NCBI GenBank assembly: GCA_000310025.1
Contig: FN649731.1
Coordinates: forward strand, 3,435,432 to 3,499,431
Source: Ectocarpus siliculosus
Taxonomy: Eukaryota > Sar > Phaeophyceae > Ectocarpales > Ectocarpaceae
DNA: 64,000 nucleotides
Direction: 5' to 3'
Below, piece after piece: positions 1-64,000 of this stretch (positions within the stretch are counted from its first letter, which is position 1; every line of letters begins with the position of its first letter). Made by a program: the position numbers and the translations under genes. The notes beneath the pieces are model-generated. The model was given only the letters and a program-made list of their open reading frames with translations, searched no databases and was not told the origin of the DNA.

Positions 1-15
1 GAGGGGAGGAAAAAA

Positions 16-18
<3 letters not shown>

Positions 19-87
<69 letters not shown>
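19..87. repeat. (GA)n microsatellite
   Basis: An uninterrupted dinucleotide GA run of about 34 units at the window start. No gene is visible next to it. Confidence 0.95.
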
Positions 88-91
<4 letters not shown>

Positions 92-3056
92 AGTAGAGGG
101 TAACCGGGGTGTTGTTGGTTATGCTGCTTGGTTTCCGCACCAGCGGTGTTTAGGGTTGAGAGAGGTGCATGCAATCGACCGCCGCCAGACTACATGGGCT
201 GCCGCGAGGGAGAAAGAGCAGAGCTGGTACGGTGGTGTGTCGCTCTTTCAGGTGGACTAGAGGGTTACCGGGGTTATATTGGCACGCCGTTGTTCAACCA
301 GTAGACTAGACGAATCGGATCGTATTTTCACAGGAAGGAGGAAGGTTCGGCGAAACAAGGCAGTAGTACAAGGTATCGGCTAGACTGACGGCGGCGGATT
401 AAATTTAATCTACGCTATTTTTTTGTGTCATCTGTCTCGAGTACTGAAACGGTCGGATAGATAGCTGCGGCAGGTCAGCGTGGTCGATGCCAACAAACGA
501 ACCACACACAAGTTCGTGTCGTGGGGAATCGCGATCGGCCTGATTGCGCCACAGGCAGACTCTGTGGTGCGGGTGCATAATCACTGTGCAATGAACACTT
601 GAGCCTCTGCCACTTCGTTCACTCGTGTGCACTTTTTCAGCTGGATAATCGCGTCATCCCAAGAGCCTAACGGAAAACCACATGCCCATTGCAATAAGTA
701 GAATATAGGACTCTTCCCGATTAACCGAAAAGCACTGCTCTAGGAAACGGGGCGCACAAGATTTGATTCAAGTCATCCTCCCAGGACTACGTGCAGGTCA
801 AAAAAAGACGAGGATATCGCCACCAAGTCGGACCCTCAGAGATGTCACCAGCGTGAACCCTGCAGCGAGCAGAAACCGAAAACAATCGATTCAAACACTA
901 GATCCGCCCTGGGCGAACGATCATCTATACATTGTAAGGCAAACCAATATGCGGGAACTCTCAACCTGCCTGTTGTAGGGCGACTTACCACCGTCCCTAC
1001 TGCTACTTCACACAAAGCACAATAATTCACTTTAAGAATCTATCCCCGCACCCCGACGTCGGGGTTTATGAATCGTGGGTTTATTCGGCAAATAATGTAG
1101 CATCACTCCAGCAGCCTAATGAACCGAAAATCAGGCAAACAAAGAGGCGGAAACTTGTTTGTGCATGGGAACAATCCGGCGAACACATCGAAGTGCATCG
1201 AAACATGCCCCAGGAATGATGCTGAACAACGACCCACAACGCTCCTCCGGTAGAAGGCCTTTTGTGAGTGAAATGATTCACCGAGGACTATCAAATACAG
1301 GTTGACTGGTTCTATGCATATCGTACATTGGAACATCCCATGCTCGTCCTCACTTAGACACACGACACGCACCAACTGCGGTTGCTTGTTTACCCCCATC
1401 GCACCAGAGGATAGTTGCTTCCAAACCTCTTGCCACTCGAGACGATAAACACCCTTGTGAGCTGTTCTGTGGGTTTTAACCGACACCAGTAGGTTGCTCA
1501 AATCAGGCGCGGACGGACGCTTGCAACGAATGACCTCTACGTAAACAACCTAATAACAACGAAGAGAAGAAACTTGGAAGTCATATCCAAAGACACGTCG
1601 TGGCCTAGGGTACGAAAACCAAGAAACTCATCGAGAGGAACCAAGTCCCCGTCCACTGTTTCGCCCCTCAGCTCAGCGAACCGAGGGTTGCTTCTCAATC
1701 GGGCGGGTGGACCAGTACCTAGGTTAGCCTAAAGGCGAAATATTCCCATGCCTTTCATGGCCCAGACAAAGAAATAGGTACCGCTTCGTCCGCTACCAGA
1801 ACAACGATCCATGTTGCGAGTGAGACACTCACTCAACGTTTGGCAGGACAAGAGCAGGTTACCGAGGTGCGCCTCAGCACTTACGCAGGACGCTAAATCT
1901 CGTTGTTTCAAGTTTTTGAATACGACATTGTGCATGCGTTTAGTGAAACACGCGTGCACAATGTTGTAACCGAAGGTCTGAAACAAGTCAACTACCGTTC
2001 TCTGCGAAACTGTGAGGGTACCTGAAGGGAGTCGCTTCCAGCCAAGAGGAGAGTCCAGAGCGATTGGGAGCGACCTTGTGGCGGACTGCGCCGTCTTCAT
2101 GACGACAGAATGAAGTTCCACACGCCTAGTCTCGTAGTGTAGAGACTCCCAAAAGCCAGTTCGTTAGGTGTAACCTCGCGTTTCAGGTCCTCCCGGCATC
2201 TCTGTTAGGGACGGGAGTTGACGGCAAAGTATCAGCGACGGGGCTGAGCGCGTGAGAGCTGTGTCTCTGTAGCTAGTTGCGGTGATCAACAAGTTGTTGA
2301 AATACAACCTCTCCTCACAGCTTCGTAGACACATTCAGGTCGCCAACACTGGCAACACCGAGAAGACCGCCGCTGGGGGCTGAATGCTTATCTACCTTTC
2401 CACCTCCAAACCGAAACATCTCCGCCGGTGCGAAAACTCCCTAAAGCACTGATACATGGAAGGTGAAGTCAGGCCCAACCGAAATCAAAGTGCCCGACTA
2501 GATGGTTGAAGGCCCAGAGCATGCGCCATATCGTCTGCTAAATATAACCTGTTTTTCGAGCATTGCGCTGAACAATGTTTCTTCGCTTTGCTTGGCAGCT
2601 ACATGTAGTTCTGTGCGAGTTACTAGTATTGCAGCAACGACTGGAGCCACTGCTTCCAGAACACTCAACATAACGTACCACCCAAATCGTTCGCGTCGAG
2701 AGCGTCCTCCCGGCTCTTGACATCGGTGCGCTCCCTATTTCTGAGAGTCAATGTTCTGAAAGTCGCAGACAGGGATGTTCGCTTGATGCGCACACACTAT
2801 TGGATCATGCCCGAGGAGAATCAACCGGACGAAGAAAGTTCGATCGTATCGCCCTTTGAATATCAAGGAAATTGTCTCTCCCTTTTCATATGATGTCTTC
2901 CCGGCTTCCGTTGGTTTTGTCCGTGAGCCTATGTACAGAAGAAGTAATCGGATCTGATTTTTATTTCTGTGTCTAGACTATGTACATGTGCTGCCGCAGA
3001 AGATTCCAAGACGACAGAAGGCACATTGTCACCCAACACAAAACACCAGGGCGCAC
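88..3056. other. No recognisable gene
   Basis: Only short open frames are present and none carries a motif I recognise. Two minus-strand frames (about 1103-1501 and 1729-2121) look faintly alike around a shared 'WK-L-SG' pattern, but the likeness is too weak to call a gene. Confidence 0.5.
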
Positions 3057-4326
3057 TCACGCGAGCATCTCCTCCATCTCCTTCGGCGGGGGTATACGTA
3101 GAACATACCGCTTCGTGAGGGGTCCGCCACGCGAGGATCGATCTTCGTCGGTTGTCGACCGCTTGCTGCGTGGCAACCCCTTCACCAGCGCAGAGGGGAA
3201 AATGACCAGACATCTTTCGCCAGCAAGGAGACCGTCTGCCGGAACCACCTCTGAGTGAATTTCGGGATTGAACCTTTCAACGTTGTCGTGAAACGGAGGG
3301 TGATATGCATATATGCATGTAGTGGATAAACGGTACGAACCAATTGCACATGCTACAACAGAGATATCATATTCCATCAATCCTCTCACGATAATCAGAG
3401 GGCGGCAATTATCGTTGCACTCAACAGTAAAGTAGTGCTTTCATGGCATTCGTGCTGACAATCGGTGGCAGGATGGGTTTAGAATGGTAAGATCCAAAAC
3501 AATACGAAGTTTCCACGGGAACAATTTCACGGTCGACGAGTCCTCCCCCCCGTTTTCTTCTGCAATGTATGTCTACGTGCATGTTTAAGACGACGCTGGT
3601 CAACGGCTCTCTCTCCTTGAGTGAGCTGTGAGGTTCTCGTGTTCAGCTTTTTTGTGCCCAATCATCCCTTTGTTGTTAGTAAAAAACAAGACGAGACAGA
3701 TACAGATCGCGTTACCTCTGTTCCGTCCCGAAATCGTTCGTCCAGACTACGGGGGGATGCTGAAGCGTGGCGTCCAGCATTAGTCCCAGGTACCCAGCGA
3801 CTACGAGATGTAACCGCGTGCTCTCCAGAAACCCCAATACCACACGCGGTTGCACGTCGGGCAACAGCGGCGTAAGCTGGACCGCAAGACTCTTGATCAC
3901 TTGCTGGCACGGGACCTCAAAAGCCTCATTTCGCTCAGGCAGAAAGAGCTTGGTACTGTCAATGCGGGACTCCCGTTCCTCCTTCTTCTTGCCTGCTTCG
4001 GATCTGTATGTGTCGATCTGCAATGCGCACTCCCAGTAAACACACGCCAGCAGATGCGGCAGCGAAACCGCTATCTCGAACAACGACGCCGTCTCATCCT
4101 CCAGTTCTTTCATCCAGGTTGGAAGAGTCTCCGTCATTGCCCGTCGAACGCCATCCACGACCTCGTCCTGCGGGTTGAGTCTTGGCTTGGGGCCTGGCTT
4201 GCTGCGGGTGCCTTGCGGACGATGAGATTTCGGCCGTTTCGCCGGAGGAAAACCGCCCCCGAAGGAACTATCCGAGCACGGCTTGAGCGGTACCGCTACG
4301 GCAGTCCCACTCCGCACGTCTGCCAT
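3057..4326 (-). CDS. Unidentified protein, probably at least two exons
   Basis: I do not recognise this protein. A 204-codon frame runs from an ATG at 4324-4326 to a TAA at 3712-3714. Its N-terminus is rich in Pro, Lys and Arg (a PAKRPKSHRPQG stretch, about residues 28-39), which could be a nuclear signal. The rest is hydrophilic and helix-like, around an acidic WMKELEDETASLFE segment. The TAA overlaps a good splice donor (CAGAG|GTAACG near 3717), so the frame probably continues by splicing. A downstream frame at about 3057-3270 (segment VIFPSALVKGLPRSKRS) ends at another consensus donor (GC|GTGAGT near 3055) and could be the next exon; a weak acceptor near 3271 keeps the frame. No membrane segment or catalytic motif is visible. 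Joining the two exons is inference. The first exon is the better supported part. Confidence 0.4.
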
Positions 4327-4449
4327 CCCCAGACGCGACCGCAGGCGCGCAGCCGTGCGGTCACCCCAAACTTCTCGCTGCCGATAGGATTGAAGTCAAA
4401 CGGAGAGCCAGCGAGCACAGAGAGCTCACAGAAATAGAGTCAGCTTGCA

Positions 4450-6900
4450 TGTTCGTTTTGATGCGGTATGATTGGGTGATTGTTGAAACCGAGAACCGTT
4501 TTTTTTTATTTTTCTTATTTAATATGACACAACGAAACCATCTCTATCACAGAAAAGAGTCTGAGACAGATTAGCAATGGATTCATAGCGTCAGAAAGTA
4601 CCTGTATGTCTACGATTTCCCAGACAGCTTATAGGGACATCTCTCCTGCGGGTAACAGGCCCAACAAGACAGTTTGGTAGCTGTCTCCTCTTGTGTGTAC
4701 GTAGCTGACATGTTTCCTCTTGCATGTACATATTGTAGGTGCGGCAAGTTGCGGCAATTTTTTTTTCTCTTGTCGTGTCTCGTCATTCTTGTAGATATCT
4801 TGTTCTCTTCTTGCTCTGTGGACGGGGGCGGGGGAAGAACGCCAAGCTGCTGCGTTTGCATTGGCACTAAAGTTCCATGCTTCAGGCCGTGGCCACTCGC
4901 ACGGCCCACCCTTGGTTGCGGGTCGTGTGCGAATGTGCCAAAAAAAATTGTTCACATGTAGCCTACACTACAGCACACAACAGCACATACAACCCTAGAC
5001 TTCCTTGACTACCGCTGTACCCGTGGCGAGAGGGCAGCAACAAGAGTAGCATGTCGATGGGGCCCAGGCCCGGAGCCCACAGCGCCGATGCCGCGCCTGC
5101 GGGCACCTGTTCACTGCAGTGCACAGCCGGGACACACTGAAGGAGGTGTGTATGAGTGTCTGTAGTCTACGTACGTCTGGTGATGTAACGTACCAACCGA
5201 ATCCCGACCCCGACCAAATTATATTGATTGTGTACACAGTATCAGGTATGAATGCGTGAATGTGTCGCATGTGTTCACCAAGAGACGCGTGCCAGACGAA
5301 CGTTAGATAAGCCTTTTTGCAGCGGTTTGCTGTGTAGCGACATAACACGGAATACGACCATTTTTTTCGGCACAGATTACTTTCGACATCGCGAAAGAAA
5401 GTTCCGAGGAAAAAACTGCGTGGTGAGTGGTAACTCCGCCGGGCAGTGCGCGATCGTGGAATGGAACACAAGGTGCAACGGCATTCAACGCAAAATTAAA
5501 GGGATGCAACCAGCACTGAAACAGTGGTCTCAGGTGTTAAAATGTTGGTATGCATACCTCAGCACTAAAACTCCGTGACATGGCTGAGCGTTCTCATCAA
5601 CTAGACTAAAGATACGGGAGTATTTGGGTCGTTCCGTTTTGAGTGTTATATTCAAGGGGGGCAAGCGAGAGCAGATAGATGTCATGGTGAGTGTACTGTA
5701 GTGGGGCTGGAGACATGGAGTTCCAGGCTATTTAAAAGGCTTGGGGACATGGGCGGGACGCCCTAGTTGCGCATCGCCCGATACGTAAAGAAGGGCAAGT
5801 GTTCTGCTACAGTAGGCTTGCACCGGAATTGGATCACAGGGAATCTGTTCATGACCGAACAATCCGTTGGGAACGTCGCCTTCTGCTCGAATGAGTTGTT
5901 GGTGTTGCGGTGGTGCAAGTCGAAACACATGCCCAACACAAGCAACTCCATCCACCGTGGAACATAGATAGGCACACGCACGAGTTCACCGTGTTGCGAC
6001 GTCCTCCAAGAAGCTCTCCAAGATTGTCGTCCACGTCTCATCATTCGTGATCTATGCTGCCAAAATCCGAACCATACTGTCATGAAGAGAAACACCCCAA
6101 AAAGTCACCCTACTGTAGACGTCGAGCCAATCTTGCCGCTACGCGGACAATCGTTAACCAAGCCAACGCCAAAAATTCATCGTGTTTCCAACCTCTTCCC
6201 CGAGCCTCCAAGCCATGCTAACCTACAGTAGGTCAATGAAGGTTGTCCACAGGTCTGTCAAGATGCCTGCCCAAAAAAATCTCGAACTGCACATATCTAC
6301 ATGCTAGGTAAGTGGCACCGAGTTGGTCCGATCCAAGACGTATCTAGCAACATGTCATGTCATTGTTAGCCTCAAAACGGCATCACAAACACAACCCCCC
6401 GAGAGCGTCCGCAGCAGCGAGGCAAATCCCTCAACACCCCCCCACTCGAACCGAGGTTACCAAGGTCCGCACGGACAGCGTCATTTCGCAGAGACGTGTT
6501 CGCACCGCAACCATGGGATATCAAAACTGCAGGAGTGGAGGAACTCGAGACTAACCTTAAACCGTGGAGGGCGTCACTCCCTGGGGTCACAATCAACCGG
6601 TTTCATCGGCGTCGGAGCTCAAGACGTACACAGCCTCTGCAAGGGTCCACGCGAGAGACCCCACCAGAACAGACACAAACGCGGCGCCGCCCCTCATCGA
6701 GCGCTTCGTGTCCGCCCGCAACGCTTCCTGCTCGGCCGCGCTTGCCGGGAGAAGTCTGAGCAGCACCAACGGTACCGGGGAGATCTGCGCTCATCCGCAC
6801 GATAAAAAAAATGGAGGAGACAGCAGACGCAGGTGATACATACGTTCGCACACTCAAGTAGTACGATTAGGAGGGGTGTCGCGGGGTAGGTGAAGCACGC
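4450..6900. other. No supported gene
   Basis: AT-rich patches near 4500 and 4760 and GC-rich short frames at 6320-6860. Several overlapping open frames exist in the last part on both strands, but none has recognisable domains. It is the 3' flank of the transporter gene that ends at 6901. Confidence 0.4.
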
Positions 6901-9900
6901 CTAGGTCTTGATGTTGGTTTTCGGGCGTTGGGAACAAGCGATCAGCTTTAAACGCACCAAAATTGGAACCATTGCACCCAACCACAAGGGAGGGGGGCAG
7001 GGAGACAACGCATACGCCGAAACGATTCTCTGTGCACTCGGAGAAAAAGCTCGAAGCGACAACGAAAACAAAAACGCTAGACCTCCATCCGCTCTCGTCA
7101 CCCACAGAGACCAGCTCACCAAGCTAGTGAGCACCGTGAGTTTCCACAGCCCGGACACGTCTTCATTTCGGAGCGTGTCGTTCCCAACGTCCCACAGCTA
7201 AATAGTCACCCGCCGCAGTCACCGAGCGGGCCCATCGGCGGCAACAAGGACGCACAAGTTGGGTGCAATGGCAAAGAGAGAATTGGGCGGGGCACGAATC
7301 CGTACCAACAATTGCGGTGGCGGTACAGTGGGTGGTGGAGGGTTGGGAGAAAATATATCCGTGGAAGCAAAAAGGGATGCGTGCTTGTAGTCTGGCGGTG
7401 ATGCCAAACTGGACGGCACGACGACTCATCCTCCACTTTCGGCACATGACGGACATTGAGGGTGGCCACCCTCCGCGCTGGCCTCTTGCTCCCTCCCTCA
7501 CTCCCCCTGACACAACACACATTGCCACTCCTTGGCATCCTCACGACACGAACACACACCTTCGCGAAGAGGGTCCCCAGGCTACCCGCGCAGTTCAGCG
7601 CAATATTCCCGAAGGTAGTGAGCGCGGCGTACGTTGCACCTTCCGATCCATTTGGACACATTCGCAGGTACTGCCGGAGCCGACAGAGTGTCCCAAATAT
7701 GCGGTGCGGGGGTATACGTAACAGCGGAAAGCGGCCATGCAGGGGGCGACGGGGGATGGGAAGATTGGGGGGGTAGATCCTTCTAGAAGCAAGAGAAGAA
7801 ACTCTCAACCAGTGGTGTCGTGATGCTAGGGTCGTCTTCACTGAGACAGGTGGAGGCGACACAGGTCCATGATGGTCGATTCCGTGGGATAGTGAGCACA
7901 CAAAGACGTATGTATCCGGTGTGCTTGCGTGTACGTGCGCTTGTCGCAACGAACACTGTATCAGAGAGAAAGAGAACGCGAACCCCTGAGTCCGGTACGA
8001 GGCGATCACCATCACCAAGAGAAAGAACACAAAGGAAAAAGACACCCACAAACAGCGGAAAAATACAACGCCACGCGTGTGCCATGGACACTCCTCTAGA
8101 GAGGAGACACACCCGATAGCTCATCGTGTTTCTTCTTCCATCCTCACCATGATGCACACCGGCAAGAACTGGATCCCCTGAATGTACTGCGTTATGACAT
8201 CGTCGCCCAGAGCGAACCTTGAGCGCGGCGCATCACATAGCAGCGGAGGGGCGCAAGCGCAAGAACGGGTTCAGAGGGAAAAACGCAACGACATTATGGT
8301 GAAAAATGTCGGCCTGTCGCATCGCTACCAATGTATCCGGCGGCCCGCAGGGCGAGTCGCTGCCCCAAGGTCGCTCACAACGGCCCTTGCTTCAAAAGAG
8401 CCGGGACTTCGTGTTCCTCGCAGTAGCCCGCGCAGGGTTTTTCTACAAGCATACACGTTGGATGAAGCATGCAATCGGGGAAGTTGGGTGAGGCTTAGGG
8501 CTAGGGTTAGCGTCTGCGTACCCCCTCCCTGTTGTATTTTCTCATGAACGTAGTTTGTCGCGGAGGTGGTTGGTTGCTCGAGCCCCCTCCGGCAGGTTCC
8601 GCAGCAGCGGCCAGGAGCACACTCACCAGAAGTCGGGCAGCCCTATTCGCTGGTTCAGGCCGAAGATCAGCACCAGCTGCAGGGCGGAAAATATAGTCGT
8701 GACGACCACGCTCCAACCGTAAATCAGCCTGCGTTTCAGTCGGGTATATGGGGCAAAGGATGCCTTGTAATTTCGCATAGTTGTACGTTGTGCCGTTTGG
8801 CCATGCATGTCGAAGGTTTGCCTTGAACTATCGTGCGATATACTCCGAGTTTCCTAGGGTTAATAGGAATGAAATGTGACACAAACTGATCCCCCATGAC
8901 TGGTTAGCCCCACAGATTTATTAGCAATGCTGCATTTAACGCCCGCGCAGGGTAGGCAAACCGCATCTGGACCTTCTCTACCTTGATGGATCGACATGTC
9001 TGACAAGCTCCAGTCCTCGCTCGGCACCTGCCAGAACTCGGAATGGTCTACGACAGCAACATCGCCAGAGCCCTGCTCAAAGTCTCAGCCTTGGCCCATC
9101 ATCCATGAACTTCGCTTAACGTGAGACCACGCCCTCATGACGACGTGTTTTAGAATCCAGTTTACAAGTACACGAGCACCACGCCCCCCCCCCCCAAACT
9201 CGTCGCCAACAGAATGTAGGACGCAATCTATCGAAGGGCGTTCAAACGCCCGTGTTCGACACGAGAGGTGGCACCAGCGATGATAACTGCACAAAATGCC
9301 GCCGCCAATCTGGGGAAAATGCATAGTGAAGAACGCAACACCCGTCCATACACTTCCGCCACACAACAGACCTCGAGGACACGTGATATTTCGACAACAA
9401 CAAAGACGACGACACATGCGACGGCCCCGTCCCTCCTGTCTATACTTGCCGCCACGAGACGTGAAAGAAGCAGTTCTTGTATGCCGTAACGCCAAGGCAG
9501 GTCATGACAGACCCCGCCGCCGCCATGAAGCCCAGCATGTACGGCTGGAAGTGGAGAGACAGCTGGAGGTAGTTTTGCCACGGGATGTGGGGAACTGCAA
9601 GATATATTTGGTAGGGGGGGAGGGCACATGAAGTAGGGAAGGTTTGGGGGGGGGGGGGGGGTACTCTTATGGTTTGCATGCCTTAGCGGTTAGATCATTG
9701 ACCACGCGTCCTCGAGAGGACGGAGCATTGTTCCCACAGGATCGATCATCGTTCGAGGGGGGGGGGGCGTACTCATTTGTTGCTTGCCGTAGTCATTTGA
9801 CCATTGACCACGTGTCCCTTTCGAGACGGAGCACCGTTCCTACACCTACTAGAGACACCACCAACATTTGGGAGCTCTTTACGTTTCTGCCACAAACTCC

Positions 9901-12900
9901 ATAAAAATTTCTTGCACATCTTATCCCCGTCCTCTAGGGCCTCTTGTGCCCACCATCTATCCCCAATTATCGCGATCGTTTTTTCGCTGTTGTCTAATTT
10001 ACCAAACTTGTCCATGTCACACCCTCTCTGTCTCATTTCCTCCTCGAGATCCTCTCTTTCCTTCCTGTACAACTCACACTCCCCAACTATGTGGGGTCTA
10101 CTCTCCTCCGATTTGCCACATGGACATGTGTGTCTATCCTCCTCTTCCTCTCTCCTACGGCTGGTATACCTCTTCCTCCGTTCTGGCAAGTCCAGATCGC
10201 CTACTCGAAATTGCAATTTCAGCTTTTTCGCATAGTCCATGGGGCCGTCCAAGTACTTCTTCATCCCTATCCCTTCTTTCAACTTCCCGTATATCTCCAA
10301 GTGGTCTTCGCTTCGTACCTTCTTCCGAAGGGTTGTCTCCTCCCTACTCTCTAGCATCTCCTTGACTTTCGTCTTGAACCCCCCGAACCCTTCCGTGTCC
10401 AACGTCTCCTCCTGGTCTCCTATCTCCTTCCAAACCTTCTCTACCACCTTGTCCCATCTGATTCCCTTCTTCCCTGGAGTCGCTTTTCCCCAAGCTGCCT
10501 CGTCAACCATGGCTGGTAGTCTATCGTCCGACATTCTACTTACCTTGTACTGCCACTTCAACTTCTGCATGTCTCTCTTTGTTTTAAGAGAGTACATTCC
10601 CAATTCTGCTCTCAATACAGTGTTGCTCGTTGTACTTGAACATCCTAGTATTTTCTTGGCCGCTGCCATCTGCACCGTTTCCAGCTGCTTGACGGCCTTT
10701 TCGTTACCTTCCCATATCTCTCCTGCATACTCTAGCTTAGGTACAATCACCTTCAAGAGAATATAACTCTTAATCCTAGTGTCTAGGTGTGGGTCCGTAA
10801 GGATCTCGTCCATCTTGCCTATCTGAGCTTTACCCTTCCCAATCAACTTCGCTATGTGTGCGTCCCATGAGCACTCCTTCGAAATCTCTACTCCCAGGTA
10901 CGTATACTTGTCTACTACCGGTAGTTCTTCCTCCCCCCATTTCCATTTGAATTCTACGGGATTTTTCTTATCTTCGTTACAGACCACTACTGCGCATTTT
11001 CCTACGTTCGCCGACAGTCTCCATTTTCGGGTGTATCCTACCGCCGAATCTATTTGTTCTTGCAACCCTTCTGGTGTTTCGGATACCCCCAAGAAATCAT
11101 CTGCAAACATCAGTCCGGACACACTCTTTCCCTCTACTTGGACTCCCTGTCTTACTGCTTCAACCTCCCTTATCAAATCGTTGATGTAAATCTTAAAAAG
11201 AGTGAGTGACATCGTACAGCCCTGTGCGACTCCTTGGAGTATATCCACGTACTTCGAAATTTCCCCATCCAACATCACCGCACTTCTTGTGCATTCTGTC
11301 ATCTTTTTCAACATCCTCCACATTTCCCCCCGGATGCCGATGTCCCACATCTTTTTCCACAATCCATTGCGCCATACGGTGTCGTAGGCTTTTTGTATAT
11401 CGAGGAAGAAACAGTATGTCGTACGCCCGGCGTCTTTCCTACCTTGGATGATTTTACTCAACGTATATACATGGTCTACACAACTACGATCTGGTCTAAA
11501 TCCAGCTTGTCCTTCGCTGATCTTTTGTTTCCCCTCCAACATGTCTCCCATTCTATTGTCTATCATCTTGCCAAACAGTTTCCCCACTGTGCTCAACAGG
11601 GTTATCCCTCTATAATTCCCCGGGTCAGCTTTATCCCCCTTTTTGAACAGGTTCACGACTACTCCTTCTCTCCATCTCTTCGGCGCGTACTCGTGTTTCC
11701 ATATCCAGTTGAATATCCGGATCAACATGTTAATCATCCCCTCCCCCCCCTGTTTCAAAAGCTCGTTCACAATTCCATCAGCCCCTGCCGCTTTTCTATT
11801 CTCGAGTTTCGCTACGCAGTCCTCTACCTCTTCTCGTGTGAACTCTCCCTGCAACCCGTCTACATCACTACGTTCCCTCTGAGATCTTTCAACGTTTTCC
11901 TCTGCCCACGAGTTGATTTCCTTCTCAAACTCCGAGTCGAATTGTCGTTGGTGGTGGGTGTCCCAAGTTTGCGGTAGTGCTCTACTAGTACTTCCCTCTT
12001 TCCTTTAGAACTGCTTACCATCTTACCCTCGGCAGATCTTAGTGTCGTTATTTCCGTGTCTCCCCCTCTTTTGTTGCCCACTATCCCTTGAATTCCTACC
12101 CACATTTGCTTCATCCCCCCCTCAAAATCTTCGTTAGTCTTTTGGACTACTTCCTCCCACAACCCTTTCTTCTTCTTCACGACCAACTCCTTCACCCTCT
12201 TTCTACTTTCAACATACTCCTTCCATCCTGCATCTGTTTTCCCTGCCGCATATTTTGCGTGTGACTCTCTACGTACTCGAATTGCTTGCTTGATTTCTTC
12301 GTCCCACCACTTCACTGCTCTCTTACAAACTATCAACTTGGTTCGAGGGGGGGGGGGGGGGGAATGGGATGCCAGTGGCTTCCGAAAAATACTGATGAAA
12401 ACATTCCTAAGGGGGGATCCCGCCCCCACAAGCATCGTCATATTGTTNNNNNNNNNNNNNNNNNNNNNNNNNNNNNNNNNNNNNNNNNNNNNNNNNNNNN
12501 NNNNNNNNNNNNNNNNNNNNNNNNNNNNNNNNNNNNNNNNNNNNNNNATTCCTTCCCACACCCCTTTTTTTTTTTTCAGGCCAAACCCTTTCACCTTTTT
12601 TTTATTTCAAAAATACTCTTTCCCCCCGGCATGTTTTTCCCCTCCCGCATTTTTGGCGTGGAATTCTTAAGTAACTGAATTTGTTGGCTTGTTTTTTTGT
12701 TCCCCCCATTTCATTGTTTTTTTAAAAATTTTAAATTGGTTTGGGGGGGGGGGGGGGGGTGATTGGCATGCCAGTGGCTTCGGAAAAGTACTGATGAAGA
12801 CATTCGTAGGGCGGCATCGCGCCACGACAAGCATCGTCATATTGTTGAGCTTCCTTGACGTTGGTGTATTCATCGCGCACTAGGGTCGAACGAAGAAAGG

Positions 12901-15900
12901 GTGACATAACGTTAACGTCAACCCAGAATACTCCCTCCACTTGGGAAATACGAGCAACAAAGGATTCGACTTGTGGTCCCCCCCCTGCTCCGAATACCGC
13001 ACGTAGCCGTGGAGATAGTGTGTTATGAGGATCCATTCACTCCTCTTCCACCCGCGCATGCACACCTTGGAATATGTTGAAGATGTACACGAACGCCATG
13101 GGTCTCCACACCGCCTGCAGCTGGATGGTGTCCCAAATGTCTCTAACCTGGTGGGACGTCGACAAAGCACCATGGCGACAAAAGATGGACCAGCCGATGC
13201 CGTCAGGGCGTGACAGCTACGATAATGCAGCGCGAAAAGCCAAGCAGCGGACGAGCAAAATTGGGAGGAGAGGAGTCGTCCAGTGAGGACAAGGGGGCAC
13301 ACCGCCCTGTTCAGCCTAGCAGCAGCGCCTCATGTTTCTCCCTATGTCGTGGTACGTTGAAGCTGTGAGCTGGGGGTACGCCTCCAAGACACACCCTAGC
13401 CCGAGCTCTAACAGTGCTTGGGACAGCAGTGTTCCTCTCATTTCGCTGGCCGATGTCGGTTGCTCGTCGTGCTCATGCTCTCGCTCGTGCCCTTCCGGCT
13501 GTGTCCAGGTGGTGTTCTAAGGCTGTCGTACTTCCCTCTCCGTGCGTGCTCTTTGAAAGCCTTCTCGCACGGTGTGCGAAGGGGTTCGTAACACGATACT
13601 TTATTTCTTCATACATGAACCAATTTTCAAAACAACATGACAATTGCCGACGACTACCAGCAAGACCACACCAAAAACAATCACCCCCCAGGCTGGAAAA
13701 TATGCAACACAGGCGACAAGTGGCACAGCCAGATATCTGCTAATGAACTACCACAACCTTTCGGAGATTGTTATTTAATGCATAACGCAGTGTCTGCTGA
13801 GCCGAGCACGAAAACTGGCAGGCATGTTGCAAGGCCCGCTCGCCTGATTCTTCACGCCCTTGGTCTCCTTGCTTCGTTCCTCCCACAGATAAACCACGGC
13901 GGGTCCCAGCACGAGCACGGGCATCATGCTCATGATGAGGCAAACCTGGTGACGTTTGATAGGACGAGTCGCGAAGACAAACAAAGTGAGACGCGAGGGT
14001 TAAACAGATGATTGAATGGAAGCTTCGAGCATGGGGAGACCAGAAATGATCACCATGCCGATCGGACACGACCTTAGCGGCAGCGTCCTCCGCCAGCGGC
14101 ACACAGTAACGGATAAAGGAGAAAAAAGTATCGGGACAATGATAAATAGCCCGACGTCCTGAACGACGAACAATCACAAAAACCGTCCACAAAAACAAAC
14201 CCAAACCGTGCGCTCGACTAAAAGTAAACGTGGAAGGGGATTCAGCGTGCGACGCGCAGAGGCTGGAACCGGAGTGCGCACAAAAACCGAAACGACAGAA
14301 GCAACACAAACAATTCGGGAATGCCGACACAACTAACTCGCCGCACAACTCAGCAGGACGAACCAGTGGACCACAAACGATTCCGCCGCAAGAATTCAAC
14401 GGCCATGCTTTGGCCGTGGGAGACAGACATGAAGCAGCCATGGCGTGCGCGCACATACCTGCCTAAAGGTGAGGCCCCAGCCCCAGGCCCCCCTGTTGAA
14501 AAGCAAGGCGCCCCCCAAGCATCCGATGACGTTGCCGGCGAATCTGATTGCGTAGCAAGTCGCCTGCATTTGCCCTCGAGACTCCTCCGCCTCGCCCCTG
14601 GCACGTTCGACCACCTAGGACACCCAGGTTTTCCAGTAGGTAAATGTCAAGAGTGCCGGCACCATAAGCAGAGGCGCAGTGTCCGCCAGCCGGTCGGGGA
14701 GAAAAAATGCAGAGCTCGAGCAGTGGTTGGTGCGCCGGGAGCGGGTTCCCTGCAACAACGAGTGCCGCCCGAAAACTCTGACGACTCTGGCACGCGAGAC
14801 ACCGCGGTTCTTCGTGTGGCGACAGCACGGCAGCAGCAGCCTTAGGGGGCATGCCATCGGTCGGAATTAACGAACGGAAGCAAAATGGCGAGGGACGGAC
14901 CGTAGGCAGGAAGGGAACGAGTATATACCCATGGAGTATTTCTGTCCCAGTGGTTCTTCGTGTGTGTAGAAACTGCTGAGGGCAGCGTGCACGAAGGCCG
15001 TGGGAGCACTCTATTTCTACGACAAAATGTGGCTACAAAGTGGCCGACATACCAGCGTGTCTGCCATGACGTCGCCCATGATCTGGCCCATCGTTGCCAG
15101 GAAAAGCAGCCCTGAAAGACTCTGGATGGTCACCTGTTGAAACACGGAACGCCGGCGCACGGATCGTGTACGGGAAATCGCGATGACTAGGCTGTTCGTT
15201 GTTGGTGTTGTTGGGTAGCACGTTACAGTAGTTCCATCAGAGCATACAAAACAATCCCAACTCACGAAGACAACCGATTGGCCCTTGGAACGAACGAGGT
15301 CCCAGACTCCCGTACGTGAGTTGCCCCCCTCACCTCTTGGATGTCCTCTGCAATGCCTCGCCTAGAATTAAGGGAGAAAGGTCGCGGCTCTTGAAAACGA
15401 GGTATCGAGTTCCAACAGCACACATACCTCATATCCTAGTCTCGCCACACTGCTGCCTCTGCACGATCCCTTCCTTCTCCAAAAAACAAATCCTGACATT
15501 ATTGACGCCATGTCCAAACCTCAGCAGTGAGAGCGAGCACCAGGTAGCAAAAGGACGACAGCAGGTAGCCGAAGGCCAGGTAGGGCTTTCGCCTCAGGCC
15601 TCTGATGGGGCACACGTCCGATAGGAAGCCGTAGATCAGCTTGAACGACCACGGGACCGTCATGAGGACCACGAGCGTGTTCTGCTGGGAAGGTTGGGCG
15701 TTGAGGGTCTGGACGATGTAGATGTTGAGTGGGTTTGCCACGAAGCTACGACGTAGGACGGGGGTAGGGCAGACGGCACGGGAAGGGCACAAACGAGGAG
15801 ATTTGGAAACAATACATGGAAAAAGAAAATAATCGGAACTACACACAACAAAGGGATGTGTTTTACACGTTGCACCATAACGGGTAGGCGCAAAGCAATC

Positions 15901-16576
15901 CGCTAGCTCTCGCAGCTTCGGAATCGACCACGCATCTGGCAAGGGGCGGACGATGGGGGTATCATAGAAGCACAGACACAGAATACCTCCTGCAAGGCTG
16001 CTTCATTCCCACGCTAGTTTTCAAGAAACCTCACAGGGGTGACATGGGCGACGCCAACATCCATCCCAGCACGGAGGGTACATGACTGGATCCCTGGCCC
16101 CCAAGAAACTCCAACTTGCGACGAGGAACAAAGTAACGCCAGAGACACCGAGTATAATTGTTGCTCCTGGTCTGTCACCTCTTCTACCACGTACAATGGA
16201 CCGAACGAGGTCTACGGTGGGCGCCGGAACCATGACGAGGAACACCATCCCGCCGTCGCTATCCATCACCGTGCAAGTCGCACCTGCCCAGAAACCCGAC
16301 GCAGAAGTAGGAGATGGGTATCGCCGCGTGGTGCCGGCTTGTCAGGCTTATCGCGCCTCCCCCCCCCTCCCCCTTTGCAGAAGCATCGCCGTAGCTGGTG
16401 GAATCGTTGTCGACGAAAGGCGCGTACTCGTGCCCCGTGGGCCCACCGAAACCCTTGCGGCTGATGCCGTCCTCGCCATCACCGATTCCGCGGGTGTCCA
16501 CAGAAGAATAGGTGTAGTTAGCGCCGCGCCCCCCCTGCGAAGACGCTGGTGGTAGGTGTGCCGACAACGCGGCGTC
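6901..16576 (-). CDS. BT1/FBT-family (folate-biopterin type) membrane transporter, 12 exons
   Basis: Major-facilitator transporter of the BT1 family, multi-pass; members of this family carry folates, pterins or related compounds. The substrate here is unknown. I read these exons, each with fitting phases: 16576-16284, 15745-15520, 15133-15053, 14614-14459, 13945-13844, 13147-13066, 9594-9450, 8728-8627, 8217-8148, 7670-7560, 7197-7120 and 7029-6901 (TAG). Diagnostic segments in order are AIPISYFCVGFL, PWSFKLIYGFLSD followed by RRKPYL, FLATMGQIMGDVMADTL, VVERARGEAEE, LQAVWRPMAFVYIFN, FFHVSWR, FALGDDVITQYIQGIQFLP and MCPNGSEGATYAALTTFGN. Coding length is roughly 540 aa, usual for the family. 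The first listed exon is a Gly/Ser/Asp-rich cytosolic N-terminus; the true start lies upstream and was not found. The last two exons could also be read through without splicing, because the frame stays open. Two introns appear to use GC donors. A LINE fills the intron between 13066 and 9594. Confidence 0.85.
9640..9760 (-). mobile_element. 5'-truncated LINE tail with poly(C)
   Basis: Read on the minus strand, this matches the last ~80 bases of the adjacent LINE (GGTCAATG, a GCATGC core, then GAGTAC) and ends in a run of about 16 C. It lies directly downstream of the larger LINE, so the younger element probably landed next to or inside an older tail. Confidence 0.6.
9773..11950 (-). pseudogene. 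LINE reverse transcriptase (3' part of the frame)
   Basis: Reverse transcriptase that would copy the LINE RNA by target-primed synthesis. Counting from the Leu codon at 11854, an AGADG motif sits near residue 23, the first catalytic Asp in LDIQKAYD near 151-158, the QGVAQG turn near 207-212 and the catalytic FADD box near 250-253 (the common form is YADD). A Cys-x-Cys-x7-His-x4-Cys motif lies near residue 600. No RNase H domain is visible. The frame stays open upstream of 11854 to about 11950, where it is out of register with the linker frame by one base. With that frameshift and no endonuclease, this copy is probably not autonomous. A sequencing error at the frameshift cannot be excluded. 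Confidence 0.85.
11945..12345 (-). pseudogene. LINE linker segment upstream of the reverse transcriptase
   Basis: A minus-strand frame holding the WWDEEIKQAIRVRRE signature that precedes the reverse transcriptase in many LINE ORF2 proteins. It continues through a Lys-rich segment to EVLVEHYRKL, then runs out of register with the reverse transcriptase by one base near 11945-11960. Its upstream edge is a poly(C) run (sense), beyond which homology to LINE ends. Confidence 0.7.
12448..12547. other. 100-N assembly gap
   Basis: A fixed-length run of 100 N. The sequences on both sides overlap (see the next entry), so no unknown sequence need lie here. Confidence 0.99.
12548..12847. other. Low-quality duplicate of 12157-12447 (contig overlap)
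   Basis: Bases 12548-12735 follow 12157-12345 segment by segment but with homopolymers stretched and mixed bases replaced (for example CCCACAACCCTTTCTTC becomes CCCACACCCCTTTTTTT). After the shared poly(G), 12752-12847 matches 12361-12447 closely, both ending in CATCGTCATATTGTT. This is best read as a poor read across a poly(G) tract, not a biological duplication. Confidence 0.8.
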
Positions 16577-18476
16577 CTGGGTCCAACGTTCGGCAGGGGG
16601 GGGGAGACGACGTATACACAGCAATTGTAAAAATTGTGGAATTATTTCGAGTCGCAGCAAGCGGGTCGGGCAATCGCTCTTCTAAGGAGAGCTCTGAGAC
16701 CTCCGCAGAGCGATCGACCTGAAGTTGGTGTTGCGACTGCCGTTGTCCTCAGGCATCAAAAACGGTTCCGAGCTTTGCTCGTTAGCTTCGAACATCGGTA
16801 CTGCTGTATTTTTTTGTGATTCTCGTGCTGCGAGACTCTTCACGCGTCACGGGACTCAACAAACTAGACTGCCCGAACTATAGTACACTGAAGTCGTGGC
16901 TCCGATATAATAGGGTGGTGTGACGAAGGCCTTCAACCCTCTTTTACCGGAGCCGCCTCTTATACCGGAATAAGAGGGTACCCATCTATTCTAGTATGAC
17001 GGGTCCAGTCCGTGGCAACCGATTTCGATCTTCTGATATCGGAGCCCCCTCTTGTAAGCTACCCTCTTGTGTTGGAGCCCCGACTGCTGTTCACATGAAA
17101 AGTCAAATCAGAAAACGGAGGACCCACGGGAAAATCAACACATTGCCCATGCGATGATAGGTTGAAAAACAGCGGCAAAGACCCCATACAGCAGCGCAAG
17201 ACATTGTCGAGGTGGAAAATTGAACATTGAACACACGGCATACTGCCACAGGGTGTTCAGCGACCACTTCAGCAGTGCAGCAGTCAGGAATGGACCCAAC
17301 CGCCAGCACAAGTCCTCGTAACCAACTGGCAGCAGCCTTTCCCCACGTCTGCTGTGTGATTAAGTGGCCCCATCAACCAGAGTGGTCTCAACGATAAGCC
17401 CTCCCTTTCAACCAAATATCGACCACGGGGTTCTGGATCCAGGCAGCTTGGTGTATCGTATGCATACCTGCACGCCAAAAAATACGAGTACGCATAAACT
17501 GCTGCAAATTCGACGATGTTGTTCCATGGGAAAAACAAACTTGCAACCGTTGCGCACCTCAAGCACGACAAGATCGTCAGTGGATCGAGCAGCCCGACTC
17601 ACGTTCGTTTCAATCCCAACAAAAAATCCTTTGCCTGCAGATGGGATCGTATGCATGAAACTGCTCTCGCGCATCCGTTACTGTACGCGCACTCGGCTGA
17701 AAAACACCGGGCGCATGCATATCTATTCTTGCGACAGCAGATAAGAGGCGCTACATGGTCGCATACTGGTATTGCGCTGTGTAGGCGTGTAGGCAACATC
17801 CCCGTCCAGCATGATGCGAGTGCGGCCCACGAGACGAAAATCGGCTCTCAGCTTCTGTGGTGGCTTCTCAAAAGTACGACTGGTACCCAGACGCTGAAGG
17901 ACACAGGCAGCGTGATGTTCGTTAGCTCACCGTCGACTCATGGCCTGTGCTTATGCCGGCCCAATAGGTTGAACTATTTTGAAACAGCCTGTTGCTTGCC
18001 GTGCGCTGCTACGTCATACGCTTGTACATGCAAAGGAAACGTAATTATCTGGGCTTCCCCTTTCCCTACCTCTTGGACGCGACGAGTGTCCTGGTTCGCC
18101 ATGTCGGGATCCCGCTGTCCTAGCTTTTTGGCACGGCAGCCTAGTGAGACAGAAGAGGACAGAGCGACAGAGGGTACAAACAAGGGTACCCGCCTGCACC
18201 TGCTGGGGACTGGGGACTGGGGACCGGGGAAACCAGAGGAGAACGTGTTTTTTCCGAAAATGATTACGCCGCTACAACCAGTGGAAACCAAAATGCGGCG
18301 GGATTGCGGGATATGGAGGACCCAACAAGATGTACGAATGGGACAAAAATCAGCTGGGACAACAACAATCAGATCGTGCGCCACGAGAGCTGCTCTGCAC
18401 GTCAGTTGCGCGGGAGGTCGTGTTTTTCGTGTGCAACACACTACCGCAAACACGCCTGCAGTAGGCTGACGACATC
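16577..18476. other. Intergenic, no supported gene
   Basis: A 317-codon plus-strand open frame (17516-18469) stops 7 bases before the cytochrome b561 start. Its composition (rich in His, Cys, Trp and Ser) and lack of motifs do not support it as a gene. A small hairpin lies at 16936-16981. Confidence 0.4.
16936..16981. repeat. Short hairpin
   Basis: ACCCTCTT-TACCGG and its near-perfect complement CCGG-ATAAGAGGGT enclose about 14 bases. The pieces CCCTCTT and GGAGCC recur several times up to 17075, suggesting a decayed small repeat. Confidence 0.5.
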
Positions 18477-18904
18477 ATGATCGGTATGATGACCACCGTC
18501 CTCGGCCTTGGTCTGGCTCTGTTCATCTCCATAGAGGCCTACAGTCAAGGCGGCTTGTTTGCGTGGCATCCGTTTCTGATGTCGTTCGGTGCGCTTGGCC
18601 TACCCACCGCCGGCATACAGGCGGTGAGATCAAGACACGCCGTAGGAGGCATGGCCCCCAAGACTCAACGGGTGCAGGTATGTGTGTATGTGTGGGAGAA
18701 CGCTACAGTAGCAAACCATCTGCTGTTTATTTTCACAATTGACCGATGTGCACTGCTATCCCTCGACGATGTACGCCCGATATCTACAGCAGCTGGCCAC
18801 ATGTTGTAGGTCTGCGCACATTGGACTGAAGGGAGCACTACCTCCGTGTCCATGACTACGTCTCGAGAGGGAGCGGGGGCGGGGGGGAGGCGAGACAGAC
18901 AGTC

Positions 18905-18963
<59 letters not shown>

Positions 18964-20177
18964 GACCCTCTCCCCCTTTCCCCTCTCTCCCTCTGTAAGT
19001 GTGCATGCCGCTCTTCTGCAATGGCCGAACAAACATGGTCCGACCTCCCTCCGCACGCTCTCCCTTCCGTTCTCTTTCAGCTCCACAGCGCTCTCAGCAA
19101 CTTGGCCCTAGCTTCCATGCTGGGCGGACTGTACGCCATCTACACCAACAAGGAGAAAATGGGCAAGAATCACTGGACTTCTTGGCACTCGTGGGCGGGG
19201 GTTCTGGCTCTCGCTCTCTGGGTGGGCAACGTTGCCCTCGCGGGAGCTAACACGGCCGACCTGGAGAAGAGACGCCTCTTGTTCTTGTGGAAATCCCGGA
19301 ATCACCGGTGCGTAGGAGTTTCACCGCATGTCTATTCACACCATGCCTGACGTATTCTGAACAATTTGGAGAGCGATTCGAAGCGGATGAGAACCCACCT
19401 TGCTTGTGTAGATTCAAGGATGAGTACATTTTTCGATTGGATAAGAAAATTGGTCGATCAGAAAACTGCGGGCGATTTTGTTCCTAGAACCAGTTTTCCG
19501 TTGCAACAAACGTCCTGTCGGAGGAAGACCGTTCCCTTGTTTCGATGTTTTGCTAAAGAGTGTATAGTTGGCGTTACACGGGAGTCCGATTCTCATGCGC
19601 AGGATCGTGTTTTGACCACCCCCATCGCCTTTACGCACACTCCCTCATTAAAAGATTGATTTGTAGCAAATCGTATGCCTAGAACACGTGTAGCAGCGGG
19701 GGGGGAGGGGGTTGCAAGCTTGGGAGAGACGCCTTGTCACTAGTTTCGAGATGGATGACGGGTGCACGTCCCATTGTTCCGTTCCACGCCGGAATCTACC
19801 CAGAGCAAGCGCCAACGGTGTGATGTGGCGTGAGCGAGGAGGTGGGTCTTCAAGTGACGACCGCATCTTCTCGTATGGCACAGTGATACGTTTGCAGCCC
19901 TCCACAACGCACTTCAATACACTTGTGCAGCGTCCAGCTCAACCTACCGCGGTATCTCGAGCCCAACCACCCACGTGTTACTCGTTGTACCAGGTGGGCT
20001 GGCAAGGCTGCGTTCTGCGCAGGTCTCGGGGCTGTTGTCCTGGGATTGCACAGCGGTTGGGGGTTGCGGTCCCTCGGCGGAGAGCGGGGCGCGTGGGCCT
20101 TGACTGCGGGAGTCCTGGGAGTGTTCGTGGGCATCGTGGCATCGGGAGGAGAGGCTCAAGCCCCCAAGAAGGCCTAG
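18477..20177 (+). CDS. Cytochrome b561-type transmembrane electron carrier
   Basis: A di-heme membrane protein expected to move electrons across a membrane, typically from ascorbate to a ferric or monodehydroascorbate acceptor. Three exons, 18477-18677, 19081-19307 and 19994-20177 (TAG), join in phases 0 and 2 to give 203 aa, the usual size for short b561-domain proteins. The four expected heme-ligand histidines are present: His31 (WHPFLM), His69 (LHSALSN), His103 (SWHSW) and His142 (NHRWAGK), spaced 38, 34 and 39. Hydrophobic stretches near residues 5-22, 30-50, 72-90, 103-123 and 145-165 plus a final one near 175-195 fit the family fold. The start ATG is the first in frame after an upstream stop. 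Splice sites are GTATGT/CTTTCAG and GTGCGT/GTACCAG. No DOMON or other extra domain is seen. Confidence 0.88.
18904..18964. repeat. (ACAG)n tetranucleotide microsatellite
   Basis: About 15 units of ACAG in the first intron of the cytochrome b561 gene. They lie 110-180 bases before the next exon's acceptor, with a CT-rich tract following. Confidence 0.95.
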
Positions 20178-22320
20178 AGGTGCTGCTGCTCTGACACTAG
20201 GAGGGTTATTTGGCCGCAACGTACGACTATGTGACTTACGGCAGTAGTTTCTCTGCGATGATGTGCGAGACACGCTGCTTTCAGATCTTCAATCGGTGTT
20301 CAGTAGATCTTGTGGTCGAAAAGAAGGACGATTTCGGTCGTCCGTGGAATCAAGTTTGGGTCCGTTCATCGCGTTCGAAGAGGCCGATATTTGGAGCCTA
20401 TTTTTTCCCTCCTGGGTTGGAGACAATAAACGGTCGCGGCTGATTATTACAGTAGTGCGACTACTCCAACACGGTTACCTCTACCATGCATTTGTAGCAT
20501 GTCGAGTGATTCCACAGACTGCTTGTTTGTGGAAAGTGAATTTAACGTTGGCCCTCGCAATAAATGGGGAGTAAATTCGGGTTCGTGGGAAAAGCGAGCA
20601 GAGGCTGCGATACAGGGGCCATGTGGCTAGCGCCAGCATGCTCTCTGGTTCTGCGTAACGCTTGTGAATCTACTGCTGTCCTATTCCTTTTAATGTTTGT
20701 ATGACATTCACCTGTCGTCTTCGTTTACGGCAAACGAGGGGCGGCATGTTCCTTATGTGGAAGATGACATACTGTAGTCATAGAGGGCAGGTGACACGTC
20801 AACGCTGGTCCAGCAGCAAAGCGTTTCTGTTTTTCCCAGCATCCCTACAGGACTACCTCTGTTATATTGTTGTTGCTCTGACTGCGCACTATCGCATCAA
20901 CGCGTGGTCTGGCATGGGTAAAAGCCGGTTGGTGAGTAGGGCGCGAGAGGGTTCTTGCTGCAGGCGTCCGTCTTGTTGTCATCAGACTTCAGTGCCGACA
21001 CGATACACATGAATGTGAAAGTTGCAGAAGGTTTGTACGGCACGAGCTATCGATCAAGGGGTCGACTTGATATTATCTTTGCTTCACAAGTTTTGCCCGG
21101 AACGTCGTCCGTGCCACGCGGGCGATGATGCCGTGTTGTTCCAACAATTGTCCGTTTGGTGGCGTTGTTCGTCTGTCATTGCTACGTGTAGTACTACTTT
21201 ATTCACCTCTATTTTCATGCTCCTGACGTCGGGAAGGTAGCCGTTCACCTTCCCTGAACGGTTCGGTTGCTGTACAGGCCGGTCGATTTGTGGTCTGATT
21301 CGCGTTTGCTGTGCAATCGTCAACCTGTCGTGGTGTGTGATTTCGGTTTTGTTGATTTTCGTGTGCGGTGCAAACGCATCAAGCGGCTACATCAATGTGT
21401 GCATCGCACGTGCACCTGAACCTCTAAAAACCTTGTTTTTTGGCCGCATCTTGGAATTTTGGCAGGCTCCAGAGCCTACGTGGCGTCACACTATTGCCTA
21501 TCAGCGACAATCCTCGCGGTGTGCAGAAGGGTACAGCTTTTCACCCACGCCGACAGGGGTATCGTCATGTTGAACAATCGTGCATATGTCGGCTTAATTT
21601 GTCCAGAGAATGAAATGGTGGGTCGGGAGATGTACGTGGAACACACTGTATACTCGTACTATATGCTGTCGCCTTTTTTTTGCATTTGCAAACGTGCGAT
21701 AATACTGCTTCACCCGAGTAGCTCGCTTGGGCATTCGTCCCTGACGTTCCTCCCCGCCAAGCGCCCGCTAGGCAGTGAATGCCTTTTCTTCAGATGAAAT
21801 CACTTCAACGACGCATGTCAACCTTGACACACATGCGTTGCTATTCCGTGTGTGTGATCTGGCGTTTACATTCCTCGGCGGGGATAGCTTGGCTGTTACT
21901 GATCCACAAGAACATCGCATTATCTGAATGGTTGACAACGCTATGGGTGACATATGGTTGAAGGCCAAAACCATCGGCGGGGCGCAAAAACCTCGGTATA
22001 GAATGCACCCGGGTGTGAAATTGTGCCGTGTCGGAATCCCAATGAGTGAATTGGGAATGACGGCGGCATACTTTCCCAGGCATCACCACACGCGGCACGA
22101 CACGCATGCAATGTACGTCTTCTTTGCAGCATGAGAAGCATATATTGCACTCCCAGACACCTAGCCAACCACGGAAGGACACGAAAATATCGCCCAATAC
22201 GCCACCTTCTCTACCCCACGCGAGCAGCCTTGGTGTATTTTCTACGAAGCAACCAAGATGACCAAGCTGCTTGACAAGGGTGCCAGTAAGACCGACCTAT
22301 ACCGACCTTGCAGTACGCTC
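20178..22320. other. Intergenic, nothing recognised
   Basis: Short open frames only, on both strands; no domains, RNA genes or clear repeats seen. Confidence 0.45.
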
Positions 22321-22321
22321 T

Positions 22322-22830
22322 CGCTCGGGGGGTTGGGGGGTTGGGGGGGTACTTCATAGTCGTGCATGCCGTAGTCGTTAGACCATTGACCTGGCATCCC
22401 GACGAAGCCGGGACGCAGCACGCCGGATCAGGCTCTCACATCACCAAGCGCGAAGCACCGTGAGGTATTCGGCGAGTCGCATGAAGGGTGTACTGCATCC
22501 CGCAAAGGGTGTTCGAAGGATAACAGCTGCGTATGATATACTTTTTTCTGGTGCTTTCACTTCCAGAGAAAGTAATAAGCACTGAGAAACTGCCTCGAGG
22601 GTGCTTGAACAATCGAACACAACGTGGTCGGATGATTCCCTTTGCGAGGAGTGAGGGTTCTCGACCCCGCACAACATAATCTACTCGATCATCATTGCGG
22701 TTACCGCAAAAAACAAAATAGAGGCAGTAAAAGAAGAAGCGGTAAAACCTGGTTGCCGTGCTCAAGAAGTGATCGGCATTTACGATGTCCTGCCAAGCAA
22801 CGAAAACCCAACGCCGATGGCAAACAGGGG
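22322..22830 (-). mobile_element. Poly(C)-tailed LINE-related element, diverged copy
   Basis: The sense strand is minus. The 3' end carries the GGTCTAACGACTACGGCA tail and interrupted poly(C). The body matches the copies at 35.8, 36.4, 51.2 and 53.3 kb, including the GGTAACC-bounded A-rich segment and part of the 5' monomer (GCCATCGG). It is the most diverged of the long copies. Confidence 0.65.
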
Positions 22831-22909
22831 AAACACAGTTTCATCGTACTGCGTGCTGTATATATGTGGTTCGCCCTTTGCGTACGATGGAATCAAGAAA
22901 TGTTACCGC

Positions 22910-24850
22910 TGACGCTCGAAGGTACTCGAATGAATAAGTGAATGGAAGTGGCAGCCTGACGGTGTGGCTAGGGAGGGGCTGCTCGCTGGTTCGCTCGCTC
23001 CATCTAGGACGGATTCGTTCGATGCCCAAGTGTCTATTGCGGTTGAGTTTAGAAACAAACTTGAGACCTGACAGAGGCACGCATCTTGCCCATTCCTAGC
23101 CACGCCTTTTCTACGAACCACACACGTGAACGATGTGTGCGTGATTTTGCTGCCTTTCACCAATGCTAGAAACCTCTTCGAAAAAAAATCGAAGTATCCT
23201 AGAGGCGACACCCCACATCAGAAACATCGTCTAACGGTATGCAGGAGGGCACCCGCGAAAGCAGGCCGCCATGATGCCTTTCAAACACTTGTTGAATTGG
23301 GAGCAGATACATAGATAGCAGCGTTACTGTCGTTGAGAAACATCCCTTGACCGGCGCTGCGAACTGTCATATTGTGAATGAGAGCATATTCATATATTGC
23401 GAATTTTGCTTCTCGTATCGAGATCCAAATATCGTGTGGAGTGAACCAATTCACTCCCAGGCTCGTTTAACCACTTTCACGAGCTGGATGCAAAGGCCTT
23501 CACCGAGAAGCGCTTTCTGCAATATCTCTTTACCTCTTTCGTTCACGAGCTGTATCTCTCCTTCTCTCTGTCCTCGACGACAGTCGTAGTGCCGCATCGC
23601 TTTTCACTAAATGAACTTACGCCGAACGAATTGGCGATTCAACTCAGTGCATCAGCTGTCCAGCCTGTCTCTGCTTCACTTGTCGGCATTCACTCAACCG
23701 GTAATAATTTCCATATGATTGTGGACCCCGCTTGGCTACAGTAGACCCCGCGCAATACTACAGTACACTTAAAGTACATTACAATAATATGAGGGAACAC
23801 GCGCGAGGGGCGTTGTGTGTGTGTGTACTCGTAGTCGTGAGGGCGTACTCTTACTGGCACCCTTGGCATTGACGAAAGCGCTCGTACTGAAGTACTTGGC
23901 ATTTAAGAAATGGAGCCTGTAGTAATACGCAATTGAGCACCATTTATGAGCTCGGTTGAGCAGCCCTACACAAAATACCTTTCTAGCGGCCATTCGTCAC
24001 ATGACCCTAAAATAGGAACTATGAACCCTAGCCTCGGCCAAAACTAGAGGTCCTCAAGTTCGGGCGCTTTCTGTACGCTCGCTCTCGGGTGGGAATACAA
24101 TATATTAGTATTGCTGCTGTACCTGTGCGTGCTTTGTCCTTGTGTATATTGAAATCAAGATACGGAAGACTCTCGAAGGAACGAGTGAATGGAATCGGCA
24201 GCCGGAAGGTGAGGCTAGGGAGTGGCTGCTCGCTCGCTTGCTCCGATTCGTTCGATGCCCTTGTGTCTATCGTTGATTTTAACAACAAACTCGAGGACCT
24301 GACAGCACGAGCGCTCCCCATTCCTAGCCACGTCCTTTCTACGAACCATACATGTGAAGATGCGTGTGCGTGGTTTTGCTACCTTTCGCGAACGCCAGCA
24401 CCTCTCCGAAAAATACCGGAATAATCCTCGAGGCGAAACCCTAGTAGGAACATCGTCTACGGGTCGGTATGCAGGAGGAAACATGCGAAAGCAGGCCACA
24501 TGATGTCCACAAGCACTTCTCGAATCAGGAGCAACTGAAAAACAATGGGCGCAGCGCACTGTCATGTATTGTGAATGAACTAAGTTGTATATTCATATGT
24601 TGTGAATCTACGTTATCGTTTCGAGATCCAAAGCCGTGTGGAGTGAACTGATTCACTCCCAGGCTTGCGCAAAGAGAACTTGACCGAAAAGTGTCTTCTG
24701 TCTTGTCTCTCTTGCTCGAACTGTCCGCCTTTTCCCCTTCGTGTTATCATTCATCGATATAGTGTCGCACATATTTACACCCAATATTCTTACACCGAAG
24801 GACTCGGGCGTTTCAACATAGTACTCTCAGCAGTCCAGCCTGTTTCTGAA
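22910..24850. repeat. Old ~1.25-kb segmental duplication with an ankyrin-like relic
   Basis: Segments 22910-23700 and 24165-24850 are similar along most of their length, with many small differences. They share CTAGGGAGG-GGCTGCTCGCT, CATTCCTAGCCACG and GTGTGGAGTGAAC blocks in the same order. In the first copy, codons at 23255-23311 read AGRHDAFQTLVELGADT, which resembles the second half of an ankyrin repeat. The matching place in the second copy is out of frame. I see no intact gene. Confidence 0.5.
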
Positions 24851-25422
24851 GTGCGCCCCCCCCAGGTGAGTACACGGCGGTGTGCTCCCGGCACTTGCCT
24901 GAGGGGCTTGCGAGCACTCCATGTCGTAGGTAGTGGGAGCTTGCCTGAGGGGTCTTGCTTGTGGGATATATAACACATGGTTACTTTTCGTCATCTGATG
25001 TTCCTGGGATAACATAGTACCCAGCGTCGACACCAGCCGCTGGGGGCGGCAGAGCGCCTCGAACAAGCACGATTTTTTTTTTACAATCTGGTGGTGAATG
25101 TTGTTTCGCTACGGTGTGTTCGTGTATGTGTAGCAGTGATAGTGCGTGCGTAGCCGTGCTATTCTTCGACCCAGGCTGCCCTATTGGAACTAATTTCAGC
25201 GATTCACTCACGGTGGTCAAGTATACAGCATAAATTTGTTGTGCACGGTACATACATCAACCTATTTCGGACTACAGTACATCGTGGGGTCTGGGTGTTG
25301 TCAATTTGTCCCAAGGCTAACGTTGTTGGACCAGCACGGCCCACCCGGTTGACAGGAAAGACCAGGCGGTAAAGTCTTTTCTTAGGTTGTAGACAAGCAA
25401 CAGGAAAGAGTGAGCACCAGGT

Positions 25423-25536
25423 GCCACACAAGCACCGAAGCGTCCAGCAAACAGTCGCAAGAAAATAACACTCGGATAGGCCACACAAGCACCGAAGCGT
25501 CCAGCAAACAGTCGCAAGAAAATAACACTCGGATAG
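25423..25536. repeat. 57-bp tandem repeat, two perfect copies
   Basis: Units 25423-25479 and 25480-25536 are identical and begin GCCACACAAGCACCGAAGCG. The period is divisible by three, but no supported gene covers them. Confidence 0.9.
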
Positions 25537-25899
25537 ACTCATCCACAACTCGGAATACATTCATTCCAAGATATCCAATACGTCGGGAGATACCCCGAAA
25601 ATCTACCTTCATGCAACGGCAACTTGTTGCATATCGTAGATCACTTCTGCAGTAGCCTTTGTAAGGATGACAAAATCTACCTGTATCTGTCGTGACACGG
25701 CAGATGGTCAGCAGCAGCAGCGGCAGGAGCAGCGGCAAGAAGGCATGAGTAACTGGGAGTACATGAACACGGTGAGCTACAGTAATCGCAGGATCCGATA
25801 TTATGACGCCACGACAAAGAGGGAGGGAATGCCGATTCGGGTCTAACCGGTATCTGAAACAATGCTTGTGAAACCAACGTTACCGCATGGTTATTGCAG

Positions 25900-26855
25900 T
25901 ATACGAAGTTCTGAACTCGAAAGGGGGCAGAGGGGGGTGCTCGTAGCCGGGTGATGATCGCCTTCTTAATGGGGTTCTGAATGTACAGCGGCTCCAAATC
26001 GTTCTCCTGAAACTTGGAAGAGGCCGGTGTGCCGTAACGGAAAGGGGCGGCGAGGGGGCGGGGAGGAGAGATCACGTTGTTTCACGAGGCCATGGACAAC
26101 AACAGTACTGAAGACAACGAAGGCAACAACAATAACAACACCCCAGCCCGGCCTGATTCATATGCTGCGCAAGTACTCATCGCGCCACAAGCGTGCGCAC
26201 CACCACCACCAAGGCCACCACTGCCGTACCATCACCACTATTCTTAATCACCAACACACGCGTTCGGGTATCAAACAATAACACAGACAACCCACACGCT
26301 CGCCACGTCCACGCCAACCACATCCCAGCCCTTGGTCTGCTCCTTCAGCTCCGCCGGCCAGCACGTCCCTCCTCTTGCCGACCAGGTCCATCACGTTGCC
26401 GTTCCAGGTGTCCACGGTGTAACCCATGTACAGCTCCCCTTCGCCTCCGCCAACCCGTCCGCCTTCGTCGCCTCCGCCAGCGGCGGCCTTCTCGAGGAGC
26501 TCCGAGATTGTCCTAGCCGTGGCCGGGGACTCCACGATCACATCACCAGGACTCTCTTGGAACCCTCCAGCTTGGCGGCTGCAGGCTTGCTCTTCTTCTT
26601 CGCAGCGGCAGCAGAGGCAAAAGGCTTCTTCTTGGGCGCGTTTTTTTTGCCGTCGAAGGCCTTCTCGTAGTGGTGTTTTAGTAGATTTTGCAAGGGGGCG
26701 GTTCTGCCGGCAGTGGCGGCCATCGTTTTCGTCTCCTTCGCGCCAGCGGCAACCTTGACCTTTTTTGCAGCCGAAGCAGAAGTCGTGGACGACGCGACCG
26801 CCATGGAGGGTTGCGAAAGCACCGCCGTCCTCGTACCGCCGCCGCCTGCCGACAC
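25900..26855 (-). pseudogene. Decayed bacterial-type DNA topoisomerase I (type IA) fragment
   Basis: Type IA topoisomerases relax negatively supercoiled DNA. An Ala/Lys-rich lead (AKKVKVAAGAKETKTMAA, then repeated Lys-rich stretches) runs into KRVLV and the Toprim signature VIVESPATARTI with its catalytic-type Glu (about 26500-26560). Then follow a YTVDTWNGNVMDLVGK segment and, in another frame, PAELKEQTKGWDVVGVDV (about 26310-26370). After a likely intron, an exon beginning at 26006 reads ENDLEPLYIQNPIKKAII, matching the family's 'ePkYvi--Kk' stretch. Two register changes are visible: a GTGATGTGAT tandem duplication of 5 bases at about 26543-26552, and a one-base shift near 26378. The DxD Toprim motif and the active-site Tyr region were not found in this window. 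This fits a pseudogene or truncated duplicate; sequence error could explain one shift but hardly both plus the missing parts. Confidence 0.6.
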
Positions 26856-28130
26856 ACATTGTAGTAACCCTCGCTGCTGTTGCTCTTGATGTTGGTGGTG
26901 GCGGTGGGTTCGGTAGCAGAGAGAGCCTCACCAAGCCGACCACAAAGACCTCGGCGCCAAGGCCCCGCCCAGGTGACGTCGGGCCGCCCACGCCGATGTC
27001 GACCCCGGGGCGATCAGGAGACATGCCAAAACCACGTTCACCCGCACGGGGGCAAAAGCGAACAACGACGTGTTCCAAGAGATGCAGCAAGCAGAGCAGC
27101 CGCGAGAACGGACAAATATGTAATGAAAACCGGCTAGCTGTCGGCGTTCTACTCTCTCTCTCTTTCTCTCTTGGTTCTACTCTCTGTGTATAACCCACAA
27201 CGATGAAACAACGGCTGAGCGACCGGGAGTGCTGCCACCATGAGGCGGACGGGCTACAAATGTTGCGGGAAATTCGTGACCAACCTACAGTACATACTTC
27301 GAAGTCGCATGTTCAAATATACTCGCTGGTGACATGATTCTGGTATTGCCGGTGCTGTTGCCGTTAGCACAAAAACCGCACCATGCACATGTTGTGCATG
27401 TATGTGAACGGCACCATGTACGTCTTACGCATGTATCCGAACGGCTGCTCGACGAGTGACTACTGTGTTGAGACAAGTTTGAATCACTCGGCGGCGGCAA
27501 GCGCAGGCGGGCGGGGAGGGGGTGGTATCTAACGTAGGTATTATGTGCATGTTTCAAAGCACCACTGCAACCAGCAATGCGTCTTGCGCCTTTACGTTAT
27601 CACGGTTCCTCATACACCAGCGATGGTGGTGTTCGTTCAACATATAGCCGCATCGTAAGCGGCAGAAACGGCTTGTTCGATCACAATACACAGCCGGAGC
27701 AGTTGCTGCTGCCGTATGCTTGTGCTGCATCAGTGTACATGTCGCACACATCATTCTTAGCGGTGCTCTCCATCGCACCGCCACCGCACCGCCACAACCC
27801 CGCTTTTTTTTCCAGACTCGCGATAGCAGCAGCATCGAAGGGCCCGGAGCAATCCACCCTTGCCCACTGCCCACTCCTCAACTTCCTCAAAGCGAATGCG
27901 ATATGCAGCAGCAGCAGCACAGCACCCACCCTGACCGCCGTAAGACAGCTTGAAGCACGCCGGTTCGATGTACACCTACTTTACTATTGGTTGTTGGCTC
28001 TGCCGCTGCCGCTGTTTCTGACCAATACACAACACCTCCAGCAGACCTCTTTCCTTCTCCTCACAGGGGATGGAGACGTTGGCGGTCGGTTGCTGTTGTT
28101 GTGGGAAGTAACGGTACTGCTGCTCTGGCT
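26856..28130. other. No supported gene
   Basis: A long minus-strand open frame covers 26248-27198, but upstream of the topoisomerase segment it lacks recognisable features. A possible acceptor (CGGCAG|GCGGC) near 26850 would start the topoisomerase exon. The rest, 27200-28130, holds short frames only. Confidence 0.4.
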
Positions 28131-28139
28131 GCTCGGGCG

Positions 28140-28440
28140 CATGCTGTACCCGGCGCGCAGAACGGTCCGGGGATACGTACCCCCACGCTCCACCCGACTT
28201 CGATGTACGGGGCCACCGATTAGCAATATGTGAACATGGGGCACCCAGCCACACGCACACACACGACCTTTCTCACGGCAGGTGATCAACAATCATAGCT
28301 AGGGCGCGCAAAGTCGACGTGATCCAGCTCCATCGCCCGTCCACCGCGCCTGCCAGTCGAGCGTGCTACAATACATATTGGTGAGCGAATGCGGAGAGAT
28401 TTCGGGCGTTCTTCCATAACTGAACTTTTTTTTAGACGCA
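28140..28440. repeat. Dispersed repeat, copy 1
   Basis: Shares ordered blocks with 28980-29175 and 50015-50310: CGCAGAACGGTC, CGCTCCACCCGACT, GATGTACGG-GCCACCGA, GGCAGG-GATCAACA, CCGCGCCTGCCAGTCGAGCG and GGTGAGCGAATGCGG. It codes for nothing recognised. Confidence 0.7.
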
Positions 28441-28979
28441 TTCCCCAGCAGCGGCCTGGGTTCGCGCATTTGTCGTAGGCTAGTGGGACACAGCGGACGA
28501 ATTTGGGAAACAGGAAGGTATGCCCCATGCACCCCAGAGACGTTCAGCGCGTCGCCTTGCAAGCTGGCAAGCAAGGGTATTCTTGCTTTGTCCCACGATT
28601 TTTTCTTTTCCGCATTGTTTTCTTCTGCCGAAGTTTGTGAAACGAGAGGGAGCATGCATTCTGCTCTGAGAAGGCGATGACCTCAAAACGCAAAGCATTG
28701 GTCAAGCTAGATGGCTGCGCCGTAATTTAGATGCTGCACAACACAGCAGCAGTTGCTGCTCGTAGCATCGCTCAAACAGCATCGCTCGAACTAGCTTGTT
28801 TGCGGCGTTGTCTGGATGCCACACAGAGCGAAAGCGCCGGTGCCAAAAGGCAGCAAAGTGTCTTCTTGTGAGATTACACGATGAGGGTGGTTCCCTGCTG
28901 GCAAATCCAGAAGTAATTTCCAACTTCAACTGTCGTTGTTGAACACGCTCTCGAAGTGCAGCAAGCAATGTGTGACTAC

Positions 28980-29175
28980 CGTGTAGAACGGGGTGCTCCC
29001 GCACCCGACTTATGATGTACGGGGCCACGATCCACAATAATGCAACACATGCCACAACAAATGCTGCTTGCATGCATGCACACATGCACAAACGGCATTT
29101 GACCACGGCAAGCGATCGACAATCATAGCGGGGGTTTGCGTTGTACTCAAAAACGAAGGGTTCCAGCTTCACTAT
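28980..29175. repeat. Dispersed repeat, copy 2
   Basis: A diverged copy of the family at 28140 and 50015: GTAGAACGG, CACCCGACTTATGATGTACG, then GCGATCGACAATCATAGC and AAAACGAAGGGTTCCAGCTT. Confidence 0.6.
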
Positions 29176-29192
29176 TGTCAAAGTACTTCAGA

Positions 29193-29637
29193 TGTGAAAA
29201 GAGGGAATCGTCCTCGACAGACGTTGGGGAGTTTCTACTTTATGAAGGTGGTCTCCACATTACCCCCCCCTTTTTTCGAGACTTTTTCTTGTTTTCCAGG
29301 CAAGAGAAGTCTTCTTGGGGTAAATGGAACCCGACCGGCTGGCGGCGGGGCGATTCACATTCCTCACAATCTTCTGTACGTGTTTTACAGATTCGCTACG
29401 TCCGCCACGTTTACAGAAGTTCCGAGTTCGATAGCCAGTGCGTCCTCCCTTGGCCCACCCACCGTTTTTCTTTTTCCGTTTTCCGGAAGAAAATTTGGTG
29501 CCCAGCGGGGTTTGAACCCGTGTCTTTTGCAACCAAAAGCAGACACCCTGATATCTCACGTCGACGCCATTGTGAAAAGAGGGAATCGTCCTCGACAGAC
29601 GTTGGGGAGTTTCTACCTTTATGAAGGTGGTCTCCAC
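29193..29637. repeat. 66-bp direct repeats flanking a tRNA-like segment
   Basis: 29193-29258 and 29571-29637 are nearly identical (starting TGTGAAAAGAGGGAATCGTC, ending GGTGGTCTCCACA), differing by one inserted C. The 312 bases between them contain the tRNA-like relic at the right end. Confidence 0.85.
29498..29569 (-). tRNA. tRNA-like relic, probably a pseudogene or tRNA-derived element
   Basis: On the minus strand a good B box/T arm (ACGGGTTCAAACCCCGC, four of five stem pairs) is followed by TGGGCACCA. Before it lies an anticodon-like hairpin TCTGC-TTTTGGTT-GCAAA with an 8-base loop and four of five pairs. The 5' acceptor strand does not pair with TGGGCAC and the D arm is degenerate, so a working tRNA is unlikely. 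It could be a pol III promoter of a SINE-like element. Confidence 0.4.
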
Positions 29638-29981
29638 ACAGATGCTGTTTTTTATGCAAATTTTTTTATGCAAATTTGTCGTTTTAGCACGTGGGGGCCC
29701 GCACAGCCGACGAATTTGCGAGACACGAAGATATGCGCAACCCCAGAGAAGTCCGCGCGTGGCCTGGCTAGGTAACTCTCCTGTGCGTCAAACCCTTTTC
29801 AACATTTCCGCCAAATCTGTATTCTTGCAAAGACTGGTACTCGAAACGTTCCGAGGACGGTGCCGACTCGATTGGTGAGATACGCAAGGGGGTGAAGAAA
29901 AAGAATTCTGACGCTGGCTCTTTTCCCATACTTTTAATCCTGTACAAAGAAAGAAAACAACCTTCTCGCCAACGTTAGGTC

Positions 29982-30437
29982 GTGCATTGTATTGCCATCA
30001 GTAGAGGACACCGTGAAGAGGGGTCGTGCGTGCTGGCATGTCCAGGTTTGCTACTGGAGCTGAACTATCGAAGGTCGCAGCTGTTTTTAAAAACAGTCCG
30101 AAATCTGCGCCGGAACCAAGCGGCATCCAACATTTGTCACAGCCGTGCTCACCGCCACGGACCGTAAACCCCTGAACGGAGGGGGTGTCAGCAGTTGCTA
30201 AAAGTGGCATCAGCTATGCATACTACTGTAAACCCGCGGTTCAGGAGATTGGGGTCAGTGGCGGCGAGCACGGCTGTGACAAATGTTGGATGCCGCTTCG
30301 TTCCGGCGCAGATTTCGTCGGACTGTTTTCAAAGGCTGCTGCGACCTTCGATATTTCAGCTCCAGTAGCAAACCCGAACGTGCCAGCTTGCACGACGCGT
30401 CTTCATGATGTTCCATACCGATGGCAATAGAATGCAC
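29982..30437. repeat. Long inverted repeat (about 190-bp arms, ~65-bp loop)
   Basis: Arm 29982-30177 and the reverse complement of 30240-30437 match at roughly 85 percent by eye. They share GGTTTGCTACTGGAGCTGAA, ATCGAAGGTCGCAGC, AATCTGCGCCGGAAC and GCGGCATCCAACATTTGTCA. No coding frame is supported. It lies about 0.8 kb upstream of NB-ARC gene 1. Confidence 0.85.
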
Positions 30438-30439
30438 CA

Positions 30440-31248
30440 CCTAACCCTCAAAGCTGACCTTGTTTGAACGCCTTCCGTGTTGGCTCTTTTGACTTGAATT
30501 TAGAATGTTGTGAATTTTATCTTGATTTCGAAGGAGGCGCGTAAAGGTAGACGCGTGAAATGTATGTTTTGAGCAGCCTCTACTGCCGCCCTGTGCGAGA
30601 ATCAATGATTTCTGTTTTTCACGATGCCTTCCGACTGGTCTTGTGTGTCGCTGTGCAATTGCTGGTGCTCCTGCGTTTACTCTCAAAATTAATCAATATC
30701 AATATTCTTCTTCACCCCCTGAAAGGCGAGAGAGATGGCACCGGGTGCGATCGAGCGATCGTCTTTATTTTTATATACCAGTGTTTCCTCGTCTTTTTTC
30801 GGCACCCCGGTGCCATCTCCTCGACCGGTGCCATCTCTCCGTCGTCTGCGGTACTCCGAAGCAATAAGAAGCGCACCTGTCAACCTTTCCTCGCGTCTTG
30901 TGTATATTCTTGCCGTGCCTGTACAGCAATAGATGTACTCGAACAATTCCAAGAACGATGCCGGCAATTTTGCTATAGAAGGGCACCTGTACCAACCTTC
31001 TGCTACATGTTACGGAGTTTGTCGATGGCCTTGGTTTTGCGCAACAATTATGTCAACCCTGTTACGAGGCCGCCAGATAATATGATGTTGCCTGGAGACG
31101 GGGAGAGTTGCAACAAGTTCCCATGCGCAACTTGGCTATGTGGCGCGTGCTCGAATATTTTTTGCTCGCTGACTGAACTGTCCTCTCTCGATTGCGTTTG
31201 TGCGTTGCAGTCGCCTTGGCATTGTATCTTGGTCTCCCATTGTTTACC
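30440..31248. other. Upstream region of NB-ARC gene 1
   Basis: Contains, at 30733-30870, a piece of the GGTGCCATCTCTC intronic element found inside both NB-ARC genes. A possible 3' splice site (TTTGTGCGTTGCAG, ending at 31210) lies 38 bases before the first ATG, so a 5'-UTR intron is possible. No TATA box is convincing. Confidence 0.4.
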
Positions 31249-32156
31249 ATGGACACTGTCAAGGATCTCCTGTCGGTGGTTGGAAGGATCGAAGAGGCCA
31301 TTAAGGGCGCGGATGCTGTAAAAGTGACGATGCGCACTCGGATGAAGGACTACGGTAGCGTCCTCCAAGTGCTACAAGGCTCAGCGCCCGCCATGTTCGA
31401 GAACGAGCTCATGAGGTTGCAGGATCTGTTCAGTGAAATTGAAGATCTGCACGCTAAACACACGGCCGACCCTGAGGACGGCAGACCAGCCAAAATTGCC
31501 AAGAGGGTCAACAGAGGAACCCAGCATGAGTCGATCGGGGAGGCCTTGGACGCTATAGACAGAGAGGTCGTTCGGCAGTTCACCGCCATTGCTGCAAAAT
31601 CGTCCATCAACGCGGAGGCGGTGAAAATTGCGTTGGAAGAATTACGCCCTCCGAGCTTGCCGGACATGGCCGCGGTCCCCGCAGGAGCGCTTGACTTGCC
31701 CCGCAGCAGCTATGTGGAGCGAGCTGCGGTACAAGAAGTTGCCGACGGCCTCACCGGCCCGGAGGAGTCCCGTGCCCCCTACACCGTCGTCGGTATGGGT
31801 GGGGGGGGGAAGAGCGTGCTGGCCTCTGCTGTCGTTCGCAAGCCGAGCGTGAGGGAGCACTTCCGCGGCGGTATTTTCTGGGTGAGAGTGGGCAGGGGCG
31901 CGAAGAGCAGCCTCCTGGCTCTCCTCCCCCACGCCTGGTGGTGCTGGACGATGTGTGGGAACGCGAGGTCGTGGATGCGCTTGTTCCTCTGGAATTCAAG
32001 GTGCTGCTGACCACGCGTGATCGATCGGTTGTTGGTGTGCCAGCCGGAGGCTTGGAGCTGGGAGACATGACGGAGGAAGAGGCGCTGGAGTTGCTGCGGA
32101 CGACGAGCGGGACTGTGGGTCAGCCTGGTGACGATGTCCGGACGAAGATGACCAAG
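31249..32156 (+). pseudogene. Gene 1 exon: N-terminal helical module and first half of NB-ARC
   Basis: From the ATG in ACCATGG. Residues 1-134 are mostly amphipathic helix (for example LLSVVGRIEEAIKGADAV) with no known domain. From about residue 135 (PPSLPDMAAVPAGALDLP) it matches gene 2: P-loop VVGMGGGGKSVLASAVV, then GGIFWVRVGRG. The frame breaks at about 31927. The Walker B LDDVWE and VLLTTRDRS motifs follow in another frame to the donor AAG|GTGATG at 32156. Confidence 0.8.
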
Positions 32157-32686
32157 GTGATGGATGCGCCTTGAATCTTAGATCGACAAGGTGTATCAGG
32201 GTGTGCTTGTTTTTTCCCTCATGCATGGTTTCAGACATTGGTTGTCTGCTTGAGTGCTGCCTGGAGTTGAGCTTAGCATCGGTTGGTGGCTTGATGCTGA
32301 AGTGTCACAGGTGTTTGTACGACGAACAACGCACGTCGAGGTTGGTTTGGTGTGCTTCAGTCTGCTCTGATTGCATGCCCTCCGTTCCCGGTGACGGCGA
32401 GAAAGGCATGACACCAATGACAGCTTTGATGTTAAGTGGTGCGTGCACTTGTGTTTGTCGATGGTCAACCCATGTCGTCGCTGACTATCTCCTCGTAGAG
32501 CCTTCTCTGTTTAGTCGCTTCAACTTGTAGTTTCGATGCATGTCGGAAGCGTTATCCGTGTGGTAAGGACCCTCCATAGAGCTGTTGCGCCCTGTGTACA
32601 TATAAGAGTTATGCACTGCTGTCAAACACATTCATCATCGTGCTTGACTCGACTGAGCATTCAACTCCCGACGAACGCCGATCCAG

Positions 32687-32980
32687 GTCGTTGCACTCTG
32701 TGGACACCTACCGTTGGTGCTCGCTATCGCGGGTTCCATGTCCGTCGTGAGAGGGAAAGGCTTGACCGCCGTCGCCTGGGAAGAGCTGGCCAAAGAGTTG
32801 GAGAACGTGGCCAAGAAAATGCGAGCTCGGAGCGAGCAGTCATCGTCTATCAAAGTGGTCCTTGAGACCAGTTTTGACTCGTTGGCAGTGCGGAAGCAAG
32901 AAGAGTTCCTGAAGATGGCTGTGTTGGCCGCGGGTGCTCTTGCACCGATCAAGATGCTGCGCAATCTGTGGGAGATAGAG
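32687..32980 (+). CDS. Gene 1 exon: NB-ARC ARC1 part with GLPLA-like motif
   Basis: 98 codons, phase 0 on both sides (CCAG|GTCGTT to GAG|GTACGT). CGHLPLVLAIAGSM occupies the GLPLA position. The exon has the same length as its counterpart in gene 2 (56190-56483), with few differences, and the introns around it are also alike. Confidence 0.8.
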
Positions 32981-33179
32981 GTACGTTGGGGCGTTCCTTT
33001 TACCAGGTAGTTGGAAGTCTCGAAACGGTTTGCAAATCTTATGTCTGTTATAGATGTACGGGAAGGTTTAGTGGGTTGTGCGGCAGAGAGGAGTGAATAT
33101 GCCCTAGTTTCTACGGTCTTCGAAGTGTGCCGCATGTTGACCCCAGTTCATGTCTTCCCGGTGTTTCGTGTATCTGCAG

Positions 33180-33578
33180 GACGCTGAGGGTACGCGAGAC
33201 GAAGCTGAGGGTCTGGTTAGCAAATGCCTTCTACACGCTGTGGGAGGTGGTGGGTACCGTGTGCACGACCTGGTCCTGGAGTTTGCGAAGACTAGCATCA
33301 GGGCAGAGGAGGAGACGATGAAAAAGGCCACAGCGCTGCAGGCGCAGTACCTCGGCAGACTGGACGTGCTCGAGAGTTACCGAGACTCGGAGCACGGCGC
33401 TGGACACCAAGGCCTTTTCTGTTTGGATGCCCTCTGGCGCTCGGTGGAGAAGCTCTCGGGGGACCCTGAGCTGGAGGTTGCCTCGTATGGCACCAGCCTC
33501 GGGGAGTTGGAGTCAGGCGAGGCGACGGAAGCCGTGGGGACATCCTACTGTTCTGTAGGTTTCTTGTTCAACATCCAG
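33180..33578 (+). CDS. Gene 1 exon: winged-helix/VHD part of NB-ARC
   Basis: 133 codons, phase 0 on both sides. It contains HAVGGGGYRVHDLVLEFAK, with VHD at the MHD switch position, then a helical linker to the TPRs ending VGFLFNIQ before the donor CAG|GTACGG. Confidence 0.8.
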
Positions 33579-34266
33579 GTACGGCAGCATGTTTTTCTGG
33601 GGAATTCTGCACTGTTCGGAGGGTGCTCGTTGTCTAGTGTAGTACAAGGGCGCTTCGCGGACGACCGCTTTCATCGGTCGCCGCTACGCTATTTGTTCTG
33701 TATGATGTCGAATGTGTGCGGGTTGAGTTTCGAGATTAGAGCGAAAATGTGTAGTTAGGGTCTCGGCGCAATAAGTGCGTGATGACGCTCGCGTGCTCTT
33801 GTCGAGAGCGTTTCTGCACGCAGGAATGACTGAAAGATTGCTTGTATTCATTAAAGAGTGAGACATGGGCAAGGGAAGGAAAAGCGCGTCAAGTCCATCA
33901 CACCCGTCAGATCTACGTAACCTCCGGAGATGTATGATGTAGCGTCGCTGTACATGGTGCGGTTGGAAATATTGTTCCGTCTTGACAAAACGTTTGTTTT
34001 TCGCAAGGCGTTCGATGGCAAACGTGCTCGCAACTCTAGTTCTTCGTTCAATCTTTCGATTGTCGTCGACGCTACCCCTTCCCACCAACTGGCAAACGAG
34101 TGAGCGTCTTGTTTTGAAGAAGAGGAAGGAGCGTCATGTTCTCCAGATAGCATGTGGCCGTCGTTCTTGCTGAGAGAGGACTGGTCAGAATTTGTCCACC
34201 CATGTTTGTTCTTTTCCCTTCTGGGTGAACCACTGCCCTCAACACAACCCACTGCTCTTCGTTCAG

Positions 34267-34392
34267 GGCAAGTACGCGGAGGCCGAACCACTCTATGAGA
34301 GGTCACGGGCCATACAGGAGAAAGTCTTGGGTCCGGAGCATCCTCATGTGGCTACGTCGCTCAACAACCGGGCATTGTTGTTGGAGAGCCAG
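34267..34392 (+). CDS. Gene 1 TPR exon 1 (42 aa)
   Basis: TTCAG|GGCAAGTACGCG to GAGAGCCAG|GTGCGG, 126 nt, phase 0-0. It begins [20 protein letters not shown] and ends [11 protein letters not shown]: one complete kinesin-light-chain-type TPR. Confidence 0.85.
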
Positions 34393-34506
34393 GTGCGGCA
34401 CAAACGATGCTTGTAGAAGAGAATGAGCTCCGCTGTTCTACCCAGAGCTATGTGGATTTCACTGAATTCTGATTGTATGCCGTGCTCTTGACCACTTACC
34501 GTAAGG

Positions 34507-34960
34507 ATGCGAAAGATGGTACCAGGTGCGATCGACACTGTACTGTTTTCTTCTAGTCTTTTTTTTCCCGAACGCCGATACCATCTCCCCGACCGGTGAC
34601 GTTTTTTTACACCTGCGCGGAAATTGATTCATTTCACGTAACTTTTTCAAGGCACCATAGTCCCCGGTGCCATCTCCCGCACTACTACGGTATTCCGAAC
34701 AATAGGCTTTTCGTTACAGTGTGCAAACAGATGTATACATCGTACGGTACAGGAACCACACACGGCAGCCAAAGCAGCAGTCGTTTATTGTGATGGGGAC
34801 TCCACCAATGTTGCCGGCTGGCTTAGCGGCTGAGGATTCTGGTAGGCAGCAGGCAGTGGTCATGGGATGTACTTCGAGTTGGCTTTGGTGTACCCCATGT
34901 AGAGGTAATTTGTGACTATTGTGTTGCGTGTTTTTGGTTGAGCGACAAATCCTTACCGAC
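34507..34960 (+). repeat. GGTGCCATCTCTC intronic element, copy in gene 1
   Basis: Begins GATGCGAAAGATGG-ACCAGGTGCGATCG. It then has the opposite-strand form of the same words (CCGATACCATCTC, CCCCGGTGCCATCTC), a CGGTATTCCG word and a GAGTTGGCTTTGG block. Related copies are at 30733, 60645, 62694 and 63895. Confidence 0.6.
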
Positions 34961-35263
34961 GATTGTTAAATTATGCAACAGACTGTTTACCGTGTGGACT
35001 ACGACCGTACATGAACGAGTGTTGCTCCGATGATTCCGACACCACATGCATGTAAAAGATGGCCAGGTACCTCATTACAGCAGGTCAAAAGGTGGCCTGG
35101 GACCATTTGCAGAGCAATCTATCATGTTGTTCCTCAAGGGGCCCTGCATGTAAAACTCTTGGATCACCCTTACGTTACGTGTCAATACTGGTCGCGCGGA
35201 GGGGTGTGGGAGAGGCCTTATATGTCCCCGGGGGGGAACTTTTGACCAAATCCCCGTGGTTTC

Positions 35264-35706
35264 CAGGGTTGTTCACGGTTCGAAGCGGTTAGGAGCGTGA
35301 GATTTCCCTTGAGGAAACCGCTCCGCTCCTTGACATGAACAAAGAAACCGCTCCTCTCCGTGGGAATCATAACTCGGATAAACCGCTTCGCCGTGCTCCG
35401 TGATATTTTGAATTGAAACAATCCGCTCCGCTCCGAACCGTGAAATGTCAAAATTGAAAAAACCTCAGGGTTGCTCACGGCTCGTTTTTTTTCCACGGTT
35501 CGGAGCGGGTTTTAACCGAACCGCTCCGAACCGTGAGATTTTCCATTGAGAAAAACCGTCCGCTCCGTGAGATTGTAGCCTTAGATAGACCGCCCCGCCC
35601 CGCTCCGTGAGATTTTTTGGGGAAAAAAACAGGTACGCTCCGAACCGTGAAATTTCACAAATGAAAAACCGCTCCTCGGTTCGGTCATAAACCGTGAACA
35701 ACCCTG
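35264..35706. mobile_element. hAT-type MITE with 8-bp target duplication
   Basis: Perfect 17-bp terminal inverted repeats, CAGGGTTGTTCACGGTT at 35264-35280 and its complement at 35690-35706, are flanked by GTGGTTTC on both sides (35256-35263 and 35707-35714). An 8-bp duplication and a CAGGG terminus are hallmarks of the hAT superfamily. The 443-bp interior is made of degenerate CCGCTCCGCTCCGTGAGATT-like words in both orientations and has no transposase. Confidence 0.85.
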
Positions 35707-35807
35707 GTGGTTTCGGCATTTTTCGCGCGCGTTTTTTACCGCGTGCGAGATCCCACACAGCGCTGTAGTGGGAATTTCGAAACACTCCCCATGGGGTTCC
35801 TGCGGCC

Positions 35808-36350
35808 CCCCCCTCGGTGTTTGCCTTCGGGATTGGGTTTTCGTCGCATGGCAACGACGTTGTAAAGCAAGCCAATTCACTTCGTGAACTCGGCAACCAG
35901 GTTACCGTTTTTTTTTTTTTATTACCTCTTTTTTTTTTGCGGTAACCGCAATGGTGGTCGAGTAGATCATGTTGTGCGGGGTCGAGAACCCTCACTCCGC
36001 GCAAACGTGGTGATCGCACCACGTTGTGTTAAAATGGTCAAGCATCCTCGAGGCAGTTACACCGTGCTTATAACTTTCTCTGGAAGTGAAAGCACCAGAA
36101 AATAAATTAAGTCATACGCAGCTGTCATCCGTACGCAAGGAAGTAAGCACAAGATGTCGAACATCCTTAGCAGGATGCAGCTCACCCTTCATGCGACTCG
36201 CCAAATACCTCACGACACTTCGCGCTTGGTGTTGTGAGAGCCTGGTCCGGTGAGAACCCGGCGTGCTCCGTCCCGGCTTTGTAGGGATGCGAGGTCAGTG
36301 GTCTAACGACTACGGCATGCACGACTATGAGTACACCCCCCCCCCCCCTC
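35808..36350 (+). mobile_element. Poly(C)-tailed LINE-related element, copy A
   Basis: The sense strand is plus. One 5' monomer (GTGTTTGCC-TCGGGATTGGG to TTGTAAAGCAAGCC) is followed by GGTTACCG, T-rich tracts and CGGTAACCGCAATGGTGG. The body ends in the shared tail GTCTAACGACTACGGCATGC, GAGTACA and poly(C). No coding frame is intact. Confidence 0.75.
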
Positions 36351-36950
36351 CCCCCTTCGGGGTTGGGTTTTCGTCGCTTGGCAACGACGATGTAAAACAT
36401 GCGGCCGCCCCCGGTGTTTGCCATCGGGATTGCGTTTCCGTCGCATGGCAACGACGTTGTAAAGCAAGCCAATTCACTTCGTGAACTCGGCAACCAGGTT
36501 ACCGGTTTTTTTTTTTACCTCTGTTTTTTTTTGTGGTAACCGCAATGGTGGTCGAGTAGATCATGTTGTGCGGGGTCGAGAACCCTCACTCTGCGCAAAC
36601 GGGGTAATCGCACCACGTTGTGTTAAAATGGTCAAGCATCCTCGAGGCAGTTACACAGTGCGTACAACTGTCTCTGGAAGTGAAAGCACCAGAAAATAAA
36701 TTAAGTCATACGCAGCTGTCATCCGTACGCAAGGAAGTAAGCACAAGATGCCGAACACCCTTAGCAGGATGCAGCTCACCCTTCATGCGACTCGCCAAAT
36801 ACCTCACGGCACTTCGCGCTTGGTGTTGTGAGAGCCTGGTCCGGTGAGAACCCGGCGTGCTCCGTCCCGGCTTTGTAGGGATGCGAGGTCAATGGTCTAA
36901 CGACTACGGCATGCACGACTATGAGTACACCCCCCCCCCCCCCCCCCCCC
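36351..36950 (+). mobile_element. Poly(C)-tailed LINE-related element, copy B
   Basis: Directly follows copy A across its poly(C), with two 5' monomers in front. It is very similar to copy A, so the pair is either a tandem duplication or two insertions. It ends in a run of C just before the assembly gap. Confidence 0.75.
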
Positions 36951-36980
36951 AAAAGGGACCCCCCGCAAAGGGCCCCCAAG

Positions 36981-37080
36981 NNNNNNNNNNNNNNNNNNNN
37001 NNNNNNNNNNNNNNNNNNNNNNNNNNNNNNNNNNNNNNNNNNNNNNNNNNNNNNNNNNNNNNNNNNNNNNNNNNNNNNNN
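36981..37080. other. 100-N assembly gap
   Basis: Fixed-length N run after a poly(C) tract. The following sequence is a degraded second reading of copy B. Confidence 0.99.
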
Positions 37081-37450
37081 AACCCCCCCTTCGGCCCAAG
37101 GGGGGTATCCCCCCCCCTTTGGTTAAAAAGGGTCAGGCTTCCCGGGGGAGTTTCCCCGGGGGGAAAAATTTTTTTGGGAGGGAAAACCCCCAAAAAAAAA
37201 TTTATTTTTTCCCCGGTTTTCTCCCTTCCCAAGGAAATAAACCCCAAATTCCCAACCCCCTTTGCCGGGGGGCGCTCCCCCTTTATGGGGCTCCCCAAAA
37301 TCCCCCCGGCCCTTTCCCCTTGGTTTTTGGGAGCCCCGGTCCGGGGGAAACCCCGGGGTTTCCCCCCCCGCTTTTTGGGGGGGGGGGGGTAAAGGTTTAA
37401 AGGATTCGGCCAGCCCGGTTTTGGGTCCCCCCCCCCCCCCCCCCCCCCCC
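37081..37450. other. Low-quality sequence duplicating 36620-36950
   Basis: About 370 bases made almost only of homopolymer blocks, yet parallel to copy B in order. For example, CAAGGAAGTAAGCACAAGATG appears as CAAGGAAATAAACCCCAAATT, and GGTCCGGTGAGAACCCGGCG as GGTCCGGGGGAAACCCCGG. It ends in the same poly(C). Treat it as unreliable base calls. Confidence 0.8.
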
Positions 37451-37953
37451 AAGAGGGTACCCGCGTCAAGGGTCGCGAGGGCGGGGGGGGTCTATTGTAT
37501 GGTAAAGAATATGGTATCACGTGCAGATTATCGTATGCATTTTTACATGCGGCACCAAAGGCCACACAATGAAGAGCATATTGGTTGTACTAAGGAGACA
37601 GTAAATCCTACCATGTAGTAGACTGCTGCAAGTGAGCCACCTATAGTGGTTTTCCTGCGTGTCAGTCTTGGCCCGGGAGAGGGGGGGTTCCACGGTTTCC
37701 ACATTAAGGGCCCCTTGTGTTCTTGCTATGTTTTGCGCTGCCGGGTGCCATCTCTCCGAACCGTGCCATCTCTCGCATCCTTGCGGCATCAAGGCAACTG
37801 TGCCGAGACAGAGCCACTGTGTGAACGGCAATGAGCCAACGAGGGTACGTTTTGGACTTGGAGCATCCAGATGTCGTGCAGGCATTTGTGCTACCGCACA
37901 TGCAGCAGTGTCAAGAATCGACCTTCTCTCTTTTCCTTCGCGTTTTAGTCCAG

Positions 37954-38079
37954 GGCAAGTATGTTAAGGCAGAGCCTCTGTACCTTCGAGCCATTGAGAT
38001 TTGAAAGAAAACGCTCGGTCCTGACCAACCAGCTCTTGCCACATGGCTCAACATCCGGGCGGGGTTGTTGAGAAAATGT
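37954..38079 (+). pseudogene. Gene 1 TPR relic with stop codon
   Basis: After the acceptor TCCAG, the TPR reads [16 protein letters not shown], then TGA, then KKTLGPDQPALATWLN. The donor CAG|GT at the 42-residue boundary is replaced by TGTTTC. Both faults make it unusable as an exon. Confidence 0.75.
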
Positions 38080-38149
38080 TTCTCCACAATCTTATTTACG
38101 ATTTTCTCACTGCACTACGACTCCACCACGTTGTCCTCGCTGCATCCAG

Positions 38150-38275
38150 GGCAAATACTCGGAAGCTGAGCCACTCTATGAGCGGTGTCAGGCGATAAAG
38201 GAGAAGGCTCTAGGCCGTGAGCACCCAAGTCTAGCCACAACGCTCAACAACCGGGCGGGGTTGTTGAAGAGTCAG
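38150..38275 (+). CDS. Gene 1 TPR exon 2 (42 aa)
   Basis: ATCCAG|GGCAAATACTCG to AAGAGTCAG|GTGAGA, 126 nt, phase 0-0. Begins [20 protein letters not shown]. It is part of a tandem duplication with 38581-38706. Confidence 0.85.
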
Positions 38276-38384
38276 GTGAGAGCCGTGAGAATTTTCCAGT
38301 ATTTTTCGTAGGGTTCACGCTTGTTTTGAGAGTTTGATTCTCTCTCGCCCAGTCGCTTACACCACCCCACTGCTTCCTACACAG

Positions 38385-38510
38385 GGCAAGTATGACGAAG
38401 CCGACCCTCTCTATCTGCGAGCTATTGAGATTGGGGAGAAGACGCTAGGCCCTGACCACCCAGATCTTGCCACGAGACTCAACAACAGGGCGGGGTTGTT
38501 GAGAAAATGT
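38385..38510 (+). pseudogene. Gene 1 TPR exon without donor
   Basis: ACACAG|GGCAAGTATGAC opens a full 42-residue TPR ([20 protein letters not shown] onward), but the last codons are AGA AAA TGT instead of a CAG|GT donor. It shares this defect with the relic at 37954, showing that one is a copy of the other. It may be skipped or read into the following intron. Confidence 0.7.
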
Positions 38511-38580
38511 TTCTCCACAATCCCATTCACGATTTTCTCACTGAAATACGACTCCACCACGCTGTCCTCACTGCATCCAG

Positions 38581-38706
38581 GGCAAATACGCGGAAGCTGA
38601 GCCACTCTATGAGCGGTGTCAGGCGATAGAGGAGAAGGCTCTAGGCCCTGAGCACCCAAGTCTAGCCACAACGCTCAACAACCGGGCGGAGTTGTTGAGA
38701 GCGCAG
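38581..38706 (+). CDS. Gene 1 TPR exon 3 (42 aa)
   Basis: ATCCAG|GGCAAATACGCG to AGAGCGCAG|GTGAGA, phase 0-0. Nearly identical to exon 38150-38275, including the intron in front of it. Confidence 0.85.
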
Positions 38707-38779
38707 GTGAGAGTCATCAGAAAATTCCAGGAAGTTTCTTGTCGTACCCGATAGATATCGGGAGTGCTCAACAACCGGG

Positions 38780-38887
38780 CGCCCTGTTGTTGAGTCTCGT
38801 GGCAAGATCTGGGTGGTCAGGGCCTAGCGTCTTCTCTCCAATCTCAATAGCTCGCAGATACAGAGGGTCGGCTTCGTCGTACTTGCC
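38780..38887 (-). pseudogene. TPR exon in inverted orientation
   Basis: Read on the minus strand, a GTGTAG-adjacent acceptor is followed by GGCAAGTACGACGAAGCCGA and 36 codons of the same TPR as 38385. It is truncated at AACAACAGGGCG. The inverted block extends on to about 39010 and includes the intron and the donor end of the preceding exon, so about 230 bases of 38270-38490 were copied in reverse. Both ends of the block are palindromic around CTCAACAACCGGGC and TCAACAACCGG. Confidence 0.85.
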
Positions 38888-39572
38888 CTGTGTAGTAAGC
38901 AGTGGGGTGGTGTAAGCGACTGGGCGAGAGAGAACCAAACTCTCAAAACAAGTGTGAACCCTACGAAAAATGTTTGAAAATTATCACGGCTCTCACCTGG
39001 CTCTTCAACAACCGGCGGGGTTGTTGAAGAGTCAGGTGAGAGCCAAACGACGCTTCTAGATGGCTCTAGAAAAGAATGTTCATCCGCAGTTCTTAATACG
39101 AGTTGGCTTTAGCTACCTTCTGTAGCGGTAGGTCGTGGCCGGTGTTTTTGCGTGTTTTTGGTTGAGCGCACGAATCCTTACCGATGACATGAATGCAACC
39201 GTGTGGACTGCTACCTTACATACAAGAGTGTTACCCCGATGATCCGCTCACCAGATTCATGTAAACGGTGCCCAGGTACCTCACTACGGAAGCTTAAAAG
39301 TGGCCTGGACCAAGTTGCCAAGCAATCTAGCATGTTGTTCCTGGTTTTGTGTGCGCACCCTGGTGCAATCTCTCCGAACCGTGCCATCTGTCGCATCCTT
39401 GCGGCATCATGACAACTGGGCCAAGACAGAGCCGCGGAATGAACGGTCACAAGCCATTACGGGGGTACGTTCTGGACTTGGAGCATCCGGATGTGGCCCA
39501 GGCATTTGTTCTCGCGCACATGCAGCAGAGTCACGACATGATTTTCTGTCTGTCCCTCCCGTCACATTCCAG

Positions 39573-39698
39573 GGCAAGTATGAGGAGGCTGAGCCGCTCT
39601 ATGAGCGATCGCAGGCCATTCGAGAGAAGGTGCTTGGTCCGGAGCATCCAGGCGTTGCCACCGTGCTCAACAACCGGGCGGTGTTGATGTATGCCCAG
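39573..39698 (+). CDS. Gene 1 TPR exon 4 (42 aa)
   Basis: TTCCAG|GGCAAGTATGAG to TATGCCCAG|GTGAGA, phase 0-0. Begins [20 protein letters not shown]. It closely matches exon 61533-61658 of gene 2 together with the ~200 bases before it. Confidence 0.85.
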
Positions 39699-40109
39699 GT
39701 GAGACCCCCCAGAAAGTTCAGGAATTTGTTTTATGGTGTATGCATACAAGGGTGGACGCTGTGGCACTCAAAAACTGACTGTTGTTAGACACGCAGGTGA
39801 GAGAGCTAGGTGATTCCGCCTGAAATTGCTGTTGTAATGGTCAGCGGGCATGGTGAGGGCGAAGGTGACGTGCAGCAGCGGCCAGTGTATATTCGACCAC
39901 ACTATCATGAGACCCTTTTTCGTGTTGATGTCCTCATGCCTGCGTCGTTTCGTTTTTCAGGCTTGTTGGACCAACTCTAGCCCACTGCTGGTGTGTAGTA
40001 AATAGTGTATCTGGTGGATCCAAGGTCTAAGCGTTTTACCCCCCAAGTCTTGAGATGTGCGGTGTGCTCACTGACAAAATTTGGCCCTTACAATCTCAAA
40101 CGATTACAG

Positions 40110-40247
40110 GAGAAGTACAACGCGGCTATCCCACTTTTGGAGAGGGCCCTCTCAATCTGTACGAAGAGGCTCGGAACCAACCACCCACGCACGGTCGGCA
40201 CTCAGAACAAACTGAAAGTTGTGCGGATAATGGTTTCGCGCAGTTAA
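40110..40247 (+). CDS. Gene 1 terminal TPR exon
   Basis: ATTACAG|GAGAAGTACAAC starts a diverged TPR (EKYNAAIPLLERALSICTKR) followed by LGTNHPRTVGTQNKL and a short basic tail to TAA at 40245-40247. It ends the gene. The incoming phase is 0, as for the other TPR exons. Confidence 0.75.
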   Translation, partial: EKYNAAIPLLERALSICTKRLGTNHPRTVGTQNKLKVVRIMVSRS

Positions 40248-41130
40248 GAAGTTTTCAGGCATCCTGGATACGCATGGCGCGGAGGCCTGGCACTACTCTA
40301 CGAAATAATTCTTCGTCCGGCGTTGCTGGAGTGAGGACAAGATTGACGCAGCTACCTACGACGACAGCAGTCGGTGACTGCAGACGCGATGAACAAGAGG
40401 GTGGGGAAACGCTCCTATTTACGGCCATATTGCGTCAAGAAAATCAGGCGTCGTGAGTCTAGCTCACGTCCACGGTGACTGGTGTAGAACAAGGTGTTGC
40501 AATTCTCTTTGTTGGAACTGATGGTCCATCGATGATTCTTTCTTCTTCGCTTTTGTCTTCGTGACCAGCGCTTTCTTTGCTTGGTGCATGGAGGTGGCCT
40601 TTATCTTTGGTGATAGTTTCCCCGCATGTAAGGGGCCATCCTTTTCCAGGAGCGGCATGTCTCGTGATCGTGAGGCAACGTGGTGAAAACGCAACCATGT
40701 TTTTAGATATGAGTAGGTTACAGCTGTACATTGTGCTACCTGAACCCGAACGTCTTGTCATACGAATGTGATTCCTTGAGCGTGTCCGAGAACGCAGATA
40801 TCGAATCCCTTTGAGCCGCTACCATTCTGTGTGAAGAAAAGGGGCTGCCTTGTACTCTTGCGCTCAACACTGAATGCCGTGTTGCTTCATAGCGTAGTGT
40901 AGCAAGCGTGGTACAAACGGCCCCCCTTGTCGTGGGTGAACCGGCGGTCGAGTGTTTCAAGACTTCTATCTTGTCCTCCGGACCGTTCCGACAGTTTTTT
41001 ATAGTCTTGTCTACAAGCGGGTTGGTCTAGAGGTTGAGACATGAGGAAACACCTTGATATCCCTTTTCTCGGACTGAACTATTCAGCATGTCTACCCCCA
41101 AAACTAGTTGTTCGACCAGCATGAGCATGT
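40248..41130. other. No supported gene
   Basis: Overlapping minus-strand frames at 40459-40761 are open but in conflict with each other. Nothing else is seen. Confidence 0.4.
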
Positions 41131-42720
41131 AGTATGTGTCATCACCTGCCAAGGGCGTATCACCATTACCCATGCATTTGTGGCGGCATGGCTGCTGGTT
41201 CGCTATGGATGCTGGTTTGTTTGCCATTATATGGTTGGCTGGTGGGATTGGTTGCTGGTTCACTTGTTGGTTTGGAGTTGTGATTCACGTTTCGGTATTG
41301 ATGCTGGTTCGCTTGTTTGTTGCGGTTGCCGGCTCTCTTGTCGGTAGGAACTTCGCAAGGGACAGTCACCAACACGCCGCACAGGTTCTCGACATTTCCT
41401 GCATCTCTACCAAGTAGTATGATTGTGTTTTTTTACGTCCTCAGCTTGGAATTTTGATCTCCAGACTACAGTATACGGGAAATCCCCTCAAAACCAACAA
41501 ATCCAGCTCTTCACTGCTATAATGGTAGCGGAAGACGAATCGCGCTACGAGAGGGCAACGTTGCCATTAAGACGGTTAGGATTGGCCCCACGAAACGTAA
41601 GCCTGACCGCGGTGAGTGAATCGCTGGATCCCTTCGATCCAATATCGCAGCCTGGGTCGAAGTATGACGGCTACGCATACACGAACACGGCCGGCTACAC
41701 ATGCACCTTCTTCCTGCGTTCTTGCCTGGACCACGGATGGATATATATATGTATGTATTGCTATGCATATGGATATGCATATCTCTGGATACTTTCGAGG
41801 TCTTTGCATATTTTGTTGGTGCCGGGCGTGATGCCAGCAATCTGAAGTGTGTGAGAAGAGAGGTCAGCAGGACGTGTATGCATTGGAATTTGGAATGCTA
41901 CACATCGTATCGAAGCGACATCACCACCAGATTGTTATTTTGTATTCTTTTGTAACGCTCTTTTTTCGATATCATGGAGTGAAGCGGTTCCGCTCCACAA
42001 CGGCGCGAGCTTCGGCAGACATGATTTCCTCAGAAATGCACCTTCTTTCTCGGCGTCTCGTCTCTTTCTCTCCCTCTCTCTCTGCCTCGCTCTTTCCTGT
42101 GTCATCGGTTGATCGTTTTACGTAGTGTCGCACCTCTTTTCACTAAATATCTGAACTCACACCGAATGGTGGCGTTTCATTGCTCACACAGCCTGTTTTG
42201 GCATGGATGCTGGTTGCTTGCCGTTGTGGTTGGCTGGTGCGATTGTCGGCAATGGTTGTGGTTGACTTGTTGGTTTGGATCGTTGATGGATTTGTCGGTA
42301 TTGATGCTGGTTCGCTTGTCTGTTGCTGTTGCTGGTTCTCTTGTCGGTAGGAACTATGTACTTTGTATGAGACAGTAACCAACCCCGCCGCACAGTTCTT
42401 GAAAATTTCCTGCATCTCCAGGTTTTCGTCTTCAGCTTCGGGCCTTTGATCGCCACATATGGAAAATCGGCTACGCCAACAAAATCAAGAACTCACTGCA
42501 ACATTTGTCGCACGCAATGACAGAGAGAGACAACGACAGACGCTATATGAAGGCTACGTTGCCATTTAGGCGTTTAGGATTGGAATCAAGAAATTTGAAA
42601 CTTGTACGTGACCATCGGTGAATGGCCTTGTTCCAACAGCGCACACCCGGGTCGGAATACAACTGCCACGCACACAAACATGCTTTGGGATTTGGAATGT
42701 GAACCACGGCGTAGCGAAGA
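41130..42720. repeat. Diverged segmental duplication (about 1 kb apart) with an exon-like core
   Basis: 41180-41620 and 42200-42610 share order and sequence: GCTGGTTCGCTTG, CTCTTGTCGGTAGGAAC, GCCGCACAG, TTTCCTGCATCTC, then ACGTTGCCATT-AG-CG-TTAGG. In the second copy 42436-42603 is open between a good acceptor (CGTCTTCAG) and donor (CTT|GTACGT), 56 codons, with KATLPFRRLGLESRNLKL near the end. The first copy keeps RATLPLRRLGLAPRNVSL but has in-frame stops before it in the aligned frame. The function is unknown. Confidence 0.5.
42436..42603 (+). CDS. Possible exon of an unidentified protein
   Basis: 56 open codons bounded by CTTCAG and GTACGT, phase 0-0, starting LRAFDRHIWKIGYANKIKNS. The last 18 residues are conserved in protein sense in the diverged upstream copy at about 41535-41600, which suggests past selection. 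No neighbouring exon was identified. Confidence 0.3.
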
Positions 42721-43934
42721 GACCCTCACAACCACCGTGTTCGAAATTACACATCACACCCCGCCAACGTTTGGTCCAACCAGGACCGAGCGGTCGCCAA
42801 ATTCGAGGTCGCCCGCGGCCGGTGACACGGCTTCCCAACCGCACCTACCTTCAAAGACGGGTATTCTAAGCGTACCACGGGAGCTACAGAAGAGCGAGAG
42901 CCTGAGTTAGGCGATCTGTCGTTTTCACCAAATGCAGACTACACCCCTTGACCGACGTCGCGGCGCGAGAGCTATGTAGTGTTCTGCTGCAAACGCAGAC
43001 AACGCGGTCCCCACCGCGACGTAAACAGTGCCGGCCTTCAAGACTTAACCAAACCGCTACAAAATGGAAAAAGAAACTAAACATTATTAATGATGGTATC
43101 ATACAAGTCAAGATACCCTAAAAAAAACTTTTTTTGTTCGACGCTCTCCGCACGCTATCGCATACATTTACAGCTCGAGCGCTCGCTTGCCATCGTTATC
43201 ATTACCGCCACCACTACAATCTCTATTTATATCGCCTACCGGTACCGCATGGGGGACCCCGTCAAAACAATCTCGACATCATCTCGGGGAGAGGGGGGCG
43301 TATACTCGTTCCCATAGAATAAACAGGGCCAGAAAAGGGTAGGGGGGAAAAAAAGAAAAAAAGCGGGGCGATCATCAAAATTTTACAGCAATGTGCCCTT
43401 TTACCCCTTGCTGGCGCTGTGTTTCTCCGAAACGGGGATGCCAGCCCGTTTGTTCGACCTCCGCCGAAGGTTAAGCCAGAGGAAAAAACGTTCGATATTT
43501 CCCACATCATCCATCCCCCTCCGCGCTACTTGGTGCCGCGGGAAAACGACAACGACGCAGCAGGAAGGGAGGCCCTCTCTCCCTCCCTCCCTACCTTCCT
43601 CCGTCACATTGTCGGGATGAACATGATGATACCGAAACGATGACGACTAAAAACCTTGGACTACAAGGCATGCTCAACAAGCTCCCTCCCCCGCCCGAAC
43701 ATCACAATCCCCCCCCCAGACGACCGTGTCAACCACCAAAACAGTCGACCGATATAATACCACGATTACAAAAAGAGAGTACCCACATGCCTGCCTGCAA
43801 CTTCATTTTCCTGCGCACAGACTACCGCCCGCGCCTGCCTCTAGAAAATCCTACCAGCCCCCAACTACATACCACCGCTGCTCCCCCCGCATGGCATACG
43901 CAAGGATGATGACGAGCTTCTGGTTCATCGTAGC

Positions 43935-44036
43935 CTGGGCCGACGAAACCCCGGCATGTCGCTCCGTCCCGGCGTTGGAGGGATGCGAATTTCAACTGTC
44001 TATTGACCACGGGATGCGATTACAATAGTACACCCC
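43935..44036 (+). mobile_element. LINE 3'-tail fragment
   Basis: Sense plus: GGCATGTCGCTCCGTCCCGG, GGAGGGATGCGA, ATTGACCACGGGATGCGATT and AGTACACCCCTCCCC, a diverged version of the shared poly(C) tail. Confidence 0.55.
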
Positions 44037-44711
44037 TCCCCCGCCCCGACCCCTGCTGCAGTTGTTATTCCGCTCCAAACTCCTGCCAACACTGTCGCAA
44101 GACGACATTGCCAGACGCCTGCTGTGCTGCGGTACAAGGACCAAACTCTGGCGCTATGCAAGGCCTCTAAATTCGAAGGGTAAAAAAAAAAACTCGACAT
44201 TTCATTCACAGCATTAATATCCCATGCCGGTGTGTAGCACACCGTAACCAAGAATGGCACCGTCGTGTGGCAAACTAACAACGATACCGTTCATTGATCC
44301 GCGTTCCGTTCAACTAATAATCCGCTTTCCCGCCGTGCTAATCCCGGTATACCCAAGGAACGTGAAATTATTCATGGAGTGCCGCCCCGCGGGTTCATTC
44401 AACCCTCATACCCCCCGGGTACAAGTTAATTGCGGAATCCGAACGATCCGCAAATCCGCGATTGAACAGAAATCCGTTCACACTTTGCGGCACAACCCCC
44501 TCGCCACCTGACGAACCGTACACAGAAGAAAACTCAACATAAAATGTCCCGCCAAGTCTTGTTCGCCTACCGATCCATCTTGTCCGAGAAATGCTCCACC
44601 GCGGGCACCTGGAGGGAAACACACAGAGAGAGAGAGACCAACAACGGGCGACGTTGCATCCAGGGTAGAGGTGGGACAGGTTTAAGGTCCGGAACATAAG
44701 CCAAGCCATCT

Positions 44712-44800
44712 AACGGAGCGGGTGGGTACTCATGTTTTGCATGCCTTAGGTGTTTGACCATTGACCACGCGTCCTCGAGAGGACGGCGCGTTGTTCCTTC
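44712..44800 (-). mobile_element. LINE 3'-tail fragment
   Basis: Sense minus: ACGCGTGGTCAATGGTCAAA, TAAGGCATGCAAAACATGAG and TACCCACCC. Closest to the tail at 9640-9760. Confidence 0.55.
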
Positions 44801-45454
44801 CCACAGGACCAGGTATATCCAAATGTCCCTTGGATGTTGCTCGCCTCGCATTTAGCTTCCATCATTGACTATGCATCCATGCATCCCCTACTTGATCGGC
44901 CACCGTCCTTACTCCTATTATTACAGTAGCGATGGGGGGTGGACCGATTTTTTTAACCCTTTCATAGCGTCAGGAGCGAAGAGCTATTCTGTTGCTGGGT
45001 ACAGTACAGTGGAAATTGATCGGGGGGTGCAGTGGTGCGCCACGCCATCTGTTGCGAAGAGCAATACAGGGCACGTCGCTACACAGGGGCATGTCATGTC
45101 GCTAAACCGGGCCCACCCCCGCATAGTTGGCTGTCGCACTTGAGAAGGTCTATGAATAGTTCTAGCCTAGGCTGGTGTTCTTATTATAGTTCCTAGAAAT
45201 TGCCGCTGTATTCACTACGGTGTACAACAGCCCGTGAAAAATCCTTTCCGGCACGTCCTCTCGCGTCACCCTCAGGAGGCTAGACACTCAGGGGGGGGAC
45301 CTTGAAGGTTAAAGACTGTAATTTGAATACGGACCGCATTCGCGAGAAACTAAGTTTATGAGGGCATAGAACAAGGAGAGGGTACGCAGACCCTATCCCT
45401 AATCCTACCACAACTGTCCCGAATGCATGCTTTATCCAACATGTTTACAATACT

Positions 45455-45849
45455 TCATACAAAAAACCCTGCCAAGGCTACTGTACCGATAAATACCTGA
45501 TTGCCCAGGCAAGCGATGTCCAGAGGGCTACATTGCCGTCCGTCCAGCGAGAACACGTCAGCGATGTTCTGGATAATGGACTCGCAGCACCTACACATGT
45601 AGCCAGCAAAACAGGAAAAAAAACGGAACATGTAAGACAAGACGCATTCGCGGAACAGATATAAACCTACTGGAACTTACCACGCGCCACGTTCACCCAC
45701 GTTGCTCCGATTGGTCTCTCTGCTGCGTATGCTGCATCATCTTTATTGACAGGGCCTGCTAGTAGAAGCCGATTGGTCAGCATGAGTCTTGTCTCCATCC
45801 TCCCCGACAGGGTGATCCTGTTGGTGCTGATGGCAGACCTCAGCCACAT
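45455..45849 (-). CDS. Possible two-exon gene fragment, unidentified
   Basis: A first exon can be read from an ATG at 45849 to a strong donor (GCGTG|GTAAGTTCC) at 45681; it contains LTNRLLLAGPVNKDDAAYAA. A second block at about 45592-45498 lies between TGTGTAG and CAATCAG|GTATTT. In one frame it reads SLDGRQCSPLDIACLGNQ, which is ankyrin-repeat-like, but that frame does not match the first exon's phase. The other frame fits the phase but looks unnatural. I do not recognise the product and the join is uncertain. Confidence 0.3.
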
Positions 45850-46144
45850 GTGACAGGTGGGTATGCTACAGGTGGCTGAGATCTACAAATCGTCCGAACA
45901 AGATCAGCACCTCGGGGGGGGGTTGATTACAAGATTCACCCTGGCAGGCCGTGTCATTGAAGATAGTGAGCTCACGCAGAGAGCAACCGCCGGAGCAGAG
46001 CACGTGGTTGAATAATAATAAAAAAAGACACTTTCGCGACTACGACCGATGATGATTTAGCCAACTTCGAGTAATGAGGACCAAGGCAACAGAACGCCAG
46101 TCACAACAACCACGACGACAGAGCATAGCCAAACCACAACAACA

Positions 46145-46399
46145 GTGGACAGGTTCGGTGGGTGGGAGGCCGTCAAAGCTAGAAGGAAGCACCGCACCGT
46201 CAACAATACACGGTACCAGTTATTATGCAGCAAGCGGGGCCGGACGTACGAACGCTTGGAGGGGGACAAGCATGAATCTGCGGCAGAGTTGTTGATGTTG
46301 GCCTCACATTCCAAAACCGGTCCCGGTATCCGCTCAACCTTCCAATATCCGTTCTCGTCCAACCGACGTGAACGCCTTCGAGTAGTGTTTACACATTGA
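46145..46399 (+). CDS. Possible C-terminal exon, unidentified
   Basis: An 84-codon frame of balanced composition (for example WEAVKARRKHRTVNNTRYQL and SAAELLMLASHSKTG). Its last four codons and stop fall in the inverted-repeat element that begins at 46389. It could be an exon cut short by that insertion, or a chance frame. Confidence 0.25.
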   Translation: MDRFGGWEAVKARRKHRTVNNTRYQLLCSKRGRTYERLEGDKHESAAELLMLASHSKTGPGIRSTFQYPFSSNRRERLRVVFTH

Positions 46400-46687
46400 T
46401 AGTAGATCTTTAGGACTAACGCGTTCTGATTGGTCGGGCGTTGTTCGGCGTTGGTTCTGGCGGCCGATTCCTCTCGAGCGCCCTCTCCCCGTTCCTCATT
46501 CCGAGCACGCGGCGCAACCGCGTGCCGCCCAGTTCGCGGCCGCGAGGCCGTGCTTTGGCCGTGGGTGAGGGTTAGGGTGAGGGTTAGGGTAGATGTGGGG
46601 TGAGCAACCTAGCCTTGCTCGCGTGAAGAACCTAGCCTTGCAAAGTGCAACATCGGGTAGTCCTAAAGAGTTACTATCAATGTGTAA
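46389..46687. mobile_element. MITE-like element with 30-bp inverted ends
   Basis: TTACACATTGATAGTA-TCTTTAGGACTA at 46389-46418 is repeated inverted at 46658-46687 with two or three mismatches. No clear target-site duplication is seen, so the superfamily is open. The interior contains telomere-like GGGTTAGGGTGAGGGTTAGG (about 46568-46590). Confidence 0.6.
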
Positions 46688-47773
46688 CCAAGGCTCACGC
46701 CTTCCGTGGTCACACAGACAAACTAGGGCACACAATGTAAAAATCAGAGAAATGTAAAATAAAATGTGGGGAGTGCACTCTCAAGTCTCCCTGGCTCTTC
46801 TTTCTCACCCCAGGTCTCCGGTTGCCGCGGCGCAGTGCAGGGCTGTCCTGTGCTGATCGTCGGGGTTCGTTCATCGTGGACCCCCAATATACAACGAACG
46901 TTCGGCAGAAGAGCGCAGACAGCGAAGCACACGGCTCGCACACACACTTGAGACTGACAGCTCTTCAATGGTTAGCTGGTGTTGTAGCCCGGTCGATCCC
47001 AACAACACACACAAACAAACCAGCATACAGAAGAGAAACTCGGGACTTGTGCGCCGGACAACCGCACCGTTTCGTTGCAAAACAAAACAAATCATGACGA
47101 GGACAACCAAAAACACATCAAAGAGACACGCGACCACGTTAGAAACCGTTGCAGGCAGCAAGCAGACGTTTGCCGCAACAACAACTGGAATTTTACAACC
47201 ACACAAACGACAGACAGACGAGTCACCACTTTCGAAACCCTAGGGACAGCAAGCAGGATACATAGAATACACACACCACGGGGCGTCTCCTCTTATGTCA
47301 TCGCGGGCCAGCACCCCAACGGCTCCGTCGATAAAATGGCTTGATATTTTTCAGTCCTTCTCTGGTATGTTAGAGGTGCCACCAAGAGGCCATACGGGCA
47401 TACCTCCCGCAGGCAACAAAGACCGATATGAAAAGAAACAATGGGCTAATTGTTTCATTCCTAATTTACCTGGTGTGTTAGGGGCGCCGAAAGAGGTCAC
47501 AGAGGCAACACTCCCGTAACAACAAAAAGAAAACCTGGAATATCAAAAATCAACACATTTTCGGTCTTTACAATCTGGTCTCTGCGTTAACGGTGCCAAA
47601 AATAGACCTAAATGCTACTGCTGTCTGTCAGACTGTCTCACCGTGGGCCAAAGCCCCCGTCTGGACCGGCGAAACCCCGGCATATCACTCCTCCGTCCCG
47701 CCATTGAAGGGATTCAGAGTTCTAGCGACTACGACATGCGTTTTTCATGAGTATACCCCCTACATGTGCCTAC
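46688..47773. other. No supported gene
   Basis: Short frames only. A LINE 3'-tail fragment (sense plus, ending AGTATACCCCC) lies at 47655-47762. Confidence 0.4.
47655..47762 (+). mobile_element. LINE 3'-tail fragment
   Basis: GGCATATCACTCCTCCGTCC, GAAGGGATTC, TAGCGACTACGACATGCG and ATGAGTATACCCCC. A diverged member of the shared tail family. Confidence 0.5.
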
Positions 47774-48090
47774 CTCGCCGTCCCCAAGCGAAACGCGTCC
47801 CGCTCCCAGCGAAACCGTCGTCAAGTCCGCCTCCGACTCCGCTATGGCGCTGGCCAGCGTCCGTTGGTACACCAGGTCGCATTGCTCCTCCAAGCCGCGG
47901 CTGCCGCCGTCGCCGCCACCTTCCTCCACGGGGAGCTCCGTGGGATGCAAGAACCTCCCCCCCGTGGTCGTGGTACTACTAGTCGAGGCTGATTCAGCCC
48001 CTGACCCCGCTTCCTCCTCCCCCTCCCCCGCTTGCTTTCCGTCGGGAGTGTCGGTCGCGGCCGGGACTGCGCCGACTACTTGTGTAGGGC
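47774..48090 (-). CDS. Possible exon of an unidentified acidic protein
   Basis: Read from an acceptor-like GCGCACCAG (about 48100) to the donor GGCGAG|GTAGGC at 47774. The frame is open for about 105 codons: a Gly/Glu/Ser/Thr-rich part, then LEEQCDLVYQRTLASAIAES and EADLTTVSLGAGRVSLGDGE. The second part looks like a real helix-forming sequence. No domain is recognised. Confidence 0.35.
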
Positions 48091-50014
48091 AGGGCGGATG
48101 GCCTGGTGCGCCTCTTCGCTGCCCTTCGTCTTGACAGCCTTAGCGTCTCCTTCGAGAGAAGAGGGAAAAAAAGAAATTTTCCACTGCAAGCCGGGGGGGG
48201 GGGTCAAGGGAGGAAACACACATACCAGTAGGGGCAGCGGTGCGAGAGCGGCCCACGCAGGTGCCCAAAATGCCTTGTCTGTCTGAATTTCGTGTCTAGC
48301 GGCGGGGAGGAAGGCGGGGGCATGCTCGCCCATCGTCATCGGGACGCCGCAAAACATGCACAAAAGACACGGACAGATAGGGAGACACAGAGAGAGACAC
48401 CTACAGAAGACATGCAGATAAACAATGGACCGACAAATAGACAGAAAGGTAGACAGCTGCAGAGATGTAGCAATATTGAAGTATTGGAACAGCGAGAGAG
48501 AGAGAGAGAGATAACAGGAAAACGACCACATAAAATAACAAGATAACGACGGCCGACGTCTGAGAGACGAGGAAACCACTAAATAAGTCGACTCAAGGCC
48601 CTTTTCTTCCTTGTCGCTTTTTACCATTCCGCACGTACTCGTCGCCATAGAAGTTTCTCATGCACCTTCAGCCACCCCGGTGGCCTCCTAAATTTGTACT
48701 TGAGTATTTGCAAGATGCCACGAAAATTAGTCTAGCTGGTAAATAAGGAATAGACCAAGAAAACTGACAGCAAGGAAAGGTCAACTCCACACTAGACGCG
48801 ATGCCATTCAGCAGCAGCGTGACCAAAATTCCACGCTTGAGCGATATGAAATGGTACGTGTACGGTATGTCGGACAGCAGCAATAGACTACTTGTAGGCA
48901 CAGACAGAGAGAGTCGAGGAGCTGACGGCCAACCCTACTCTTTTTTTCTCGGTGTGTTGCTGCCAGGTGGCATGCGCGCTCTCTCTCTCTCTCTCTCTCT
49001 CGCTCTGGACTCTGAACCAGAGAGCGGTGCCTTCATACCGTAGAATAAATTGATGGAAAGCATTCGTATCATTTCATCCCACGCGCAGGGAAAGGTATAC
49101 ACACAGATCACGTCTCGCACAAGCATCGATTTTGAACGCTCGATTTGTCCTACAGTAGAAAGAGTGGAGGCGCCGGAAACGGCGGCGTTGCAGCCGTCTC
49201 TCGTCGGGATCTTTTGAAAACGCATTCTTTCATGTTTCATTTGTGCACCCTCTTCGTCGTGGAGTAATCGAACGTTGAAAATCGGTCCCGAGGGTGGTAT
49301 CTTGCGTCGCCTATTACGGCAGATCTTTTGTACTCGTATGTCTGGTAATACTGTAACAATCTCTGTAGACAGCATATCTTGGTCTACAGCAGCACAACTT
49401 GAGCAGCATGAACGCATGTACCAGGTATCCAACTTGGCTGACTCTTGTCTCCTCTCTCACGCTCAGCTCACCATTCCCGTGCATAACCCTGCTATTGCTA
49501 CTGTCTTTGTGCTCTCACGACACGCGACAGCAGTTCGCAGGCACAGGCACACATGAACAGCAGTGCGGAGGGGTGATGGGTAACAAACCGCACCATGGCA
49601 TGGGCACGAGACCGACCAGCGGGCGGCAGCCAGCAGGAACGATAAGCAGCAGAGCAACTGGACAGAAAAAAAGCAGAGCAGCGAGTTCCTCCATGCGATG
49701 CGAGAGTGAATCCAAAACCTTCACCAACTCTGTCGTTGTAGCGTTGCTGCCAGCTCTTGTCTCTCTCTTGTTCTCTACATTAGGCAGCCCCCGTCGCCTG
49801 CTGCTCACCGTTCGTAGTCTTGCTCTCTCCGGAAATACTCGAAGGCGTCGATAGTCGCAGCAAGGGGATTGACAATCGCCACGATACGTGGCCACGGGGG
49901 GTCAATGCTCGAAGTCGGGAGCGCAGCGGGCCATCGCATCCAGCTGCGCAGCTGGGGCAGACTCTGTGAGTAGATGCTGCTGTAGAGCCAGTTCTTTCTT
50001 TCAAGCTGGAGGGG
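48091..50014. other. No supported gene; microsatellites
   Basis: (GA)n at about 48490-48511 and (CT)n at about 48980-49001. Several open frames on both strands lack motifs. Confidence 0.4.
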
Positions 50015-50310
50015 TCCTCCGGCGTGCAGAACGGTCGAGGAGCACATACCCCACGCTCCACCCGACTGTTTGATGTACGGCGCCACCGACCACCAACAAC
50101 ATGAACATGGCGCGCAGCGCACACAGCACATATGACACGTCGCACGGCAGGCGATCAACAGTCATAGCCAGGGTGTGCACTGTTGTGATCAAAAACGAGG
50201 GGTTTCAGCTCCACCGCGCGTCCACCGCGCCTGCCAGTCGAGCGTGCTAGCGTGCTATCATGTTGGTGAGCGAATGCGGCGAGATTTTTTTCGCAATTTT
50301 TCTTCCGCCG
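50015..50310. repeat. Dispersed repeat, copy 3
   Basis: The clearest counterpart of 28140-28440: CGTGCAGAACGGTCGAGG, CCCACGCTCCACCCGACTG, GCAGGCGATCAACAGTCATA and CACCGCGCCTGCCAGTCGAG. Confidence 0.7.
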
Positions 50311-50383
50311 AAGTTCGCCGAATCCGTTATCCGTTGCATGTTTTCCGCCGTAGGATGTGAGCAATTTTTCGGAACAGGACCCA

Positions 50384-50384
<1 letters not shown>

Positions 50385-50421
<37 letters not shown>
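50385..50421. repeat. (TTG)n microsatellite
   Basis: Twelve units of TTG. A shorter run of the same motif lies near 50600-50620. No gene is associated. Confidence 0.95.
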
Positions 50422-50422
<1 letters not shown>

Positions 50423-51164
50423 CTTCACATTTAAAACCGTTCCGTTCTCTCTGCCCAGTACCTTCTTCTGCCCGTACTAGTCTAACACTAGACGGGGTCA
50501 TTCCGGTGGTCACAGGCTAACTTCCCCAAAAACGCATTGTACGAACATAAAACGGAATATATAAAATGGACCCAAGGGTCCGCAAGCCAATAAAAGTAAT
50601 GTTTGTTGTTGTTGTTGTTTCTCTCACATTAGCTCTATAGTCCACAAAAATGGGGAGCCCGTGGTCGCAAAACCCGGCACATACGACGCCGCGGGGAAAC
50701 AAAACAAGAATAGAGTACAAATCACTCGGAAAATTATGCTGCTCGGGAACCCGTGGAAAAACAGAATTGTCGCTGACACTATGGATTCATTGCTACTCTA
50801 CCTTAGCTTCTTCGATAGAGATGGATTCGTCTAGTCATAATCATGAAACATAAAGATAAAAGTCAACGATAGATAGTCTAGGCCACTCCGCTCGCCTCTA
50901 CACACGCTATCCGAGGTAACCCTAGATTATTAAAAGATACAAAAAGGAAAAGGGAAAGGAAAAAGAAGAAAAAGAAAAAGAGAAGGAAGAGAGCAGATGG
51001 AGAGAAGGGAAAGAGAAGGAGAAAGACACACACAGAGAAAGACACACGCCGTATACAGGCAACAAACAACAGACCAACACAAAACACAAGACAAAGCGGG
51101 CCACTCGAGCCAGCCCATGCACGTCATCGCTCGCGGGGGGTTGGTGCAATGGTGCAGTGCTCGG
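50422..51164. other. No supported gene
   Basis: Low-complexity AAAG-rich tract at 50935-51010. Nothing else is recognised. Confidence 0.5.
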
Positions 51165-51865
51165 GGGGGGGTGTACTCATAGTCGTGCATGCCGTAGTCG
51201 TTAGACCATTGACCTCGCATCCCTACAAAGCCGGGACGGAGCACGCCGGGTTCTCACCGGACCAGGCTCTCACATCACCAAGCGCGAAGCGCCGTGAGGT
51301 ATTCGGCGAGTCGCATGAAGGGTGAGTTGCGTCCTGCTAAGGGTGTTCGGCATCTTGTGCTTATTTCCTTGCGTACGGATGACAGCTGGTTATGACTTAA
51401 TTTATTTTCTGGTGCTTTTACTTCCAGAGACAGTTGTAAGCACTGTGTAACTGCCTCGAGGAAGCTTGACCATTTTAACACAACGTGGTGCGATCATCCC
51501 CCGTTGCGCGGAGTGAGGTTTCTCCACCCCGCACAACATGATCTACTCGACCACCACTATGGTTACCGCCAAAAAAAAAAAAAAAACGAGGTAAAAAAAA
51601 AAAACGGTAACCTGGTTGCCGAGTTCACGAAGTGAGTTGGCTTGTTTTACAACGTCGTTGCCAAGCGACGAAAACCCAATCCCGATGGCAAACACCGAGC
51701 GGGGGGCTTGTTTTACGACGTCGTTGCCAAGCGACGAAAACCCAAACCCCGATGGCAAACACCGGGGGGGGCGGCTTGTTTTACAACGTCGTTGCCAAGC
51801 GACGAAAACCCAACCCCGATGGCAAACACCGGGGGGGGAACGAACACCGGGGGGGGGGGGGATAA
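51165..51865 (-). mobile_element. Poly(C)-tailed LINE-related element with three 5' monomers
   Basis: The sense strand is minus. The 3' tail and poly(C) (seen as poly(G) at 51165-51172) and body match the copies at 35.8, 36.4 and 53.3 kb. At the 5' end three tandem ~65-bp monomers lie at about 51645-51840, each containing CGTCGTTGCCAAGCGACGAA and each bounded by poly(G) on the plus strand. An inverted pair GGTTACCG/CGGTAACC surrounds two A-rich runs at 51560-51612. Confidence 0.8.
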
Positions 51866-51879
51866 GTCAAGCAAGTGTT

Positions 51880-52240
51880 TCAATTCGGCACGGTGTTTCG
51901 CGCTACTCGGTCCGCCTCTTCGCGTTTCCTGCCTTTCCTCGCCATCTCGTCCGCCTGCTGTACCCCTCCCACCCTCGTGGTGGTTGCCGTGTCCGTGTCG
52001 TTGTTGGGCTTCTTGTTTTGTTTGAGCGCTCGTTGTCGGCTAGCCTCCTCTTCTTTCTTGTGCCAGGAGGCCATGAACCTCTCAGCTCCCTGCAGTACCC
52101 CTCTATGCCAAGGTAACCCCCGGTCCACCTTCGCTGCTTCCATCCAAGTTGTTTCCGGGACTCCGAAGAAGCATGACTCGGCGTCCGTAGACCCATACGC
52201 AAGGCAAAAATTTTGTTGGACCGGAAGAACAAAAAAAATC
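51880..52240 (-). CDS. Possible exon or gene fragment, unidentified
   Basis: Minus-strand open frame with protein-like content: NFCLAYGSTDAESCFFGVPE, TTWMEAAKVDRGLPWHRGVL, then a Lys/Glu-rich helix AERFMASWHKKEEEASRQRA. It runs up to the edge of the LINE-related element at 51865 and may be cut by it. The product is unknown. Confidence 0.35.
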
Positions 52241-52439
52241 ATCGAAATTTCAGAGGGGTAGAGCCGGGTAGATGCCGTCCTCCCACCAATCACATGTCGA
52301 CTATGTAGGACACTATGTTGGACAGACACAGCTGATTGAGCGATGGGCACGATGCTCTCGGGAGAATCACCGAAATCCTCTTGCACAGCAGCACCACACA
52401 CCTCACGTAGACAATATACGAGACAACCAGCACAGCAGT

Positions 52440-53000
52440 ATACGGACTGCTGTAGGCCAAGGGCAACCAAAGGCACACATCATAGGAGGCGTTGGATATG
52501 GCTCTTGAAGCCCGTTGCCTGCTGTCGGCAGCACAAACAAGCGAGTGGCGACGCAAATCAATCCGCGGTCCTTCTGCATCACCCTCAACCTACCGATCTT
52601 TGGAGCTTCCCGCACAGACGCATCCCCATAACAGAGAAAACGAGGCGAACACACTGCCATCGACCAAGGTCGGCCAAAGGCACACATCATGGCTGGCGTC
52701 GGAAGCTAGTTTTAGACCCCGAGGCCTACTGCTAGCAGCGTAGTAAGCGAGGGAACATGCGAGTGCACACAACTTAGATCTGTCTGCGGTCTCTTCGTCT
52801 GCCGGCCGATCTTTGCTTCCACAACAGACGCACCACAGAAACAGAGACAAGTGAAACGTACACAGCACTGTAGGCCAAAGGCATCCAAATACACACGTCG
52901 TGGGAGGGGTCGGGGCCAATTTTTGGAGCCCGTTGCCCTCTGCTAGTAGCGAAAGCAAAAGCAAGTGCGCACCCATGCACACAGCAGCAGCAACAACAAC
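52440..53000. repeat. Three imperfect ~205-215-bp tandem units
   Basis: Units starting near 52450, 52667 and 52868 share GTAGGCCAAAGGCA, ACACATCAT-GG-GGCGT and GCCCGTTGCC-CTGCTAGCAG. A CAG/CAA-rich stretch follows at 52980-53035. Confidence 0.7.
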
Positions 53001-53249
53001 AACAGAACAACAGCAGCAGCAGCAGCACTGCTGCCGCTGAGCTGATGATGATGAGAGCTCAACAGCGCTCCCATTCATCCCCTGACTGACTGGTGGTATC
53101 GGGTGAGGTGTGAGCGTGCGCACTGGTGACCTACGTGGTGGCGTAGGCTCCCCCCATATCTATCTACGGTTGCTTTGATGTCTCTCTCCGACCCTTCTTT
53201 TCGCGCTTCGCGCGAAATAATTTAATTTTTTTTTGTTGGACCCGTATGT

Positions 53250-53792
53250 ATGGGGGGGGGTGTACTCATAGTCGTGCATGCCGTAGTCGTTAGACCATTG
53301 ACCTCGCATCCCTACAAAGCCGGGACGGAGCACGCCGGGTTCTCACCGGACCAGGCTCTCACATCACCAAGCGCGAAGCGCCGTGAGGTATTCGGCGAGT
53401 CGCATGAAGGGTGAGCTGCATCCTGCTAAGGGTGTTCGGCATCTTGTGCTTATTTCCTTGCGTGCGGATGACAGCTAGTTATGACTTAATTTATTTTCTG
53501 GTGCTTTCACTTCCAGAGACTGTTGTAAGCACTGTGCAACTGCCTCAAGGATGCACCATTTTAACACAACGTGGTGCGATCATCCCCCTTGCGCGGAGTG
53601 AGGGTTTTCGACCCCGCACAACATGATCTATTGTACTCGACCACCATTATGGTTACCGCCAAAAAAAAACTAGAGGTAAAAGAAAAACGGTAACCTGGTT
53701 GCCGAGTTCACGAAGTGAACTGGCTTGTTTTACAACGTCATTGCCAAGCGACGAAAACCCAATCCCGATGGGAAACACCGAGGGGGGGGGAT
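53250..53792 (-). mobile_element. Poly(C)-tailed LINE-related element with one 5' monomer
   Basis: Sense minus; very similar to 51165-51865 along the whole body but with one monomer only. It is inserted after an AT-rich stretch; poly(G) on the plus strand marks the sense 3' end. Confidence 0.8.
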
Positions 53793-54207
53793 ATGGGGTG
53801 GGGGCAACTTGTCACGCTTCACAAATACGCTGAAAAACGTAATGTGTAGTACACGTCTCACCACAAAAAATGGGGGGAATGTCCGCCAAAATAAAAAGGA
53901 CGAAAACACACACGCACAACGACCGATGCGCCGTTGTTCGCTTGTGTGAGAAGGGGATCTTCCCCCGCGAGCACAAACCGGTATGATCACATCAGCACTT
54001 TGGTTGTTATACAACACAATCTGGCGCAGCAGCATGTACATGACTATCGTGGCGCAGCAGTTGACCAACGGGTTACAAGAGTCTTCCGTGAACCATGTGC
54101 CGCTGTGAGTGTATTTCTCGGCATGATTCAGCGCACGAAGAAGAAGCCCTTATAAATTTCGTTTCGTACTGTGCACCTCTCTGCCGGATGTTTCGTTTGA
54201 TTCACAG
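53793..54207. other. Upstream of NB-ARC gene 2
   Basis: No gene recognised. The first exon and promoter of gene 2 probably lie here, but no start or promoter motif is convincing. Confidence 0.4.
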
Positions 54208-54486
54208 CAAGCGGCCGACGTATGCCACAGCAGTAACGGCCGCGGGATGCAACGTGCTCCCGCCAGTGGAGACCAAGCGGGCCTTGCAGCAGCAGTAGTG
54301 GTCGAGCCCACCACGGTAGAGGTGCGTATCACAGCAGTAACTACTTTCACTCGAACGACACCATGTTTTATCAAAAAGAGGTGCTTTTGGTCCAATGTCC
54401 GACCTTTTTAGCTCACAGAAACCTGACACATCAGTAGTTCCGTACTCGAATTCCCCTCCCTGCCCCCCCCCTCCCCCCCTTCGCAG

Positions 54487-55668
54487 CGGCTTGAACATGT
54501 TAGTAAGCTGCTCGCCGAAAATAAGCCTTGGCCCGCCTTTCTCCACATTGGAGCTCGAGCGACAGAGGAGTGGGAGGCTTGCCCCACCGTCTCCGAGGAG
54601 GCTCTAACATGGATGACGACCTCTGCAGTTGGGGTGCTCGGCGTTGCGAGCGTAGGGCCCTTAGTGCCTGTGTGCGAGGCCTTCAAGGCGTTGATCGAGG
54701 CCGCAGAGGGTGCGGCCGAATCCCAGGACAAGCTACAGAGCTTGGTGTCCCAGTGCGCGTTCCTCGCCACCGTCTTGATCCAGCACGGTCGAGCGGTGGG
54801 TCCCCTCACCCAGGTGCACAAGCCCATCCAAGACTTCGTCGTCACGACCAACGAGCTAGCAGGGTTCGCGGCTAGGTGGGCCAAGGGCGGCAAGTGTAGA
54901 GCGTTTTTTTGCCATCACCCAGACCTGAGCGCCCTAGCCGGCTTCGAGAAGTGCCTCCGCAGGATAAGGAGCGGCATCGCCTTGGTACACGGGCTGGAGC
55001 ACCACCAGTCGTTTTTGGCGGCGCTTCCCTCTTTGCTCCCCCCAAGCTTGCCGGACATGGCTGCGGTCCCCGCAGGAGCGCTTGACTTGCCCGGCAGCAG
55101 CTACGTGGAGCGAGCTGCGGTACAAGAAGTTGCCGACGGCCTCACCGCCCCGGAGGAGTCCCGTGCCCCCTACACCGTCGTCGGTATGGGTGGAGGGGGG
55201 AAGAGCGTGCTGGCCTCTGCTGTCGTTCGCAAGCCGAGCGTGAGGGAGCACTTCCGCGGCGGTATTTTTTGGGTGAGAGTGGGGAGGGGCGCGAAGAGCA
55301 GCCTCCTGGCTCTCCTCCAGGGCCTGGCCAGGGAGATGGGCGCGGCGCCGACGGATGCCCCGCACGGGGTGCCTCACGTCCTTGACAGCCTCGAGCAGGT
55401 GCAGCAGCATCTGGCTGCAGTTGCATCCACCGGCACCTCCCCACGCCTGGTGATCCTGGACGATGTGTGGGAGCGCGAGGTCGTGGACGCGTTTCTTCCT
55501 CTGGGGTTTAAGGTGCTACTGACCACGCGTGATCGATCGGTTGTTGGTGTGCCGGCCGGGCGCTTGGAGCTGGGAGACATGACGGAGGAAGAGGCGCTGG
55601 AGCTGCTGCGGAAGACGAGCGGGACTGTGGGTTAGCCTGGTGACGATGTCCGGACGAAGATGACCAAG
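54487..55668 (+). pseudogene. Gene 2 exon: N-terminal helical module and first half of NB-ARC
   Basis: The acceptor TTCGCAG is followed by RLEHVSKLLAENKPWPAFLH, in frame with the ATG at 54613 used by a simple ORF call, so coding starts earlier. About 150 residues after that ATG form a likely helix bundle (PVCEAFKALIEAAEGAAESQ and FEKCLRRIRSGIALVHGL), loosely reminiscent of HeLo/MLKL/RPW8-type four-helix domains. That likeness is inference. From PPSLPDMAAVPAGALDLP (about 55042) it matches gene 1. TAG at 55633 interrupts the frame. Confidence 0.75.
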
Positions 55669-56189
55669 GTGATGGATGCGCCTTGAATCTTAGGTCGACA
55701 AGGTGCATCAGGGTGTGCATGTTTTGCTGATGCATGGCTTCATGCATTGATTGTCTGCTTGAGTGCTGCCTGGAGTTGAGCTTGGAATCGATTGGTGGCT
55801 TGATGCTGAGTGTCACAGGTGTTTATGCGATGAACAACGCACGTCGAGTTTGGTTTGGTGTGTTTCAGTCTGCTCTGATGGCATGCCCTCCGTTCCCGGT
55901 GACGGCGAGAGTGGCATGACACCAATGACGGCTTTCATGTGGAGCGGCGCGTGCACTTGTGTTTGTCGATGGTCAACCCATGTCGTCGCTAACTACCTCC
56001 CCGTAAAGCCTGCGCTATTTTACGCTTCAACTTGTATTTACCATGTATGTCGGGATCGTTTACCGTGTGGTAAGGGCCCTCCATAGAGCTGTTACGCCCT
56101 GTGTACATATAAGAGTTATGCACTGCTGTCAAACACATCGTCGTGCTCGACTCGACCGAGCATTCAACTCCCGACGAACCCCGATCCAG

Positions 56190-56483
56190 GTCGTTGCGCT
56201 CTGTGGACACCTGCCGTTGGTGCTCGCTATCGTGGGTTCCATGCCCGTCGTGAAAGGGAAGGGTTTGAGAGCTGGGGCCTGGGAGGAACTGGCCAAAGAG
56301 TTGGAGAACGTGGCCAAGAAAATGCGAGCCCGGGGCGAGCAGTCATCGTCTATCAAAGTTGTCCTTGAGACCAGTTTCGACTCCTTGGCAGTTCGGAAAC
56401 AAGAAGAGTTCCTGAAGATGGCTGTGTTGGCCGCGGGTGCTCTTGCGCCGATCGAGATGCTGCGCAATCTGTGGGAGATAGGG
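56190..56483 (+). CDS. Gene 2 exon: NB-ARC ARC1 part
   Basis: 98 codons, phase 0-0, with VVALCGHLPLVLAIVGSM at the start (GLPLA position) and NLWEIG before the donor GTACGT. Same length as 32687-32980. Confidence 0.8.
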
Positions 56484-56677
56484 GTACGTTGCGGCGTCAT
56501 TTTTACCAGGTAGTTGGAAGTCTTTGAACGGTTTGGAAACCATGTGCCCGTTATAGATGTACGCACGTCTAGCGGGTTGCGCGACAGAGAGCGCGTGCCC
56601 GGTTTCTACGGTCTTCGAACTGCTGTGCTGCGTGACGACCCTAGTTCATGTCGTTCCGGTGTTACGTGTATCTGCAG

Positions 56678-57085
56678 GACGCAGAGAGTACGCGAGACGA
56701 AGCTGAGGGTCTGGTGAGCAAATGCCTTCTACACGCTGTGGGTGGTGGTGGTGGTGGTGGGTACCGTGTGCACGACCTGGTCCTGGAGTTTGCGAAGACT
56801 GGCATTAGGGCAGAGAAGGAGGCGCTGGAAAAGGCCACATCGCTGCAGGCGCAGTACCTCGGCAGACTGGACGTGCTCAAGAGTTACGGAAACCCGGAGC
56901 ACGGCGCTGGAGACCAAGGCCTTTTCTTTTTGGATGCCCTCTGGCGCTCGGTGAAGACGCTCTCGGGGGACCCTGAGCTGGAGGTTGCCTCGTATCGCGC
57001 CAGCCTCGGGGGGTTGAAGTCATGCGAGGCAACGGAAGCCGTGGCGAGATCCTGCGGATCTGTGGGTTTCTTGTTCAACATTCAG
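56678..57085 (+). CDS. Gene 2 exon: winged-helix/VHD part
   Basis: 136 codons, phase 0-0. A GGT run makes seven glycines before YRVHDLVLEFAK where gene 1 has four, which explains the 9-nt difference in length. Ends NIQ before CAG|GTACGG. Confidence 0.8.
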
Positions 57086-57700
57086 GTACGGCAGATGTTT
57101 TGGGGGGGATTCTGCACTATTCGGAGGGTGTACGTTGTCCAGTTTAGTTCAAGGGTGCTGCGCGGACGACCGCTTCCGGCGGTCGCCGCCACGCTAGTAG
57201 CCTGCATGGCGATGTCAAGCGCGTGCGGGTTGAGGTTCGACATGAGAGAGAAAAATGTGTTGGTAGGGTCTCGGCGCGTGTAGTGCGTATTGACGCTCGC
57301 GTTCTCTTGTGGACGGCGTTTCTGCACGAAGGAGTGTCAGAACATTTGCTTGTAGAAGTATGAATTTGAGAGTGAGACCAGGTCAAGGGAAGAAGAGCCT
57401 AGCCCGTCAAGTCCATCACACCCATCACATATGCGTAGTCCCCGGAGATGTATGTACCGTCGCTGTACACCGTGAGGTTGGAAATATGATTCTGTCTGGC
57501 CAAGCGTTTGTTTTTTGCAAGGCTTTCGATGACAATCGTGCTCGCAACTGTTGGTTATTCCAAGTGTTGGCGAGTCGGCGTCCCTTACACCAACTGGCAA
57601 AGGAACGGGCACCTTGATTTGAAGACGAGAGATGAGCGTCTGTTCTCCAGATGGCATGTGGCTGTCGTTCTTGATGAGAGAGGTCTGGTCAATTTGTCTA

Positions 57701-58340
57701 CAGGAGTGGCTAGGGTTAAAGAAAGGGTCGTGCCAACCCAGTATCTCTCTTTTATATCTGTTGTATGTTTTATATATGGTATCGTTTTGGCTGCGGTGTG
57801 ACAGAATATTCCCTTACAACCATATCTCTCTTTAAGAGAATGTTCTGTAGTACCGTAGCCGAAGCCTCTCGTTCCAACTACAGTATGTGCCGTTGTACAT
57901 TCATGTCACATGTATCGCAGCTGGCGCCAGCACCTTGGGCTAGCCCCACACACCGCTTTGTCTGTCGGTTGGCGAGCAATATTGACCCCAGGTGCTTGGT
58001 ACGTTCTTGGTACGGTACCTGTGTTGGGAAATATATCATGGTGTTTCCGCGGCACATTTGTTTGCACGTTGATAAACTGTAGTTTTGTTGCCTTGTTCAA
58101 GGTGTGCTGATTTCATACTCGCACCTCCTCTAGAACTACAACTCGAGCCCACCGATGGACCGGCATCCACGAGAATAATCCACCCACACTTTGATGTGGC
58201 TTCCAGGAGCTCGATAAGAGAAAACGTACGAAATATGACAAAATCCCTTCTAAAATCGATTTTGGTCGTGCCAAGCCGGTTCAACTCTCTTTAATCGGTA
58301 GTTCTCTCAATGATTTCCTCTTCAACCGTAGGCGCTATTG
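57701..58340. mobile_element. Tc1/mariner-like MITE in intron of gene 2
   Basis: 640 bp present in the intron after the VHD exon but absent at the matching place of gene 1 (near 34195). The ends CAGGAGTGGCTAGGGTTAAAG and the complement of the right end, CAATAGCGCCTACGGTTG, are imperfect inverted repeats. TA stands on both sides (57699-57700 and 58341-58342). No transposase frame. Confidence 0.7.
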
Positions 58341-58407
58341 TACCCATGTTAGTTTTTTCCCTTCTGGGTGAACCACTACCTTGACACAACACACTGTTTT
58401 CGCTCAG

Positions 58408-58533
58408 GGCAAGTACGCTGAGGCCGAACCACTCTATGAGAGGTCACAGGCCATACAAGAGAAGGTCTTCGGTCCGAAGCATCAGGTCGTGGCTACGTTG
58501 CTCAACAACCGGGCGGCGTTATTTGAACGGCAG
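58408..58533 (+). CDS. Gene 2 TPR exon 1 (42 aa)
   Basis: CGCTCAG|GGCAAGTACGCT to GAACGGCAG|GTAAGA. Begins [20 protein letters not shown]. The counterpart of gene 1 exon 34267-34392, with the same intron sequence before it. Confidence 0.85.
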
Positions 58534-58839
58534 GTAAGAGCCAAACGATGCTTCTAGAAGAAGAATTCCTCCGCAGTTTTAGATCTAATGTTGACTCCGA
58601 CTCTTTTCCGTACTGTTCATCACATGTCTTAGTACGTTTGGCGAGACCGGGCCACTCTATAAACGGTCACAACCCACCTAGGGGAGGTCCTGGTCCTGGA
58701 GCAACCGGACGCTGCCCGGGCGCTCGACAACCGGGGCGGGCGTGGTGAAGATTTTAATTATCCGCGACCAGTTTAAGAACCGACTTTGATTGTAATATAC
58801 GTGCAACTCTGCCGCGCTGTGTGCGACTGCATGCCCCAG

Positions 58840-58965
58840 GGCAAGTACACTGAGGCGGAGCCATTCTATGAGCGGTCGCAAGCATTACGAGAGAAGGTGC
58901 TGGGCCCGGAGCATCCTGATGTGGCCGCAACGCTCATCAACCGGGCGGGGTTGTTGGAGAAGCAA
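58840..58965 (+). CDS. Gene 2 TPR exon 2 (42 aa)
   Basis: GCCCCAG|GGCAAGTACACT to GAGAAGCAA|GTGAGA. Begins GKYTEAEPFYERSQALREKV. The donor has CAA in place of CAG. Confidence 0.82.
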
Positions 58966-59068
58966 GTGAGAGCCACACGGTGCTTCTAGACGCCCTTAGA
59001 AGAATATCCCCCAAAGTTCTACAAGTCAATTTGAATACAATATGACTTTCTGCCACAACATATCATGG

Positions 59069-59195
59069 CAAGTGTGCTGAGCCAGAGCCACTCTTTGAAC
59101 AGCCAAAAGCCTTGCGAGGGCACTTGCTGGGCCTATAGAACCCGGGTGTGGCCTTGGCTCTTCACAACAGCACGCGTGTGGTCGAGAAGTTGTTT
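59069..59195 (+). pseudogene. Decayed TPR exon
   Basis: The 42-residue TPR pattern is still visible (CAEPEPLFEQPKALRGHLLG, TAG, NPGVALALHN). The acceptor CAG is lost (CATGG), a stop is present and no donor remains. Similar relics lie at 58633-58745, 59917-60045, 60315-60447, 62383-62505 and 63463-63590, most with CTGGGCCTGTA-AACCCGGGTGT in the middle. Confidence 0.7.
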
Positions 59196-59687
59196 ATCTG
59201 AGGCCAGGTGTAAGTCCCAATTTTTTATTGCAATATGCGTGAAGCTCTGCCTTATTGTGTGCAAGTGCATGCGAGGGCAAGCGCGCTGAGGCCGAACCAC
59301 TCTTTGAGCGATGTTAGGCGATACATAGGAGTTGTCCCGATGGTTCCCTCACCATATGCATCAAGTACCTCATTTCAGCAGCTAATGAAGTGGCCTGAGC
59401 CCATTTGCCGAGCAATCAATGATGCCATTCTTGCTTTATCTTTCCGCACCCCGTGCCACCTCTCCGACCGGTGCCATCTCTCCGAACAGTGCCATCTGCC
59501 GCATCCTTGCGGCATCATGACAACTGTGCCGAGAGAGATTCACGTTATGGACGATTACAAGCCACAAGCCATACGAGGGTATCTTCTGGGGCAGGAGCAT
59601 CCGGATGTAACCCGAACATTTGTTCTCCCGCACATGTAGCAACGTCACCAAACGATTTTCTCTCGTTCCCTTCCCGTCACCTTCCAG

Positions 59688-59813
59688 GGCAAGTATGACA
59701 AGGCTGAGCTTCTGTACAGGCGCTCACTGGCTATCCACGAAAAGGTTTATGGTCGTGACCACCCGGACGTTGCTACAGATCTCAACAACTGGGCGGGGTT
59801 GTTGGAGAGGCAG
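59688..59813 (+). CDS. Gene 2 TPR exon 3 (42 aa)
   Basis: CTTCCAG|GGCAAGTATGAC to GAGAGGCAG|GTGAGA. Begins GKYDKAELLYRRSLAIHEKV. The most diverged intact copy here. Confidence 0.85.
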
Positions 59814-60120
59814 GTGAGAAACAAAGTATGCTTCTGGAATCACGTATTCCTCCGCCAATTTGACCTCAATTTGAATGAAATGCAACTCTCTTGTCGCACT
59901 TTTTTTCTCGTATCATGGCGAGTGTGCTGAGCCAGAGCCGCTCTAAGAACGGTCGTAAGCCATACGAGCGAACTCGCTGGGCCTGTAGGACCCGGGTGTG
60001 GCCCAGGCGCTTCACAACAGCACGCGTGTTTTTGGGAAATTGTTCATCCCTAGTTGTAGATCCCACTTTGACTGAACTATGAATACAACTCTGCCACCCC
60101 TGTGTGCGACTGCATGCCAG

Positions 60121-60246
60121 GGAAAGTACGCTGAGGCCGACCCACTGTACGAGCGGTGCCAGGCGATATTCGAGACGGCCTTGGGTCCGGAGCACCCGAG
60201 TGTGGCCACAGCGCTCAACAACCGGGCGGGGTTGTTGGAGACGCAG
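60121..60246 (+). CDS. Gene 2 TPR exon 4 (42 aa)
   Basis: ATGCCAG|GGAAAGTACGCT to GAGACGCAG|GTGAGA. Begins [20 protein letters not shown]. Confidence 0.85.
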
Positions 60247-60644
60247 GTGAGAGCCAAACTCTCCGCAATTCTACTTGTCGATTTGCCTCTCTGCCGCGCT
60301 GTTTATCGCATGTCATGACAAGTGGGCTGAGCCAGAGTCACTCTATGACCGGCTATAAAAACAAAATCACGAGGGAACGTGCTGGGCTTGTAGAACTCGG
60401 GTTTGGCCCGGGCGATTCATAACAGCATGCATGTCTTTGAGAAATTGTTTATTCGCAGTTATAGACCCCACTTTGACCTAACTGTGAGTACGACTCTTCC
60501 ACGCTGTGTACGACTGCATGCCAGGGTGAGGTTTGTGCCTCGATATGTCTAGAAGAAAATGATTGTCTGGTGTTCTAAATCTGTGTTGAGTTCACTGAAT
60601 TCTGATTCTCTGCCACACTTTTCGCCACGTACCTTGAGGATGCG

Positions 60645-61130
60645 AGAGATGGCACCGGGTGCGATCGAAATTGTAAACATCGCTTGTTTCTTATCTTTTT
60701 CTCGCACCCCGGGATCATCTCTCCGACCCCGGGTCGGAAATACAATTTTATCATTTCGTCTAGCTTTTTCAAGGGACCCACCCCCGTGCCGTATCCAAAA
60801 TGCGTATAGCGGCCTTTCAGTACTTGAATAACCGGTGGTACGGCGGTGCTGAATACGCGCACCCCGGTGCCATCTCTCCCACTGTTGCGGTATTCCGTAC
60901 CACCACAGCAGGCTTATCGGTTCCGTGTGCAGACAGATGTGTGCATCGTGCGGTACAGGAAACATACACGGCAGGCACCGCAGCAGTCGTTTGTTGTGGT
61001 GAGGGCGCATCACGTAGGATTCTGGTACGCAGCAGCCAGTGGTCACGGGGTATAATTCGAGTTGGCTTTGGCGTAGCTTCCGTAGCGGTAGGTTGTGGCT
61101 TTTGTGTGTCGTGTGTTTTTGATTGAGCGC
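60645..61130 (+). repeat. GGTGCCATCTCTC intronic element, copy in gene 2
   Basis: From GATGCGAGAGATGGCACCGG through the opposite-strand words (CACCCCGGTGCCATCTCTCC) to the GAGTTGGCTTTGGCGTAGC and AGCGGTAGGT blocks. Nearly the same block order recurs at 62694-63200. Confidence 0.7.
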
Positions 61131-61532
61131 GCAATCCCTTACCGATTACGTAAATGCAACCGAAGTGTGTAGCGCGTGGACTGTGACCGTACATACAACG
61201 AGTTGCCCCCTCACCACATGCATGTAAAAGGTTTCTCACGTACCTAAGTCCAGCAGCTCAACCGTGGCCTGGGCCTAGTTGCCAAGCAATCTATCATGCT
61301 GTTCCTCCTGTATTTTGCGCACCCCGGTGCCATCTCTCCGAACCGTGCCATCTCTTGTATCCTCTTGACATCATGACAACGGTGCCGAGCCAGAGCCACT
61401 GTATAAATGGTCACAAGCCAACGAGGGTACGTTCTGAGCTTGGAGCATCCGGTTGTCGCTTAGGCTATTGTTCTCTCGCTCATACACCTTCCCCAAACGA
61501 TCTTCTCTCTTTCCCTTCCCGTCACATTCCAG

Positions 61533-61658
61533 GGCAAGTATGAGGAGGCTGAGCCTATGTACGAGCATTCGCAGGCCATTCGAGAGAAAACGCTTGGTCC
61601 GGATCATCCTGCGGTTGCAACAGTGCTCAACAACCGGGCGGGGTTGTTGAAGACGCAG
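61533..61658 (+). CDS. Gene 2 TPR exon 5 (42 aa)
   Basis: ATTCCAG|GGCAAGTATGAG to AAGACGCAG|GTGAGA. Begins [20 protein letters not shown]. Matches gene 1 exon 39573 with its upstream intron. Confidence 0.85.
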
Positions 61659-62693
61659 GTGAGAGCCAAACTCTGCCCAATGAGGGTGTTCGCGGACGGG
61701 TCTTTGATGGTGGTCCTTGTAGTGGGGAGAAGTTCGAAATCAAGATCTGGAATTGATTTCAAGACCGCTTGCGAAGACCGGATTGCCTCTCCCTGGTGTT
61801 TTTTTTTAACGTTTTCAAGAAGTCATGCATGTGATGACACCCACGTGGCTGTTGGCCAGTTTTTTTCTCCTGCACACCACTTTCATGCGTGAACCGAGGA
61901 ACTCACGTTGCCCGTGATGCAGCGCCACCAGACTGTCTACTCTGCGCTGTCTACCTACTTTCTTCCATAAGCCATCGAACTGGAGATCTCTTTTTTTTTT
62001 TCACCCTTGCGATAGTTGGCCCGTCTATCGCGCGCAAAGAATACCACGCCCTTTTGCTGGCATGTGGCTCCTGTGACACTGGGCACACGCCCCACATCGC
62101 ACTTTCACTCAGATCACGCGGATGCAAACGCCGATCGCCACGGAACCTCAACCTTTTGGATGCGCCCCTACTCCGAGCGAGCTTTTTGCTTTGATATCTG
62201 TTTGCCGGGTAGACTGACCCTGAGAGGTGTAGCGTGCTGCGCAACGCGTGAGTTTTTTTTCTTCCGAGCGGCCGAGTGGTGTGTGTTGTGTGTCGTCGTG
62301 TTTGAAAAGGTTCGACCGCCGTCACCACCGAGGGTGTGTCCTTGTCAAGTTGTCTCCGCGCCGCGCTGTTCATAGTATATCAGGGAAAGTGGGCCGAGCC
62401 ACAGCCACTCTATGAACGGTTATAAATCATTATCTTCGAAACGTGCTGGGCCTGTATAACCCGCGTGTGGTCCAAGCGCAGCGCGCGTGTGGTTGAGAAT
62501 TTGTTTATCCGTAGTTGTAGATCCCACTTTGACTCAACTATGAGTACAACTCTGCCACCCCTGTGTACGACTGCACGCCAGGGTGAGAAACGAACGATGC
62601 ACCTAGGTGGTTCTAGAAGAATATGCTGTCCGGTGTTCTAGATTTGTCTGGATTTCACTGAAGTCTATCCCGTGCTCTTGACCACGTACTGTA

Positions 62694-63200
62694 TGGATGC
62701 TAGAGATGGCACCGGGTGCGATCGAAACTGCACTGTTTTTTTCTCGGGTTTTTTCCGCACCCCGTATCCATCTCTCCGACCCCGGATCGGAAATACAATT
62801 TTATCATTTCGTCTAGCTTTTCCAAGGGACCCCCGTGCCATATCGGTGCGATGCCCGAATTAATACGTACAGCGGCGTCTCAGTGCTTCAGTAACTTGTG
62901 GTATGACGGTGCGGAATACGCGCCCCCCGGTGCCATCTCTCGCACTACTACGGTATTCCGTACCACCACAATCGTATTTTCGGTTCCGTGTGCAAGCACA
63001 TGTGTGCATCGTATTTACGGTACAGGAAACACTTACAGCAGGCACAGCAGCAGTCGTTTGTTGTGATGGGGGCGCATCACCTCGGTACCAATGTTGCCGC
63101 CTGGCTTAACGGCTAAGGATTCTGGTACGCAGCAGCCAGTGGCCATGGGGTGTCGGTCGAGTTGGCTTTGGCGTAGCGTCTATAGCGGTAGGTGGTGGCG
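62694..63200 (+). repeat. GGTGCCATCTCTC intronic element, second copy in gene 2
   Basis: Begins GATGCTAGAGATGGCACCGG and follows 60645-61130 block by block, about 2.05 kb downstream. A third copy starts at 63895 and is cut by the window end. Confidence 0.7.
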
Positions 63201-63658
63201 TGTGTGTTGAGTGTTTTGGGTTGAGCGCGCAATTCTTTACTGCTTACACTATTGCAACCACCATTTTACCCGTGTGGACTGCGACCGTACGTTCAAAGAG
63301 TGTTGCCCCGATGATTTCCTCACCACATGCATGTAGAAGGTGCCCGGGTAACTCAGCCCAGCAGCTCAAACCGTGGCCTGGGCCCACTTGCCAAGCAATG
63401 TATGATGCTGTTCCTATTTGTTTTTGAGCACCCCGGTGCCATCTCTCGCATCCTTGCGGCATCATGACAACGGTGCGGAGACAGATCGACTCAATGAACG
63501 GTTGTATATCATACAGGGAACCTGGTGGGCCTGTCGAACCCGGGTGTGGCCCAGGCGCTTCACAACAGCACGCGTGTGGTGGAGAAATCGTCCCGTAGTT
63601 GTGTAGATGTCCATTAGATTGCGCTATGCATACGACCCTACCGCGCTGTGCGTGCCAG

Positions 63659-63784
63659 GGCAAGTACGCTGAGGCCACGCCACTGCACGAGCGGTCACAG
63701 GCCATACGAGAGAAAGCGCTAGGTCCGGAGCATCCTGATGTGGCCACATCGCTCAACAACCGGGCGGGATTATTGGAGAGCCAG
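63659..63784 (+). CDS. Gene 2 TPR exon 6 (42 aa)
   Basis: CGTGCCAG|GGCAAGTACGCT to GAGAGCCAG|GTAAGG. Begins [20 protein letters not shown]. Last intact exon before the window end. Confidence 0.85.
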
Positions 63785-64000
63785 GTAAGGAACAAACGAT
63801 GCTTTCTAGAAGAAAATGTCCTGCGCTGTTCTACATCTATCTGGATTTCACTGAATTCTGATTCTCTGCCGCGCCCTTGACCACGAACCGTAAGGATGCG
63901 AGAGATGGTACCGGGTGCGATCGAAATTGCACTCTTTTCTTGGCTTTTTTTCCGCACCGCGGTGCCATCTCTCCGACCGGCGCAATATTTCCGACTCCTG

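Follow-up and report, generated by a model that had tools for sequence, protein, structure and literature searches.

The TPR cassette exons of five related NB-ARC-TPR loci in the brown alga Ectocarpus siliculosus probably recombine mainly at a palindrome inside the exon, the moving unit being an intron-plus-body module. Exchange at this site was indicated by the sharing of upstream and downstream flanks among exon bodies, by donor-less exon ends fused at the palindrome and by the hinges of an inverted module, which lie in palindrome loops. One of the five loci is located in a 64,000-nt stretch of contig FN649731.1 (the window), from a genome assembly of 189 Mb in 492 contigs. In the proposed mechanism, the 3′ part of the upstream intron and the exon body, rather than the exon, would form the mobile unit. 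It is found joined to varying exon tails and downstream introns, and the junction falls within exon nt 94–119, a near-palindrome of 26 bp. Recombination or template switching between palindromes, both between exon copies and between exon and intron copies, would let one body gain different tails, would silence cassettes by a stereotyped removal of the splice donor, and would account for the inversion of one module.

Two NB-ARC genes and their TPR cassettes

In brown-algal NB-ARC-TPR genes, each TPR occupies its own phase-0 exon. The window contained 12 sense TPR units scoring >40 bits, ten flanked by AG and GT and two by AG only; 10 of the 12 thus comprised one 42-residue TPR in a phase 0-0 exon, with splice sites assigned by sequence only. 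A sequence-only reading of the window had listed ten intact 126-nt units, and all ten (located below) were present, open in frame 0, preceded by AG and followed by GT. Across 27 sampled locus stretches, 220 of the 265 TPR units >40 bits were intact AG..GT units. Since open 126-nt AG..GT stretches occurred 83 times on the plus strand and 82 times on the minus strand of the 64 kb, these flanks say little on their own, and the telling feature is their coincidence with TPR boundaries. Among single-frame TPR arrays (13 stretches, one long open frame), 1 of 74 units >15 bits had AG..GT flanks. The repeats were conserved overall, as the crude pN/pS over body codons 1–31 was 0.36 (673 pairs); values >1 were found at codons 20, 31, 35 and 37 only (crude counts from the same number of pairs, with recombination outside the model).

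Both genes were on the plus strand. The proposal of two NB-ARC genes held for gene 2, which was intact, but gene 1 was frameshifted in the NB-ARC. The predicted exon 1 of gene 2 (54613–55626) encoded the N-terminal domain and the NB-ARC to profile position 168, exon 2 (56190–56483) the rest of the NB-ARC in an open spliced model, and exon 3 (56678–57085, 408 nt) the linker preceding the TPR array. The NB-ARC matched Pfam profile PF00931 with 68.6 bits (cut-off 23.5; 6.3e-19). Six TPR cassettes followed in the window (58408–58533, 58840–58965, 59688–59813, 60121–60246, 61533–61658 and 63659–63784) and nine further intact ones lay beyond it (C6:3500377 to 3507797). Spliced in silico, gene 2 gave an open NB-ARC-TPR frame of 1202 aa to the last TPR, with 15 TPR exons; this frame is a predicted model with a provisional terminal exon. 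Two fossil TPR units in gene 2 introns (59067–59192, with a stop, and 59917–60042, with stops) had neither acceptor nor donor.

Exon 1 of gene 1 (31249–32010) encoded the N-terminal domain and the start of the NB-ARC, with a partial Pfam match (positions 4–65 of 248, 32.8 bits). Relative to gene 2, gene 1 had a 121-nt deletion at about 31927 (alignment register 23391 to 23512), and a segment similar in length to this deletion was present in C2b, C2c, C458 and C9. One open frame across the NB-ARC and TPR exons was not obtained for gene 1. Because the deletion causes a frameshift after the P-loop and before Walker B, gene 1 is an unlikely source of a receptor and is probably a pseudogene. An assembly gap of 100 N was present at 36981–37080. 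The four intact cassettes were at 34267–34392 (AG..GT, phase 0-0), 38150–38275 (palindrome 38243–38268), 38581–38706 (palindrome 38674–38699) and 39573–39698, the last one found. Two cassettes were donor-less, namely 37954–38079, which had an in-frame stop and a palindrome fused to AAAATGTTTCTCC, and 38385–38510, whose palindrome (38478–38503) was fused to the same sequence. The donor loss at 38385 had been noticed before, and TTCTCC indeed follows that unit in place of a donor. The sequence-only reading had overlooked the donor-less unit 37954–38079 and the antisense unit 38762–38887; the nine gene 2 cassettes past the window lay beyond its reach. The gene 1 array is part of a rearranging group whose other members are three loci on contig C2 and one on C10.

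A near-palindrome at the exon 3′ end

The 3′ end of the exon, encoding LNNRAGLL, formed the near-palindrome CTCAACAACC-GGGCGG-GGTTGTTGAG (26 bp, exon nt 94–119). Codons 32–39 were near-uniform: CTC in 169/206, AAC in 139/152 and 154/160, CGG in 114/138, GCG in 165/203 and TTG in 149/189 and 161/193 cases. Outside codons 31–40 of the same exons, TTG made up 94 and CTC 110 of 603 leucine codons. Of 217 distinct exons, 58 had the full 7-bp core stem, as did 13 of 67 cluster representatives; 500 rounds of synonymous recoding yielded at most 2 for the distinct exons, and recoding of the representatives likewise at most 2. The palindrome was found in 0/74 TPR units of the single-frame arrays, although these units also encode other residues there. 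The 26-mer had 144 genome matches at ≤3 mismatches (reversed control 0), and an exact search in viral contigs gave no match. The near-palindromic writing of this exon end goes well beyond codon usage.

The palindrome may act in RNA, as a hairpin that lies just before the 5′ splice site and modulates TPR exon inclusion, with exchange a by-product of its conservation. A perfect copy folded at −15.2 kcal/mol, and exon nt 91–120 averaged −8.23 vs −4.23 under synonymous recoding; the palindrome also adjoins the donor and was missing from TPRs encoded in one continuous frame. Alternative splicing of brown-algal NB-ARC-TPR genes was reportedly described by Teng in 2023. However, loop codons 35–36 were biased about as much as the stem codons, so the whole block and not the stem alone is conserved, and 34 palindrome copies were located in 33 of 207 introns, with a donor-like site following only 10 of them. 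We regard the hairpin as a reasonable contender that nevertheless falls short of being probable.

Somewhat more doubtful is a functionless block homogenised by repeated conversion among exon ends, with the palindrome an accident of coding LNNRAGLL. This explanation predicts the observed codon identity across the block, loop included, and Glu18 (0.85) and Gln42 (0.95) were uniform in the cassettes as well. Yet the bias persisted between loci: inter-locus exons with bodies ≤70% identical used the same codon at frequencies of 0.63–0.92 at codons 32–36, 38 and 39, vs 0.29 at Leu9 and 0.15 at Leu21. Moreover, the inversion described below depends on homology in inverted orientation, and a block that was merely homogenised would not provide it. 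As for exchange at the palindrome, the palindrome may itself promote it; since it is also a highly conserved stretch, exchange might land there merely via the longest identity.

Reassortment of exon bodies and tails

Linkage was assessed between the exon body, the head (upstream intron end) and the tail (exon tail plus downstream intron start). The tests covered units of at least 60 bits. Only two of the 220 intact exons did not score >60 bits, and of the other 218, 217 were distinct. The five-locus set (gene 1, the three C2 loci and the C10 locus) comprised 66 units. Same-body pairs in this set shared the head in 121/132 and the tail in 20/132 cases; a separate count of 114 pairs, with C485 and C16b excluded, gave 97 shared heads and 19 shared tails. 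With ungapped cluster labels, linkage was 0.80 for body and head (null 0.06) and 0.135 for body and tail (null 0.07). The right ends of close-body pairs fell at exon nt 110–119 in 60/157 cases vs 31/157 at nt 130–139, a count in which ends in nt 15–93 were excluded by pair choice and C485 and C16b pairs were included. Within nt 94–119 the position of the break cannot be placed. In the mirror test, bodies were <80% identical in 100 of 127 close-tail pairs; this test is unable to localise the break, because random pairs with different bodies frequently match across the block too.

Under classical symmetrical-exon shuffling, exons and flanking intron would move whole, with recombination inside introns. 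The uniform phase 0-0 of the intact units, by selection, would fit this model, as would the partial linkage between the intron 5′ and 3′ parts (0.40, null 0.08), from which some exchange in introns follows in any case. In the five-locus set, however, unlinking was strongest between exon body and tail, and there the model is contradicted; the right ends counted above, more of them at nt 110–119 than at nt 130–139, also speak against it. It stands for other loci, and as a general account we consider it unlikely. Outside the five-locus set, 28 same-body pairs shared 20 heads and 15 tails, and with so few pairs reassortment was not clear. The palindrome-poor array C485 resembles a tandem duplication of whole units, as the model expects, and is best read as such. 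Its pairs shared the head in 45/54 and the tail in 54/54 cases, but it is no real test of the junction, since random C485 pairs agreed as well (0.83 and 1.00). Symmetrical exons had earlier been taken as the basis for adding, removing and reordering cassettes. One-repeat symmetrical exons were confirmed, and related loci of the genome did differ by cassette gain, loss and reordering; in the five followable loci, though, the main junction was exon-internal and not intronic. Exchange at the palindrome, with reassortment observed in these five related loci, would presumably take place in the germline.

Fused exon ends, an inverted module and known systems

Donor loss followed a recurrent pattern consistent with stereotyped fusion at the palindrome. 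Among 39 units without GT, 17 had ends fused at the palindrome, and all 17 were in the five loci (widened regular expression; a narrower one matched 11). The change would have run from intact to donor-less. A GTTAGT in one donor-less end type was considered as an alternative donor and rejected, as by eye it yields 124 nt and breaks the phase. It is improbable, in our view, that the palindrome is a dedicated recombination site in arrays of silent and expressed cassettes, where a body would become spliceable once exchange supplies a donor tail. If true, DNA rearrangement would switch receptor variants on and off, possibly within an individual's life.

In gene 1, an antisense unit was hinged in two palindrome loops. 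The inverted module (38780–39013, minus strand, with the antisense TPR body at 38762–38887) was 95% complementary to 38259–38492, and a second comparison gave 93% over 262 nt. Hinge 1 (38767–38794) joined a left half to the reverse complement of a left half (CTCAACAACCGGGCG|CCCTGTTGTTGAG), and hinge 2 (39001–39031) a right half to the reverse complement of a right half (CTCTTCAACAACC|GGCGGGGTTGTTGAAGAG). Chimeric reads are an unlikely origin, as the copy matches its neighbour at 93–95% rather than 100% identity. This was the only crisp inversion; a second array with antisense bodies, C16b, had less exact hinges. Separately, GGTGCCATCTCTCGCATCC, an inverted pair flanking cassette 63659, was rejected as a recombination signal because it resembles the ends of dispersed MITE-like repeats: it had 51 genome matches at ≤2 mismatches (reversed control 3), and five inverted pairs about 110–200 bp apart were found on contigs C8, C21, C22, C31 and C52.

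When a site-specific system inverts DNA between palindromic sites, left halves end up joined to left halves and right halves to right halves. The gene 1 hinges resemble such joins, but the sites here are short coding sequence. By analogy, a dedicated invertase-like system, somatic or germline, might recombine modules at palindromes and leave these hinges as its expected remnant, but with a single crisp inversion, and with the window's other inverted motif a dispersed repeat, it is very improbable.

For brown-algal NB-ARC-TPR genes, exon shuffling of TPRs has been proposed (PMC11378527). The family and its shuffling, as the sequence-only reading had stated, were already published; the loci described here resemble these genes in combining an NB-ARC with shuffled TPR exons. 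The exon-internal palindromic junction, the stereotyped donor loss and the module inversion are absent from the NB-ARC-TPR description in the available part of PMC11378527. According to the same part, brown-algal LRR-ROCO genes have 72-bp phase-2 LRR exons and alternative splicing. They are similar as symmetrical repeat-per-exon arrays in brown algae and differ in repeat and phase. Among ROCO candidates, a COR family search gave 1 match, and the C17 stretch contained no LRR exon by the filter used. A further system with large arrays of equal-length symmetrical exons, for which ectopic recombination has been proposed, resembles the arrays described here; the mechanism put forward for it involves unequal crossing over together with a LINE-like element, and no exon-internal palindrome is mentioned in the part of its description consulted.

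The novelty appears to lie in the exon-internal junction. With exchange there, the unit of shuffling would be an intron-plus-body module instead of the exon, and the product may be a repertoire for pathogen sensing. A defined 26-bp exon junction, at which both fusion and inversion products lie, is directly scorable in long reads, and the exon-internal palindrome pattern would offer a testable handle on the generation of diversity in such gene families.

TPR exon cassettes and their NB-ARC genes

All ten TPR units of the sequence-only reading were confirmed, each 126 nt long, open in frame 0, preceded by AG and followed by GT; unit 38385 (units are named by start position) lacked a donor, as had been claimed. 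Since open 126-nt AG..GT stretches are numerous in any case (83 on one strand of the window, 82 on the other), their coincidence with TPR boundaries is the telling figure. In the window, 10 of the 12 sense TPR units were intact; a sample of 27 stretches of this genome (189 Mb, 492 contigs) gave 220 intact units of 265. Among TPR units in single long frames (13 stretches, lower score threshold), 1 of 74 had AG..GT flanks. Additional units were found at 37954–38079, in antisense at 38762–38887 and as fossils within gene 2 introns, and nine further intact gene 2 cassettes lay past the window end. There, at C6:3502164–3507797 (the window is C6:3435432–3499431), seven cassettes alternated between the types R/KRSLAI..NNWA and ERxQA..NxRA, which suggests a two-exon duplication unit. 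Intronless single-frame TPR arrays, spaced by 126 nt or nearby multiples of three, were observed at C6:3062600–3065400 (L037) and C26:7009600–7011700 (L038) and form a useful contrast set to the exon-cassette genes.

Of the two NB-ARC genes proposed, gene 2 has an open frame, and that of gene 1 is broken in the NB-ARC part. The first exon of gene 2 matched NB-ARC with a profile score of 68.6 bits. A splice model of three exons, with coordinates predicted outside the TPRs (54613–55626, 56190–56483 and 56678–57085), plus 15 TPR exons was open for 1202 aa, counted to the last TPR, with the terminal exon unsettled. Compared with gene 2, gene 1 carried a 121-nt deletion through which the frame was lost between the P-loop and Walker B; a segment of similar length was present at the loci C2b, C2c, C458 and C9 of the same genome. 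Gene 1, which also contains an assembly gap (36981–37080), is best read as a pseudogene bearing an intact-looking array. Its closest relative among the sampled loci was C2c, with 93–98% identity across long stretches. The N-terminal parts of gene 1 (31249–31640) and gene 2 (54613–55032) differed, both joining the shared NB-ARC part at PPSLPDM; that of gene 1 matched locus C10 (69%), which suggests N-terminal domain exchange. A third NB-ARC gene nearby (C6:3516300–3518500, minus strand; L046) had its TPRs in the same long open frame and no cassette exons.

The window also contained dispersed elements. An open frame of 743 aa (9773–12004, minus strand) with reverse-transcriptase-like features, judged by eye, is probably a non-LTR retrotransposon. 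A MITE-like repeat with inverted ends ACCGTAAGGATGCGAGAGATGGCACC occurred within TPR introns and elsewhere (60638–60881 and 62695–62947; single ends at 63435 and 63894; outside the window on contigs C8, C21, C22, C31 and C52). Another repeat of ~550–600 bp was present as two tandem copies in the long intron of gene 1 and two copies between the genes (35801–36949, 51163–53789, 22327–22826).

Linkage of cassette parts and the exon-end palindrome

Units were divided into a head (end of the preceding intron), a body (exon nt 1–93) and a tail (exon nt 120 onward plus the beginning of the next intron), and linkage was analysed in 66 units of five related loci (C2a, C2b and C2c on contig C2, C10, and gene 1). 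Of 132 pairs with the same body, 121 also had a common head and 20 a common tail (random pairs, 0.07 and 0.06). Cluster-label agreement was 0.80 for body and head (null 0.06) and 0.135 for body and tail (null 0.07; reached in 12 of 1000 shuffles), and 0.40 between the two parts of one intron (null 0.08). The body ending SLATTFNNRA, for example, was found with the tails ELLRAQ, GLLQAQ and GLLSNC. The mirror test had the same outcome: bodies were <80% identical in 100 of 127 close-tail pairs. The left ends of 52 of these 127 pairs fell at exon nt 90–99, but random different-body pairs often ran through this block too, so the break is placed no finer than nt 94–119. At locus C485, where the stem described below was broken (0 of 11 complete), same-body pairs kept the head in 45 of 54 and the tail in 54 of 54 cases; random pairs agreed equally (0.83 and 1.00), so that whole units were duplicated in tandem there and linkage was not discriminated. 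The remaining loci (169 units, C16b apart) gave only 28 same-body pairs, with 20 common heads and 15 common tails. For this reason, a junction inside the exon is proposed for the five loci only.

Exon nt 94–119 form a near-palindromic 26-bp stretch coding for LNNRAGLL; with the next codon, codons 32–40 read CTCAACAACC-GGGCGG-GGTTGTTGAG, with almost uniform codon choice, unlike the remaining exon. Between exons from different loci with bodies ≤70% identical, the same residue had the same codon at frequencies of 0.63–0.92 for codons 32–36, 38 and 39 and 0.46 for codon 37 (comparison codons Leu9, 0.29, and Leu21, 0.15); uniform codons also occurred outside the palindrome, e.g. Glu18 (0.85) and Gln42 (0.95). 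The complete 7-bp core stem was present in 58 of 217 distinct exons (mean 5.16 of 7 pairs), as against at most 2 (mean 2.79 pairs) when the exons were recoded synonymously according to their codon usage, and in 13 of 67 body-cluster representatives (80% identity; maximum 2 by recoding). A complete stem of the same geometry was never found at other exon positions, nor in the 74 single-frame TPR units of the same genome, which encode other residues there (mean 1.19 pairs). Genome-wide, the 26-mer had 144 matches with ≤3 mismatches (reversed control, 0), and among the matches listed most sat at known cassette positions.

The palindrome may itself drive exchange. It may also act as a hairpin at the splice site, in line with the folding energy of the exon ends (mean −8.23 vs −4.23 kcal/mol for recoded ends). 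Finally, it may be nothing beyond a long shared block.

Inversion, donor loss and module order

In gene 1, 38780–39013 was the reverse complement of 38259–38492 (95%; 93% over 262 nt). One hinge (38767–38794) consisted of the left palindrome half and an inverted left half, the other (39001–39031) of the right half and an inverted right half, the outcome expected if one palindrome-to-palindrome module had turned round. At C16b (C16:824500–827200; L033), sense and antisense TPR bodies alternated with a period of ~270 nt, the antisense bodies ending near the left arm less exactly than at the gene 1 hinges.

GT was missing at the exon end of 39 units, and in 17 of these, all from the five loci (37954 and 38385 in the window), the palindrome was fused to a member of a small sequence set, including CAATTGTTAGTCC and AAAATGTTTCTCC. 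The next unit began 191, 193 or 196 nt away in 15 of the 17, ~44 nt below the common 235–240 class of intact units. Introns held 34 palindrome copies, spread over 33 of 207, and none after shuffling (one shuffle each). Ten of the 34 were followed by a donor-like site, and the intron after C2a unit 7563 held the identical palindrome-CAATTGTTAGTCC join. The fused form would arise by deletion between the exon copy and an intron copy, a direction of change that we infer. Within loci, intron copies were more similar (0.81) than their flanks (0.68 and 0.65), a comparison biased because the copies were chosen for similarity.

When each array was written as a string of body types, C2a and C2b had 4 adjacencies in common (of 14 and 13), and C2b and C2c 1 (of 13 and 11). 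The proposed gain, loss and reordering of cassettes was thus supported, in that related loci of a single genome hold common modules in differing order, which concerns change on an evolutionary timescale. Exon shuffling of the NB-ARC-TPR family, also invoked, is already published according to PMC11378527, which credits Zambounis 2012 and Teng 2023. Judged by titles and abstract beginnings, no paper on the palindrome in this exon context was found in the open literature; the closest mechanistic parallel found was the Tetrahymena LRR genes with 90-bp exons (PMC6564038).

Proposed mechanism and selection

Most likely, a module of intron 3' end plus body would acquire a new tail at the palindrome, either through ectopic exchange or by a template switch. 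Donor loss should silence a cassette and leave the frame unharmed, because skipping a 126-nt exon preserves the frame. Over codons 1–31, pN/pS was 0.36 (crude counts), and pN was highest at codons 37, 40 and 41, the latter two being part of the exon's end; selection on the TPR exons is mostly conserving. As for the pathogen-sensing repertoire envisaged for this locus, membership of the NB-ARC-TPR family points to a putative role in pathogen sensing.
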